A stretch of 64,000 nt of DNA from Bettongia penicillata ogilbyi (lineage: Eukaryota > Chordata > Mammalia > Diprotodontia > Potoroidae). Shown here one piece after another: positions 1-64,000 of the stretch (its first letter is position 1; the number at the start of each line of letters is the position of its first letter). Both the position numbers and the translations under genes were made by a program. The notes beneath the pieces are model-generated. The model worked only from the letters and a program-made list of their open reading frames with translations. It ran no database searches and was not told the DNA's origin. The stretch is from the NCBI GenBank assembly GCA_023548195.1, contig JAJHZJ010000014.1, positions 16,158,718-16,222,717 of the forward strand, given 5' to 3'.

Positions 1-460
1 AAGCATATTAGCTTAACTACTCTCATAGCTACAAGAAAAGTAGACTTCAGAGTAAGGCAATGTGGTATTGTGAAAAAAATAACAAGATCAGAGGACACAG
101 CTTAGAGGATGACTTTGGGCAAAGTCAAAACCACTAAATATGAAATACACAAATCATGTATGTAGAGTATCCTTAAACAGTTTTATAATACTTTGTTATA
201 AAAGAATAACCAAGTATCTGTTTATCATCATTTTTCTTGGTTTAATTTCTTATTTATTATCCCCCTCCCCAGTCTATCTGAGCACTTTTACCAAAGTTAC
301 ATTCTTTACATAATCCCTCTACTGTCTCTGAATTGAAATGTTCTTTTTTTCTTTTCCTAATGTTAAAAATCTGTTGGCAGGCAACGCTCTCTACAGTATG
401 ACACAGGAGACAGAATACTGACTCTGAAATCACAGATTCTGAGTTCAAAAATCAAACTAA

Positions 461-575
461 GAGCAACCAGGTGGTACAGTGGATAGCACACTGGCCTCGA
501 ATCAGGAAGACCTGAGTTCAAATCTGGCCCCAGACACCAGACACTTGTGTGATCAATCAAGTCACTTAACCATGA
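461..575 (+). repeat. Marsupial tRNA-derived SINE fragment
   Basis: Contains the hallmark segments GGTGGTACAGTGGATAGCAC, GAGTTCAAATCTGGCC and AAGTCACTTAACC typical of the abundant marsupial SINEs (Mar1/WSINE type). The 3' part is missing. Confidence 0.8.
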
Positions 576-1082
576 CTGACTCACAAAAACAAAAATCTCT
601 TACAAAGAACAAATTACTAGCACCACAGAGAATTGATGGATAGACAGATAATATACAGAGGTAAAGAGACAGACAGACAGAGGATTTTAGTATCCCTGCT
701 TCATGAATTCTGGTATCTTAAATCTAGGAGGTGCTAGAGCAGCGGGGAACAAGTCTTGATGGTTGAAGTTCAATTCGATCATGTGAGATGTCAGGCTAGT
801 TAGTCAACACTTAAAATTAGCTGTGACTCAAGTTGGGAAGCATACCTTTTTGAATTATTCAACGTTTGGGCTATCTAGTTCCCTGGATATTCTCCAGACT
901 GTAGCCCACACCTAGTGATTTTGTCCCCTTGGATTCTGAAATTCCAAAATTGCCAAACACTTATTCCATATCTTGGATACCTCTACTGCTTCTCACCCTC
1001 CTAGACCTTTTGCTACATAGTTATAATTTACCTTTGGACTCTAATTCTCCCCTTGTTCTGTTCCCATGATTAATAAATTTTT

Positions 1083-1215
1083 CATCAATCAACAAGTATT
1101 TATGACTCACCTACTACGTACCAGGCAGTGAGCTAGATAACTTTGCTGGGAGTACAAAGACGAAAAGCAAAATAGTTCGAGCTCTCAAGGAGCTTATGAT
1201 CTATTAGGAAAGATA
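1083..1215 (+). repeat. MIR-like SINE
   Basis: Reads AACAAGTATTTATGACTCAC, CTACTACGTACCAGGCAGTG and CAAGGAGCTTATGATCTATT, the pattern of marsupial MIR-type repeats. Confidence 0.7.
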
Positions 1216-1329
1216 TGATCTTTATATGCATATAAAGATATATGCAATAAATACAAAAATAAAAAAAAGAAATGCAAGGCATTCAAGGAGAGAGGGTACT
1301 GGAATGGTAATTTAAATGGAAAATCTTTC

Positions 1330-1765
1330 ATATTCATTAATAGGCCCATGTAACCCACCTGGATGGGAAGAGTTTGCTGAATGGGTGGAACAGGAATAGG
1401 TAGAGCTGGAGCAGAGCTGAGAGAGGAAGTTAATCTTGAAAAGTGTCAGAGCTAGGAAGGATGCAGGCAAACAGGCAGCTGGCTAGCGTGAGTGATTTTG
1501 TGATTGTCTGTGATTTTGTTTAAGGTAGCCTGCTTGTGATTTGTTTAATGGAGCTGGTTTATGGGAAGCCTAGCAGGGGGGAAGGCTTGGGGATGGTGTT
1601 GTCCTCTGCATTGTTATTGTTTATAGATTTTTGTTGCTGTGATGGCTTTGGGTCTTCCTTCCATGTGGAGATTCTGTGGTATTTCCTGATTCAGAATTGT
1701 GCTGGGATATTCACAGCATGTGGGCGCTGTGAATATTCCATTGGCACTACAGGTACTAGGAACTG
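1330..1765 (+). repeat. LTR-like element, copy A
   Basis: Matches 3925-4335 in the same orientation over several segments: GAATGGGTGGA(A/G)CAGGAA, CTTG(G/A)GGATGGTG, GCATTGTTATTGT, CTTCCATGTGGA and GATTCAGAATT. Copy B keeps an AATAAA signal followed by a T/G-rich segment, which suggests an ERV LTR. Confidence 0.5.
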
Positions 1766-2443
1766 GAAGGAAGTAAAAATAAGAAAAGGATTCTTAGAAT
1801 GTGCTGCTGTAGCTGCCGCACCTTGAAAAAAGTGAAGGATTCTACATAGCACAGGTGAGAATAAAGTGCACTCCAAGTATGAAGTATAGCCACTGCAAAG
1901 GAATAGAAACAAGAGACAGAGAACTGTGCTGAGAAAATAATATACACTAAGTACAATGAGACTGGAAAGGCAAGAGACTGAGCTGACGTACAAGAATTTA
2001 AAACATAATAAGAATCACTGGAATTTATCAATGGAGGGCTACTAGACATGGTCCCTGGCCTACTATGGCCCTAGTTTCAGTTCCATACCTACACAGGCAG
2101 AAACAATAATATATGCAAGCTCAAATATGTAAAACAATTCTAAAAGAGATCTGTAACATTTTGACTAATGACAGCCTTGATGAAATGAGAATGTTCCCAA
2201 GGTGTGACTTCTTTGAAAAGTATCAGACTATGTCTGAATACATAAGAGCTAGTATACTTCTTAGGTACTGAGTCTCATCACTTAAAATTTAAAAAGGTAC
2301 TATAAATAAAAGTTTTAAAAATACTATTTTGCATATATAGTATTACTTGACTCTATCAAGGAAATCCAAAATACTGAATCCCATGTTTCATACAAAGGTA
2401 GGTATTTTTAAGTGAAATATAAAGAAAAAGGGGAAGAAAAGAA

Positions 2444-2790
2444 AAGCATTTATATAGTGCTTACTACGTGAGAGGCACTATGCTAAGAGCTTTAAAAATC
2501 TTATCTGATGCTCACAACAACCCTGGCATGTACATGTTATTATGTCCCCCATTTTAGAGATAAGAAAACTAAGGCAAATGAAATTAAGTAACTTGCCCAG
2601 GATCATGCACCTAGCGTCTGAGGCCAAATTTGAATTCAGGTCTTCCTGTCTGCGTCTGGTACTCTACCCATTGTACCACTTAGCTGCCCCCAGCAAGCTG
2701 TATTCAACCAACTTCTCAGGGTTGTTGTGAAGATCAAATGAGATACTGTTTGTATAGTGCTTAACATAGTATTCCACTAATAAATGTGTT
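2444..2790 (+). repeat. MIR-like / tRNA-SINE composite
   Basis: Reads GTGCTTACTACGTGAGAGGC, CCCATTTTAGAGATAAG, AAGTAACTTGCCCAGG and GTACCACTTAGCTGCCCC, followed by a further MIR 3' segment (GAAGATCAAATGAGATA). A similar composite occurs at 9220-9455. Confidence 0.7.
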
Positions 2791-3150
2791 TTCCTTTCCC
2801 CTTCCCTGACATGAAATTCAAGGTGTCAAATCCCCTAGGGGTTCAAAAAAATCAATTAAGTACAAGATTGGTGAAGCATAGCTAGATAGAAAATGGTCTG
2901 AAAAATATCAAGGCGTAAAGATGAATGGTAATCTCAGTGTAAGTCAACAAAACCTGGTGGTCAAAATGCAAATGTGATCTTGGGTTACAGTGAAAGACAA
3001 GAGATTCCAGAAATAAGGAACTGATCAGGTTATTAGCAATCAATAATCATTCAGTAAGCACTTAAGTCCTAGGAATTGTACAGAAGAAAAAAAAAAACAA
3101 AAACCCCAAACCAGCCCCTTTCCTCAAAGAAGCCTACATTCTAACAAAGG

Positions 3151-3196
3151 TGTGTGTGTGTGTATGTGTGTGTGTGCGCACATGTGCGCACACATA
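3151..3196 (+). repeat. (TG)n microsatellite
   Basis: About 46 bp of TG repeats with a few interruptions. Other short CA/TG and AT tracts occur at 3770-3825 and 4545-4620. Confidence 0.9.
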
Positions 3197-3279
3197 TGCA
3201 TGTCCCCCCATCTCCAAGTTGGGGATATAAGAGTTGTGTTGGACTGCAAAATCAATGAATGAACAATGTGATAAGGAAG

Positions 3280-3770
3280 TCAAAATAAACAGAATCTTAG
3301 GGTGTTTTGAGAGATATGTTGTGAATCTAGGATTAGGAAGCTTAAGAAGTCTCTGCCCTGGTGTGACTACAGGTAAGGTATTGTATTCAGTGCTGGAGGC
3401 CATACTTTATAAAGAGAATTCTCATATGCTGTGGCATGACCAGATGGTAAAGTCTTGGTATTATATCATGCTAGGATTGTTTAAAGTAACTAGAGGATGT
3501 TTAGCCTGAAGAAGAAAAAACTAAGGGACAACCTGACAGCTGTCTTTTGATATGTGAGAAGTTCTATGAAAAAGGAATTAGATTTGTTTGCTTATTATAA
3601 GAGGACAAGACTAGAACACTGCAAAGCTGCCAAATGCCAAAGCAATTGGTAATAAGGGTACTAGGGATCTTCGAACAAAAAATTGGATAATTACTTGCTA
3701 ATAAATGTTGTAGGGTAGGTTCTTATTCATATATGGCTTAAACTAGATGACTTCTGGGAGTCCCTTCCAA
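3280..3770 (+). repeat. CR1/L3-like ancient repeat
   Basis: Contains ATGTTTAGCCTGAAGAAG, ACAACCTGACAGCTGTCTTT and AACTAGATGACTTCTGGGAG, the order seen in 3' parts of ancient CR1/L3 LINEs. The family name is from general recall. Confidence 0.5.
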
Positions 3771-3924
3771 CCACACACAGACATACACACACATATACAC
3801 ACACACATGTGTATATTTATATACAAACATATAGTCTCTAACTATGCTTCCATAACAATCTATAGGTGTACGTACATGGGATGGTGTATTGTTAATGTAT
3901 TACTGCATAAGGGGAGATCTTTTC

Positions 3925-4335
3925 CATCCATTAATATGCCCGTGTGACCAGCTTGAGTCACATGGAAGCCTGAGTCACATGAGTCTGTGGTGGGAGGAAC
4001 TTGCTGAATGGGTGGAGCAGGAAGGATGGTGCGGAGCTGAAAGGAAGTTAGACACAGCAGTTAGAGCTGAAGGAGAAAGAGAAAGCAAGCAGTGAGCTGT
4101 GAGCATTCATTTGTGGGAAGGTCTGAGCAGGGGGAAGGCTTGAGGATGGTGACGCCCCCTGCATTGTTATTGTGTATAGATTTCTTTGTTGCTATCATAG
4201 ATTTGGCTTTCTGGTGTTATAAATAAATGTTTTGGTTCTGTCTTCCATGTGGAAAGTCTGTTATGTTTTGAGATTCAGAATTACACCAGCGTATTCATAG
4301 CTGCTGTAGGTGGTGTGAATATCCCCTTGGTGATG
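3925..4335 (+). repeat. LTR-like element, copy B
   Basis: Direct-orientation relative of 1330-1765, about 2.6 kb away. It has ATAAATAAATGTTTTGG near 4220 (polyadenylation-type signal). The DNA between the copies is ordinary SINE, MIR and CR1-like repeat rather than ERV coding sequence, so two independent insertions are more likely than one provirus. Confidence 0.5.
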
Positions 4336-4759
4336 GCAAGATGGCAAAATCAGAGATTTAGAATAAAAAGGAGCTCAACTTGCCCCATTTTACAGACAAA
4401 GAAACTGAGATGCTTAGATGCTAAATGAATTACCTAGGGTCACACAGGTAGCAACTGACAAGGCTAGGATTCAAATTCAGATCCCATGACTCCAAATCAA
4501 GATTTTCCTAAAAGACCTTCTTTTTAAACTTTGAATCTTCACTATAAAATAAATGTATGTGTATGTGTGTATACATGTATTCACATATATACATAAATAT
4601 ACATGTATACATAATCACATACAGTTATTTTTATTCTGTTCTAATATTGTATTCTATAGATTACAGCTGTATAACACACACATTAACTATATACACACGT
4701 GTGTGCACGTGACAAGAGAGAAAGTTAAGAAACAGCAAATTATGTTCAGTTCTTGATAC

Positions 4760-5055
4760 CACAAGTTTAAGAAAAGATGTTGATTAAGCTGGAATATTCA
4801 GAAGAGCAATCAAGATAGCAAAAGGTCTAGAATCCATGTCATATAAGGATAAACTAAAGGAAATGGGGATGTTTAGCCTAGAGAAGACTAGGGGAAATGG
4901 CATAATAACAGTCTTCCAATGTTTGAAACATAATCAAAGAGGAAGGGAGTTTGGTTTCTGTGGTCCCAGAAGGGCAGAACCAAGAGCAAATGTAAAGAGG
5001 CAAATTTAGGCTTGATATTAGGAAAAACCTTCGTAACAATTAAAGCTGTTCAAGA
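4760..5055 (+). repeat. CR1/L3-like ancient repeat
   Basis: Shares ATGTTTAGCCTAGAGAAGAC and GGCAAATTTAGGCTTGAT with the same family, and ends in an AACAATTAAAGCTGTTCAA-type segment. Confidence 0.5.
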
Positions 5056-5424
5056 AAACAATATATGCAATACCTACAATAATATAAATGGAAAGAAAAA
5101 CCAAAGAACATTGTATAATGCTCAAGCTCAGACTCAAAAGACAAGACTGTGAATGACACACAATGCATATGCTTCCAGTTTCAGTTGAGTTGGTTAGAGT
5201 TCCTGAGCTCTTTTGTATTTTTCCCCTTGTTTGTTTGTTGGGGGGAGGGGGAGGGTACAAAATAAAATGGCAGAGGAAAAGGAAATGTTTGGAAATGAAG
5301 GTGTTAGAAGAACAACAGATAGCAGTAAAAATAAAATAGAACTGTTCAAAATTGTAGTGAGTGTCTCCTCAGTGGGGAGGTCTTCAAGCAAAAGCTAGAT
5401 TATAACTTTCAGGTATGCTATAAA

Positions 5425-5530
5425 GAGCTCCTTTAAGATAAGGAGGCAGCTAGCTAACTCAGTGAATAGGGCACTGGGTCTGAAGTCAAGTCAGGAAGAC
5501 CAGAGCTCAAATCCAACCTCAAACATTAGC
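5425..5530 (+). repeat. Marsupial SINE fragment
   Basis: Reads GGCAGCTAGCTAACTCAGTG, ATAGGGCACTGGGTCTGAAG and AGGAAGACCAGAGCTCAAAT. 5' part only. Confidence 0.75.
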
Positions 5531-5534
5531 CCCA

Positions 5535-7330
5535 AGAGAGCATTCTGCGAAGATAGCAAAGTAGGTCAGAAAATTCCCACAAAAGTTAAAATAGCACCTT
5601 AGAGTGAACAAAGTATGGGTGGAGATAAACAAGAATAGGGGCACAACAGGTGTCTTCCTGGGACAATTTGGGAAGATGGAAATAAAAACCCCAAGACAAG
5701 GTTTGGTCCTGGTGAAGAGTAAATACCTCTAAAGTAGGGTCCATTTTAACAAGAGGCAAGCCCTGGGGTTAGCTGGTTTGAGAGGCTGCCATGGCCTCAG
5801 CCACAGGAACTTTCAGCCCCTGGATAGTGAGGGGAGTTGGGTGTTTAAGTCCCCAAAGACTGAGGAAACCTCTGCTGATAAGGAAAGACCCAGCTGTGCT
5901 GTGGAAGAGTAAGGAGAAGGAAGCAGCACATGCCCAGTGAGTGTAGAAGCAGTGGGGCAGAAAGCCTCTGGCTGCAGGCACTTACAGTAGGTTGGAGGTC
6001 TGGCTTTGGTTCCAGGCAGGAAGGGAGAACTGAAGATTTGGGGCAAGAGGCACCACTTCCCATACCCCAAGAATAGAGGTGATTACAAAAATTAAGCTAT
6101 CACCACAAAAAATGCACAGGCAAAGGAGAAAGAATTCAATCATAGAAAGTTGTTATTGGAATAGAGATGACTGGGGTTCATCTTCAGAGGAGGATATTAA
6201 AGAAACCCCAAAGAGTAATGTCAAACGGTCACTTGTCCAAAAAGAATTCTCAGAAGATCTTAAAAAAAGAGTTTAAAAACCAAATGACAGAGATAGAGGA
6301 AAAACTAAAGAAAAAATAATAATCCAAGAAAAACAAGGAGGTTATGAAAGGGAAGTCAACCAATTAGAACAGACAATCCAGAATCTTAAGGGAGAGAATG
6401 ACACCTTGAAAATTAGAACTAAGCACAGTGAAGCCAGTGAAATTATAAGAGACCAAGAAATAATTATGAATTTTAAAAGTAAAACCATTTAGGAACAGCT
6501 AAAAAGAGTAATTATTTTATACAAATTAGGTGCAAGAGTAAGAATACAGAGGAGATGGAGGAGGAGGGTTGGTAGTTCTGATAACCTACTTTCATCAGGA
6601 ATGGGTTAAAGAGGAAACAATACATATATATTGAGAAGAATATGAAAGTCTTCTAAATTCAGAAAAAATAAACAGAAGGGGCAACGGAGAGGAGGGAGAA
6701 GACAAAGGCGGGATATTTAGAGGGGAGGAGGAGGAGGGAATACATAAAAGGGTGATACAGAAGGGTATTTAGATTTATGAAAACCGAAAGATAGGGGAGG
6801 AATACCCTTGGAAGAAGGTAGGCAAGTAAAAGGAGGGCAAGGTTGTGGGTAGAAGTAAAGTAGAGGTGGCAAGAGGAATAGGAAATGAGATACGCACAAA
6901 CATAAAAAAACAAAAATCTTGAGTAGAATATATTTGGGAAAGTACATGTCTATAGGTATATGTGTATGTATATATCTATAGTTATAAGAAACATATCTCA
7001 ACTATTTTACTATAGCCTTCCGGGCAGGGTGGGGGAAGGGGAAAAAATAACAGTAAAAAAGTTGCGCAGCAGAGAACAAGAGAACTCACAAGGAAGCAAA
7101 GACAGACAATTTTCAACACAAGTATTATTTATCATACAGGCCTTCTTGAAAATTTATTGTTACATAATTAGAAGCCTCTGTTATGTTCTGCTATGCATAT
7201 GACATGCTTTTTTTCTTTTTAACTTTGTATTTAAGTTCCAATATTTGTTTGTTATATGTTTTTGGTTCTTTTCTCTATTCTGTAGTTGCGTTCTGGTATT
7301 TGCGTCTAAAATAAAGTTGTTTTTTTTAAT
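5535..7330 (+). mobile_element. L1-derived sequence (5' region and ORF1-like, degenerate)
   Basis: Frames around 6280-6530 encode coiled-coil-like peptides (for example LEQTIQNLKGENDTLK) typical of L1 ORF1 N-termini, broken by stops. Purine-rich DNA follows at 6540-6900. The exact ends are uncertain and the right part (6900-7330) is assigned only tentatively. Confidence 0.45.
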
Positions 7331-7470
7331 TCCAAAAAAAACTCCAGTTACTACCTGTGTGACATGGTCGTTTAAACTGCTCCATTATCTTTGCCAAGAA
7401 AACACCACAGACAAAGTTAGTGTGCAACAAAGAGTTGGACAAACGGTCACTGATAACCTGTTCTAACGCT
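7330..7470 (+). repeat. Degenerate SINE 3' part
   Basis: TATCTTTGCCAAGAAAACAC and CAACAAAGAGTTGGACAAAC match the distal end of the marsupial SINE seen complete at 12088-12345. A further fragment (TGCCTCAGTTTCCTCTTCTG) lies near 7613. Confidence 0.6.
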
Positions 7471-8519
7471 AACTGGATATTACAGTTAATTTCACAAAAT
7501 CTAAAGCTTTCTTCTAAGGTTCTACATGAATAAAACCACAAGCTTCCAAAAATTTTTTAACTTGGAATAAACTTTTTTTTAAATCTATCACTTGCTCAAG
7601 TCACTAACTTCTGTGCCTCAGTTTCCTCTTCTGCCTTTAATGACTTCTTGGAGCTCAAAATCTTAATGATGGATCATTACCATTTCCCAAAAACATCATC
7701 GATGATTTTTTTTAAGAGGTCCATACCCTCTTTTAAGAATATTCTATTCATCTTGACATTTTAATGCTACTTAAAGCCCAGAAAACACAACTTGGCATTT
7801 CCCTGAATTCCCTTAGAGAGCTGTCCTAAGTGAACCTCAATTTCTTAACTGTAACCTGGGCTTCCACCTCCAACAATCTACTCCTCTATGCAGAGACTAA
7901 CAGAGAGAAACAGTCTTCTATTTATTAAACCTCTATTGTTGACAGGCACTACTCATGACAACAGCAAACACCACAAAATAAAAATATGCCGAAAACACCG
8001 ACGTCTACACTGACCACCAACAGACTTTTGAATCTATTGTTAAAAATGAATTCGACGGAAGAAAAAACTAGAAGGAGAGGGAAGTGGCAGCATCTCACAT
8101 CAGAGAAGATGTTACTTTGTGTCTCGGGTTCATCACTGTTGTAAAGTGTGCTAAGTATCTCATAGAAGACCTCCCAAAGGTATCTGTTAGGAAATTACTT
8201 TAACAAAAAACCCAAGACATGGAAGGGCACAGGCCAGAAGAAGCTAAGAGCCGGGGCGGGCAGGGGCGTGAGGACGCGGCTCGGGAGGAACGCACGTGAG
8301 GTTCCTCTCCCGCACGCTGGCGACAAAGTGAAAACCAAACGGCTGCCCAAACCGAGGGGAGCCGAAGTGCGAGAACGAGGCGCGGGGGGGCGTGAAGGGA
8401 AGGCGCCGAGCCCAAGGCCGTCCCGCGAGCCCGGCGGGCGGGGGGCGGAGGGAGGGGGGCGGGGGGTCCGAGAGCGAGGTTAAGGACAAGCCCCCGGCTC
8501 GGAGGGGCGCTGCACTCAC

Positions 8520-8671
8520 AATTCAATCATCCACTCCCCTTCCAGCACTTCCTTCCAGTTCTTCTCCGTGATGGTCTTCACCTGTCTCCAGAGGCCCTGG
8601 ACCCCCGGAGTCCCCCACAACGCTAGCAGCAGTACTAGCGAGGTCAGCAGAGGACTGCCGGCCGGCGCCAT
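8520..8671 (-). CDS. TMX1: TMX1 exon 1 (thioredoxin-related transmembrane protein 1), 5' coding part
   Basis: TMX1 is a type I ER membrane protein whose luminal thioredoxin domain reduces or rearranges disulfides of client proteins. Reading leftwards, the frame opens MAPAGSPLLTSLVLLLALWG, an n-region, a leucine-rich core and a small-residue cleavage region. It then reads VKTITEKNWKEVLEGEWMIE, matching the human segment VRVITDENWRELLEGDWMIE. The exon ends after GAATT at 8520, followed by donor GTGAGT, which splits the Phe/Leu codon before the catalytic YAPWCPAC region of exon 2. I chose the ATG at 8671 because its context (GCCGCCAAGATGG on the minus strand) is close to Kozak consensus and gives the family's usual N-terminus. 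An in-frame ATG at 8701 would add ten residues (MLLAGCAAAK) and is less likely. The codons show no breaks. Exons 2-8 were not found between 1 and 8519, so they presumably lie beyond the left edge. Identification rests on the protein match and the CpG-island context. Confidence 0.93.
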
Positions 8672-8677
8672 CTTGGC
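8665..8677 (-). promoter_or_regulatory. YY1-type site overlapping the TMX1 start codon
   Basis: The plus strand reads CGCCATCTTGGCC; on the coding strand this is AAGATGGCG, the classical YY1 core. In many CpG-island genes YY1 binds just downstream of the transcription start with the core covering the ATG. The orientation and position here fit that pattern. Binding is inferred from the motif only. Confidence 0.55.
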
Positions 8678-8745
8678 CGCCGCGCACCCCGCCAGGAGCA
8701 ACAGTTAGCGTCGTTCGCCCCACCTCCACCCCCGGGACCGCCGCT

Positions 8746-8892
8746 CACTGCGCATGACTGCACCACATACTCTAGGGAAGCGGCCACCCTTGTATCAATG
8801 CGCAAGAGCGCGGCGCCTGCGTGGTGATTCCCGCCTGGGCGGAGCCTGTTTGACTCTAGTGCGCAGGCCCAGCCTCGCTGCTGGGCGGGGCC
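8746..8892. promoter_or_regulatory. Cluster of NRF1-like and Sp1-like (GC-box) sites upstream of TMX1
   Basis: CTGCGCATGA near 8748, ATGCGCAAGAGCGC near 8798 and GTGCGCAGGC near 8859 resemble NRF1 half or full sites. TGGGCGGAG near 8836 and TGGGCGGGGCC near 8882 are GC boxes. They sit 75-220 bp upstream of the start codon, the expected place for a TATA-less promoter. Motif matches only. Confidence 0.45.
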
Positions 8893-8949
8893 TCTTGGCA
8901 TTTTGTAAACGAGGTAGGAAAAGGAGGCAGGAGGGTGGTTGTGAGGTCT

Positions 8950-9215
8950 AAACTTTGGGGAGACCTGAAAAATCTCAGCCCCTTCTTCTCAAGTATTTTA
9001 TATTACTTTATGTTACTCAGTCTCCCCCTCCCCCACCAGAGGTCCTGAAAGGTATAAAGTAGACGAGACAAATGAAAACTCAGCGATTGGAAAGACCGCA
9101 TTTTAGGGATATTTATATGCTAAAAAAGCATCCAGAAGGGGGCACTCAGGTGTAGCACCTCCTCCGAGCCTACCCACGTCCCCTGGAATTGGAGACGGCA
9201 TGATGAAGGGTGATG
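8950..9215. other. Unassigned flank upstream of TMX1
   Basis: GC content falls back to background. I see no exon, repeat or RNA gene I can support. Confidence 0.4.
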
Positions 9216-9219
9216 GCGG

Positions 9220-9455
9220 CATTAAATAGTGCTTACTGTTTGCCAGACGCTGTGCCAGGCGTTGTTATTTCATTTGAGAGTCACAGCTCTGGGAGTTAAG
9301 GTGATCGTTATTATCCCCATTTTACAGTTGAGGAAGCCGAGGCAGGTGGAGGGAGGTTAAGGATCTTGCCAAAGGTCCTACAGCTGGGTCAAATTTTAAC
9401 CCAGGTCTTCCTGACTCCAGGACCAGTGCTCTACCCGCCTTACCACCCATTGCCC
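9220..9455 (+). repeat. MIR-like / tRNA-SINE composite
   Basis: Reads AATAGTGCTTACTGTTTGCC, CCATTTTACAGTTGAGGAAG and ACCCAGGTCTTCCTGACTCC, ending near TACCACCCATTGCCCC. The open frame that crosses it is repeat-derived. Confidence 0.75.
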
Positions 9456-9999
9456 CTTAATGAGGAAAGACCTACCGATACTCTTCTCCACTGGCTCATC
9501 AGTCCTCCCTGTGATACTGTTGCCATCAGTAGCCAGCCACAAAGCAATGACAGTTACCAAAATGGAATAATAGGAGTTACAGTAAACAAAATCTCCCTCC
9601 CCTATGTTATATATAGATACAGATACATCCCTAGGGCATATTCTCGCATAAATACAGGAAATATAAATAGGAAGAATAGGGACACACAGCATGGGAGTAA
9701 AAGGCATTCCTTTAATGCCGTAGGAAGTGTTGCTAATAATAATTTCAGCTGAACTATTTAAAACCCCAAAAGATGATGTTTTTAAAGTGCCACACTCAAT
9801 TTGGAAAATTCAACAGTGTCTGCTGGATTGGAAAAGATCAAAAGGCAATGTCAAGGAATGTTCAAATTACTGAAAATTGTACCCATTTCACATGCCAGCA
9901 AGGTTATGCTGCAAGCTACTCTTCATCAATATGTGAACTGAGAATTACCAGAAGAGCAGGATGGTTTTTGAAGAGGCAGAGGAACTAGAGATCAAATTG

Positions 10000-11652
10000 C
10001 CTGTTGTGCCAGGGGTTCTGGAGCTGGCAGTTTGTCTGCTGCATTGGGGCTGGAGGTCTCACAACTGTACCACTGGCCTGCTGAGTCAAGACTACAGGGC
10101 CCCCAGTGCTGATCTGTGCTATGGCTAAGAGCCTCCCACCAGCTTGCCTGGGCACTCCTTGCACCAGGCTCTGCTCCCTTTTTACTTAAGTGAGCCAGAC
10201 CTTTCTTGAAGTCCTTCTAATTTATCTTATACTGGAAACTTGTTTCACTCTATCTTTTTATGGATTCCGTTGCTCCAGAATTCTCATAGAGGCTTGATTT
10301 AACGTTTCCAAAGGAAACTGGGAACATCTCAGGCAATTTCCTGGCTTTCTTCTACCATCTTTCTTGATAATTTCTTGAAAGATGATAGTGTCTCTTTGAT
10401 CATGGCTTTCAGGTAGTCTAATAATTCTTATTTCTCCTCAGTTTTCCAGGTCAATTGTTTTTCCAATAAGATAGTTCACATTTTCTTCTACTTCTTCATT
10501 CTTTTGACTTTATTCTATTGTTTCTTCATATGTTACAGAGACGTAAGTTTGCACTTGCCCAATTCTAATTTTCAAGGAATTATTTTCTTCAATGAGCTTT
10601 TGGACCTCTTTTCCATTTGACCCATTCTGTTTTTAAGGAGTTATTTTCTACAGTGAATTTTTGAGACTCTTTTACCATTTGGTCATTTCTATTTTTTAAG
10701 GTATTATTTTATTCTTTTGTGTGTGCCTCTTTTACCATGTTGTTAATTCTCTTTTCATAATTTTCTTGCATCATTCTCATTTCTTTTCCTAATTTTTCCT
10801 CTATCGCTTATCTCTTTAACTATTCTAGGAGTTCTTGTTGGGCATGGGTTCAATTGCATTTATATTTGAGGTTTTACTTATAGCTGTAGTCACATTGCTG
10901 CCTTCTTCTGAATTTATGTTTTAGTCTTCCCTGCCACCCTAGTAACATTTTTTTTGGTTACATTCCTTTTTGTTGCTGTTGTTTGCTTGTTTTTCCAACC
11001 TATTTCTTAACTTTGAACTTTAAGTTAAAGTTGGGTTCTGCTCACCTGGAGTTTTCAGGGCTAGTTCTGAAGGTCTGCAAGTTTTTGGTGCTTCTAAGAT
11101 GCTATGAGGTGTGGTCACTGTTCTCCCAGTCTGTGCTCTGTTCTTTTTCCAGGAAGGGCATTGTTCCCCTGCAGCCACAAGTGTTAGTGCTCCTCTCTAC
11201 CTTGGAACTGTAATCAGGGGCCCTGCTTCCTTATGAATGACCATAGGTGCTTCTCTGTGTAACTCTGAATTGTGTGTGGACAATAGAGTTGCAAATCAGT
11301 GCCAGTGTCAACCATTGCTAGCAAAGGGTTCCCAGTAATCTACTGATCTTTTGTCCAAGCCCCCCATTACCATCTTTGGGCTGAGAGCTCCCAAAGCTAC
11401 TGCTGCTGCTTTTACTGTCACAGATGCCTCTAAGGCTGACTGCTGGTGCTGCAGCTCTGCTCCAGACTGACTCCCACCCCAGTGTCACAGACCTCCTAGG
11501 TTGTCTTGCACTGGGAAAATGTCTCATTCTGACTTTTTGTTTCTACTAATCCAAAATTTGATTTCAGAAGTTATTTCAAAGTTGTTTAGAGAGGAATATG
11601 AGGAGAGTCCAGCTGGGTTTGCTGCCTATACTCTGCCATCTTGGCTCCACCC
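10000..11652 (-). mobile_element. L1 5' region fragment, minus orientation
   Basis: It ends at GCCATCTTGGCTCCACCC, the reverse complement of the marsupial L1 5' terminus GGGTGGAGCCAAGATGGC, near 11635-11652. The DNA to the left reads as L1 5' UTR and N-terminal ORF1 in antisense, rich in TTTCTTC-type tracts. ORF2 is absent, so this is a 5'-only piece, unlike most L1 copies, which lose the 5' end. Confidence 0.7.
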
Positions 11653-12087
11653 TAGCTGAATACTTTATCCACTATTCTATGCTACCCTTATTTATGATGA
11701 TATTAAGCAATTTGTGTGCATATAAGTAAAAAATAAATTGATACAATTAATAAAATTATGAACAATTTCAAAAGGTTGCTCTGTGTATATTGTTTTATGT
11801 ATTAAACAAAATGACTTCCAGTCACTTAAGGGGCATAATAGTAAGATCAAAATTATTCAAGGATCTATTTATTAATTACTGGTTGTCATTCATCAAATCA
11901 CTGATACCAAGATAGTAACTGCAGTTTTATTATTACACTAAGAGCACAGGCCATACCAAAAACTTGACCAGTCAATTTTGCCTGATCATTGGTTTCAGTA
12001 ACTTTGTATAGAATGTGAATTCATAAGCAGTATAGAAAAATTAAATTTTACAGAAAGTGGGGTGAGGGGGAAAATAGTGTTACACAT

Positions 12088-12345
12088 TATGTGGCACAGT
12101 GGATATAGCACTGCACTGGGAATCAAAAAGACTCATCTTTCAGAGTTCAAATCTGGCATCAGACACTTACTAGCTGTGTGACCATGGGCAAGTCTCTTAA
12201 CCTTGTTTGCCTAAGTTCCTCATCTATAAAGTGAGCTAGAGAAGGAAATGGCAAACCACTCCAGTATCTTTGTCAAGAAAACTCCAAATGGGTTCATGAA
12301 GAGTTGGACACAACTGAAAAATAACTGAACATAAACAAAAAGGGG
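12088..12345 (+). repeat. Near full-length marsupial tRNA-derived SINE
   Basis: All parts are present in order: GGCACAGTGGATATAGCACT, AGTTCAAATCTGGCATCAGA, TAGCTGTGTGACCATGGGCA, AAATGGCAAACCACTCCAGT and AAGAGTTGGACACAACTGAA, ending in an A-rich tail. This is the clearest copy in the window and strongly marks the genome as marsupial. Confidence 0.9.
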
Positions 12346-12349
12346 AAGA

Positions 12350-14200
12350 TAAGTCTTAGAGTTGGGATACTGGTTAACAACCTTCTCTGCTTTAGTTTCC
12401 TCTTTTTAAAAATGAGGATGATGAGAGCAGTATCCACTTTAAAGGGTTAGTGTGAAAATACTTTGTAAACTTTAAAGTGCTGTAGAAATTTGAACTGCTG
12501 TTATAGGTTGAATATATGGATTTCTGTAAAACTTATTGTAGAACAATTATGCATATTAAAGCACATTTTATAATTTACTCAGTTTATAAAAGGAAGGTAT
12601 TTTCTGGAGATTATAAGTCAAGAGGAAGAGTAATGGTAGAATATATTTCTTGGAAAGTAGTATGAAGATAGATGAGGTGGGACAATGTGCTCAATATAAA
12701 AAGTTTTCCAGTCCTAGCCCTGTTAGCTTCAGTATACTTGAAAGGTTACTTGAGTTCACATGGCTTTAGGAGACCCAATGTTTGTTTCCCTGAATTTTGT
12801 AGACTAAGGTAGGGAGGTTAAGGGATATATAGGAATTCTTGCATTAAGAAAATGATAAATTAGGAAACAAAATTCCAAAATTTGATTTTATTTTGATGAC
12901 AGTGGATATCATTACTTTATTTTTAAAATAGAACATTTTCAATTTCTACAAATAAAACCCATTTTCTAAATGGTCCTGATAGTTAAGAACCTAAGGAAAT
13001 ATATAGAAAAACCTTTCTAGTCATTATAATACTCTTGTACTTAATACATCTTATTACATTCACTTCAATAGAGATTGTTTTATACAATAGATTAATTGTT
13101 TTTATTAGGCAAAAAAGGAATTTTAATTAAAAGGTCTATTTTTTAAAAAATCTCCTTTTTCTATGTGTCATATTTTCTGCTTTGTGAGTACCTATGAACC
13201 CACTGAACATAGCAATAGATGCTAAGTTACTTAAAAATCTTAAGCCAAAATTTAAAAGAAGCTAGATTTTACTCAGTTTTTATATTGTGTTGATTACAAA
13301 CTGATTACAAACAGCTCATTATCTTTATATATTGAACATCTTTCTACTACTGTGTAGCTGTTTGATTTCTCTTTTGTGTTGGGGCCCTTGTCTTTACTCT
13401 GTTGGTTGAGAAACTTCACAAACCTAGCCAACCTAGGCAAGATAACCTCCCTTCCCTTCCACTGTCTTGGTTTCATTGCTCTTGAGGACAAAGCCTACTG
13501 GACAAACTGTGGGTTTTGATGATCAGTAACAAAATTCCTTTTATTGATTCATGTAAATAAAACTCTCCATTCATTAAGTAGAGATTAATTTTCATATATA
13601 TTGAGTGAAGAAAATCAAAAGGAAGAAATGTGACATTGAAAAACCAATTGACATATCATTGAGACGTTGATCTTATTTCTGATCTCTTTTTCAGGCTGAT
13701 TCTTAAAATACTCACTGTTCATAATCTAATACAACGTTTTTAGTGATTAGGCTGAAGGCTCACATCAGCTCCTGACTTGAGGTATTTAAATTTAATTTTA
13801 CTTATACTCAAAAATTTTTTTAAAAGTTCAAACTCTTCATTAATGTATTTAACTTTTTTTTTTTACATTTTACTAGAAAGCATAACAAAATTACTCATGA
13901 AATTTGAATTTTAGGTATCGAAACCCAGTAACAGGGAAAAATTCATTACTAACCTTTCATGTTTGTTGGTTTCCTTCTTTTCTCAATTCAGTAGGGTTAA
14001 TCCTACTGATCACAGCTTTTACTATGGAATCCTGTTTTTTATTTTTGTTTCTTAAGAAAGGATTAAAAGGAAAAGAAGTAAAACAAAAGGGAAAAGTGAA
14101 CTGAAAAAAAAAAGAAAGTTTTTGAAAGAAAATGATGAATTGATATTCAGATGATCAAATTAAAGAAATGACATTTCAAGAATATATATGATCCTTTTTC
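12350..14200. other. AT-rich intergenic DNA with no supported gene
   Basis: I looked on both strands for 5' exons of the LRRK2-like relic and for TMX1-related sequence and saw none. Open frames here are short and without recognisable motifs. A GTTAGTGTGAAAATACTTTG-type MIR 3' end occurs near 12450. Confidence 0.4.
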
Positions 14201-14219
14201 CATAGAAAAAAAGATGATA

Positions 14220-14640
14220 AATGATCAAAGGATATGAACAGGCTCTTTTTGGATGAAGAAATTAAAGCTATGGCTATATAAAAAAAATACTCTAAATCAC
14301 TACTGATTAGAAAAATGAAAATTAAAACAACTCTAAGATACTACCTCACACCTATTAGATTGGCTAATGTGATAACAAAGGAAAGCAATAAACGTTAGAG
14401 AAGACATGGAAAAATTGCAACACTAATGCATTGTTGGTGGAATTGTGAACTGATCCAACCATTCTGGAGGGTAATTTGGAACTATGCACAAAGGGCAACA
14501 AAACTGTGCATACTCTTTGATCCTGCAATACCACTACTAGATCTGTATCCCAAAAAGATCATAAAACAGGGGAAAGTTTCAGTCCATATTAAAATCATTT
14601 CAAAAATTATCTGTAGGTCACTTGATGAATTCCTTTGAGT
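14220..14640 (+). mobile_element. L1 3' region fragment, plus orientation
   Basis: Contains CATTGTTGGTGGAATTGTGA, CAACCATTCTGGAGGGTAAT and TGATCCTGCAATACCACTAC, the same order as at 38490-39260. This is the end of marsupial L1. Confidence 0.8.
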
Positions 14641-14919
14641 TGTCTTTTACATTAACTTGACCATGATAACTTTTGTGGAAGCTAAGTAGCTTACTAAGAA
14701 AAAAAATCCAAAAAGATGACTTTCACATAAATATTTTGAATCTTCTGAGTACCAAAAGAACTATTAATTTTGCTTTTTTTATATAGATTTGATGACTTTG
14801 TAGATCTTGGAAAAAAATTACAGTGATATGTTCACATTAATTTTTGATGCCACACATGCATTTACTGTTAATGAAGAGATCCAGAAGTTTGGGTGTCAAA
14901 TTTTACATGTGTTTTTTGA

Positions 14920-17900
14920 GAAAGATATTCTAATTATTTTAGCTTTATTTAACTTTTTTAAATTTTGAGTTCCACATTTTCCCCCTCTTACGTGCCTTTC
15001 GCTCACAGAGTGAGAAGGCAAATTGTTATAAATGTTAGCCATTATACATGTGAAGTCATTTCCATATTAGTCATGTTCCCCCATCACAATTTCTCCCAAA
15101 AGCAAGAAAAATAAAAAATAAAGAAAAGGAAAAAAGTATGAATTCATCAGTTCTCTCTGGAGGTAGACAGCATATTTCATTATGAGTGCTTTGGAATTGT
15201 TGTAGATCATTCTATTTATTAGAGTAGCTAACTAAGTCTTTCACAGTTGGTCATTTTACAGTATTGCTGTTATTGTGTTCAATGTTCTTTTGGTTCTTCT
15301 CACTTCACTTTGCATCAGTTCCTATGTTTTCCCCAAGTTTTTTTAAACCATCTCCCTCATCATTTCATATAGTGTTCCCTCATAATTATATACCACAACT
15401 TGTTTAGTCATTCTCCAAATAATGGACATCCCTTTAATTTTCTATTCTTTGCTACCTAAAAAAAGACTGGCTATAAATAATTTTGTCATGTAGGTCCTTT
15501 TCTTTTTCTTTGATCTCTGGGATACAAGCCCAATAGTGGTATTGATGGGTCAAAGGGTATGTACAGCTTTATAGACCTTTGGAAATAGTTCCAAAGTGTT
15601 TTTCAGAATGAGTGAATATTTCACAAATCCATTAGTGTCCTAATTTTTCCATGTCCCCTCCAATATTTGTCATTTTCTTTTTCTGTCATGTTAGTCAATC
15701 CGGTGGGTGTGAGATGATGCCTCAGTTGTTTTAATTTGCATTTCTCAGTCAATAGTGATTTAGAGCACTTTCTCAAATGACTACTGATAGCTTTCATTTC
15801 TTCATCTGAAAACTATTCATATGTTTGCTCACTTATTATTATTCATTACACCTAATTTTGACTGCATGAGGGTTTTTTTATGCAAAGGCTTTTTAATTTA
15901 ATGTAACCAAAATTATCTATTTTACTTCCATGATCCTCTCTATTACTTGTTTGCTTATAAACACTTTATCCATAGATCTGACAGGTGAAATTTTAAATGC
16001 TGCCATAATTTTGTATGTATCTATCTATCTAAAATCACATATTATATCTAAACCACATGCCCATTTTGACCATATCTCGGTATAGGGTGTGAAATGGATG
16101 TTGGTGTATGCCTGATTTCTGCCAAACTGTTTTCCATTTTTCCCAAAAGTTTTGTTGAATAGCGAATTCTTGTCCCAAAGCTTGGATCTTTGGATTTATG
16201 AAATACTAGATTGCTATGGTCATTTATTACTATATATTTTATAGTTAACCTATTCTACTGGTCTACCACTCTGTGTCTTATGCAATACCAGATTATTTTG
16301 ATGATTACTGCTTTGCAACATAAGTTTCATATCTGGAATTCCTAGGCCTCCTTCTTTCACATTTTTTTCATTGATTCTCTTGATATTCTTGACCTTTTGT
16401 TTTTCCAGATGAATTATGTTATTATTTTTTTCTAGCTCTACAAAATAATTGTTGTATAGTTTATTGGTATGGCACTGAGTAAGTTAATTTAGGTAGATCT
16501 GTCATTTTCAAATTGGCTAAGGCTACACATGAGATATTAATATTTCTCTATTTGTTTAGATCTGTCTTGATTTGTGTGAAAAGTATTTTATGATTGTGTT
16601 CATATAGGTCATGTTAGATAGACTCCCAAGTATTTTATATTGTTTGCAATGATTTTAAATGGAATTTCTCTTTTTATCTTTTGCTGCTAGAATTTGTCGA
16701 TAATACATAGAAATGCTGATGATTTACAAGGTATTTTTTTTATATTCTTCAACTTTGCAAAATTTTTTAATTATGTCAACTAGTTTTTTAGTTGATTCTC
16801 TAGGATTCTCTAAGTATACCATCATACCATCTGTAAAGATTGATCATTTTATTTGTTGCCTGTTCTTATTCTTTCAAATTCTTTTTCTTGTCTTATTGCC
16901 ATAGCTAGCATTTCTAGTATGGCATTGAATAATAGTGATAATGAACATCTTTGTTTCATCCCTGATGTTATGGAGAAGGTTTTTAGTTTATCCTTATTAA
17001 ATTTAATGCTTGCTCTTGGTTTTAGATAAATATTACTTATCATTTTAAGAAAAGCATCATTTATTCCAATGCTTTCTATTGTCTTAAATAGGAATAGGTG
17101 TTTTATTTTGTCTCAAGCCTTTTCTGCATCTGTTAATATAATCGTATGCTTTTTGTTGTATTTGTTATTGATATGATCAATTGTATTGATCATTTTCCTG
17201 ATATCAAACCAATCCTGTGTTCTTGTCATAAATCTCACCTGGTCACAGTGTTTGATCTTACAATATATTGCTTTATGATATATTATTGTAATCTCTTTAC
17301 TAGTATTTGATTTAAATTTTTTGTCTCAATAGTTCATTAGTGAAATTGTTCTGTAGTTTTCCTTTTCTGCTTTTGCTCTCCCTGGTTTTGATATCAAAAC
17401 CATAGAAGCAATACCATAGAAGCAATTTAGCATATCTTCTTTATCTACTTTTCCAAATAGTTTATATAGTATTAAAATTAATTATTCTTTAGATGTTTGG
17501 AAGAATTCATTTGTTAATCCATTTGATCCCTGTGATATTTTTTTAGAGAGCTCATTGATGATGTATTCAATTTTTTTTTCTAAGGTAAGGCTATTTAAGT
17601 ATTCTTATTCCTCTTTTGTTGATCTGGACAATTTATATTTTTGTAAATATCCATTTCACCATTTCACTTAGAGTCTTAGATTTGTTTGCATATAATTGGG
17701 AAAATTAGCTCCTAATAATTGTTTTAATTTCATCTTCAGTGGTGGTGTATTCACCCTTTTCATTTTTGATACTGATAAATTGACTTTCTTCTTTCTGGGT
17801 TTTTTTTTTAAATCAAAGCAAACCATGGTTTATCTATTTTATTGCTTTTTTCTTAAAACTAACTCCTAGTTTTATTTTTTAATTCTGGTGGTTTTTTATT

Positions 17901-20900
17901 TTCAATTTTATTAATCTCTCCTTTGTTTTTCAGAATTTCTATTTTGATGTTTAATTGGGGATTTTTAATTTGTTCTCTTTCTGGTTATTTTAGTTGCATG
18001 CCCAATTAATTGGTATGTTCAGTTTCTGTTTTATTGATGTGATAAGAGAATAAATCTGCCTCTAAGTGCTGTTTTGGCTGCATTCCACAAATTTTAGAAC
18101 AATGATATCCCACTGATATTATCTTTAATGGAATTAATGATTGTCTCTATGATTTGTTTTTAACCCATTCATTCTTTAGAATTAATTATTTATTGTTTAA
18201 TTTTTATCTGTATCTCCACAGCCATTTATTGAATATTTTTTAATGTATTTTGGATTGAAAAGGGCACATTTAATATTTTTTGCTTTTCTGTATTTGCGAC
18301 AATTTTATACCCTAATAGATGGTCAGTTTTTTTGAACTTGCCATGTGGTTGGTTATTGTCCTTCATTCTCAAAGAGGACCAAAATGACATCACCATGCTA
18401 TGGTCAAGTTTCAATGTGCCCTACTGTGGCTGATCTGACCAGTATGAGCTTGGAATGCTCTACCACAAGTTGGGCACAAATAGTCTGTGTGAACATTTGG
18501 GGTGGATACTACAAATTTATGCATCCTGCATTTCTTTTGATCTGTCTCAATTCTGCTTTGCTCATAGAGCACAGAACCTTCTCATGTGAGCATGCCATGC
18601 TGAGCAGTCCTGTGCCAGTGTCTCCCATGTGACACAATCAACTCCAAAGTTCCTAAGAGAGACCTTGAGAGTGTCCCCATATTGTTTTTCTCACCACCAT
18701 GTGAGCACTTACCCTGTGTAAGTTGTCCATAAAATAATCCTTTTTGGCAAGTGTCCATTTTGCATTCAAATAACATGGCCAGTCCATTGGAGTTGCACTC
18801 TCTGAAGCAGAGTTTGAATGCTTGGCAGTTTAGTTCGAGTAAGAACCTCAGTTTCTGGTAGCTTATCCTGTCAGGTGATCTTCAGAATCTTCCTAAGACA
18901 ATTCAAATGGAAGCAGTTCAGTTTCCTTGCATGGCACTGATATACCGTCCAGGTTTCACAGGCCTATAACAATGAGGTCAGCACAGCAGTTCTGTAGACC
19001 TTCAGTTTGGTAGTCAGCCTAATTCCTCTTCTCTCCCATACTTTCCTTAGGATACTCCCAAACATTGAGTTAACTCTGGCAATGCATGCGTCAATTTCAT
19101 TATCAGTGTGTACGTCCCTAGAAAGTACACTCCCAAGGTAAGTGAACTTATCCACAGCATTTACAACTTATCTGTTTGTTGTAACTGATGGTTCCATGTA
19201 TGGATGATATGGTGATAGCTGATGGAGCACCTGTGTTTTCTTGGTGTAAATTATTAGGCCAAAATTAGCACGAGCAGCAGAGAATTGATCCATACTTTTG
19301 TTTCATCTCAGCTTCAGCACTGAGTGCACAATCATTTGCAAACAGAAAATCATGTACCAACAGTCCCTGCGCTTTCAGCTTGTCTTGTAGCCTTTTCTAG
19401 TTGAAGAATTTACCACCAATATGATAACTGGTCTTGCTGCTGGGTTCATCCTCATTGAAAGCATTTGACAACATGGTATGTAAAGCTGAGAAAAAGGCAT
19501 GCTCCTTTCTATTCCCATTCAGTTATCTCCAGCAGTCTATCATATTTAACTTTTATAAAATTCTATTCATCTCCTTAACTTCTTTATTATTTATTTTATG
19601 ATGAGATTCATCTAGCCTGAAGTTGAAGGTCCTCACTAATTTAATTTTACTATTTTCTCTTGTAATTCATTTGACTTTTCCTTTAAGAACTTGGATGCTA
19701 TACTATATGGTGCATATCTGTTTAGTGATGATATAGTTTCTCTGATTATCCTTTTAATGAGTTTTATTTTTGCTTTTGCTTTGTCTGAAATCCCAATTAT
19801 TAACTTGCCTTTATTTACCTTCATTTCAATCATAAGAAATTATGCTCCAGTCCCTTATTTTAATTGTGTGTTTCTGTTTGTTTCAGATGCATTTCTTGTA
19901 AACAATATTTTATTGGAATCTGGTTTCTAATCCATTCTGAGTTTCCCTTTTATGGGTGATTTCATACCATTCACATGCATGATATGAAATTTTTTATCCT
20001 TTTTTATCCCTTTCCCTCTCTTTATTTATCCTGTCCTTCTTCAAAATCTGTTTTACTTCTGACCTTTGCTTCCCATAAAATGCTTTCCCTCTTATTCCTG
20101 TGCCTCTCTTTTGCTTATCCTGTCATCTCTTCCTCCTACTTCCCTCTTGGATAAAACATTTTTTTCCTACTCAACTGTGTGTGTGCATGCATGTGTGTGT
20201 ATATGTTTTCCCTCATTGAACCAGTTCAGATGTTAGTGAGTTTCAAGCCTTGTACCCCCTTGTATCTCCATGCCCTATTTTCCTTTTCAATATAAAAGTT
20301 CTTCTTTATATGTCTCTTTTCTGCAAGATAATTTCCCCCTTTTTTTCCTTTCTCTTCCTCCTTCTTCAAGTGAGCATCTCTCTTACTTGCTCTCCATTTT
20401 TTTTAGATCATCCCAATATGACTGAATCATACCCATACCCTCTGTCTATTTAGACTCCTTCTAACTCTCCTACTGATGATAAAATTCTTAGGAGTTACAT
20501 ACAAATGTAAATAGTTTAATTTATATTAAGTCCATTATTTCTCTTTCATGTTTACCTTTCATGCTTCTCAAATCTTCTCTTTGAATGTCCAGTTTTCTAT
20601 TTAGTTCTGATCTTTTTATCAAGAATGCATGAAAATCCTCTACTTCATTAAATATCCATTTTTTTTTTCATTGAAGGATTATACTAAGTTTTGCTGGTCA
20701 ACTTATTCTTGGTTATAATCTCAGTTCATTTGCCTTCTGGAATATTATATTCTAAGTCTTCAAATCCTTTAACATAGTAACTCTGAAATCTTGTGTGATC
20801 TTGACTATGAATCCATGGTATTTGAATATTTTCTTTCTGTCTAGTTTTAGTTTTTGGAATTTGGCTATAATATTGCTGGGAGTTTTCACTTTGGCATCTC

Positions 20901-22493
20901 TTTCATGAGATGATCAGTGGGTTCTTTTACATTCTGCTCTGTCCTCTGACTCTAAGATATCTAGTCAATTTTTCTTTATAATTTGTTGGCATGATAGCTA
21001 GGCTCTCTTTTTTCATAGTTGTCAATTAGTCTATTAATCCTTCAATTATTCATATAATTTGTTTTTCTGGTGAGGTATTTCACAATTCCTTCTATTTTTT
21101 TCATTTGTTTGACTTGGTTTTATTGTTTCTTGATGTTTCATTGAGTTACTAGTCATTACTTGGTCAATTCTACTTTTTAAAATAAATATTTCATATTTTA
21201 TTTTTCCACAGTTACATGTAAAAACAATTTTTAACATTCATTTTTAAAACTGAATTTCAAATTCTCTCCCCCGCTACATTGAGAAGGCAAGCAATTTGAT
21301 ATAGGTTATACATGTGTAGTCACAGAAAATATTTCCATATTAGTCATGTTGTGAAAGAAAACATAGACCATCAATTCTACTTTTCAAAAAATTATTTTCT
21401 TCAGTGAGCTTTTGTACCTCTTTTTCCATTTAGCCATTACTGCCTTTTAAGTAGTTCTTTTTATCAATGAACTTTTCTACTTCTTTTACTATTTGACCAA
21501 TTCTGACTTTTTAAGATGTTATTTTCTTTTGCAAATTTTGTGCCTCTTTTACCAAGCGATTCTCTTTTGACAATTTTCTTGCATTGCTTATTTCTTTCTC
21601 CAAATTTTCCTCTACCACTCTTATCTGATTTTTTAGGCCTTTTTGTTTTTTGCTCTTTGTTAAACTCTTTCAGGAATTCTCTTTTGGCTTGTATCCTAAT
21701 CTGCATTTTTTTTCCCCTTTGAGGCTCTGCTAGTAGCTGTTTTCATGTTATCTTTTTGTGAGTTTCTGTCTTGATCTTTCCTGTTGTCACCCTAATAACT
21801 TTTTATGGTCAGTTTCTTTTATTTTGTTGTTATTGTGTTGCTTGTTCATTTCTCCATCCTATTTCTTGATTTTGAACTTTATATTAAAGCTGAATTCTGT
21901 TTATCTTAGGGATACAGGGCACTGTCCCAAGCTGCTAACTTTTGTGCACTACTGTTTTCAGAGGAAGTCCTAGGAGTCCTTAAGTTTTTGGTTCTTCCAT
22001 GGTAGTGTTATAACAGGAGAAGTGTGGTCACTAGTCTCCTTGTATGGGCTCAGATCCATATCCAAGTAGGGACCCTGTTCCTTTTGAACTGGAAGTACCA
22101 GCATTCCTCTCTGCCCTGGAACTGCCAACCAATACTGGGTATGAGAATTGGAATTATCAAACAGGGCCCTGTCCTATACCAAGTGTCAACACAGGGTTCC
22201 CACATAATTTCTTACTCATTCCAATTACCTGGATTGAGAGTTTCTGAAGTTGCTGCTGCTGGTATTCCCACCACATGTATCCTGGGCTAGCCTTGCCCCC
22301 ACTCCAATGTAATGGACCTCTTCTTCCGACCTCCTAAATTGTCTGACAGGAAAAAATATCTCGCTCTTATCTTTTGCCAGCTATGCTGCTCTGCAATGTG
22401 ATTGGTTGTGTTATTTTAAAATTGTTTGGAGGGAATGTTGGATGGGTTAGTCTAGAATGCTGAGTCTACTCTGCCAAATTTTGGCTCTACCCC
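14920..22493 (-). mobile_element. Nearly complete but decayed L1, minus orientation, interrupted
   Basis: Its 3' UTR lies near 14940-15500 (antisense of the plus-strand L1 ends). ORF2 antisense follows through about 17-20 kb, for example the reverse-transcriptase-like peptide MKQRCSLSLLFNAILEMLA at about 16900-16960 (compare [21 protein letters not shown]-type RT motifs). ORF1 and 5' UTR follow, ending at the antisense 5' terminus near 22493 (TTTTGGCTCTACCCC). It is broken by stops, by an RTE element at 18340-19540, and by a second short L1 3' end around 21180-21360. It is not active. Confidence 0.75.
18340..19540 (-). mobile_element. RTE-type LINE 3' part inside the L1
   Basis: The minus-strand frame at 18964-19155 reads DKFTYLGSVLSRDVHTDNEI, then GIRLTTKLKVYRTAVLTSLL, the conserved end of the RTE/BovB reverse transcriptase (KFTYLGS...KLKVY.AVVLT.LLYG). 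The terminal segment near 18346 (CCTTCATTCTCAAAGAGGAC) recurs at 33355. The L1 resumes on both sides, so the RTE copy inserted later. Confidence 0.75.
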
Positions 22494-22499
22494 CTCTCC

Positions 22500-23000
22500 T
22501 TCACAGTCTTCTTTCTTTTGCATTTTATCTTTCTTAAAGATATATTTCTTAAAATAAAATTTCAGTTAAATAAAACTTATTTTACTTGTGGAATGGTTAG
22601 AGAGCTGCCTCCAAGCCAAGAAAACTTAGGAGTTCTGCTTTGGACACATTTTTTTGTGTGGTTCTTGGCAAGTTACTTAACCTCTTAATGCTGTAAGCGT
22701 TAAAGAGAAAGTACGAACCTATGGTTCTGGAGAGCTTTTCCTTACCTGGGAGTTTCCTTTACCAATGAAACCACAGGTCCAATCCCTTTTCCTAAATAAA
22801 TGAAATGTTCTAAATTATGTCTTTATTCATAAGTGAATTGTTGTGTGATATGGAGAATTATCTGGCAGTGTTGTGGCATGAGACAAGGCATTAGTTATAA
22901 AATTAGATCAATGGGTAAGTTAAGATTGAGTCAATATTAAGTCATTGCCAGATGTTTCTAAATCTGGTACAAATTCTATAAAAAGGATTAGAAGGATTAT
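22500..23000. other. AT-rich DNA between the L1 and the first relic block
   Basis: A faint SINE trace (GGCAAGTTACTTAACCTCTT) is seen at 22668. Nothing else can be supported. Confidence 0.4.
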
Positions 23001-23009
23001 GATAAAAGG

Positions 23010-23106
23010 TAGAATGCATTTACTCTTGGGGAAAAGATTTGGCCTCTTTTTTTTCTTACGACGAAGAGACTACTATAGCTTTCAACAATTACCATTGTTT
23101 ACCTTT
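23010..23106 (+). pseudogene. Candidate LRRK2-like exon 4/5 block
   Basis: One frame reads WGKDLAS, a few residues, then YDEETTIAFNNYHCLPF. The human protein has SGKITLLILDEESDIF, then DAMHSFP. Shared anchors in register are GK, DEE, I and the H..P pair, with two small length changes. It lies just upstream of the well-supported exon 6 block, as expected. No clear splice sites were found. Weak alone; position is the main support. Confidence 0.35.
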
Positions 23107-23840
23107 CTTATTAAAGAGCCTACTTCTTAACTGATTATGTAGACATGTTGATACTGATTTAAAGAGAAGCCATCCTCAGGATCACATACAAATCCATGAA
23201 TAATGCTTGCTACATATTCTAATTTTAAATACTAATATGGCAACATCTTTGTTTTTATTGCTCCATTATACTGAATAAACCTCCTTTTGTAAACCAAACT
23301 CTGTGGCGTAAAAACAAAACAAACCCAAAATTTACTTCAAATGAAAAATCAAATGGCTGTATTATAAAGATAATTGTTGACAACAACAAATTTTTTTTAT
23401 GCTTTCTGGGAACCATTAAGAAAAAGTTGGATGACAAACCTCACTTTCTTGCCATTTACTTTGTTGACTAAATGAATGTTTTGGATATCTGAGTTGCCCT
23501 AGAGCAACTCCACTTTTCTTTAAAGTAATTCATTCTAACATGTTCTCTGTTAATTACAGGTAAAATTTATTTAAAGTACCTCTTTGCCTAAATTCTAAAT
23601 CCTTTATTCTGTTAACTCTTTATTTACTAGCATGTTTTCATTTTAGCACAGTAATGCAAATAAATTTGGTCAAATTTTTTTTCATTTTTGTTGGCTTAGT
23701 TTTGTGTATAGAAAAATTTCCGACTAATGGATTAGTTCAGAAACATTTTTATTTTTCTAACTATACAATTCAATATACTGAATAATTCATGTTATTATAT
23801 AATCCTTAAAGTTAATGTTTTCCTTTCAATTTATTTTCAG

Positions 23841-23961
23841 ATCAACTGCCTGCATTTGAGAATAAAGATTGCATGTTTTTGCTGAATACATTAAAAAAGA
23901 TTTAATCATGAAGAAGTGGTTCTTCATGTTCTTCACAGTTTACATTCCCAAGCACTCCTAT
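23841..23961 (+). pseudogene. LRRK2-like exon 6 relic, one-base frameshift
   Basis: An acceptor TTATTTTCAG precedes the block and a strong donor GTAAGT follows at 23962. The first frame reads DQLPAFENKDCMFLLNTLKK (human EQLTEFVENKDYMILLSALTNF). After a one-base shift the next frame reads FNHEEVVLHVLHSLHSQALL (human FKDEEEIVLHVLHCLHSLAI). In the armadillo region of LRRK2 this forms helices. The unshifted frame runs into TAA immediately, so the lesion alone would truncate the product. Both splice sites look usable, which makes intron-containing origin clear. Confidence 0.85.
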
Positions 23962-24149
23962 GTAAGTGTCTACAAGTAAGATTGTCATTACTCACTTGAA
24001 TCACTATAAACTAAAATATTTTCTCCAAGAGCTGTTTTGGACATAATTTATAAATTAGGGATCTAAATGTATTGATGTCAGGAAAAAAATTGACTATTGT
24101 TAATATCAAAATAAGATCAGTTTCTGAAACTCTAAAATTGAATATCACT

Positions 24150-24470
24150 TTTCTTGAAAGAAGACTGTGGACTCATAATGGAAAATGGTATCCACATCCA
24201 GAGAAAGAACTAGAGTCTGCCGGCTGATCAAAGCATACTATTTTCTTTGTTGATGTTGTTATTTTGTTTTTTCTTCCTCGGGGTCTTTCCCTTTTGTTCT
24301 GATTCTTCTTTCACAACATGAATAATGTAGAAATATATTTAATATAATTGTATGTATATAGCCTATATGAGGTTGCATGCTGTCAAAATCTTACAAAATT
24401 AACACTGGAAACTAAAACTAAATAAATAAAATAATAATTTGTGTGTGTGTGTGTGTGTGTATACATATAT
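24150..24470 (+). mobile_element. L1 3' end with (GT)n tail
   Basis: Carries TATCCACATCCAGAGAAAGA, TCTTCTTTCACAACATGAAT and GGTTGCATGCTGTC, the marsupial L1 terminus, then an A-rich tail and a GT repeat at 24438-24462. It sits in an intron position of the relic. Confidence 0.75.
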
Positions 24471-24619
24471 ATAAAAGAAGGCTGTGAAGAGTGAGTGAAT
24501 TTGGCTTATGGACCACAATGTCAAGTTTATCTGATGGGCTGATTTCGTATCTTAGTTCTCAGTTTAGATATCATCACTAGTTTTTGTAAGTTACCATTAA
24601 TATTTTGCATTTTTTGCAG

Positions 24620-24649
24620 CACTTGTACTTAGTGGAGCTATAAGCTCAT
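24620..24649 (+). pseudogene. Candidate LRRK2-like exon 7 start, cut by an LTR
   Basis: After a clean acceptor (TTTTTTGCAG, ending at 24619) the frame that continues from the exon 6 donor reads SLVLSGAIS, comparable to human EVLMSGNVR at the start of exon 7. The LTR at 24650-25211 follows within 30 bases. The DNA beyond the LTR shows only scattered resemblance. The match is short; the correct phase and acceptor are the main support. Confidence 0.35.
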
Positions 24650-25211
24650 TGTTATGGGTTCTTCCTCCATTACTGCTAATCACAACTGAGGGGAACAGGT
24701 ATATTTAGTGAAGACCCCTCGGGGCCCCTTGCGTCACCCTATTTGTCTCACTCAGCCCTGAGAAACCGAACAATAGAGATTCTGTTTTTCTTAAAGTTCT
24801 TTTTGTGGTACAAGATAGTCCTTGACAGAGACTGCATTTACTCACTCCCTTAATCTCCTTTCCTAGACAATTACTCCATGTTATGTGACAGTCCTTGAAC
24901 AGGTGTTGCTCACTCCCATGTCTCTCCCTTTACTCTTATACACTTACTCGTTTTTGCTGGTGTAGATTTTCCGTGGTTAGATTGTACCCTCAAGGCCCAG
25001 CTAATGGGTTAAGAAGAAGGGGATTAGGGGGAGGGTATTGTGGTCAGGGTCTATAAAAACTACCGTGCAGGGCAGACCCTTGCCCTCCTCAGCCATTGCC
25101 GTCTTGAGTGCAGGCAGGAGTGCCCTTCCTCAAAACAGCTGAATAAATATCTTTCCTTTTTACTCCTTTGGTCAAGATTCTGATTTTATCAAGGGAGTCA
25201 TCCCACACACA
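24650..25211 (+). mobile_element. Solo LTR of an endogenous retrovirus
   Basis: The element begins TGTTATGGG and ends CCACACACA (TG...CA termini). It is flanked by CTCAT (24645-24649) and CTCAT (25213-25217), or by a 6-bp duplication with one mismatch. A TATA-like TATAAAAA near 25052 and AATAAA near 25142 are properly spaced for U3-R-U5. No internal viral sequence is attached. Confidence 0.75.
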
Positions 25212-25540
25212 ACTCATAAATACCTTTTTGTGTGTGAAATTCTTGTGTCTTAACATAAATTTTTTATAAGGGTTTAATTGCTTACATTAGAGGTCTCCTT
25301 TGTAGATCTTTTAACATTGTGTATTCAGTTGCAGCATTTTGTCTGTATATCTTGTTATCCTAGCTATTAATACGCAACTGGCTCACCTCCTTTTCCTGTT
25401 TATCATCACTTCTAGTGTCAAAATTAGCACTGATAATCGAGTTTTATTTACATGCATCATTGTCTCTTGGAGTAACCCACAGCTTTTAAATTTTTTTTTT
25501 ATTCTTTAGATATTGTGATATTTCATGATGCATGGACATA

Positions 25541-25580
25541 TATATATTATATATATATATATAATATATATATATATAAA
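25541..25580 (+). repeat. (AT)n tract
   Basis: Imperfect AT dinucleotide run. Confidence 0.85.
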
Positions 25581-25769
25581 ATCAATGGAAAAAATTTGCT
25601 GAAAAGGTGTTTTTTTTCCCACCATAGAAGACCTTGAGATCATTGGCAGTACTAATATATGAATATTTCATATTGTGAAATATTCATATTGTGAACAACA
25701 ATTCATATTGTGATCTATGATTTCATCCATGTGCTTACTCTTTCCATTGAGGAGCAAAACATTCCTTTT

Positions 25770-26285
25770 ATATTCAGTCAATAAGTATTTATTAAGCACC
25801 TACTATGTGCCAGGCACTGTGCTAGACACATAGCAGTAGAGCATAAAGAATGGAATAATTCCTACTTGGAATGAACTTAAATTCTAACAGGGGAGACAAG
25901 TGCACACAGAAAGTTAACAAATATACATATATGCATATAAAACTAGGTAGATAAAAATAGTTGTTAAGTACAAATACATAGTTTGGGAGGGAGATTACTA
26001 GCAGTTAGGGGGATCAGGAAAGTCTTCTTGTAAAAGGGTGTGTCTGTGCTACATCTTAAAGGAAAAGAGAATGGTTTCCATGAAGTAGAGGTAATGATGG
26101 AGAATACATTCCAAGCAGGTGGGATGATCAATGCAAAGGCACTAACATCAGACAAGAATTATTGTGAGTGAGGAACAGAAAGAATGCTTGTTTGGCTAGC
26201 TCACAGTGTATAGATTCAAAGTAAGGATGGAAAGGTAGATTGGGGCCAGGTGATATAGGGTTTTAAAAGCTATACCTTAGTAGAT
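25770..26285 (+). repeat. Ancient MIR/LINE-like repeat
   Basis: Starts with the MIR-like CAATAAGTATTTATTAAGCA and CTACTATGTGCCAGGCACTG, and continues into a longer body (CAAAGGCACTAACATCAGAC). Related bodies seem to recur at 33060-33330 and 40540-41180. Confidence 0.55.
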
Positions 26286-27110
26286 GTCTAATTGGGCTAC
26301 TGAAGCTGAAAAAATTGTTACCTGGTCACTAGTATTCCATTGATAAGTCTTTTCAAAACTAAGTAGGCTATCGCTCAGCCAATAGGGACTGTTGCCAAAT
26401 TTGTACTTAAAGCATGTTTGTAAATGGCAGAACATACCACAGTTTGTGCTTTACTATTAAAATCTTCAAGAATCCAGGGCTACCTCTATTCTATGACATG
26501 GTAAAAGATTAGAACTGTAATAGAAGATATATAGTATTATAGTATAGGTATCCATGTATTCATCTATCCACGCATACATATATGTATACATATGCATATA
26601 TGTGTGTATATCTATACATATGGATATGGCTTCATCAATAAATTCGGGAGATGTGGGATTAAGCATTAATAATTAGGTAGGGAAAAATGGATTTGAGACT
26701 GTAGTAAATCAAAGTAAAATGATGCTTTTAAAAGAAAAGTAAATAAATTTACTTTGGTAAATTGATTAAATTTTATTTTTAAATGAAACTCCATCTCCTT
26801 TCCTTTCCATCTCCCTGCTACCCATCTGTCCTCTCCTCTTTGCTCTTTCCCTTCATAAGTAAGGTCAACTGCAAGTCATGTCATCATTTCTCTGATGGCA
26901 TGGTCTTCTTTGGCAACAAAGGATAGATGAACACAACAATAAGTAAGGTAGATCTTAGTATGTGTAAAATGGATTTTTGTTATTCCTTCTCAAAGTTCAG
27001 TTTCCCAGGATCCATGGTCATAACAATCTGTTTCCCAGCCTCATGACTTGCAAACATCTCTACCACGTTTGTACAGCATTATATAATGATAAATAATTTG
27101 AGTGGGAACA
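26285..27110. other. Intergenic/intronic DNA with small repeats
   Basis: Holds AT/TG-rich tracts at 26530-26630 and an RTE-tail-like segment near 26895-26942 (TTGGCAACAAAGGATAGATG). No relic exon was recognised. Confidence 0.45.
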
Positions 27111-27114
27111 TTTA

Positions 27115-27600
27115 GGGTTGAATGCACAAGCTAGAATGTGTGTGTGTCTTGACTGGCCCCCATCAAGACTTGGAGGGGGAATCTGAGTTTGCCTCAACTG
27201 GCCCCAATTGAGGTTTGAGGGGATTTAGGGGGAATGCATGTGTAGTGATTGTTTCCATTGACCCCATCAAGGAAGGTAGTTTTCCCTCCACCCTTCTCGA
27301 AGACCCCTGCAACAAGGGTGATTAGGGAATGCTATAGGAGTTTGTCCTTCCATTATCAGCAACTGTTGTGAGAAAATTAGATACACCTTTGCAGACACAC
27401 CCTGGTAAATTCTAGGGATTAAAAGGAGTGCAAAGCAGGAACTGCCAATAGAGGAGACCTCTCATAGGTGGAGGAGGGAATTTCTCTTTTGAAGAAAAAC
27501 TACTGAATCAGGAAATATCAAATCTAACTACCTTTCCATCCTTACTTGGAATCTACATACTGTGAGCTAGTCAAACAAGCAACCCTCCTGTGTGCTGTTT
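27115..27600 (+). repeat. LTR-like repeat, relative of 45420-45760
   Basis: Shares CATTGACCCCAT (45 kb copy: AATCGACCCCATTGAGA), GGAATGCTATAGGAG (GGAATGCTGTAGGAG) and CATTATCAGCAACT (CATTATTAGCAACT) with the copy at 45 kb in the same orientation. ERV LTR origin is an inference. Confidence 0.5.
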
Positions 27601-28199
27601 ATTTCTGTCATGCCTTCTTGAGAAAACAAGAAAAACAAAGCTTCCAATTATAAAGAAGCAAAAAAAAAAAAAATTCCCATATTGGCCATGTGAAAAAAGT
27701 TTATCATTCTGAATCCATCACATCTCCATCAGGAGGTAGCCTATATATTTTTGGAAAAAGGTGATTTTTTTTATGAAGTGCTTCTTATAGATTTTCAATC
27801 TTTGCTTTTAGATTTCTCAATCATAGAAAATTAAGTACTTGAAAGTGGAAGAGGATGAATGGTGATAGGGAATGGCCATACTTCTAAAGATTATGAATTA
27901 CTTCCACTGTCATCACATTGATTTTGCTTTCCCTGGGGTATAGTTATGTTGAACTTCTTGTCTAAAGTCTTATGTCCCACCCACATCTAGCATAACTCAA
28001 GAATTAAAATGGTTTGATTTGTAATGCAAAGGTCAAAGAAAATCACTCTTTTAAACATTTATTTTAACCATTTATTCTAACTTTTATTTCTGATTTTTAG
28101 CAGCTACCTCCTCATTTTTTTAGTCATGTTCTCATTTTTAAAAATAGCTCTTGTTAATATTTGTTCTAATCTCTATGTCCTTTTTCTTGGAGGGAAATA

Positions 28200-28480
28200 G
28201 AAGAAACTGTGAAATATCTAACTGAAAAAACAACTTACCTGGAAAATAGATTTAGTAAAGATAATTCAAAAATTGTTGAACTACCTGAAGGCCATGATCA
28301 AAAAAGAATTCAAGGAATTATCAAAGAAATTTCCCCTGATATTCTAGAACCAGGAGGTAAAACAGAAATCAAACAAATCCACTACCACCTCATGAAAGAG
28401 GTTCCAAAATGAAAACTCCCAGGAATATTATACTCAAATTCCAGAATTCCTGAGTCATTGAAGTTTTGTTTCCTTGATAA
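28200..28480 (+). mobile_element. L1 ORF1 fragment
   Basis: An open frame reads TVKYLTEKTTYLENRFSKDN, then VELPEGHDQ, then ISPDILEPGG, followed after a stop by TPRNI-like sequence. This is the coiled-coil/RRM junction of mammalian L1 ORF1. It is not part of the LRRK2 relic. Confidence 0.7.
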
Positions 28481-29900
28481 ATCATCCCATGGACAGGGCT
28501 TTCAATTAATGTTTTGCTCTTTGGACAGAAAAGTATAATACTATCTCTTTTTTATGCACAAGACATTTTGATATTAAAAAAAGCAAAACCAAATAAATCT
28601 TTAAGCATTTACTGCAGAGGCTTTTTTTTTTAAACAAAGGAAGGCAAAGTTTATTTACTGAGTAGAGTCAAACAACTTATTACTGAGATCTGTACATTCT
28701 CTAAATATTTTTTAACAACTTTCATGATGATTTCATGAACCTCATTTAAAACCAGAATATTAAAGAAATTATCTAAAAATGAATTATAAGTTAAATCCTC
28801 ACAGAATTTTATATTTGTCTATAAATTATTACATTTAAATCACAGGATGTTTATTCTTCTACTTTTAAGTTCTTTACAACCATGTAATAGCTTAGCCTGT
28901 TTATATATTTTTTCGTAAATTGTTACATACTGTTACCACTTAATTTTCTTATCTATGCAGTGAAACTGACTGAGCAAGAGTGGTGTTTTTCTTTCACTGC
29001 TTTTTTCATCATCGTAAAAAGTATAGCACCTCATTGTACATAGTACTGATGCAGAATCCTCTTTTAACAATAGCTCACATTTACACAGCACTTGATGGAG
29101 TAAAAAACACTTTACCAGAATTACAAAGGAAGCTCAAGTTTTAGTTCAAAAATTTCTTCTATAGCTTTCCCAAGAAAGAGAGATCCAGACTTCACTGGAA
29201 GATTTATAATCAAAGTGAACCCATAATCACCTATGGGGAGTCCATTTCACTTTTAGATAGCTTTAATTGCCCTCCTGAAACTTTTAATTTTCAATAAGCA
29301 ATCTTTTTTTATTGTTTGTCTATTATTGGAAATCCTGAAATTCAATTATGTAGAGATCAAAAAATAGATAAGAAAAATATTTTAGCAACACTAATGAACA
29401 TATCAACTCTGCCTTGAAGTATATGCAATATTTTATATGAACATGAATATATGAATATTTTATAATATAATATGAATATTTCCATCATTCTATAACCTCT
29501 GAAATGAAGATAAGTGAATTATCAACTATTCACCAGCAATAATTTTGTGTGTATATGTATTTGCTTATTTTCAAAAGAAAGTAATCTTTTTTTAAAAATC
29601 CTGAATAAGATAGGATAGAGAATTGACCTATTTGCCAACCTATTGCAAATCTTACCTACTTAATAGGAAACATATTTCTACTGGACTCTGTCTTCTGAAT
29701 ACAACTGTAGTGTATGAAGTATTGAATCAAGGGTCCTTTGCTGAGAAAACATTTATAATGCAGCAGAACAATTTGCTAAAGAATAAATTATTTTTAATCT
29801 ACATATTTGAATTCCAGGATTTCCAGTAAAAGAACAATTTCAAATAAGAAAAGTAGTTTAACAGGTAAATAATAAAAAAGGCTGCTCATTCAAAATTGAA
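28480..29900. other. AT-rich DNA with no supported gene
   Basis: A splice-acceptor-like TTATCTATGCAG occurs near 28962, but the following frame matches no LRRK2 segment. The 68-codon frame at 29623-29829 is unrecognised and has no splice context. Nothing else stands out. Confidence 0.4.
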
Positions 29901-29939
29901 AATTGCAGAACAAAAAAAAAAAAAGAACAAAATAAAGTA

Positions 29940-31460
29940 AAATAAAGAAAGTGCATTCAGACTCCATATGGAGATGGTTAGCATTTTTCATCATTAGTCC
30001 TTTGGAATTGTCTTGGATATTGCTGAGAAAACATAAGTCATTCACAGCTGATCATCGTATACTATGGCTGTTACTGTGTACAATGTTCACCTAGTCCTGC
30101 TCACTTCATTCTGCATCACTTCATGTAAGTTCAGGTGTTTCTGGAATCATCTTGCTCACTATTTCTTATAACACAATAGTATTCCATCGCAATCGAATAA
30201 CCATAACTTGTTCAACTATTTCTCAGCTGATGGATATCCTCTTAATGAATAATTCTTTGCCACCACAAACAGAGTTGCTGCGGGTCTCCATCCTACTGCA
30301 GCTTGATTTCACAAGCCTCATAAGCAGCAAAAATTGTATATGAGGTATGTGTCTCCTGCAACAGCAGGGACGTGACTGTGAGGTCAAGCATGCCTCCTTA
30401 GGAACCCAGCTGGGCAGAATATCCCCTAAGTAAATTGTATAGAATTCTATATCATGAAGACAGGACAATGGGTCGTAAAAGTTAAATGTTGTAAGGGTTG
30501 TAAAAGTTATACATTGTATATCTGTGTACTCTCCCAGGAAATGTATGTTTGCCTCTCCTTACCTTAAGATGTAACCATGACATCAATTTCTAAGTAAAAG
30601 TGAACTCCTGAAGGGACTCTCGGCAGTCACTTGTTCTCGAGCCTGCCCAGGCTACGCCTTGAACAGATTGGTGTCCATGTGCTCTCCTCTATTCCCACAT
30701 GCGCTTCTGTCCCCTTACAGGTGACCCCTGTTCAAACTCTGCTGCGTGGGACGCAGCAAGCTGCTATAAATATGTTTGTACAAATAGATTGTTCCCTTCT
30801 CTCCTCCCTTTTGTTAGTCTCTTTGGGATACAGACCTAGTAATAGTATTGCTGGGTCAAAGGGCATCATTTTATAGCCTTTATATAGTTTTTAATAGTTC
30901 CAAATTGCTACCTAGACTGCTTAGAATAGTTTACAACTCCACCAACAATATATTAGTGTTCCAATTTTCCCACTCCCCCTCCAACATTTATCCTTTTCCT
31001 TTTCTGTCATATTAGCCAGTTTGATAGGTATGAGGTGGTACCTTGGGGTTTTTTTAATTTGCATTTCGCTAATCATTAGTGGTTTAGAGTATTTTTTTCA
31101 TATGAATACAGATAGCTTTGATTTCTTTGACCGAAAATTGCCTGTTCATATCCTTTGATCATATATTAATTGGGAAATTACTTGTATTCTTATAAATTTA
31201 ACCTTTTATATATTTATATTTGGTATGTTATATGTAATATATTCTTATATGCACTTATTACATATGTATATATTGTTTCCATATGTATATTCTTGTTCAT
31301 TTGACTACATATTTGAAAAATGAGGCCTTTATCACAGATACTCAATGCAAAAAAATTTTCTGCATTTCTTCTAATCTTGTCTGCATTGGTTTTGTTTGAG
31401 CAAAAAAAAATTCAATTTAATATAATCAAAATTATCCATTTTACATGTGATGCAAGCTTA
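29940..31460 (-). mobile_element. L1 3' region, minus orientation, split by an LTR
   Basis: Contains antisense L1 end sequence (TGTTCAACTATTTCTCAGCT, CTATAAATATGTTTGTACAA, TTGGGATACAGACCTAGTAA). The element is interrupted at 30279-30758. Confidence 0.75.
30279..30758. mobile_element. LTR-like insertion in the L1 with 6-bp target duplication
   Basis: It begins TGCGGGTC and ends GACGCAGCA. AGTTGC (30273-30278) and AGCTGC (30759-30764) flank it, a 6-bp duplication with one mismatch. Removing the segment restores the L1 order (CCACAAA..GAG(T/C)TGC, then TATAAATATG). Orientation is not certain. Confidence 0.55.
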
Positions 31461-32505
31461 AATTTGTTTAATCCAAAAAATCTATCATTTGTATTACTTG
31501 GAAAGTATAATAAATACATTTGCAGCTGTAGTCAGGTTTGTCTTTTTATTCTCAAAACAAATTACTATCTTTATTAAGCTTTGATTTTTTTTTATTTTGG
31601 TGGTATTTGCAAAAACTTTGCATTTCATTCCAAAGATCCAGGATCAGCAGTTACTTTATTAGGCTGATACTTCAGTACCATTAGAATAAACATGTAGATG
31701 GAAGCAAACTGTAATAAAATAGCTACTTGTTTTTGCTTGCTTGCTTCCTTCTTACAAAATTATAGAATCTCAAAAATATAAGGAAACTCTGAGATCATGT
31801 AGTCTAGGATAACATACCTGACCAGTGAAATATTGGAATTTCTGCCCTGCATCTAATTCACCTCCTCTTGAGGTTCCAAAGTGATCTTCCTAAAGCTCAG
31901 GTCTGATAATGCCACACACACCACCCACTTCTCAAAAAACTCTAATGTAAAATCCTCTATATAACTTTAAAAACTCTTTACAACTAGGGTCCTTAGTCTC
32001 ACTTCTGCAGATGAGATATTTAACTCAGTCTCCGTGTTTGCAACTGAATCTTTAATTCACAGGTTATGTAGTCTCTGCAAAACTCTACAATCATGAGGTA
32101 ATTGGAGTGAAACAGACAAGTAATATCTCAGTATTATAAAATAGTTTTGACTTTGTGGAACTCCTTGAAAGTGTCTCAAGGATGTTGAGGTGTCTCCGGA
32201 CCACATTTGAGAGCTGATCTAGTTCAATTTCCTCATTTTAGGATATGGGGGCAAAAAAGACTCAGACAGATGATTTGCCAAGGTCACAGATGTTAACTGT
32301 TATATTTATTCCTATTCTGTAATTTGAAGAAAATAAAAGATTACTCTAAACTGAAGTTAACATAGGATTAACTGGAATATTCACATTTTGTGCAATAGTA
32401 GCTGTATGACGAAATGTAATATCTAAAATTTTAAGTATATTTACCAAATTCTTTTCATTTTGCTTTTTGTTCTTTATTTCATCTTTGTGTATGTTGCATT
32501 TTCAG
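31460..32505. other. Intron-like DNA before the exon 17 relic
   Basis: Includes an L2-like segment around 31850-32000 (GTGATCTTCCTAAAGCTCAG; compare GTGATTTTCCTTAAGCACAG at 42352) and a MIR-type piece near 32230-32290. No exon 8-16 block was recognised. Confidence 0.45.
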
Positions 32506-32637
32506 AGATTTCAAACAACTTTGGCATTTCTTGAATTATCACTTTGCTTTGCAAAACTGCTGCTAAACCATCATTCATATGACTCACTAAAATTTTCTGT
32601 TAGAAAACCAAGTATTTCACTGAACAAACATTTCTTC
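32506..32637 (+). pseudogene. LRRK2-like exon 17 relic
   Basis: The acceptor is GCATTTTCAG at 32496-32505. The frame reads RFQTTLAFLELSLCFAKLLL, then NHHSYDSLKF, matching human GFQTILAILKLSASFSKLLV and HHSFDLVIF. Downstream residues I and K stay in register (human SSNIMEQKD). At the expected exon end the sequence is TTCTTC followed by TTACT, so the GT donor appears lost. The frame stays open to the expected boundary (44 codons; human about 43). The next stop is only four codons further. Confidence 0.85.
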
Positions 32638-32695
32638 TTACTCATGTGTTAAAGGTCATGGATTCATCTGTTCCCCAATAGCCATTTCTTTTTAG

Positions 32696-32866
32696 TTCCA
32701 GAATCTTTGTTGCAAATTCTTTGCCAAAATAACTTGTGATGATGATATTAAAAATGTACTACTGGCAAGAGACCATGAGGAAAACAATAGCATTATGGCT
32801 GAATGCCTCCTCCTTTTGCAAACTGATGTTAGTAATGTGACTGGGAAAACTTCTTTGGTCTGCCAG
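32696..32866 (+). pseudogene. LRRK2-like exon 18 relic, still open with both splice sites
   Basis: This is the best-preserved block. It has acceptor TTCTTTTTAG at 32695, 57 open codons in phase 0 and donor GTAAAT at 32867. The peptide opens FQNLCCKFFAK, continues KNVLLARDHEENNSIMAECL and ends TSLVCQ. Human exon 18 has FLNLCCKCFAK, KNVMLERACDQNNSIMVECL and SSLICQ, also 57 codons, with about 32 identical by eye. In LRRK2 this lies at the armadillo/ankyrin transition (human residues near 687-743). No indel is needed across the whole exon. Alone it suggests either slow decay or recent loss, but its neighbours are broken. Confidence 0.93.
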
Positions 32867-33059
32867 GTAAATATTCAAATGGGTACAATTATTTTAAAAT
32901 AAGAACAGAAGTGGTGAGAAAGGAGAACACTCCAGTTATGGGGCACTGCCAGTGAAAAAAGAATGAGATAGAGTGCCATTTATGAAGAAAAGTAAGCAAG
33001 GAAAGTCTACCTGAACTGCATTGTTCATGGATGGAAATGATGACGAATAAGGCTGTAAA

Positions 33060-33335
33060 AGTAGATTGGGCTAAGATCATTGAGAGCTTTAAATAAAAGC
33101 CAAAAAAGGAAGAGTTAATATTTAGCGTTGGAGGTAATAACTGTTGTTTATTGAGTAAAATATAGAGATTTGATCATACTTGCCCTTTCTGAAAATCATT
33201 TTGGTAGCTGCTGGAAGTTTGAATTGTAGCGAGAAGATATTGGAGGCAGGGAAACCAATTAGGGTCTATTGTGGTAGTCTAGGCAAAGGGATGATGAGAG
33301 CCAGAGATAGGTGACAGTGAGCAAAGAGAGGGAAA
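33060..33335 (+). repeat. Ancient LINE-like repeat
   Basis: Contains GGTAGTCTAGGCAAAGGGAT-type sequence and appears to belong to the same family as 25770-26285 and 40540-41180. Confidence 0.4.
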
Positions 33336-33344
33336 AAGATAAGG

Positions 33345-33640
33345 CGGATGTTGTTGTTTATCCTTTGTTTTCAGAGGACCGTGACATCATGACATCAAAA
33401 GACATCATGAGGGTAATATCTTGACTTGTGTGTGAATCCAATATGAATGGGGCAGAACTGAGCAAAAGTTGCCAGACTCACTCTCCCTTCCAGAGTCATC
33501 AGTGGCAAGACAAAGGTCAAGACCACTGGTGATGGCCCAGTATGCACAGAAAATATGCTCTGCAGAGTCCAAGGGCCTAAAAGGTAATGGCTATGTGATC
33601 TCATCAAAGTGGCAGTTCCAGCATTTAATCTTTATCATAT
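33345..33640 (-). repeat. RTE 3'-end fragment
   Basis: TTATCCTTTGTTTTCAGAGG and GACATCATGAC match the end of the RTE element at 18346-18400. The open frame across it is repeat-derived. Confidence 0.55.
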
Positions 33641-34650
33641 ATGATTCTTGTCAGCGACATTTAGAAAATCCTCCAAAGGGGAAATATTCAAAGCAACAGA
33701 GGTTTTCCTGTAGTTCTTTTATTTCATGAAAACCATTATGAAACTGTCCATCCTCCAATCCCTCAACTTCTCAATTCTCTGCCAGGCCATTACACTTGCA
33801 CTAGCTATACTCTCCTCCTTTTCCCATCTTGACCCTTCCTAGATATATGAGTGGGAAGGGTTGAAGATTCACAAGACTATGAACGTGTAGTATCCTCAAT
33901 GGAAAAAAAAAAGATGTGCAGAACAGAGATAGATTAGTTTAATTTCAGACATGTTCAGCCTATTACACATCCCACTTGAAATATCCAGTGAGAAGTTGGT
34001 AACTATTTTTGTGTGATTTGAATTTTGGCCTATGCAAGGAGGCTTGTCCTTTTTCCTATTATCTCAGCTTTCTGGTCTTCTAACAATCTATGCCAAGTGA
34101 GCACCCCCAAACTGCCACCCCCAATGTCCAATCTCTGTGGTCCTTCTTCTCCCAGGGCCCACTTTTCCCCAGGGAAGGCTGGAATCTCTGGGCAATGGTA
34201 ATCTGCCTTTCAGTATGAATATTGGTAGTTGGATAGTTATCTAAATAATAATTTAATGACTAAAATGAATAATTATTACAGTCAAAGTACATGTCACAAG
34301 ATTAAGAATTGTAAATGATAGAGAATCTCAGACTAAAAAAATCCTTCTTTTATTCATGTCATTTTGTATTTTGAATTCCACCTTGTTACACATCTGTATA
34401 ACAATTGAAGTTACTTAGTCTCCCTGAGGCATCTTTTTCCTTGTATGTATAGAGAATTGGACTGTTGAATTAGCTTACTTCTGAAGTCTTTTCCAGTTCT
34501 GAATCTATGATCCTGTAGTTATATATGTCTATAGTTATAGAATACATACTTATGACATGGCTATATTATCATAGTGAGGGTTCACTGTCATGTCTTTTCT
34601 TTTCCTAAAGCCTAAAGTATGCTGGCTTGCCAAGCACTACGGGTAGCAAA
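33640..34650. other. Intron-like DNA, no exon recognised
   Basis: Exons 19-21 of the LRRK2-like relic would be expected between 32.9 and 39.7 kb. I found no convincing match here. The C-rich segment 34080-34200 is unassigned. Confidence 0.4.
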
Positions 34651-34653
34651 GGC

Positions 34654-35376
34654 AAAATTTGTCAAGTTTAAACTTTATTAGGTGCTTAAACGACATATCA
34701 CATTGGATTTTACATTTTAAGTTTAGAGAAATATAATAATCTTCTATATGTACAATAACTTACGTGTGCCCTGATTTTTGGCTTAGAAAATATGATCACC
34801 ATTCCTAGAGACTGATAGGATATTAGACCTGGAAAACCTTATTGTTATTTTATTCCAGGTAATATTGTTTAAAGTGATTCCTGACAGTATTGTTTAAATA
34901 TGCCTCAAATACCATCCAATATTATCTTTTTCTATTACTTTTTTTCTTGACTTGAAACTATTTTTCATGCCTATCATTGCCTATTTTCCTCCCTCATTTT
35001 ATTATATGATTGTAATGAGCATAAGAACTTTTTGTTTCATATTTATATTCCTGTTGCTTAGCATTGTGTACTAGTAACTAGGTAGTGAAAGCTTAATAAA
35101 TGCTTGTTGGATTGCATGAGATTGACTTCCACCCCTTCTCATTTAAGGATTAGGAAACTCAGTTGTTTCTATTTATCAGTATTTTCAGTTTTTCTCCTCC
35201 ATTTTTTTCATCTAAAAAAATTACAGTAGTGTTTGATACATTTTAAGTCATTATTGATAACATGTAAATTATTGTACATGTAGGAGATTATTATATTTCT
35301 GTAAACTTTAAGATGTAAAGTCTAATGTGATATGTCATTTAAGCACCTAATAAGGTTTAAACTTGATAAATTTTTA
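34654..35376. mobile_element. Long inverted repeat, possible non-autonomous DNA transposon
   Basis: The left arm 34654-34767 is the reverse complement of the right arm 35260-35376 at high similarity. Shared stretches include TTATTAGGTGCTTAAA, GACATATCACATT and AGAAATATAATAATCT. Arms of about 115 bp flank a loop of roughly 490 bp. No transposase frame is visible in the loop. The element lies in an intron position of the relic. Confidence 0.65.
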
Positions 35377-35379
35377 AAA

Positions 35380-36110
35380 ATCAGGTTAGAATGAATAAAC
35401 TCATTTAAATACTACTTTTATCTGTCATTCACAAGTTGTATTTCTGTACAAAAATTATATTAAAAATTGAAATAGATTTTAGTGAAATATATATGTATAT
35501 TTGCTAAGCTGTTAATTTAAAAACTTAATTTTCATCACACTCAAGGATACTATTAGAGAGCTAATAAGTTTCATTGAGTCCATACTCTACACATCTAATA
35601 AAAGTGTTGGTTTTAAAGAATAAATTATAGGAAAATCTACCTTCCTGTTTCTAACTTTTTCTTCTTTTTTCCGTCCAGTCCTTCAAGGCTCAAGTTAAGT
35701 CCTCCTCTGTTTTCTCAGACTGTTCTAGCTCACAATGATTTCCTTTGGACTTAGAGCCTCTACTTATTTTTTCTCCCTAATTAGATTGGGAGTAGCAATA
35801 AGAGTGTTAGTACAGCTTATTCTTTTTTAAAATTTCTCCATAGTACCGAGCCTTGCAAACAATAGGTGTTCATTAGGTAAATGTTGGTTAATTGATTAAA
35901 AAAATAGCATTTTAGCAATTAAAAAATAATACAATAAAATCTTTAAGTTCTGAGGTGATAATGACTTAAGAAATTGTTAGTGTGAGAGTGAGATGACTTG
36001 GCTTCCTCAGTGAGATTGTTGTTTGAGGCTTTGATTCAGTATGAATGGTGCATGTCCAGGAATGAATTTGAGGCATAGGGAAGATACGTCATCAAGAGGA
36101 AGGAAAAGTT
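35380..36110. other. AT-rich DNA
   Basis: Contains an L2-like fragment at about 35690-35890 (TCAAGGCTCAAGTTAAGTCC and GTTCATTAGGTAAATGTTGG). No exon recognised. Confidence 0.4.
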
Positions 36111-36119
36111 TTGAGTGAA

Positions 36120-36600
36120 ATCATAAGACTGCTGCGGCCAGCGCGGTTCAGCAGGTCGGGGGTGGTTGCGGGCTCACAGAGTGAGGATGAAAAGACAGGC
36201 GGAACACTACAGTCTGAACAAACTGAGTTTATTCTGGATATACTGAGCCAATAATTCAGGGAATCGGGATGCTTAATGGTAAAAAAACAAACAAACAAAC
36301 AAACAAAACATAAAGGTAGTGATTGAAGCATGAAACAGAGCAGATGGTGATGAGTAGAAAGGGAAGCTTCAAGACCTCTTTATCGGAATGTTATCCTGTA
36401 CAGCAGGAGCCCTGATTCCTGGAACTTCAACACCCGAATTCAAGGACATGCACCTGAGAACAATATATCACTTAACTTCTCAAACCAGCTACTCTTCTCC
36501 CTTGGAGGAGGGGAACTCTTGATAAGGGGCTCTTTCAAACCCCTCAAGGTTCTCTACAAAGACCTGTTGAGAGAAATTAATATTATATTATTACATTAAT
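36120..36600 (-). repeat. LTR-like element, minus orientation
   Basis: GC-richer than its surroundings. GAGTTTATTCTGG near 36222 is an antisense AATAAA context, and repeat-like C-rich ends follow. The boundaries are approximate. Confidence 0.4.
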
Positions 36601-36925
36601 AGCTAATTATTAATTTGTGACCCACCCTTTTCCTTCTATTTCTGTTAGGATCCAATTCCTGAAAAGGTCAGTCAGTCTCTCTGAAGGTCAAGGTTAAGTG
36701 ATGAGATAGCATCCAAAGCACAAGCTTCTTTAAGGACCTCACCCACCTGGGGAAGCTAATTTCTGCTTAGAATATAAGCTTGCAGCCTTTGCCTCCTGTT
36801 CTTGATCCTTTCATTAACTGTTTAGGGCAACTCAGTTTATGAAGGAGAAAAGTAACCAGAGATGTCCAGATGGAAATGGCTTCCCCGGCCCACCTGCCTT
36901 GATGCCTTGAGAGGGATGAGCCAGT

Positions 36926-36927
36926 TT

Positions 36928-36990
<63 letters not shown>

Positions 36991-37043
36991 CTCTTTCTCT
37001 CTTTCTCTCTTTCTCTCTTTCTCTCTTTCTCTCTTTCTCTCTT

Positions 37044-37099
<56 letters not shown>

Positions 37100-37315
37100 T
37101 CTTTCTCTTCCTTCCTTCCTTCCTTTCTTTCTCTTTCTTCCTTCCTTCCTTCCTTTCTCTCTTTCTCTCTCTCTCCCTCTCTTTCTCTCCCTCTCTCCCT
37201 CCTCCCCTCTCTCTCCTCCCCTCTCTTCCTCTTTCTCTCTCTTTCTTCCTTTCTCTTTTTTTCTTTCCCTTCCTTCATCCCTCCCTTCCTTCCATTCTCT
37301 TTTCCTTTCTTTCTC
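36926..37315 (+). repeat. (CTTT)n / pyrimidine microsatellite, about 390 bp
   Basis: A perfect CTTT run grades into TCTCTT, CTTCC and CCTCT variants. The long KE/RE-rich and FLSLF-type open frames on both strands are translations of this tract and not genes. Confidence 0.95.
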
Positions 37316-37364
37316 TACCCATATGTTCTCATGTTTTATGATACAGTGCTACCAGAGGGGAAAC

Positions 37365-38400
37365 GAGCGAATAACAGAAACCCAGGAGCGCATAAACATC
37401 CAGTTTATCCGTCAAGGTTAGCCCAGGCCTCTAGTACCCAGCTCCAGTCTGGTGAGGAAAGGGCAGGCTAGACCTCCGGCAGTAAGAGCCTGGCAGAAGG
37501 CAGAGGGGTCCTGGCTGGGACTGACTGCTGCTGGAGGTAGAAGGGGTCGGGAGGAGGCGGAGGTGAGTCTATGGAAGGACCGCTGACCAGAAGACCGCCC
37601 CACCCCGACACCCCCAACCCCATCGCTCAGTGGCCTCTCACTGTGAAGTGCAAGCTCGCCCTAGCAGGGTCCCACCCAATGCTCGCAGTTCAGTCGCCGG
37701 GAGAGCTCCCTTTGCCCCAAAGGCAGGCACTTCTCAGCGAGTAGGGGTTGGTTGGGTTGGGGGAACACAAAGGAATGGAGGGGAAAAGGCGATCAGAGGG
37801 AATCCAGCCCCAGCTGGCTAGGGAGGCACGGGGGACTGGAGGAGCCCACACCCTCTGGGAGAGGTCCACGGCACAGAAAGGTTCATCCTCGAAGTAGTTG
37901 CTCATTTCTCTGTTTTCAGGAGTTTTGTGCGCTCGGGCTGACACCGGGGGGAGTGGGAGATGGGGTGTCAGAGTCGATAGAAGAATGCTGGAGGGCCGGC
38001 AGTCAGAGCCAGTTCTCTGCAGGAACAGCTGAAGACTTCTGGTCCACCTTCTCATTAAACGTCCACCAATGAGGGCTGAATTTCCATTGTCGGAGGAGTT
38101 CCCTTACAGAAGGTACAGATCTGATTTAAGGGTTTTCAGAGTCCCCCTTTTTCTTTGGTTACCGAGAAACCACTGATCAGGAATTTATTATTAGCCAACC
38201 TAATTAATAAATTGATTATGAATTACCCAAGAAACTCTGTCTCTTGTGGGTTTTATTTGATGGTGGAGGTAGCAGGTCGCACTTCACTGGCTTTGTGGAG
38301 AGGTAGGTTTGAGTACCCAGAGATGAGATGAGAGGCCTCTGAGGTTGCCAATTGGTAAACGGTTTTAAATGAATGCTAGACTGAAAAACTACGATTTAAT
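37365..38400 (-). repeat. GC-rich LTR-like/ERV segment
   Basis: Distinctly GC-richer block with ATAAACATCCAGTTTATCC near 37391 and TTTATTTGATGG near 38256. Its open frames (up to 121 codons) show no domain. ERV origin is inferred from composition and the adjoining LTR-like element. Confidence 0.35.
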
Positions 38401-38489
38401 ATGACAGAAGTATATTAGGAAATAGAGTAGTAGATTTAGGTAGGACTCAAGATTTTGAAAATTTTTGGTCATACATTCTGAGTCTTTAA

Positions 38490-39262
38490 AAAAAATTTAA
38501 AAACCAAACATGACAAAACAGTAAGATAATAAATGTTGAAGAAGATGTGGGAGAGTTGGAACACTAATTCATTGCTGGTGGAACTGTGAGCTGATCCAAC
38601 CATTCTGGAGAGCAATTTTATAGCCCAAATGTGCATATTGACCCAGCAATACTGCTTCTAGGGCTGTATCCAAAAGAGATCATAAAAATGAGAAAAGGTC
38701 CCACATCCACAAAAATATTTATAGCAGAGAAATCAAGGGAATGCCCATCGACTGGGGAATGGCTGAACAAGTTATGGTATATCAATGTAATGCAATACTA
38801 TTGTGCTGTAAGAAATGATGAACAGGCGGACTTCAGAAAAACCTAGAAAGACTTATATGAACTGATGCTGAGTGACATGACCAAAACAGCCACAGTGTGT
38901 GATGACTGACCTTCGTAGATTTACTCTTCTCAGTGATGCAAGAACCTAAAACAATTCCAAAGGACTCATGATGGAAAATTCCATCGACACCCAGAGAGAG
39001 AACTAAGGAGTTGGAGTGCAGAGTGGAGCAGACTATTTTCTTTTTTGTTTTGTTTAGTTTTTCTTTCTCATGGTTTCTCCCATTCATTATAATTCTGCTA
39101 TGCAACATGACTAATGTGAAAAATGTGTTTAATAGGAATGTATGTGTAGAGCCCATATCAGATTGCATGCCATCTTGGCGAGGCAGAGGGGAGGAAGATT
39201 TAAAATTTGTGGAAATGATTGTTATAACTAAAAATAAATAAATTGAAAACTGTAAAAAAAAA
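38490..39262 (+). mobile_element. L1 3' end, plus orientation
   Basis: Contains ATTGCTGGTGGAACTGTGAG, TATTGACCCAGCAATACTGC, AATGGCTGAACAAGTTATGG and TCCAAAGGACTCATGATGGA, then an A-rich tail. The 160-codon antisense frame over it is a shadow of the L1 end. Confidence 0.85.
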
Positions 39263-39424
39263 GTAGTTATATAATTCTGAGTCCTTCCAGTTCCAGAACT
39301 GATGAGAGTTAACAACTGTATAACTTTAGCATTAGGTGCTCCCTTTTTCTTTGCTCAATTTTACTATATATAGTTTGTAAATGCTTTTTTTTAAAGTCAG
39401 TAGAAGTTGCTCCTGTGTAGACAG

Positions 39425-39650
39425 AAATTTTTGCTTTTAGAAAATAGCACTTCTTTCACAACATGAATACTATGGAGATATAATTGACATGATTACACAT
39501 GTATAATCTATATCAAACTGCTTACCATGGGTGGGGGAGTGGTAAAGGAGGAGAAGAGAAAATTTGGAACTCAAAATTTAAAAAAAAAATGTTAAAAATT
39601 ATCTTTACATATAATTGGGGAAAAAATAAAATTTAAAAAAGAGAGAAAAG
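39425..39650 (+). mobile_element. Short L1 3' terminus
   Basis: CTTCTTTCACAACATGAATA and AACTGCTTACCATGGG are followed by an AATTTGGAACTCAAAA-type end. Confidence 0.7.
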
Positions 39651-39727
39651 ACCCAGACTTTCTCATTGGTGCCTTTATTTTCTAACAGGAAAAATTTGTT
39701 GAAGAATTGTTATTTTCTAAAAAGGAA

Positions 39728-39792
39728 GCCAGTTTTAATAACAAAATTTGGTCATAAAGAGATTTATTTTCTTCAGATGATTCTGTCTATGA
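39728..39792 (+). pseudogene. Candidate LRRK2-like exon 22 block
   Basis: One frame reads ASFNNKIWS, a stop, then RDLFSSDDSV. Human LRRK2 has FDHEDLLKRKRKILSSDDSL just before exon 23. SSDDS and an upstream Arg are shared. The block lies between the exon 18 and exon 23 relics as expected. A donor-like GTATTT follows 39790. The same codons can also be laid against exon 21, so the assignment is tentative. Confidence 0.35.
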
Positions 39793-40112
39793 GTATTTAT
39801 ACTAATAACCATAAGCAGTCACACATTTAGGTTAAAATCAAGTAATCTATCAAGTATCTGATGTTCAAAATCACTAAAATTATGTGCTGCCAATTTTATT
39901 TTACATAGAAATCTTGAGATTTTGCTTGTCTAAAAGTCCTGTATGTAGTAGAAACGTAAAGTACACTTCTGGATGAAAACCCAATATTACTTTTTCTAAG
40001 TAAAAGAGTACCAGATTTTAAGAAGTTCATCCATATTTTTATTTTTTAACAAAGTGCAAGTTTTAGATGAAATGTGTTTTCTGTCTGTGTTACACATTTT
40101 ATTTTGCAGAAG

Positions 40113-40326
40113 GATCTTCAAAACTCCACTTCCATTTGAGATGATCGGACAACTTTTTTCTCTAACTCCAGAAAGAGTATAGAGTCATTATTATCTTTCA
40201 GCAAATGAACTAGAGGATATTGATGGTATAAAGAAGAAATGCCTTTCAAGTGATCACTTAACAAGTCTTGCGAAACTGGAGCATCACCAGAATGTAATGA
40301 TAAGAGTTCCACAACAGCTCTGTGAA
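40113..40326 (+). pseudogene. LRRK2-like exon 23 relic (start of the LRR domain), two stops, donor lost
   Basis: After TTTTGCAGAAG the frame reads SSKLHFHLR, stop, SDNFFSLTPERV, stop, then YYLSANELEDIDGIKKKC and KLEHHQNVMIRVPQQLCE. Human has SSKLQSHMR.SDSISSLASER, then LSANELRDIDALSQKC and KLELHQNALTSFPQQLCE. About 23 of the last 40 residues agree. Two in-frame stops (TGA, TAG) and a one-codon loss are present. At the exon end GAA is followed by ATAATG where GT is expected, so the donor is lost. The codon phase at the acceptor (x|GA = Arg) matches human SLR-SSKL. In LRRK2 this begins the leucine-rich repeats. Confidence 0.92.
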
Positions 40327-40539
40327 ATAATGTATTATCTTTTTAAAAGAAAATGTCTATTTGCATAATTTTTTCATTAATTCAAGTCATTTTGTGGTTG
40401 TCTTGAAGGTAAATTTTCTTTATGATTATAAACTTGGTAATCTCAACCTTCCACTTTACTAGAACATGCATTATTACATTCCAGGGTGTGATGTTTTTTA
40501 AAATGTGTGTGATTTATTTTTTTTAAAGTGAGAAAGGAG

Positions 40540-41180
40540 AAGGGCATTCCAGGTATAGAGAACAATGTGAACATAGATTAGGGGCTGGAGAAATACAAAC
40601 TGAATAGAACAGGTCTCAGTATAATTTAACTGAATCATTGAATGTATGCAGGGGAATAATTGAGATCAAGATATTAAAAAGGAAAGATTATGCCAGATTA
40701 TCAGGAGTTTGGGGAGGGAATATTTGAATGTCAGGCCATTGAATTTAACTGGAGAGCCATTGAGAAGTGTGACATGAACAGATTTTCATATGTGTGTGTT
40801 ACAGAGAGAGAGAGACAAAATTATTCTGGACTTACCAAGACTTGATATGAGAGGTGACTGAGAGGGAAGAGTCAAAGCTAACCCTGTTTATTCAGTCAGT
40901 CAGTCTATAAGCATTTATTAATTATTTACTATGTGCCAAACTCCCAGTGTAGGAGTTTGGATGAATTGTGATGTCAGTGACTGAACAAGTCAGAAGGAAG
41001 AGGTTAAGCATGGCTTGAGACATGTTGCATTTGAAATACCAGTTGGAGATTCAATTAGGTGTGTTGTTTTATGAGCGACAAGTCTAGAGCTGGGAGGTTC
41101 TAGGTGATGCCTAGAGTTACAACTTTGGAAGTCATTTGCATAGAGATGATAATTAAAGTTTAGAAGGAAATGAGATCGCC
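40540..41180 (+). repeat. Ancient LINE/MIR-like repeat with inserted MIR
   Basis: Contains a MIR-like TATAAGCATTTATTAATTAT and TACTATGTGCCAAAC at 40906-40945 inside a body resembling 25770-26285. Confidence 0.45.
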
Positions 41181-41183
41181 AAA

Positions 41184-41186
<3 letters not shown>

Positions 41187-41237
<51 letters not shown>
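41187..41237 (+). repeat. (AT)n microsatellite
   Basis: About 25 AT units without interruption. Confidence 0.95.
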
Positions 41238-41240
<3 letters not shown>

Positions 41241-41657
41241 GAGAGAGATAATAATAAGAATAGATCCTTGAGGAAAACCCACATTAAGGAATGAGGAAGA
41301 CTGAGGAGTCAGAGTAAATCTGATTAGAGAAGTAGGAAGAGAATTAGAAAAGTATGCTGTGGATGCTTTCTAAATCTAAGAAAATAGAGAATATTTTAAT
41401 TTGCATTACATGTATTTGTGTATATGACCTATCTTTTCCTTCTGGTTTATAAACTTCTTGAGGGCAAGGACTTTGTATTTCTTCCAGTCTATCATAGTAT
41501 ATTATACTTAGTAAGCATTTTACATATTTGCTTACACATATTTTAATTACCTTTTATTTTTTCCCTATAGTCTGTTCTAGTTTATCTGAAGTTCTAAGCT
41601 TTGAATTACATTTTCTTGGTCACATAATTTTAAAACTTTGAATTATTTTCTTTTCGG

Positions 41658-41909
41658 AATTTAAAATATTTGACACATTTGAACTTCCACAGTAAGAAAA
41701 CCTTATCAATTCTTGCCTATTTGTTGAAAATGAATTGCATTGCCAATCTCATTATCTCCCATAATGATATTGGACCTTCTATAATTGTGGATCTAATTCT
41801 CATATGTCCAACCTTGGAACCACTCAATTTCTCATTCAATCAACCATCCTCTGTCCCTGAATTTCTTGCAGAATATCATAGAAAATCTAGAATAGTTCCT
41901 TCTGAAAAG
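41658..41909 (+). pseudogene. LRRK2-like exon 24 relic (LRR domain)
   Basis: The frame opens LKYLTHLNFHSKK and continues YLLKMNCIANLIISHNDIGP, CPTLEPLNFSFN and SVPE. Human has LKSLTHLDLHSNK, YLLKMSCIANLDVSRNDIGP, CPTLKQFNLSYN and FVPE; about 40 of 67 residues agree. Near the end a one-base shift moves the match to another frame (ENLE, TAG stop, FLLK against human EKLEQLILE). The donor AAAAG|GTAAGA is intact. At the acceptor, TTTTCGG stands where CAG is expected, so it appears mutated. The block is 252 bp; the human exon is about 258. The open frame continues past the donor only by chance. Confidence 0.93.
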
Positions 41910-42319
41910 GTAAGAATGATGTGGAAGTTTATAGTGTATAAATTGAGTTGGGATTATCATCAGAGCTGGAAAGACCTTGGAGGTTATGTAGTACAACCTC
42001 GTATTTCATTTTATTGATGAGACAACTGAGACATAAATGACTTACCCACTATCATTATAGCTAGTAATTAACAGAACTGGAAACTAAACAAATCCTTGAC
42101 TTGATCCATGTTCCTCTCATGAAATCTATTAAATAGGTAGTTTGGATTACTATATGAAGATATCCCACTGTCCTCTCATGAAGTCTATTAAATATGTTTT
42201 TATTGCTTCATCAGAAAGAATTGATATATATAAGAAAAATCAGTATTGCATAGGCAGGAAACCTATTCATAATTATCTAGTATTATAGTTTGTTCTAGTA
42301 CTATAGTTCATCACTGTAG

Positions 42320-42935
42320 TTCACTCCAGTTCATCCTCTACATAACTGCCAAAGTGATTTTCCTTAAGCACAGGTCTAATCATATATTTCCCTTATTCAG
42401 TAAATTCTGGTGCTCCCTTACCACTACCATTATCTCTAGAATATAAGATCCTCTGTTTGACTTTAAAGCCTTTCACAACTTAACCCAAACATGCTGTTCC
42501 AACTTTATTGAACATTATTCCACTTCATGCCCACTAAATTTCAACCAAAGTGTATTTCTTACCTCATTCAGGTATTCATTTTCTGTCTCTGCCTTTCTTT
42601 GAATCCTATGTCTGGAATTCTCCATTTTCATTCTCCAACTCTTAGAATCTCTAGTTTTTTTTAAAGCTCAACATAAGCTTTGTTTTCAACATGAAACCTT
42701 TCCTGGTTGCCTTGCCTCCTCTCTAAAATTATCTTATATCTGTTATGTGTGTTTCAGATATGTCTTTATTTGTATATATTTGTTTTTCCCCATCTAACTT
42801 ATAAACTCCTTATAAGCTAGATCTGTTTTACTTTTAGTCAAGCACTCCATGTTTTTTCATCTTTGTTCCTCAGCTGATTAGGACACTGCCAATCATAGGT
42901 GCCTAATAAATTCAACTCAATGAACATTACATGTT
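42320..42935 (-). repeat. L2-like ancient LINE segment
   Basis: Order CAAAGTGATTTTCCTTAAGC, TTTGACTTTAAAGCCTTTCA, GAAACCTTTCCTGGTTGCC and CCTAATAAATTCAACTCAAT matches the tail of L2/L3-type repeats. Smaller pieces occur at 31850 and 35690. Confidence 0.55.
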
Positions 42936-43359
42936 ATGTATTATAGGCATTAGGGGTATGATGATTAAAAAAAAGACACATACTTTGCCTTCAAGGAGTT
43001 GACATCCAAGTGATGTATGGGGATAAAATAAGTGGATTCAGAGTTGGATATAAAACCTTTTAGATCTTCTGCCTGCATTTTATGGATGAGGAAACAGAGA
43101 CCTGTTTACAACAAAGAGGTTGTAATTTTTCCAAGATCATTCAAGTGATAACAGAAATAATATTCAAATGCATGTCCTCCAGTTCTAAGCCCTTCATTCT
43201 TTCCTTTGCATGACTTTTTACAAAAATCACCATAATATAAATGTAGCAGTCACTCACCTACTACACATTTTATAATGTAATAAGTATAAAAGTCAAATAA
43301 GTTGGCATGAGAGATTTGAAGTTAGAAGTATTCCTTGTAGTTAAGATGATTAGAGAAGA

Positions 43360-43600
43360 CTTCGGGGTAGCTAGGGGCTGGAGTAAGAAATACCTGAGTT
43401 AATATCTGGCCTCAGACACCTAGCAGCTATGGGATCCTAGACAAGTCACTATTTGCCTCAATTTCCTTATCTGTAAAATGGGGATAATAATAGCACCTAC
43501 CTTGAAGAATTGCGGTGAGGATCAAATGAAACAAAATGTAAATAGCACATTGCCTAACATAGTGTTATATAGTGAACAATATAAATATTATTATTATCAT
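43360..43600 (+). repeat. Marsupial SINE / MIR composite
   Basis: GGTAGCTAGGGGCTGGAGTA, TATCTGGCCTCAGACACCTA, TTATCTGTAAAATGGGGATA and GTGAGGATCAAATGAAACAA appear in canonical order. Confidence 0.85.
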
Positions 43601-43882
43601 GGAAGAAGTGATACCTGAAGGAAAATAAATTTTAATATTCTATCTTTTAAGAAAAAGATAATTATAAAAATCATCTTATTTTTTGATTTGCTTTCTAACA
43701 GCATTCTGATTGAAGAAATGAGCTGATTCTATAAACTGCCTTGATTTAATATTGTCAAAAGTTTTTCTAGTAAATCAATATCTCTTAATGATCTTTGAAA
43801 CGTGTGCTTTTTACTTGTTGCTCTTACTAAGCTGATAATTGTATTAAGTAATTTGATACTTATTTTCTCCTTTTTTTATTAG

Positions 43883-43990
43883 AAACAAAATATCAGAAAT
43901 ATATTCACCTTTGTGCTTGGAGGAACACCAATGAAATCACAGAGCCATAATATGTTAAAAAGAGTTTAGACCACGGTATTTAGGAAACCA
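43883..43990 (+). pseudogene. LRRK2-like exon 25 relic
   Basis: The acceptor CTTTTTTTATTAG precedes a frame reading NKISEIYSPLCLEE, matching human NKISGICSPLRLKE across the exon 24/25 junction. A TGA stop follows five codons later and similarity then fades. A possible SHNMLK in another frame may correspond to human NHISSL. No donor is visible, and the exon 26 relic begins within tens of bases, so the exon end and the following intron seem deleted. Confidence 0.75.
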
Positions 43991-43999
43991 TTTATTTTT

Positions 44000-44212
44000 T
44001 TTTAAAGCACATGAAATAGGACTTATGGTAGGAAAAGGAAGAATCCTAGGACTGTTAGCTCTTCCTCAGCTCAACCAGTTGTGTCTTAGCCATTCTCAGA
44101 ATCAAAATTACACAGGTTAAACTCTGGCATACATTCTAGGAATCCCAAATATCAAGCCAACTATTTCTTTTTAAAATGACTTAATTCATTCTCATGATCA
44201 ATTTATCCAGTC
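44000..44212 (+). pseudogene. LRRK2-like exon 26 relic
   Basis: One frame reads HEIGLM, then GLLALPQLNQLCLSHSQNQ, a stop, then TLAYI and later LIHSHDQF. Human has HLRSLDM, LPG...SLNLRELLFSHNQIS, EKAYL and LHLSHNKL. Key anchors (SH.Q, AY exactly ten residues later, and L..SH) keep register over most of the block, with a two-codon loss after LN and an insertion before the last anchor. A possible GTCAGA donor lies at 44209. Weaker than exons 23-24, but consistent in order. Confidence 0.6.
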
Positions 44213-44489
44213 AGATCTTGCTTCAGTGCCTCATTGGCATGGAAGTGACCTTCTGTTTTTGACGCCTATGTCAATGGAACCATAAGTTTGATAAGATTTG
44301 TCAGAGCTGGAAATGTATCAGATATGAACTGATGTTACATTGCTATCACGATTCTCACTGTACTTGTGACCTTAGATAAGTTACTTAATATTTAACCTAT
44401 GAAACCCTATTTTGTCTTCCTTTTTTTTTTTTTTTGGTAAGTTGGTTTCTCTCTTTTCTAAAATTGAGTTTTTAAAGAGGTAAAATGGC

Positions 44490-44665
44490 ATAGTAGGAAG
44501 AAAAGTTAGACTTAAAGAAATAACACTGGATTTGGAGTCTGATGATGTTTTTGCCCTTCCTGTGAAGTTGGGTAAGTGACTTAACCTTTTGGGGCTTCGC
44601 TTTCCTTATCTGCATAATGAGGGGTTAGATTAGGTGGTCTTTAAGTTCTCTTTCAGTCATTTGTC
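44490..44665 (+). repeat. SINE fragment
   Basis: TGGCATAGTAGGAAG, GGGTAAGTGACTTAACCTTT and TTAGATTAGGTGGTCTTTAA are MIR/tRNA-SINE-type segments between the exon 26 and exon 30 relics. Confidence 0.6.
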
Positions 44666-44853
44666 CTGTGATCAATTGAAATCTCTAATTAAGTTGCAAT
44701 ATTCCATGAACCACATGTTGTGGTCTGTGTCAGTGCAGAGAGACTATTCATACCACTGAAATCACATCCTGTCAAATAGCAAGCACTATATCGGAAATGC
44801 ATAATTGCCTTTAGTTTACAGGAATGGAAAACATAGATGACTTTTTCATTTAG

Positions 44854-44986
44854 GACAAGAAGAGTTCTACAGCACTCACCCTCGCTTCATGACACAGTGA
44901 GCATTATATCTTGCTCTATATCATATGATCTTAGCAAAGGACACACCAAAGTAGATGATGTGAAGCCATGGCTCTTCAACATAATG
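44854..44986 (+). pseudogene. LRRK2-like exon 30 relic (ROC GTPase domain)
   Basis: Acceptor TTTTTCATTTAG and donor ATG|GTGACA are both intact. The first frame reads GQEEFYSTHPRFMTQ, TGA, ALYLALY; human has GREEFYSTHPHFMTQRALYLAVY. A five-base gain (CATAT beside TATCATATG) then shifts the frame, and it continues YDLSKGHTKVDDVKPWLFNI, matching human YDLSKGQAEVDAMKPWLFNI. The block is 133 bp; the human exon, which ends just before Arg1441, is about 128. In LRRK2 this covers the switch II side of the GTPase. The TGA replaces an Arg codon and could come from CGA by CpG decay (inferred). This is among the strongest matches in the window. Confidence 0.95.
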
Positions 44987-44989
44987 GTG

Positions 44990-45415
44990 ACACTAACAAT
45001 TTAAAAATTTCAAATAATTTCTTTTAAAATTCCAAATAATTTCACCTTACATAAATTCATTTAAAGCAGTTACATTCTGTTGTCTCTTCATGAATCAATA
45101 CATTTTAAAGAAAGATTAATATAACAAAAGAACATATAGGTTATTTGCCTTGGTAGATTTTCTAAATAATTTAGTAATATGATGTCCCTGAACAGGTCAC
45201 AATCCGTAATCAGTGATATACATGGTGTAAAGCAGCACTTCTTCAACTTTTTCCACTTGAGATCCTTTTTTGCCTAGGAAATTTTTTTTTATTTAATCGA
45301 CTTTATTAACAATCCCATTATTTCTTTTAAGTCTAGACAATCAGCAAAACAACAAATCCAGGTCTGATTTGTGGCATTTACTCATTTCAGAGGAGTTAAT
45401 GTTTACGCTGAAAAT
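44990..45415. other. AT-rich DNA after the last relic block
   Basis: I searched for exon 31 (ARASSSPVILVGTHLD-like) and found no convincing match. Confidence 0.4.
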
Positions 45416-45419
45416 TTAA

Positions 45420-45760
45420 CAGTCAAGGCTTGAGGGTATTTAGGGGAATGCACAAGCTGTGCCTGTTTCAATCGACCCCATTGAGACATGGGAGTGGTTG
45501 CCTCCCTTCTCACCAGCCCCAGGGAGAAGAGTAATTACGGAATGCTGTAGGAGTCAGAACTCCCATTATTAGCAACTCCCTCTAGATCAGAATAAAGTAA
45601 GATTATTATCCCCTCCAAAGCTGTCTTCTTCCTTCCTATCTGACCAGATCAAGAGAACCTGTCAGAGACTTGAATCCCAAAATTCCAGTACCTTCTGTGT
45701 GCAATCTGTGAAACAGGAGTTTAGATTAAGGCTGTTTAGATGATCAGAAAACTAGTTACT
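45420..45760 (+). repeat. LTR-like repeat, relative of 27115-27600
   Basis: AATCGACCCCATTGAGA, GGAATGCTGTAGGAGT and CATTATTAGCAACT recur in the 27 kb copy. AGAATAAAGTAAG near 45589 resembles a polyadenylation signal. Confidence 0.5.
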
Positions 45761-45859
45761 TCCTCTTGGATAGCCTGTGAGCAGAGTTTTTACCAACTTT
45801 ACTAACTTCTCCCCTTAGCTGCTCTCAGCTGCTGTGACTTTCTCATAGTCAAAGATTTC

Positions 45860-47300
45860 ATTTTGCCCAATTCAGAACACTGAAAAGTCACTTGGGGTAA
45901 AGAAACTAGTGAGTTGCTCATCATGGAAAAAGGCTGAGATGCTGTGAGATCCAGACCCCAAGGAAACCACTATCAGAAAGGTGAAAATAAGAAAGTGAAG
46001 AGGGGAAATGGGCTGGGGGATGGGGGAGGCTGAAATTTCCAAAGATCAGGAAGAAAAGTCAAAGACCTTGAATATAAACAGATGAATCCACAGAGAAAAC
46101 ATTAAGAACGTGAAGAAATATGGCTTTCAAATCCAGTAAACAAATTCTGACATCTAAAAATAAATACTGCAAAATAAAGGGAAATGATCCAACAATTGAG
46201 ACAGAGGACTCTGAGGAATGCGAGAAGAACATGGAATCACAATATTCCTGAGTAGATCAAAAGAGAACTGAGAATTAAGAAAGCAAAATTTATGACCTAT
46301 ACAGCAAAAGTAATGGACAGAACAAAAACCTGCAATCTATCATATCAATCTTCACCAAAGTGAAGAGAGAACCATATTTTAAAAATGCAAATGTATAAAA
46401 GAGAAGGATAATCTAGGAGAGAAGGAAAAAGCATCATTAAAAGAAAATATCTTCCCTAGTCAAACAAAACATAGTGATCTCAAAGACATGATATGAGAGA
46501 CAATTTTTAAGGATCATAGGTCTCCCAGAAGAATATGACGGGGCAAAAACTTTAACACCATAATGAAGAAAGGAATGAAAGAGTTGGCTAACAGAAGAAA
46601 GTGATGACCCTTGTGGTCTCAGAAAGAGAAAAGGAAGTAGATCTTTGTGGCCGCAGGAAGCGTTTTCATTGGTGAATTCTCCTTTAAGTGAGGAGAGAAG
46701 TCCTGTGAAATCAGAAGGGAAACTGTGCTAGGTATGGCCTAGGGGATTTGGTGTTTGAAAAGTCTACTCCTACCTCAGGAGGAGATAAGTTGGAACTCCT
46801 ATAGGCAGTTCAGTCCTTGGGGTGGAAAAAAGCCTTTACCTAGGGAGAATTTGGGGCAAATGGGAAAAGAAAGGTAACCAAGGAAAGGTATATATCAGTG
46901 GTGGGCTGCAAAATCAGGGATATGGTGGGGAAGGGGCCCCACTGTGGGACAGTATTCTCTCTGACACCTGCAATTATTGAAAATATTTTGAGAATGAGGC
47001 ACAATGGAAAAGGGAAATTCCAGCTAGAGCTTCTACAAGGCTATGGCAAGAAGAGCCTAAAGGGGAGAGCCTAGAATTGGATATGTTCAAAGCTTTGATT
47101 ATAATAAGAATACAGAAAAAAAGAGAGACCAGATAATAAGGGTCATGAATCAGAGAATGGGGGTCTAGAAAGACAGAAAGAATGAAAAATAAAAAGAGTG
47201 AGAGACATTCTTTTTGGAAAAGTGGCACAAAAAAAATGAAATTTTAAAAACTACTGAGCAGTACTAGATCTGTTAAAGGGAGAATCTATATGGGTGGGAA
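45860..47300 (+). mobile_element. L1/HAL1-like 5' and ORF1 region, decayed
   Basis: The 46400-46600 stretch reads GACAATTTTTAAGGATCATA, GGTCTCCCAGAAGAATATGA and CGGGGCAAAAAC, which translates to the IIGLPEEYDGAK-type ORF1 motif. The 46600-47300 part is unassigned and purine-rich. Confidence 0.5.
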
Positions 47301-47639
47301 GAATTAAATAACCAGATATATGCAGGAGTAAAAGGAAAGGATGAGGGGTGAAGGGAAGAGCCTCAGTGGTAATCGAACCACTTTTTAAAAGGTAAAGGCT
47401 TTGATAAAGTACTACCCTCTTTTATGCTAAAAAACCTTACAAAGTATAGTCCTAGAGAGGGGATAGCCTTAGTTGATCTTCTTAGCTACCCTGATCACAA
47501 CAAGGCCCCTACTTTGACCTTATTTTGTTCTTTTTTTCCTCATAGTGAAGAAGGTATATAATATATATTATAACATATAATATATTATAATATGTTATAT
47601 GTAAATATTATAATATATAATCACACTTATATGAGAAGA

Positions 47640-47810
47640 AGCATAGAGTGAAGTGCTGGGCACTGGACTTGAAGTCTGGAAGATCTGGGTTCAAATATCC
47701 TCTCTGAGACTTGGTGACCCTGTTTCTCATTTTCTTCATCTATAAAATGAGGGGGGTGGATCCAGTTGCTTTTAAGGTCTCTTCCACGTCTAACTTTATT
47801 ATCCAATTAA
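47640..47810 (+). repeat. Marsupial SINE fragment
   Basis: GAAGTGCTGGGCACTGGACT, GGAAGATCTGGGTTCAAATA and ATCTATAAAATGAGG match the SINE head and middle. Confidence 0.8.
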
Positions 47811-48039
47811 AATGTATTTTCCCCTTAATCAATTTTTCTTACCAGTTAAGTCTTTGAGTTGTTTTTTTTTTTTTTTAGCACATAGTGTTATATGACTGGT
47901 TCAGTCACTTAATCATGCTTTTACCACAGATGTGTCAAACATGTAACAAAGAACCAAATTAAAATGTAATTAGAAAATATTTAATTAAATAAATTGAAAT
48001 GCAATACCACATAGATAATGTCAATTTGTGGTTTTCACA

Positions 48040-49200
48040 ATGGCCTGTTTCCATTTGTCTCTTTTAGACCAAACTCTGAAGGTTGACATTTTTGGTGCAT
48101 GACAAGGTTGGAACTGATGGAGTAGAGGTGATGCCCCACCCTGAGAACACTAGTGACTGAGGCATCTCAGAATCTATTTTCCTGGAGTCTTAACTTTGGC
48201 TAGGGTGGCTAAGTCTCTGTTCACAAAGCACATTCTAGACTCCCACTAGTTTGGTCGTAGTCTGCAATTCTCTCTGAGTTAGCTCTGGGGATGGAGATCA
48301 CTCTGTGTTACATCATTCTATATTGCCTACGGATCAGTCCTCTGGAAAATTTTTGACTATGGGTCAGTGGGGAACTAAAATTAGAGATCTGCTAACAATC
48401 TTTCTCACAAATATTGCCAGCACTGGTGTCAGTCAACTAAAGATAGCCCTGAATTTTGTTGTCCCCATTGGGGCTCTTTTGATGAGTATCCTAAAAACAA
48501 ATTAAATTAAAAGCTAATAAGACATCTAGACTGGAGTGGGAAAGTTTCCACTGCTAGTTCTGAAATAGCAGAATAAGAACCAGAAGCTTCTTCCCTTAAA
48601 GCTTGTAGAACCACTTCTGCACTCTTTCTCAGCTCTGTCTAATCTCCTTCCTCCTCTCCTTTCCCTTGAGGGCTAATGTCCTGACAGAGGCAAACTCCAC
48701 CCTGCCTATGGACCAAATTCCTGAACTTAACTTCATTGGGACCTGCCCTTTTAAATCTTCAACCTTTGAGGTGATCCAAGGAAAGTTTTCAGGATGCAGC
48801 TCCCATCTGCCCCAATTTGCCCCTCTCTCAACTAGGAGAGGTGTATAGACCATCACTTCTGATGGTCTTGGATTCTTGAAAATTCTCCATCCCTTTTCCT
48901 CAGAGTAATGATAGCCTTTTCATGATGGGGGGTTTCTAAGAAGCCCCTCCAAGCTTTCAGACTTCCCCTCTTTCTATTATTTATATTTGTGTCTGTGTCT
49001 CTATGTTGTAAAATGTCTGTGTTGTGTTTGTGCTGTGAGCCAGATTCTGTTACCTTGCAAGATTTAAAATGCAGTCCATAATAAAAACTTCTAATGACTA
49101 CATAGCCAGAGAAAACATTGGGAAAGGTTAATAAACCTTTTTTTGTTATTTTGAGGTTATCACTGAAAGCAGGACTAACTCCCACCGTAGGATTTGCATG
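48040..49200 (+). repeat. ERV-like segment (env/LTR-type, decayed)
   Basis: TCTTTTAGACCAAACTCTGA at 48060 recurs almost exactly at 54317. A polyadenylation-like AATAAACC sits near 49130 after a T/G-rich segment. Frames are short and broken. I assign ERV origin only from the repeated acceptor-like start and LTR-like end. Confidence 0.35.
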
Positions 49201-49399
49201 GGAGGTTAGATTATTATAGATTATTTTTTTTAAGAGGAAAAGCCTGTAAGACTTTTTTTTTTTTTATGATCTCAACTTTGGCCAAGTTGAGGCTGAAGGA
49301 AAAAGTTAGATACAACTAAAAATATCTTAGCAGATTTTGGAGGTTTTGAAATTAATCATTAAGGAGTTTGGAAAATGAATCATTTTAAGATCGCAGGAG

Positions 49400-50040
49400 A
49401 AAACTCCTGGGATTTGGGGTAATTCCAGGCATTCACCCCCTGCTGAAACATCTCCCCACAATCCCAATCACAACATTCCCCACTCCCTCTCCTGGAGTCA
49501 AGAATGTATGGGAATTGTTAACAGCCCATGGTTTCCCTGTTAACCCCTCTCATCCCAGATCAGATTAAGAAAGGAGAATGCTGGAGAATTATGGGGAAAC
49601 TTGAATCACCTTCCTCACCTAGTGGAAGGAGGGTGTTGGGCAGCAGCCACAGCAGTGGCCCTGTGCCCTTGGACACCCTGCAGCAACCCCCCCAAGCAAA
49701 ACCTGAGAGTGTCACCCAGGTGCAGTACATTCTGTCCACCCTGCCGCAGCAGCATCCGCGGCTATGAGAAGGGGGAAAGAGGTCAGGCCCCACAGCCAGC
49801 ATTCCCTGAGCCCTATCACCAAACATTACCTAGTGGCAAGACCCTGACACCAGCCACCCCAGTCCCTAATCAATGCCCTTTGCCACAATGCCTAGCACCC
49901 AGCTGTTGGTGGAGAATCTGGGGCCCCCTGGTAGAACTCAGGGTGGCAGTAAGAAGTGGGGGAGCTAGCCAGCCTCTGACCTTAGTAAGCCCATCTTTCT
50001 CTGTTGCAGTGCAGAAATGTCTCAGCTATGTAATTTATGG
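49400..50040 (+). other. GC-rich segment with a 174-codon open frame, unassigned
   Basis: The frame 49601-50125 and an overlapping frame 49528-49767 (rich in P, Q, S, for example LQQPPQAKPESVTQVQYI) stand out from AT-rich flanks. I recognise no domain, signal or splice context. A retroviral gag remnant is possible but unproved. Confidence 0.25.
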
Positions 50041-50809
50041 CAAGTTATTTTATTTCTATTTGCCCCATTTCTTGATTTGTAAAGGGAAAAATAATAGTTT
50101 TTGTTGTGGGATTAAAATGATATAATGATAGTTTAACACAATGACTGGCATATGCTAGACACTACATCATTATCATTATCTCTCTAATTTAATGTAATTG
50201 TTCCCTAGCTGATAACTTTAAGGGCATTTTAAAATGCCAAAGGTAGTAAGATCAATAATTTCTATATGTGACAATTTGGAAATGCAATTAATGTCATCTG
50301 AAGTTTATTGCTTGTTATTACTAGATTTCTAATTCATATTGCATTTATAAAATTCTCTTATATTGTAAAATTTGAGAGACCATTGTAAAATAGAAATGGT
50401 ACTAGATAATGCAATTTTTAATCTGAATTCTGTTACATATGAATTGGTCTTTTAAAAGGATGTGATAAAATTAATTTGAAATTATGTATTTCTAAATTTT
50501 CTTATATTGTGTAGTTTGATAAACCATTGTATCAGCTATGTTGTTAGAAAACCAATCCCTCTTGAGAATGAATGGGTTAGGAATATGCTAGGACATTCTG
50601 TCAACCCTGACCATGTGCTGTAATATTCTAAAGTACTGTAACTTAAGAAAACTATTAGCTCCCAAGTTTTGTCTCTTTTAAGAGGTAGTTTCATCTAAAA
50701 TTCTTATCAACCCTGTGCAATAGTTTTCTGTGTTGTGGAATTCCTACTGAGTAAATGGAAATCCTTATACAAAATAACGTTTTGATTTTCAAGTCTGCTT
50801 CATCTAAGG

Positions 50810-50853
<44 letters not shown>

Positions 50854-53380
50854 TTTCAGAATGTAATTATTTACTTAATTTCTAGTGATAAAGAAAAGGG
50901 AAAGAGTAAATTTTAAAGGCCCAGTAACTTGGTTATTGTAATAAGGCTAATTTAATTGGGTATGTTCTTCTTGGCTTATGAAAACTGAATCTCCTCCCCC
51001 ATTACAAATACCTTTTGACTAGAGGGAGGTGGTAATTAGGAATTTTGTGGTAATTAAGAATTTAGTTTGTATCATTTGTATAGTACTTGGGAATTTATTT
51101 CTGCCACTTAAAGATATTTTATACCAACTTAGTTTTAATAAATTTAATACCTAATGTTAAGGATTTATTTTTGCTTTAAGGTTGAAAAAAAATCTTTCAT
51201 TTTAAAGGTTTCCAACTAATTTACTTCATAAAAGTTTAGCATTTATTTCTTTTAACATCAGGATAAATTTTAAACTATTTTTAAGAAATGGAAATATTTT
51301 TAGAAATGTTTTCTAAAAGCCTTTTGTGTGATTTTTTAGAAGGTCTACTAAATTTTCATTCAATTGAATTTTCATTTTAATAAAATTTGTTAAATTACTG
51401 TAACGAGATGTAAATGGAAGACATCTTGCTGTTTTGATCTGAATTTGTAGTCATTCCATGGCCTCAGCAAGAGTTAAATTAGTGTTTGAACTCATCATAT
51501 GTATAAGATTCAATTCCTGAAGTATCTCATTCTTTCAGAGTGATAAATATAATTAGAAAAGGATAAATAAGCTCCTGAAACAAGAATGTAATTCTATCAA
51601 GTTGTGAGGTTAAAGTCAGGAACATTTTTTGTTTTTCTTTAAGGAAAAGGATTTCATTACAGAAAGTTATGTTAGTTAAGAGTAATATATTATGAGCTAT
51701 CTTGTATTATCTTAAGGGGAAATCTGATTTCACTTATGTCTGTTGTTTAACATATGCAGAAATGTATGCAAGCTATTTAAGACACCTTAAAGATGTTCCT
51801 ATTGCTTAAAGGGATTCTGAAAGTAGTAGAATTTTTCTTGATGAATCTCTTACTGTTACTAATGTGAGATTATAGTCAATACTTATGTGAGCCTTGAGAA
51901 CTGAACCTATATGAAGCTCTGAGTACTGGAATTTGCAACTCAAATCTTTATGGGACTGTAATTTATTTTTATTTTGAGCTTTAATTACAGGGATAGTTGT
52001 CTGAATTGTTGAGAAGCCAATTGTAGAAAATGGCATGTGCTGCAGGTTCAGGACTACTAAAGGTGAATGAATGTCTATGCCAGGGAAAAGTTTTGGGGCA
52101 ACCTTGGACATGGCTTAGATAGGATCCTCCTGATTCTATTTCTCAGTTGTGCTATTTCCTTTCTGAAAAGGAAAATTTCCCACCTGGTTAATCCTGAGTC
52201 CTGTTTTTAACATCTTATGACATGATTGGCTGTCAGATATAATTCATGCCTGTAATCACAGAGCTAAGGAAGTTTTTCCCCTCTGTTATGATATATGATA
52301 TCATTATAACTATGTCCCTCTTTTTTCCTTTTATAGAAAATGTCTATAATCAAGTTCTGTAAATACAGTACTAATAATAGATTGATACTAAAACATCTCT
52401 GAGTTACTATAATAGGATACAAGTGTGAATATCTTACAATTTAATCTATATTTATTTGTGACCAAATAATAATATAGGGGTGATATCCTCCTAAGGGAGA
52501 AGTGATTAGATTTTCCCATTATTAAAGTATCTGATCATTTTAAAAGGCACAAGATATCATTTTATGATTGGACGCTCAAAAAATTTTTTTTAAAGATTCT
52601 TGTATCAGGTACATAATTTAAGTAAGAATAGAAACAGCAAATTATATATAAACTGAAATTCTCTGAGGTTTCAAAATTGGAGAACCAAATTTAAGTGATT
52701 GTAATAAATTATATTAAGTCAGAATTATCTAAGAACTTCTGGATTTGGAACCAGAAAATCAGCCCCCTTTTTCTGAGCTGTCCTAAGAATAAAGCCTGTT
52801 GTCCAAGAAAGATGTCTAGGGGCTAGATAACTATTTGAGATATCAGGGACTAAAAAGGTGCTCCTTAAATGGACATTTAAAATGGGTTACTGGGAAACAA
52901 GGAGACTTGATATTAGTTAACAGTGGTGATGATTGTATGGTTTATATTTTGCATGGTTTATTTTTAAGTTTTCTTGATTATCTTGGTAACAGGTAAATCT
53001 CCCTTCTGAAAACTGGTCCACTGTGAGTCCTCTAAGTAGTTTGATCTGTACCTGACAACGTAATTATGCAATTATGGAAACTGGGAAAAAACTTTATCAT
53101 ATTGTTTGAATATAACCCTGCATAGCTGGGGCATTGGACCATCTCTATTTTCTTTTAACCAAGGACATATGTTATGCTGTTTTCTCTCAATTGTCAACAC
53201 ATATGTCTTCTAAGAGCCCTTATCAGGTCTTTCTGACTACTCCTATAGCTTCTAACTTGTGGATGTGAACTCCTGGATTATCTAAAGACTGCTTCCACTC
53301 TTGAGCGGATCTCTGAGACCACAGGAAACCTCCTGCATCAGTAAGCACCCCAACATATACAGGGGGACCTGCTACCACAG
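50040..53380. other. Long AT-rich stretch without recognised genes
   Basis: Contains a MIR trace near 50130 and a (TG)n run at 50811-50850. The kinase and WD40 exons expected downstream of the LRRK2-like relic were sought on the plus strand and not seen. The 101-codon minus frame at 51806-52111 has no recognised motif. Confidence 0.4.
50811..50850 (+). repeat. (TG)n microsatellite
   Basis: About 20 uninterrupted TG units. Confidence 0.95.
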
Positions 53381-53389
53381 GTTCTTAGA

Positions 53390-54115
53390 TCTGTATTCAT
53401 AAAAGGAAAGTAACTTTCAAGGGGTTAGCAATCACTTTAATCAAGCACAGGTATCAGGGAAAATCAAAATTTCAGGTAAAATACAGAGAAATCAGAAGCC
53501 AACAAGCATTCTTCCAAAATGTCTGACCATTACATACATGCACAGTTACCAGAGAGGGAAGCATCAACTTCTGGGTTTTAGCCTGGGGGCTCCTTAGTGA
53601 CTTCCCAGAGTCTCTCGGACCAAAGAAACCCTTGCAGTCAGTAATCCCCAAGTAATCCCCTCATCCTCAGAGTATTTATACACTTTTTAGATCCAGAGGG
53701 CATAACCCTCTGACCCAGTGCCTCAACAGAAAAAACAAAAGGTACTTGGGACCCTCCTACAAAACAGCTCCCCTAATCTAACTTTCCACAATGGGCAGGC
53801 AACTTGGTTTGACCAATCAGGAAAAAAACATTTCAGTTCATTCTGAATTAATATACCATAATGTTTTGTATACTCTCTGAGTGAATCCCAAAATTAAGCT
53901 GACTGGGAGCATTCCACCTGTTTATGCCTGATAAGGACCAGGTGCCTTGAACGAGACACTATCTTGATTAATGACATTTGTCTTATTTGGATGTTTTATG
54001 AACACTATCCTATTATAATGCTCATGTTTTATGACATTCCCATGTTTATGGCTGACAAAACCCAGGCATCCTGGGGGCATCCTCTTGCACTATGGAAACT
54101 ATAATTTTGACTGCC
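53390..54115 (-). repeat. LTR-like element, minus orientation
   Basis: AATCACTTTAATCAAGCAC and a compositionally distinct body suggest an LTR read leftwards. Ends are not defined and no target duplication was found. Confidence 0.35.
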
Positions 54116-54289
54116 ACAGGCACGCTGAATCAGGAAGGGGAAGGGGTCAGGAATGCGGGGTATAGGTGGGAGTGGGGACACACTTCCTTGTTCTATTGGT
54201 ATATAGTCTCCTTCAAGTGGCCTTTCTTTGCTTTCAGTTTAATCTGACTCCACGAATGCATGTTTCACTAGCTCACAGAGAAAAAACTG

Positions 54290-54520
54290 CACATATATGG
54301 CTTATTTCCTTTTGCTTCTTTTAGACCAAACTCTGAAGGCTGACACCTCCAATCAACAGCCTCTGAGTGTGGCAACAGAAACCTTCTTGTCCAGAACTGT
54401 TTCTCCTGGCATGTTCTTAACTCCTACTCTTTTCTTAATTGCTCCTTTTTGTTATTTTCTCTCCTGCTGCCTTTTTAAATTGCTTCTAATGGCTCAAATC
54501 AGAGCTTTGTCATGATCAAT
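54290..54520 (+). repeat. Second copy of the repeat starting at 48060
   Basis: CTTTTAGACCAAACTCTGAA, then GGCTGACACCTCC (48.07 kb copy: GGTTGACATTTTT). The 72-codon frame here has two hydrophobic stretches, as in envelope-like remnants, but identity is not established. Confidence 0.4.
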
Positions 54521-55265
54521 GACTCATTTTTCCTTTATGAGTTAAACTCAGAAAATTCAACTTCATATCACTTGTAAAATCAACAATTCTTATTTCATTT
54601 TCCCATAGTTATAAAAGTTATTTGATTTATCAGTTTATGAATTCTAACCTTATAATCTCCAAAAAACAGTCATTTGCAAATGAGCTGAGTAACCACAAAG
54701 GTCTTTATCTTAAACCATTTTTCTGTCCTCAAACAAATTCTCTGTCTGGTAGTCTTATGTCTGTAGATATGTTTTAATGGTAAAACTGTGTTTCTGCACA
54801 CAAAGAACTAATTACTTTTTCATTCAAGTTCTAAAGCCTTTTCCTCCCTTTTAAGCAAATAAATCATTCCTATTCAAAAAGGGCAGTATTTTATAGCTTA
54901 ACTGGTTGATCTAATCCCTTTTATTTCATAGCAGCTCATTTTCTTGCCTTAGTGGTTATTTTTCTGCCTATTTCAATAAGTAAGCTGCTGACATATGAAA
55001 GGGGATAGGAGCTTATAAAATTAATATTTTTCATATTAAAATTATTTAAAATTGAACTCTAAGTTAAATATTTTTACTCCCCCAAAAAGGGTATAGATTT
55101 CAAAAATTTTGAAGTATCCTTGTTCCCAAAATTTCAGTTGCATACTAGAAAATTAGCTTGCTCGATTCAATTCAATTGATAATTGTTAAGACATTCTGCT
55201 AGACTTTGATGATAAAAAAAGAATAAGTAGTCCAAACTTTCAAAGAGCTTATGATAGAGAAAATA
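54520..55265. other. AT-rich DNA, nothing recognised
   Basis: No repeat or exon can be named with support. Confidence 0.35.
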
Positions 55266-55269
55266 ATAC

Positions 55270-55480
55270 TATGATATAAAGCATTCAACTTGAAGTCAAA
55301 AGACCTAAGTTCAAGTCTTGCATCAGAAACTCCATAGCCATGTGACCCTGGGCAAGTCACTTTACCTCTCTCAGCTTCCATCTCTGTAAAAAGGAAAAAC
55401 AACATTAACAATAATAATGATAATAAAAACACTTTCCAGAATTGTTGTATTAAATGAGATAATATATGTAAGGCAAACCT
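55270..55480 (+). repeat. Marsupial SINE
   Basis: CAACTTGAAGTCAAAAGACC, CCATGTGACCCTGGGCAAGT and CACTTTACCTCTCTCAGC occur in order. Confidence 0.8.
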
Positions 55481-55589
55481 TCAAGATAGTGATAATTACA
55501 GTATAAATTAGGACATAAAAAGGTTAGAGGAGAGGTCCAAAGTCATATTAGAAGTTCAGTTAGGGAAGAGATAATTTCTGATTGTAGGG

Positions 55590-56290
55590 AAGTGATGAGA
55601 GCTGGAAGGCAGGGTGAGATCCCTACAAAGACCAGAGTATCAGGAGCAGGGAAGGAATTCGCAGACTCAAGCATTATTGAGATCAAGGTAAAGATTTATT
55701 ATGTGTTTCAGCAGGCAAGAGTTCTTAGGGAACCTGCAACTGTAGAGGGCACAGGTAGAGTTTATATGGGATATTCTGTAGTGAAACATGTGCCAAATAT
55801 GTTAACTAGATGTTTTGGGGTGGGATTAGGGAGTGGTTAAGGAGTGGTCAGTTCTTAAAGGAACATGCACATTAAGTATCTACTGTGCAGGTATTGGGAA
55901 GTGAACTGGACAGTCATAATAAAATAAGATGAGGTCTTTGACCAATGGGACCCAGCCTTATACCAGGAAGAATTTTCAAAAAGAAAATGAGGAGGTAGAG
56001 CTCATAAGGAAATAGACCAAGGGAGGGTCACATGGAGGTGTGGATTTGGGCCTGAAACATCACTAAGTCAACCAATGATCAGGGGTGACTCAGAAATACC
56101 AGGCTGCTCTCATCAATGTCTTGTTAGACAAGATAATGTAAGGAAGTATACATATGTCTAAGTCTAGGATACATATGGTGAGTAGTAAATGTCATTATGA
56201 CCCAGTGCACAGCCTGTTCAGCCAGTACACAGCTGGTTCAGACTAATAAATTCTCTAAGTGCAGCTGGCTGCTGTATCAGGAAGGGAGAT
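55590..56290 (-). repeat. LTR-like element, minus orientation
   Basis: AAGATTTATTATGTGTTTCA near 55690 is an antisense AATAAA context following CAGACTCAAGCATTATTGAG. It is GC-richer than its flanks. Boundaries are approximate. Confidence 0.4.
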
Positions 56291-56890
56291 AATGGTTGTT
56301 GCTGGGGCAGGCTGTGTCCTTAGGCTGGGGAGATACTGCCTGGGACAGTAGGTTAGGGAGAAATGTGATTTTTAAAGAGAAATGTGATTTTAGAATCGGG
56401 GCCGAAGCATATGTACCTAAGCACTCCATCAGAAGGATAGGTAAAATTTCAATTGGTAAGATTTGGTTTTGGTCATCAAATTTGGTTTATCTTTTGGGTT
56501 CGTGCAGCATCTTGAGGTGGCAGAACACTAGAAGTTTATGTTTTACTTAGTGATTAGATGAATTGTTCCTGCTAGAAAATCACAAGACTAATGAGATTAA
56601 GGTTATGAGCTATACTGTCATGTTCATAGGATATATTTCTATACCTAGCTGTAGTTGTGAATAATCTTGTCTACTATGTAAAAGAAAGTGTAGATGAATT
56701 AATAAAAATCTATTGGCACTCTTAGCAAATTAATTATAATCTCCTGCTATTATGTCATTTACTTATAGATTTTTTTGCACCTTTGATATTACATATTTAT
56801 GCAATGGATAATACAATAATCTTGAACTATGTCAGGGCAGTGTGCTACCAAAAAATTAATAAAACAGTACCTTTCTTCATGGGGTTTATC
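56290..56890. other. Unassigned DNA
   Basis: No supported feature. The 84-codon frame 56296-56550 is unrecognised. Confidence 0.3.
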
Positions 56891-57660
56891 TTTTTTTCTG
56901 TATTTATTTTAAAAAATTATATTCAATATATAATCACAAAAAAGTTTTTCCATATACACAGCAGAACATTAGAAAAGAATTCTGTATAAAACTGTGACAC
57001 TTCATTTTCTACTACTTTTTAAAATATATACATAAATTCTGCATATTACTTTAAAAACTCTCCTACTTCTCTGTGCTTCCTTCTGAAATTCCTTCTGTTT
57101 TCTTCTTTCTCTTTACATCCCTATTGCTAAACCCTCTCCCCTTTACCTAATCTCCCCTGCATCTAATTAACTGAAAGAAAAGGGAAAAAATATATCAAAT
57201 AAATGTGAAAAGGTAAAATGAATTCATTCTGTGGGGATGCTCAAAAACCTGTCTCTTTTTGTACTTTGTATCATCTCTCTGTTAGAAGATAAGAAGCTTA
57301 ATCATTTATCTTCTGGAAACACAGTTGTCCATTACTTTGATAGAGTTCTTAAGTCTTTCAAAGTCTTTTTCTTTACAATGCTCTTTTGATAGTACTAATT
57401 ATAACTTCTAGGCTTCTCCTCTCCATCCAGAAACAGGAATTTATTATATCAGTTTTCCATAAAGGGCTACAGAACTGTGGCTGGGACCCTTTTTTCTCTT
57501 AACACAGTGCCTTGTCCACCTCAGGGCATAAAAAATCTTATCAATTTTTACTCCCCTCAGCAATTGTCTCCGCATGTTAATATTCCATTACATTTATATA
57601 CCACACTTTGTTTAACCATTCCCCAGTTGCCTGAGGCAATATAAGGAACTTCATTTGGTT
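56890..57660 (-). mobile_element. L1 3'-region remnant, minus orientation
   Basis: TATTCCATTACATTTATATA and CCACACTTTGTTTAACCATT resemble the antisense L1 end seen at 30180 and 60060; the rest is diverged. Confidence 0.5.
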
Positions 57661-59935
57661 CTTGTCCTTTTCTTCCCTCCAACCCTTTCTAATTTTTCCT
57701 TCTTCTGTATAATCTTCCCTCTTTTCTTTGTCCCTGTTGTTTCCCTATTGAGTTTGAGGTATTTCTACATGGAAGTCTTTGTATCTGATGACCCATTCCT
57801 TTCTTCATGTTTATATTCTATATAAATATATATCTTATCATGTACTGTAATTTTAGGAAGTAGCAAATTCTACCCCTATCCTTTTTACTAGTGTATTTCT
57901 CCTTTTGCTTTCCTTTCTCCTCGTTAAAATCCTCAGAATAGAACATCCATTTCCTCTGTTTTCCATATTTGAATTCTCTAGTTTGAATGTTATTTGCTGA
58001 CTTTTTTGTTGCAGATTTGGGGTACATACTGTAGTTTCTCATCAAATTTCTTGATGCAATTTCTGGTGCAAACTTAAGGCTTTTACTGGAGTAGTTATGT
58101 ATAAGCTGGGCAGCAATGGACATTTTTTAGGCTTATCTTTCATGAACTGTTATGAGCTCCACTAGAATGAAGTTAATACATTTTTAAAAAATCAGGTATC
58201 TTGTAACTTTTACATCCAAATTAATGTTGAGACCTTCAGAGCAGTCATCTCACAGGCAAAATGTTTTGGAAATCATTTTTGTCACTACCTTCAGATCCTG
58301 ATCCAAGAAATGGTAAGGAGAGAATGTGAAAAGTTACAGTTGAACTGAATAATACTTTTGTTCACAGAAGCAAGAAATAAACATGTGGAAAATACTAAGT
58401 TCTTCTTTTGAAGTCAACCAAGAAATAATAGTTATTGTAAATCAAGTATCTCAAACTGTGACATTTCAAGTTTCCAGAAGAACTTCAAGAGTAATATTTC
58501 TTGTCTAATGTTGATGAACCACTTCACAAGGGCTAGCATGATGCAATCCCACATTCTTCTTGAAGGGGCCTCTTGGATCTGCAATCAGATATTCTCCTTT
58601 GCTTAGATTCAGCCCCAGGGGAGCCTTGCCTCTAATAAAAGCAGTGAATCCTCCCCCTTTTATTTTCAAACTGGGATGATAAATTTACATAAAGGTTATA
58701 TTATGACTGAAATCTTATGGAGGAAAGGGAAAGGCATTCATTGTATAATATGAATGTGACACTCAAAAGAAATCCTAAACATAAAGACTCAAAGAAAATA
58801 TTAGCAGAACAATCTAAAATAGGACTTAGTAATATGTAACTACTGCTATAATTTCCTGGGAGGCTGATACCTAAACATTATCAGCAAATAAAGAAGTTTG
58901 AATGACTGCTAATTATTTTATATTTCTACTACATGACTGATGGGCCAATAATTTGTTGGTAGCCATCTTCTCCTGGAGTAGCTCCTAAGGACTCCTTTCC
59001 TGTTGCCATTTAGCTCCAAATCAATGAGATCCAGGACCTCTGGAATTCTTAAACTCAAAATGTCACCTTCAATTTTTTAAACATCTCTCTCAATATAAAT
59101 CTCACTTAAAATTAGGAAAAAATAAACAGAAGGGCAGAAAGACAGCCTATGGCCCACAAGCAAGTACTCCTAATTGAGCCTCTCTATGCTAGCTGCCATG
59201 TACCATGACACCATGTACCATAATGCTGGCATGAATTTGTTTCATTTTGCTACCTGGAAAGTTGGAGGAAAAGGGTCCAAAGTTGAAGATATCACTTCTC
59301 TTAAGTTAGTACTATGTTCTCCTGTCATTCACACTGAGTGAGGGTCAAAATATTATCATGGTTTTCAGAGTCTTAACAAAAAAACAAATCCTTTCAAGGG
59401 TGGTTCACCACATGGCTAGAAGTAGTCCCTGAAGCTCCTACATGGACCTAGGAAAGACAAGTCTGAGTGTGCTGCATAAGATGGACTTTGTAACAATTGA
59501 CCTGTATAAAATTCCTTATTTGTAACCTCCATAGGTATTTAAGCATAAATTTTGAAGGTCATTGCCAGATTAAAATTACATAATATTTGCTTAAAATAAA
59601 TTTCATTACCAGAGAAATAGAGTTTGCCCTCTAGTGGTCTCAAGAATCATTTGTTTTAGCTGTAATGAGCTAACTAGTCTATGAACTAAATAAAAAAGGC
59701 ATTGAAAGTATTTTATACAGAAAATATCCTCTGTAAATCATTCCGGTTTTCTCCCTTTCATTTTCTGTGCAACTACAAATTATGACCTTCATTCTAATCT
59801 TAACAGATCTTACCAGTATCTCCTGAAGTTAGAGGATCTCTGCCCATTTTTATAGAATCATCACTAGTCTTTAGAAAATCTCTCATCTGCCTACTCATTG
59901 ACTACTATGCCTTGAGTACCTAACCTATTCCAGTG
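57660..59935. other. Intergenic DNA without recognised genes
   Basis: I looked for COR, kinase and WD40 segments of LRRK2 (for example the HRD- and DYG-type motifs) and found none. A MIR-like trace is possible near 58560. Nothing else can be supported. Confidence 0.35.
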
Positions 59936-59939
59936 GTCT

Positions 59940-60310
59940 ACCCCCACTGGAATGGTTCTGCATCCTGGTTCTACTCCTTTCACTCAGCATCAGTTCATAT
60001 AAATCCTTCCAGGCCTCTCTGAAGTCTTCTTGTTCATCATTTCTTATAGCACAATAGTGTGTCATTACATTCATATACCACAACCATTGATGGGCATCCC
60101 CTTGATTTCCAGTTCTTGGCCACCACAAAGAGAGCTGCTATAAATATTTTTGTACATATGGGACCCTTTCACATTTTTATGATCTCTTTGGGATACAGTC
60201 CTAGAAGTGATATTGCTGGGTCAAAGGGTATGCACATTTTTGTAGCCCTTTGGGCATAGTTCCAAATTGCTCTCCAGAATGATTGGATCAGCTCACAGTT
60301 CCACCAACTA
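59940..60310 (-). mobile_element. L1 3' end, minus orientation
   Basis: TTCACTCAGCATCAGTTCAT, TATAGCACAATAGTGTGTCA, CACAAAGAGAGCTGCTATAA and TCACAGTTCCACCAAC are the antisense of the L1 terminus at 38490-38900. Confidence 0.85.
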
Positions 60311-60377
60311 GACTCTGATTTACACTGATATCAATAAGCATTCTGTCCAATCTGTATTGGAAAATTGTCAAGCAGAG

Positions 60378-60516
60378 TCACTAGGAGTCACTTAGGAGAC
60401 AAGAGTGAAATGAAGCAGTATCTTCAAGCAGCTTGCAATATTCCTTCACAAAGGGACTCTTGTTGCAATCGTTATGGTTCTTGTTGAATAAAGAAGTGAA
60501 CGCTGCAAAATGATAA
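60378..60516 (-). other. Unassigned exon-like frame with acceptor
   Basis: On the minus strand, TTATCATTTTGCAG is followed by a frame reading FTSLFNKNHNDCNKSPFVKE, then YCKLLEDTASFHSCLLSDS and a stop at about 60378. Composition looks protein-like and the acceptor is good. I do not recognise the protein. It could be a terminal exon, a processed fragment or chance. Confidence 0.25.
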
Positions 60517-61690
60517 AGAACAAGCATAGTTCCAAAAAAAAAAAAACCACAACCTTTGCAAAGGTGTGAGGTCCACAATTGCATATTGCACATATTTTCA
60601 GACTTTATTAGTTATGCCCTTTTTATTCTTTTTAAGTTTAAAATACAGTTTGTAAGGGATAGTTTGATAGGGAGGTGAGATAATGGTGGAAATTATAATG
60701 ATGTAATAAAAGACATCGATATCAATTTACTAAAAAAAACTGGAGGATGAAAAAGTGTACAGTCAAATGTGTTAAGCAACTTTGAATGAGAATAGTGGTA
60801 TTAAAAATAAGGAAACTAGGAGAAATGAATTTTGGAGGGAAGATGATGAATTCAGTTTTGGATATGCTAATTAACTAAGTCTGAGGAGCTAGTGGGAAAT
60901 TTAGGAAAAGATGTCCAGTATGTAGGCGTAAACATGGGAATGGGACTCAGTGGGGTTAATGGGGACAGAGATCAGAATTAGTTTTCCTAAACTATGCCTT
61001 CTTTTTAAATCAAGAAAGTGATCTTTTAAATGATACCAATTTGACTGAGACCTAATGGAAATAAGTACATACAAAAAAAGGTTAGTAAAGCCATGTGCAG
61101 ATTTATGGTGGGCAGAACCTGTCTCCTTCAAATATTTTGTCAAGCACTTACTTATGTGAAATTTTGATGACTATATAACTATCACTCATAATGTTTTATA
61201 GTATTTTAGACCATCTCCATTATTCTCCTATTGTTGGAAACAGTTCTCCTTTCTAATAGAGATCTATGATTTCTTTTTTCAAAGTATGTTTATGAAAACA
61301 AGGTTTTGAATGTCTGCCTTGTATCAGTAACTTTACTCACAACAGCTACATTTAGATACCACCTATATCTAACAATTTCTAAAAATGCCACAAATTTTGC
61401 TTCTCCAAGCTAGTCCCACTGTAAGTAGTTACACAACAATGACTTGTCAGATAAGGTAGTAAAATAACTCTTTCTCTAGTGTGACCAAACTGTTGGTTGG
61501 CCAGTCTTAGTGCTGCCCATTACTGCTGTTCTACCTAGACTGGAAATCTGAAGTTCATCCCACTTAACCACTGCTTTAATAGCGGCAGCCAGGTAAAACA
61601 CTAGTGTTGTTGAGAGGCAAAAGATTTCCCTAGAAAATAGAAGTTATATCAACAGCGGAGACCAGGACACATCATCTTCCTTCCTCTTAA

Positions 61691-61762
61691 TCAAAATGTT
61701 TCTTTCCACCACTCCAAGAAATCTGCAGTCTCCTTAGCGTTAATTTCTCTTTTTTTCATCAC
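61691..61762 (-). other. Unassigned short minus-strand frame
   Basis: Reads MKKREINAKETADFLEWWKE, then TF and TGA. A TATAG acceptor-like dinucleotide precedes it. The peptide looks protein-like but is too short to judge. It lies between two other exon-like minus-strand blocks (60.4 and 63.2 kb). Confidence 0.2.
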
Positions 61763-61849
61763 TATACATTATTGCTTGGTGATGCTGACAACTGATAGCC
61801 CTTCCTTCTGCCCTGTTCAAACTCCTATTTTTGGTCATTAATGAGGCCA

Positions 61850-62025
61850 GTGCGGTAGAGTCTAGTGTTAGATTTGATATCAGAGGACCTTGGTTCAGGT
61901 TCTGACTCTTGCTATTTACTATATGACTCTAGACAAATTACTTAACCTTTCCAGGCATCAGTTTCCTTATCTGTAAAAAAAAAAAAAGGTGGGGAGGAGT
62001 GGATGAGATGATCCCCTAGATTCTT
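61850..62025 (+). repeat. Marsupial SINE
   Basis: GCGGTAGAGTCTAGTGTTAG, TTGGTTCAGGTTCTGACTCT and TTCCTTATCTGTAAAAAAAA are SINE/MIR segments. Confidence 0.7.
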
Positions 62026-62029
62026 TCCA

Positions 62030-63130
62030 GTAATAACCTACTTATTAATAATCTGCTCTTCTGTTACAAATGCTAGAATAATAGTTTAGGGCCCAGCAAG
62101 AGGAAGTACTGCCAATGAGCATCTAGTTCTATATTCTAAATGCTATGTCTAATTTCAACTTTTTCCTCTGAGTTATTTTCAGAACTTAAAGGATTCTCTC
62201 TCATTTGAGAAGTAATCTTCAGAGGCCCAATAAGTTCCAAAATACAGCTAATTATCTAAACTCCTTTTAAGTAATTTAAATGAAATATTTTATGAGTATG
62301 CAATCAATCATGTAGAGAGGGGTTCTTGACATTGTCCTGAAATTGAAAAGTCCTGACATTGACATGTGGATGCATTGAGGCTGACTATAAATTGCTGAAT
62401 ACTTTTTGATCTCCAATAATAGAGTTTCCTCACTAGGAGTTCCCAACACTGTTAAAAATCTCACATCCAGCCTCCGCCATATACCTTCATAAACAATTAA
62501 GGTTCTTTTTTTTTTTAACTTGAAGATCATAGAACTCTTTCTTGATTTCATGTGTCAAAGATCACACCATGATGTTATAGCAATAGCAGTTCAAGAAATA
62601 TTATTCAAACTGAGTGCTCATTAGGGAGAATTAATCCTATTCAAAATTATAATTATATAAAATATGGTAACTGGTTCTCAAATCCAAAACAAGTATGTAG
62701 CATGAATCTGAAAAATCTGAAAGTGACTTCACAGCGTTCATAATAGCACTGATTAGGACTTAGCTATACGAGGTGCATTGTTAAAGAAATTTTTTTTACT
62801 AAAAATTAATAAGAACTATAGAGAATGTTTCAAAATAATGCAATCATTAATGCAGTCTTAATGCAGTTAAAGCATTAATAAGGGATATTTAAATAAATTT
62901 AACCTGCACTAAGACTTTTAGAATACCCTATTATGTCCTAGGTACAAAATTATGTTCTGTGTTACAAAAGTTCAGAGAGGTCATTTTCTCAAATTTTAAC
63001 TTTATCTATAGAATTAGCTGCTAAACAGACTGCATATATTTAAATAGGATTAAAGGAAGTCAAACGGCAAATAAATATTTTAATTAATTAAACTGTCACA
63101 CCTATTAAAAAATAAAACAATAAGTCAATC
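62030..63130. other. AT-rich DNA, nothing recognised
   Basis: The 91-codon minus frame at 62276-62551 has no recognised motif or splice context. Confidence 0.35.
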
Positions 63131-63136
63131 TTAATT

Positions 63137-63253
63137 CTAAAGGATCTTATACAAATGAATCTGTTCAAGAGATTCTCTATCGATGTCTTTTTCTGTATAT
63201 ACATCATAGTTCAACTGTATTTCTTCAACCCACTGGTTCAGAGGTATAGTCAC
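63137..63253 (-). CDS. Exon of an unidentified minus-strand gene (terminal or internal)
   Basis: On the minus strand CTTGTTATTTTTTTCAG is a strong acceptor. It is followed by 38 open codons beginning VTIPLNQWVEEIQLNYDVYT, then EKDIDRESLEQIHLYKIL and TAG at 63139-63137. The other two frames stop within ten codons, so only this one can code. An alternative donor GTATAAG at 63152 would make it an internal exon ending after QIH. I do not recognise the protein; it is neither TMX1 nor LRRK2. The next exon upstream would lie further right or beyond the window. Confidence 0.45.
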   Translation of the reverse strand: MTIPLNQWVEEIQLNYDVYTEKDIDRESLEQIHLYKIL

Positions 63254-63569
63254 CTGAAAAAAATAACAAGAACAAAGCTCTATAAATAAAAAATGGGGGG
63301 GAGGGGGAACCAATTATTTCTAGGCATTTTAAAAACTTATAAGAGAAATTGAGAAAAACAGATCACATTATAAATTAGAATCAAATTTTATATACGATAA
63401 TATTTTGAATGAGCTTATGTACTTACCATGATCAACATATTTGTTAGAAATGAACTTTAATTAAAATAATCATTTTTAGAACTATCATGAGATCAGAACA
63501 AAGAAAAAATGAAACACCTAGAATAAAAAACAAAAAAATCCAGGTGCACTAAATTAAATTTGAATGATT

Positions 63570-63572
<3 letters not shown>

Positions 63573-63650
<78 letters not shown>
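63573..63650 (+). repeat. (AT)n microsatellite
   Basis: Nearly 40 uninterrupted AT units. The IYIYIY-type open frame across it is an artefact. Confidence 0.97.
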
Positions 63651-63656
<6 letters not shown>

Positions 63657-64000
63657 GGGATGTGTGCCACAGCTTACAAGTCATCTGCCCTAGAAGGCCT
63701 CTCCTGAGTCCCAAGTTGTTAGCATTCTCAGACTTGAAAATATTTTTGTTACTTATTTGTACACATATTGTATACCCTTAATAGAATATAAGCTCCTTGA
63801 GTACAGGAATTATTTTGATTTTTTTTGTCCTTGTAGTAGCTTGTGGCTCAGTGCCTTGTTCATTGTAGAAACTAAAAACACTCTTTTTGAAATGAAAAGT
63901 TTAACTAGCATAGAAATAGAACTGTGTATGGTTTATTTTGCCAAGTCATTTCTACCTGGGGGTTGGGGTGTGGGGTGTTGCATGTTCACACAGGTTTATG

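Follow-up and report, generated by a model that had tools for sequence, protein, structure and literature searches.

A decayed partial duplicate of LRRK2 upstream of TMX1 in Bettongia penicillata ogilbyi

A 64,000-nucleotide stretch of the Bettongia penicillata ogilbyi genome (the window; contig JAJHZJ010000014.1, positions 16,158,718 to 16,222,717) carries a copy of the middle of LRRK2, the Parkinson's disease gene, directly upstream of TMX1 and head to head with it, where a reading of the sequence alone had placed it. The copy is a real but ordinary unprocessed pseudogene, of a known kind. Its source, the order of its parts, its intron homology and its decay are observed directly, and we consider it highly probable that it is a decayed, lineage-specific partial segmental duplicate of the animal's own LRRK2, not an ancient third LRRK gene (Table 1).

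The LRRK2 homology of the segment is above chance. In tblastn searches of the window with human LRRK2, the best block has an E of 1.7e-18 and the weakest of the main blocks 2.3e-9, against a best E of 0.31 among 21 control queries (20 shuffles and reversed human LRRK2); the LRRK2-like blocks of the sequence-only reading are thus real. The exon 6 block reaches E 0.004 with the human query and 3.5e-8 with LRRK2 from the same genome. Residues 1–2527 of the human query align to residues 1–2527 of PDB LRRK2 chains and are identical over the part compared, to about residue 957. In a phmmer search of the PDB, the open reading frame at 41634–42014 matches LRRK2 at E 4.9e-20 and the best unrelated protein follows at E 0.082; LRRK1 is absent from the 32 PDB sequences with E<=10. 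The frame at 32696–32869 matches both LRRK2 (E 5.5e-14) and Pfam ANK_LRRK2 (E 2.9e-16). No Rfam family reaches its gathering score in the window. Twelve LRRK2 exons are recognisable (4, 5, 6, 8, 15, 17, 18, 22, 23, 24, part of 25, and 30); exons 1–3, 7, 9–14, 16, 19–21, 26–29 and 31 onwards were not found in the copy, the interior of which lacks 15 exons of the exon 4–30 range. The sequence-only reading had described at least eight plus-strand blocks in LRRK2 order between 23010 and 44986. These correspond to exons 6, 17, 18, 22, 23, 24, part of 25, and 30; the five peptide anchors quoted for them (including LSANEL.DID, PQQLCE, NDIGPS and KPWLFNI) are present. The reading also noted GT/AG sites at several blocks; AG/GT dinucleotides are retained at 15 of 23 testable sites (counted in 10 blocks). 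The range itself was too narrow: the feature begins about 10.7 kb farther left, with exons 4 and 5, has a true extent of about 12,310–47,554, and includes exons 8 and 15 on the minus strand, beyond the plus-strand set.

In blastn, the segment is collinear with own LRRK2 between intron 3 and intron 30, in introns as well as exons, with about 35 kb in the copy versus about 125 kb of source. The introns are copied and collinear with the parent, and two pieces are inverted. After the exon 25 fragment, a junction omits 33.4 kb of source and resumes in intron 29 at 43927. A mechanical chain of collinear links covered 2468–60181 of the window with 26 links, of which eight (starting at 2468, 2552, 10360, 29900, 30759, 39046, 55304 and 59963) were dropped as multi-copy repeats; adding three minus-strand matches to the retained links gave 21 blocks, from 359 matches, each diverging by 13–25% from own LRRK2. 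The outer edges are a judgement, made after cutting outer links with many genomic matches. The left edge lies at or inside a SINE-like tail and is blurred further by a repeat.

Table 1. Features of the LRRK2 copy and its neighbour, in window coordinates.
Feature	Position	Strand	Remarks
TMX1 exon 1	8519..8671	-	neighbour, outside copy; head to head with copy
Whole duplicated segment, partial LRRK2 copy (intron 3 to intron 30)	12310..47554	+	collinear blastn blocks; source C704:5084970-5209932
Exon 4 copy	13695..13781	+	two 1-bp deletions, one stop; AG and GT kept
Exon 5 copy	14787..14924	+	one stop (TGG to TAG); donor GT to AT
Exon 6 copy	23835..23965	+	one frameshift, three 3-bp deletions; AG gone at aligned acceptor position
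Inverted piece, intron 7 - exon 8 - intron 8	28455..29127	-	exon 8 at 28659-28772
Inverted piece, intron 14 - exon 15 - intron 15	29346..29879	-	exon 15 at 29686-29830; one stop, both splice sites altered
Exon 17 copy	32506..32630	+	2-bp insertion, 9-bp deletion, one stop, donor deleted
Exon 18 copy (ankyrin region)	32696..32866	+	open frame, splice sites intact
Exon 22 copy	39689..39788	+	several indels, one stop at end, donor lost
Exon 23 copy	40113..40326	+	three frameshifting indels, one stop; donor GT to AT
Exon 24 copy (LRR)	41658..41909	+	one 1-bp insertion, one stop near 3' end in LRRK2's frame; acceptor AG to GG, donor GT kept
Exon 25 copy, first 40 bp	43883..43922	+	
Exon 30 copy (ROC)	44854..44986	+	5-bp insertion, one stop; AG and GT kept

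The parent LRRK2 is still in the genome, on a contig (C704) separate from that of the copy. The model built there has 33 exons (the last one cut), 1607 amino acids and no stops, and is identical to human LRRK2 at 1206 of 1603 residues; further LRRK2 exon matches reach human residue 2470, the C-terminal exons being search matches only. Over 518 aligned codons, amino-acid identity of the copy is about 75% to own LRRK2 and about 59% to human LRRK2, and at sites where the two differ the copy sides with own LRRK2 at 98 and with human at 16 (p 1.5e-15). By this site sharing, the copy does not branch outside human and own LRRK2. Other LRRK2 fragments may exist in the genome, because the genome-wide search scored 19 of 296 candidates and the copy itself was not among the matches listed.

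Non-repeat intron sequence differs between the copy and own LRRK2 by 18.5% over 10,592 bases (JC 0.213), where a base counts as 'non-repeat', by a limited test, if it matches once within the 200-kb LRRK2 locus and nowhere in 80 kb of DNA from elsewhere. Divergence is higher (21.3%) in repeat-class bases, which make up 6,599 of the 17,191 aligned intron bases; the block at 17531–18346 has no non-repeat base. Since the non-repeat intron value equals the exon Ks of 0.212, exons and introns were copied together. On assumed clocks, the duplication probably dates back tens of millions of years (about 45–71 million years). Codon positions 1, 2 and 3 differ at 14.0, 12.5 and 14.5% (75/537, 67/536 and 78/537), and Ka/Ks against own LRRK2 is 0.64, close to what would be expected from one dead and one constrained copy; 18 of the 21 blocks entered the codon-position and exon/Ks counts. 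Eight stops interrupt the copy in 520 codons, and a simulation of neutral decay, run at half the distance measured in introns, predicts 6.5 (95% 2–12), with gap-touched codons left out of both the stop count (520 codons) and the simulation (529 codons). Of the 18 exon gaps, 12 are frameshifting.

On the sequence evidence, the reading frame is disabled and without constraint, and the copy shows no present function; it has probably been non-functional ever since its origin. The stops and frameshifts, together with the loss of splice sites, led us to reject a functional gene. Neither the window nor the next 40 kb yielded any exon from 31 on (COR, kinase, WD40): human LRRK2 gave no match past residue 1438 in the window (tblastn, E<=10), and none at E<=1 in the 40 kb to its right, where the C-terminal half was sought. 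Exons 1–3, on the promoter side, were not found within the window. The ROC-COR-kinase core is reduced to one broken ROC exon (30), short of a functional LRRK kinase. Because exons 1–3 and 31 on were not found, the copy was most likely never able to make a working kinase.

Two origins had been proposed from the sequence alone, a DNA-level duplicate or an ancient third LRRK paralogue. The duplicate is upheld by introns collinear with own LRRK2. A decayed third gene, a 2R ohnologue or older, left as a relic upstream of TMX1, would fit the presence of introns, the contig differing from that of LRRK2, and an identity to human LRRK2 of only about 59% over the aligned codons. However, the 98:16 site count favours own LRRK2 over human, Ks is only 0.21, and kilobases of intron are still alignable, which is unexpected for a paralogue of vertebrate age; rescue would need gene conversion across most of the 35 kb. 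The metazoan LRRK3 and LRRK4 clades, which would be 'third' LRRK genes of the kind proposed, are described from invertebrates in an excerpt of PMC10643122 that names vertebrates for LRRK1 and LRRK2; the copy groups with LRRK2 instead. On the site count and intron homology the ancient paralogue was rejected, and we give it very little credence. A processed, retrotransposed pseudogene has a negligible chance: nothing beyond LRRK2 exons at a second place speaks for it, and it was rejected on the introns, which are present and collinear, while the retained splice dinucleotides also argue against it.

The copy might also have begun as a fuller LRRK2 duplicate that remained functional for a while before it died and its two ends were lost. 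The blurred left edge is compatible with such a history, as is the disappearance of 15 exons between 4 and 30, by which end loss is possible too. Near-equal divergence at the three codon positions, a Ka/Ks of 0.64 and as many stops as neutral decay predicts nevertheless leave little room for a functional phase, and neither the 16 kb of window to the right of the copy nor the 40 kb beyond yielded C-terminal exons; we regard this course as improbable. Loss of the copy's ends after its birth is itself possible, because the left edge is blurred and the search for exons 1–3 covered only the window.

The reading that we favour is a partial segmental duplication: once the lineage had split from placental mammals, about 125 kb from the middle of own LRRK2 (intron 3 to intron 30) was copied at the DNA level to a site just upstream of TMX1; we infer both the copying mechanism and that the copy was partial at birth. 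Neutral decay followed, in which large deletions left 35 kb of the segment and two small pieces were inverted in situ. The interval between TRIM9 and TMX1, to which the relic had been assigned, does not describe its setting here: TRIM9 lies about 6.9 Mb away on that contig, in the same orientation as TMX1. A leftover half of the copy was not found near TRIM9; the 40 kb upstream of that gene hold one LRRK2 match (E 0.24), and the other matches there are repeats common to the LRRK2 locus and the window. Conceivably, the LRRK2 piece marks a chromosomal breakpoint, inserted by break repair during an inversion of about 7 Mb that parted TRIM9 from TMX1 in this lineage, and both the two flipped pieces (with exon 8 and exon 15) and the stretches left out would then be template-switching scars of that single event and not later damage; we hold this to be unlikely.

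The copy resembles unprocessed (duplicated) pseudogenes in its introns, in having exons and introns of one age, in its partial gene content, and in its neutral decay with stops, frameshifts and lost splice sites. It departs from them in its heavy compaction (125 kb to 35 kb) and in two small inversions made in place, with the source order kept. Own LRRK2 shares its exon order, its intron content and about 75% of its amino acids, whereas the frame of the copy is broken. Among the papers listed on LRRK2 paralogues, pseudogenes, synteny and marsupial segmental duplication, none mentioned the copy in its title or the opening lines of its abstract. A third LRRK gene would rewrite LRRK evolution, a claim that the data exclude. 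The copy could draw mis-mapped reads or primers meant for LRRK2 exons in this species, and it provides a datable neutral comparator for LRRK2.

Exon-sized blocks in the window match human LRRK2 with E values down to 1.7e-18 in tblastn, the check proposed in the sequence-only reading, and the best E value reached by control queries (20 shuffled and one reversed) is 0.31. Residues 1-2527 of the human query align with residues 1-2527 of the PDB LRRK2 chains, identically as far as shown (about residue 957). For exon 6 (exons and introns counted along LRRK2), the weakest accepted block, E is 0.004 when human LRRK2 is the query and 3.5e-8 when the animal's own LRRK2 is used. In PDB searches with two window ORFs, LRRK2 is the top match both times (E 4.9e-20 and 5.5e-14), and Pfam assigns the ORF with the latter value to ANK_LRRK2. 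The LRRK2-like blocks described from sequence alone are real.

Within the 3.39-Gb assembly (window at C152:16158718-16222717), a 127-aa exon-24 query has matches at E<=0.001 in the window and in one other place, the LRRK2 locus on a different contig, C704 (29 of 29 candidates scored). From 200 kb of this locus, used for gene model and comparison alike, we derived an LRRK2 model of 33 exons (the last one cut) and 1607 aa, free of stops and identical to human at 1206/1603 residues (75%); later exon matches reach human residue 2470. On a third contig (C204:2842682-2844163), an open frame of 1388 aa is related to LRRK2 in the LRR-ROC portion; we take it to be probably MFHAS1. Because the full-length LRRK2 search of the genome scored 19 of 296 candidates and the copy itself is absent from that listing, more LRRK2 fragments may lie elsewhere.

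Comparison of the C704 locus with the window by blastn yields 359 matches, the best plus-strand chain having 26 links (window 2468 to 60181). After eight links were discarded as repeats matching many places, the remaining segment runs from C704:5084970 (window 12,310) to C704:5209932 (window 47,554), its left edge lying at a SINE-like tail. Exons 4, 5, 6, 17, 18, 22, 23, 24, part of 25 and 30 follow one another in order on the plus strand, the strand named in the sequence-only reading. Exons 8 and 15 are on the minus strand where the plus-strand order predicts them. These two neighbouring pieces (28455-29879) are each flipped in place with the source order retained, which calls for either template switching or a pair of small inversions.

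Oriented features in the window
Feature	Position	Strand	Basis
TMX1 exon 1	8519-8671	-	gene match
Inverted piece with exon 8 and flanking intron	28455-29127	-	locus comparison
Inverted piece with exon 15 and flanking intron	29346-29879	-	locus comparison

Large source stretches are absent from the copy; the junction at 43922/43927 jumps 33.4 kb of source, from exon 25 to intron 29. For the 1.3-kb piece around exon 30, the sole other strong match among 40 scored (60 candidates) is the C704 LRRK2, the other 38 being limited to a short repeat. Two stretches, 27211-27364 and 45426-45577, are 72% alike and by eye look like remnants of one LTR family. A long CT-rich microsatellite (36926-37265) lies inside a GC-richer stretch that has no collinear counterpart in the LRRK2-locus comparison.

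Outside repeats, the introns of copy and source differ at 1,961 of 10,592 bases (18.5%, JC 0.213); with repeats included, K2P is 0.226 over 16,233 intron bases. Repeat-class bases, 6,599 of 17,191 aligned intron bases, have diverged more (21.3%); the block at 17531-18346 contains no non-repeat bases. Copy and own LRRK2 exons show Ks 0.212 and Ka 0.135, with differences at codon positions 1, 2 and 3 of 75/537, 67/536 and 78/537, the pattern to be expected when one unconstrained copy is compared with one constrained gene. The copy has 8 stops in 520 codons, where simulated neutral decay at K 0.113 predicts 6.5 (95% 2-12). Of its 18 gaps in exons, 12 break the frame, and of the 23 splice dinucleotides that can be tested, 8 are altered or deleted.

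The sequence-only reading had left a choice between a DNA-level duplicate and an ancient third LRRK paralogue. A phylogeny of the family (PMC10643122), in the part available, names vertebrates for LRRK1 and LRRK2 and describes LRRK3 and LRRK4 from invertebrates. In 518 codons alignable to human, all three sequences agree in 289 and all differ in 30, and the copy alone differs in 85; the copy sides with own LRRK2 and not with human in 98 codons, and with human and not with own LRRK2 in 16. This 98 versus 16 sharing refutes the ancient paralogue and places the duplication after the split from placentals; the duplicate is borne out as an intron-bearing copy of own LRRK2. If neutral sites change at an assumed 1.5-2.2e-9 per year, the copy would be roughly 48-71 million years old. 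Taking 16/(98+16) as its portion of the human-marsupial path and 160 million years for the split would give roughly 45 million years.

More TMX1 exons lie on C152, the window's contig, down to 16.114 Mb, so the copy stands head to head with TMX1. TRIM9 is near TMX1 in human, and the relic had been placed in a TRIM9-TMX1 interval; in the present genome TRIM9 (C152:23,056,487-23,212,589, or 23.056-23.213 Mb) lies on the same strand as TMX1, 6.9 Mb from it (C152:16,167,388). We infer that a ~7-Mb inversion would bring the two genes back to a head-to-head arrangement like that in human; one such event, with a breakpoint close to the LRRK2 copy, would account for their separation. Searches for LRRK2 found nothing better than E 0.24 in the 40 kb upstream of TRIM9 and nothing at E<=1 in the 40 kb that follow the window on its right.

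Among the titles and abstract openings that literature searches listed, none mentions the copy. It is a partial, intron-bearing, neutrally decayed duplicate of the animal's own LRRK2, a further case of an unprocessed pseudogene of the ordinary kind.
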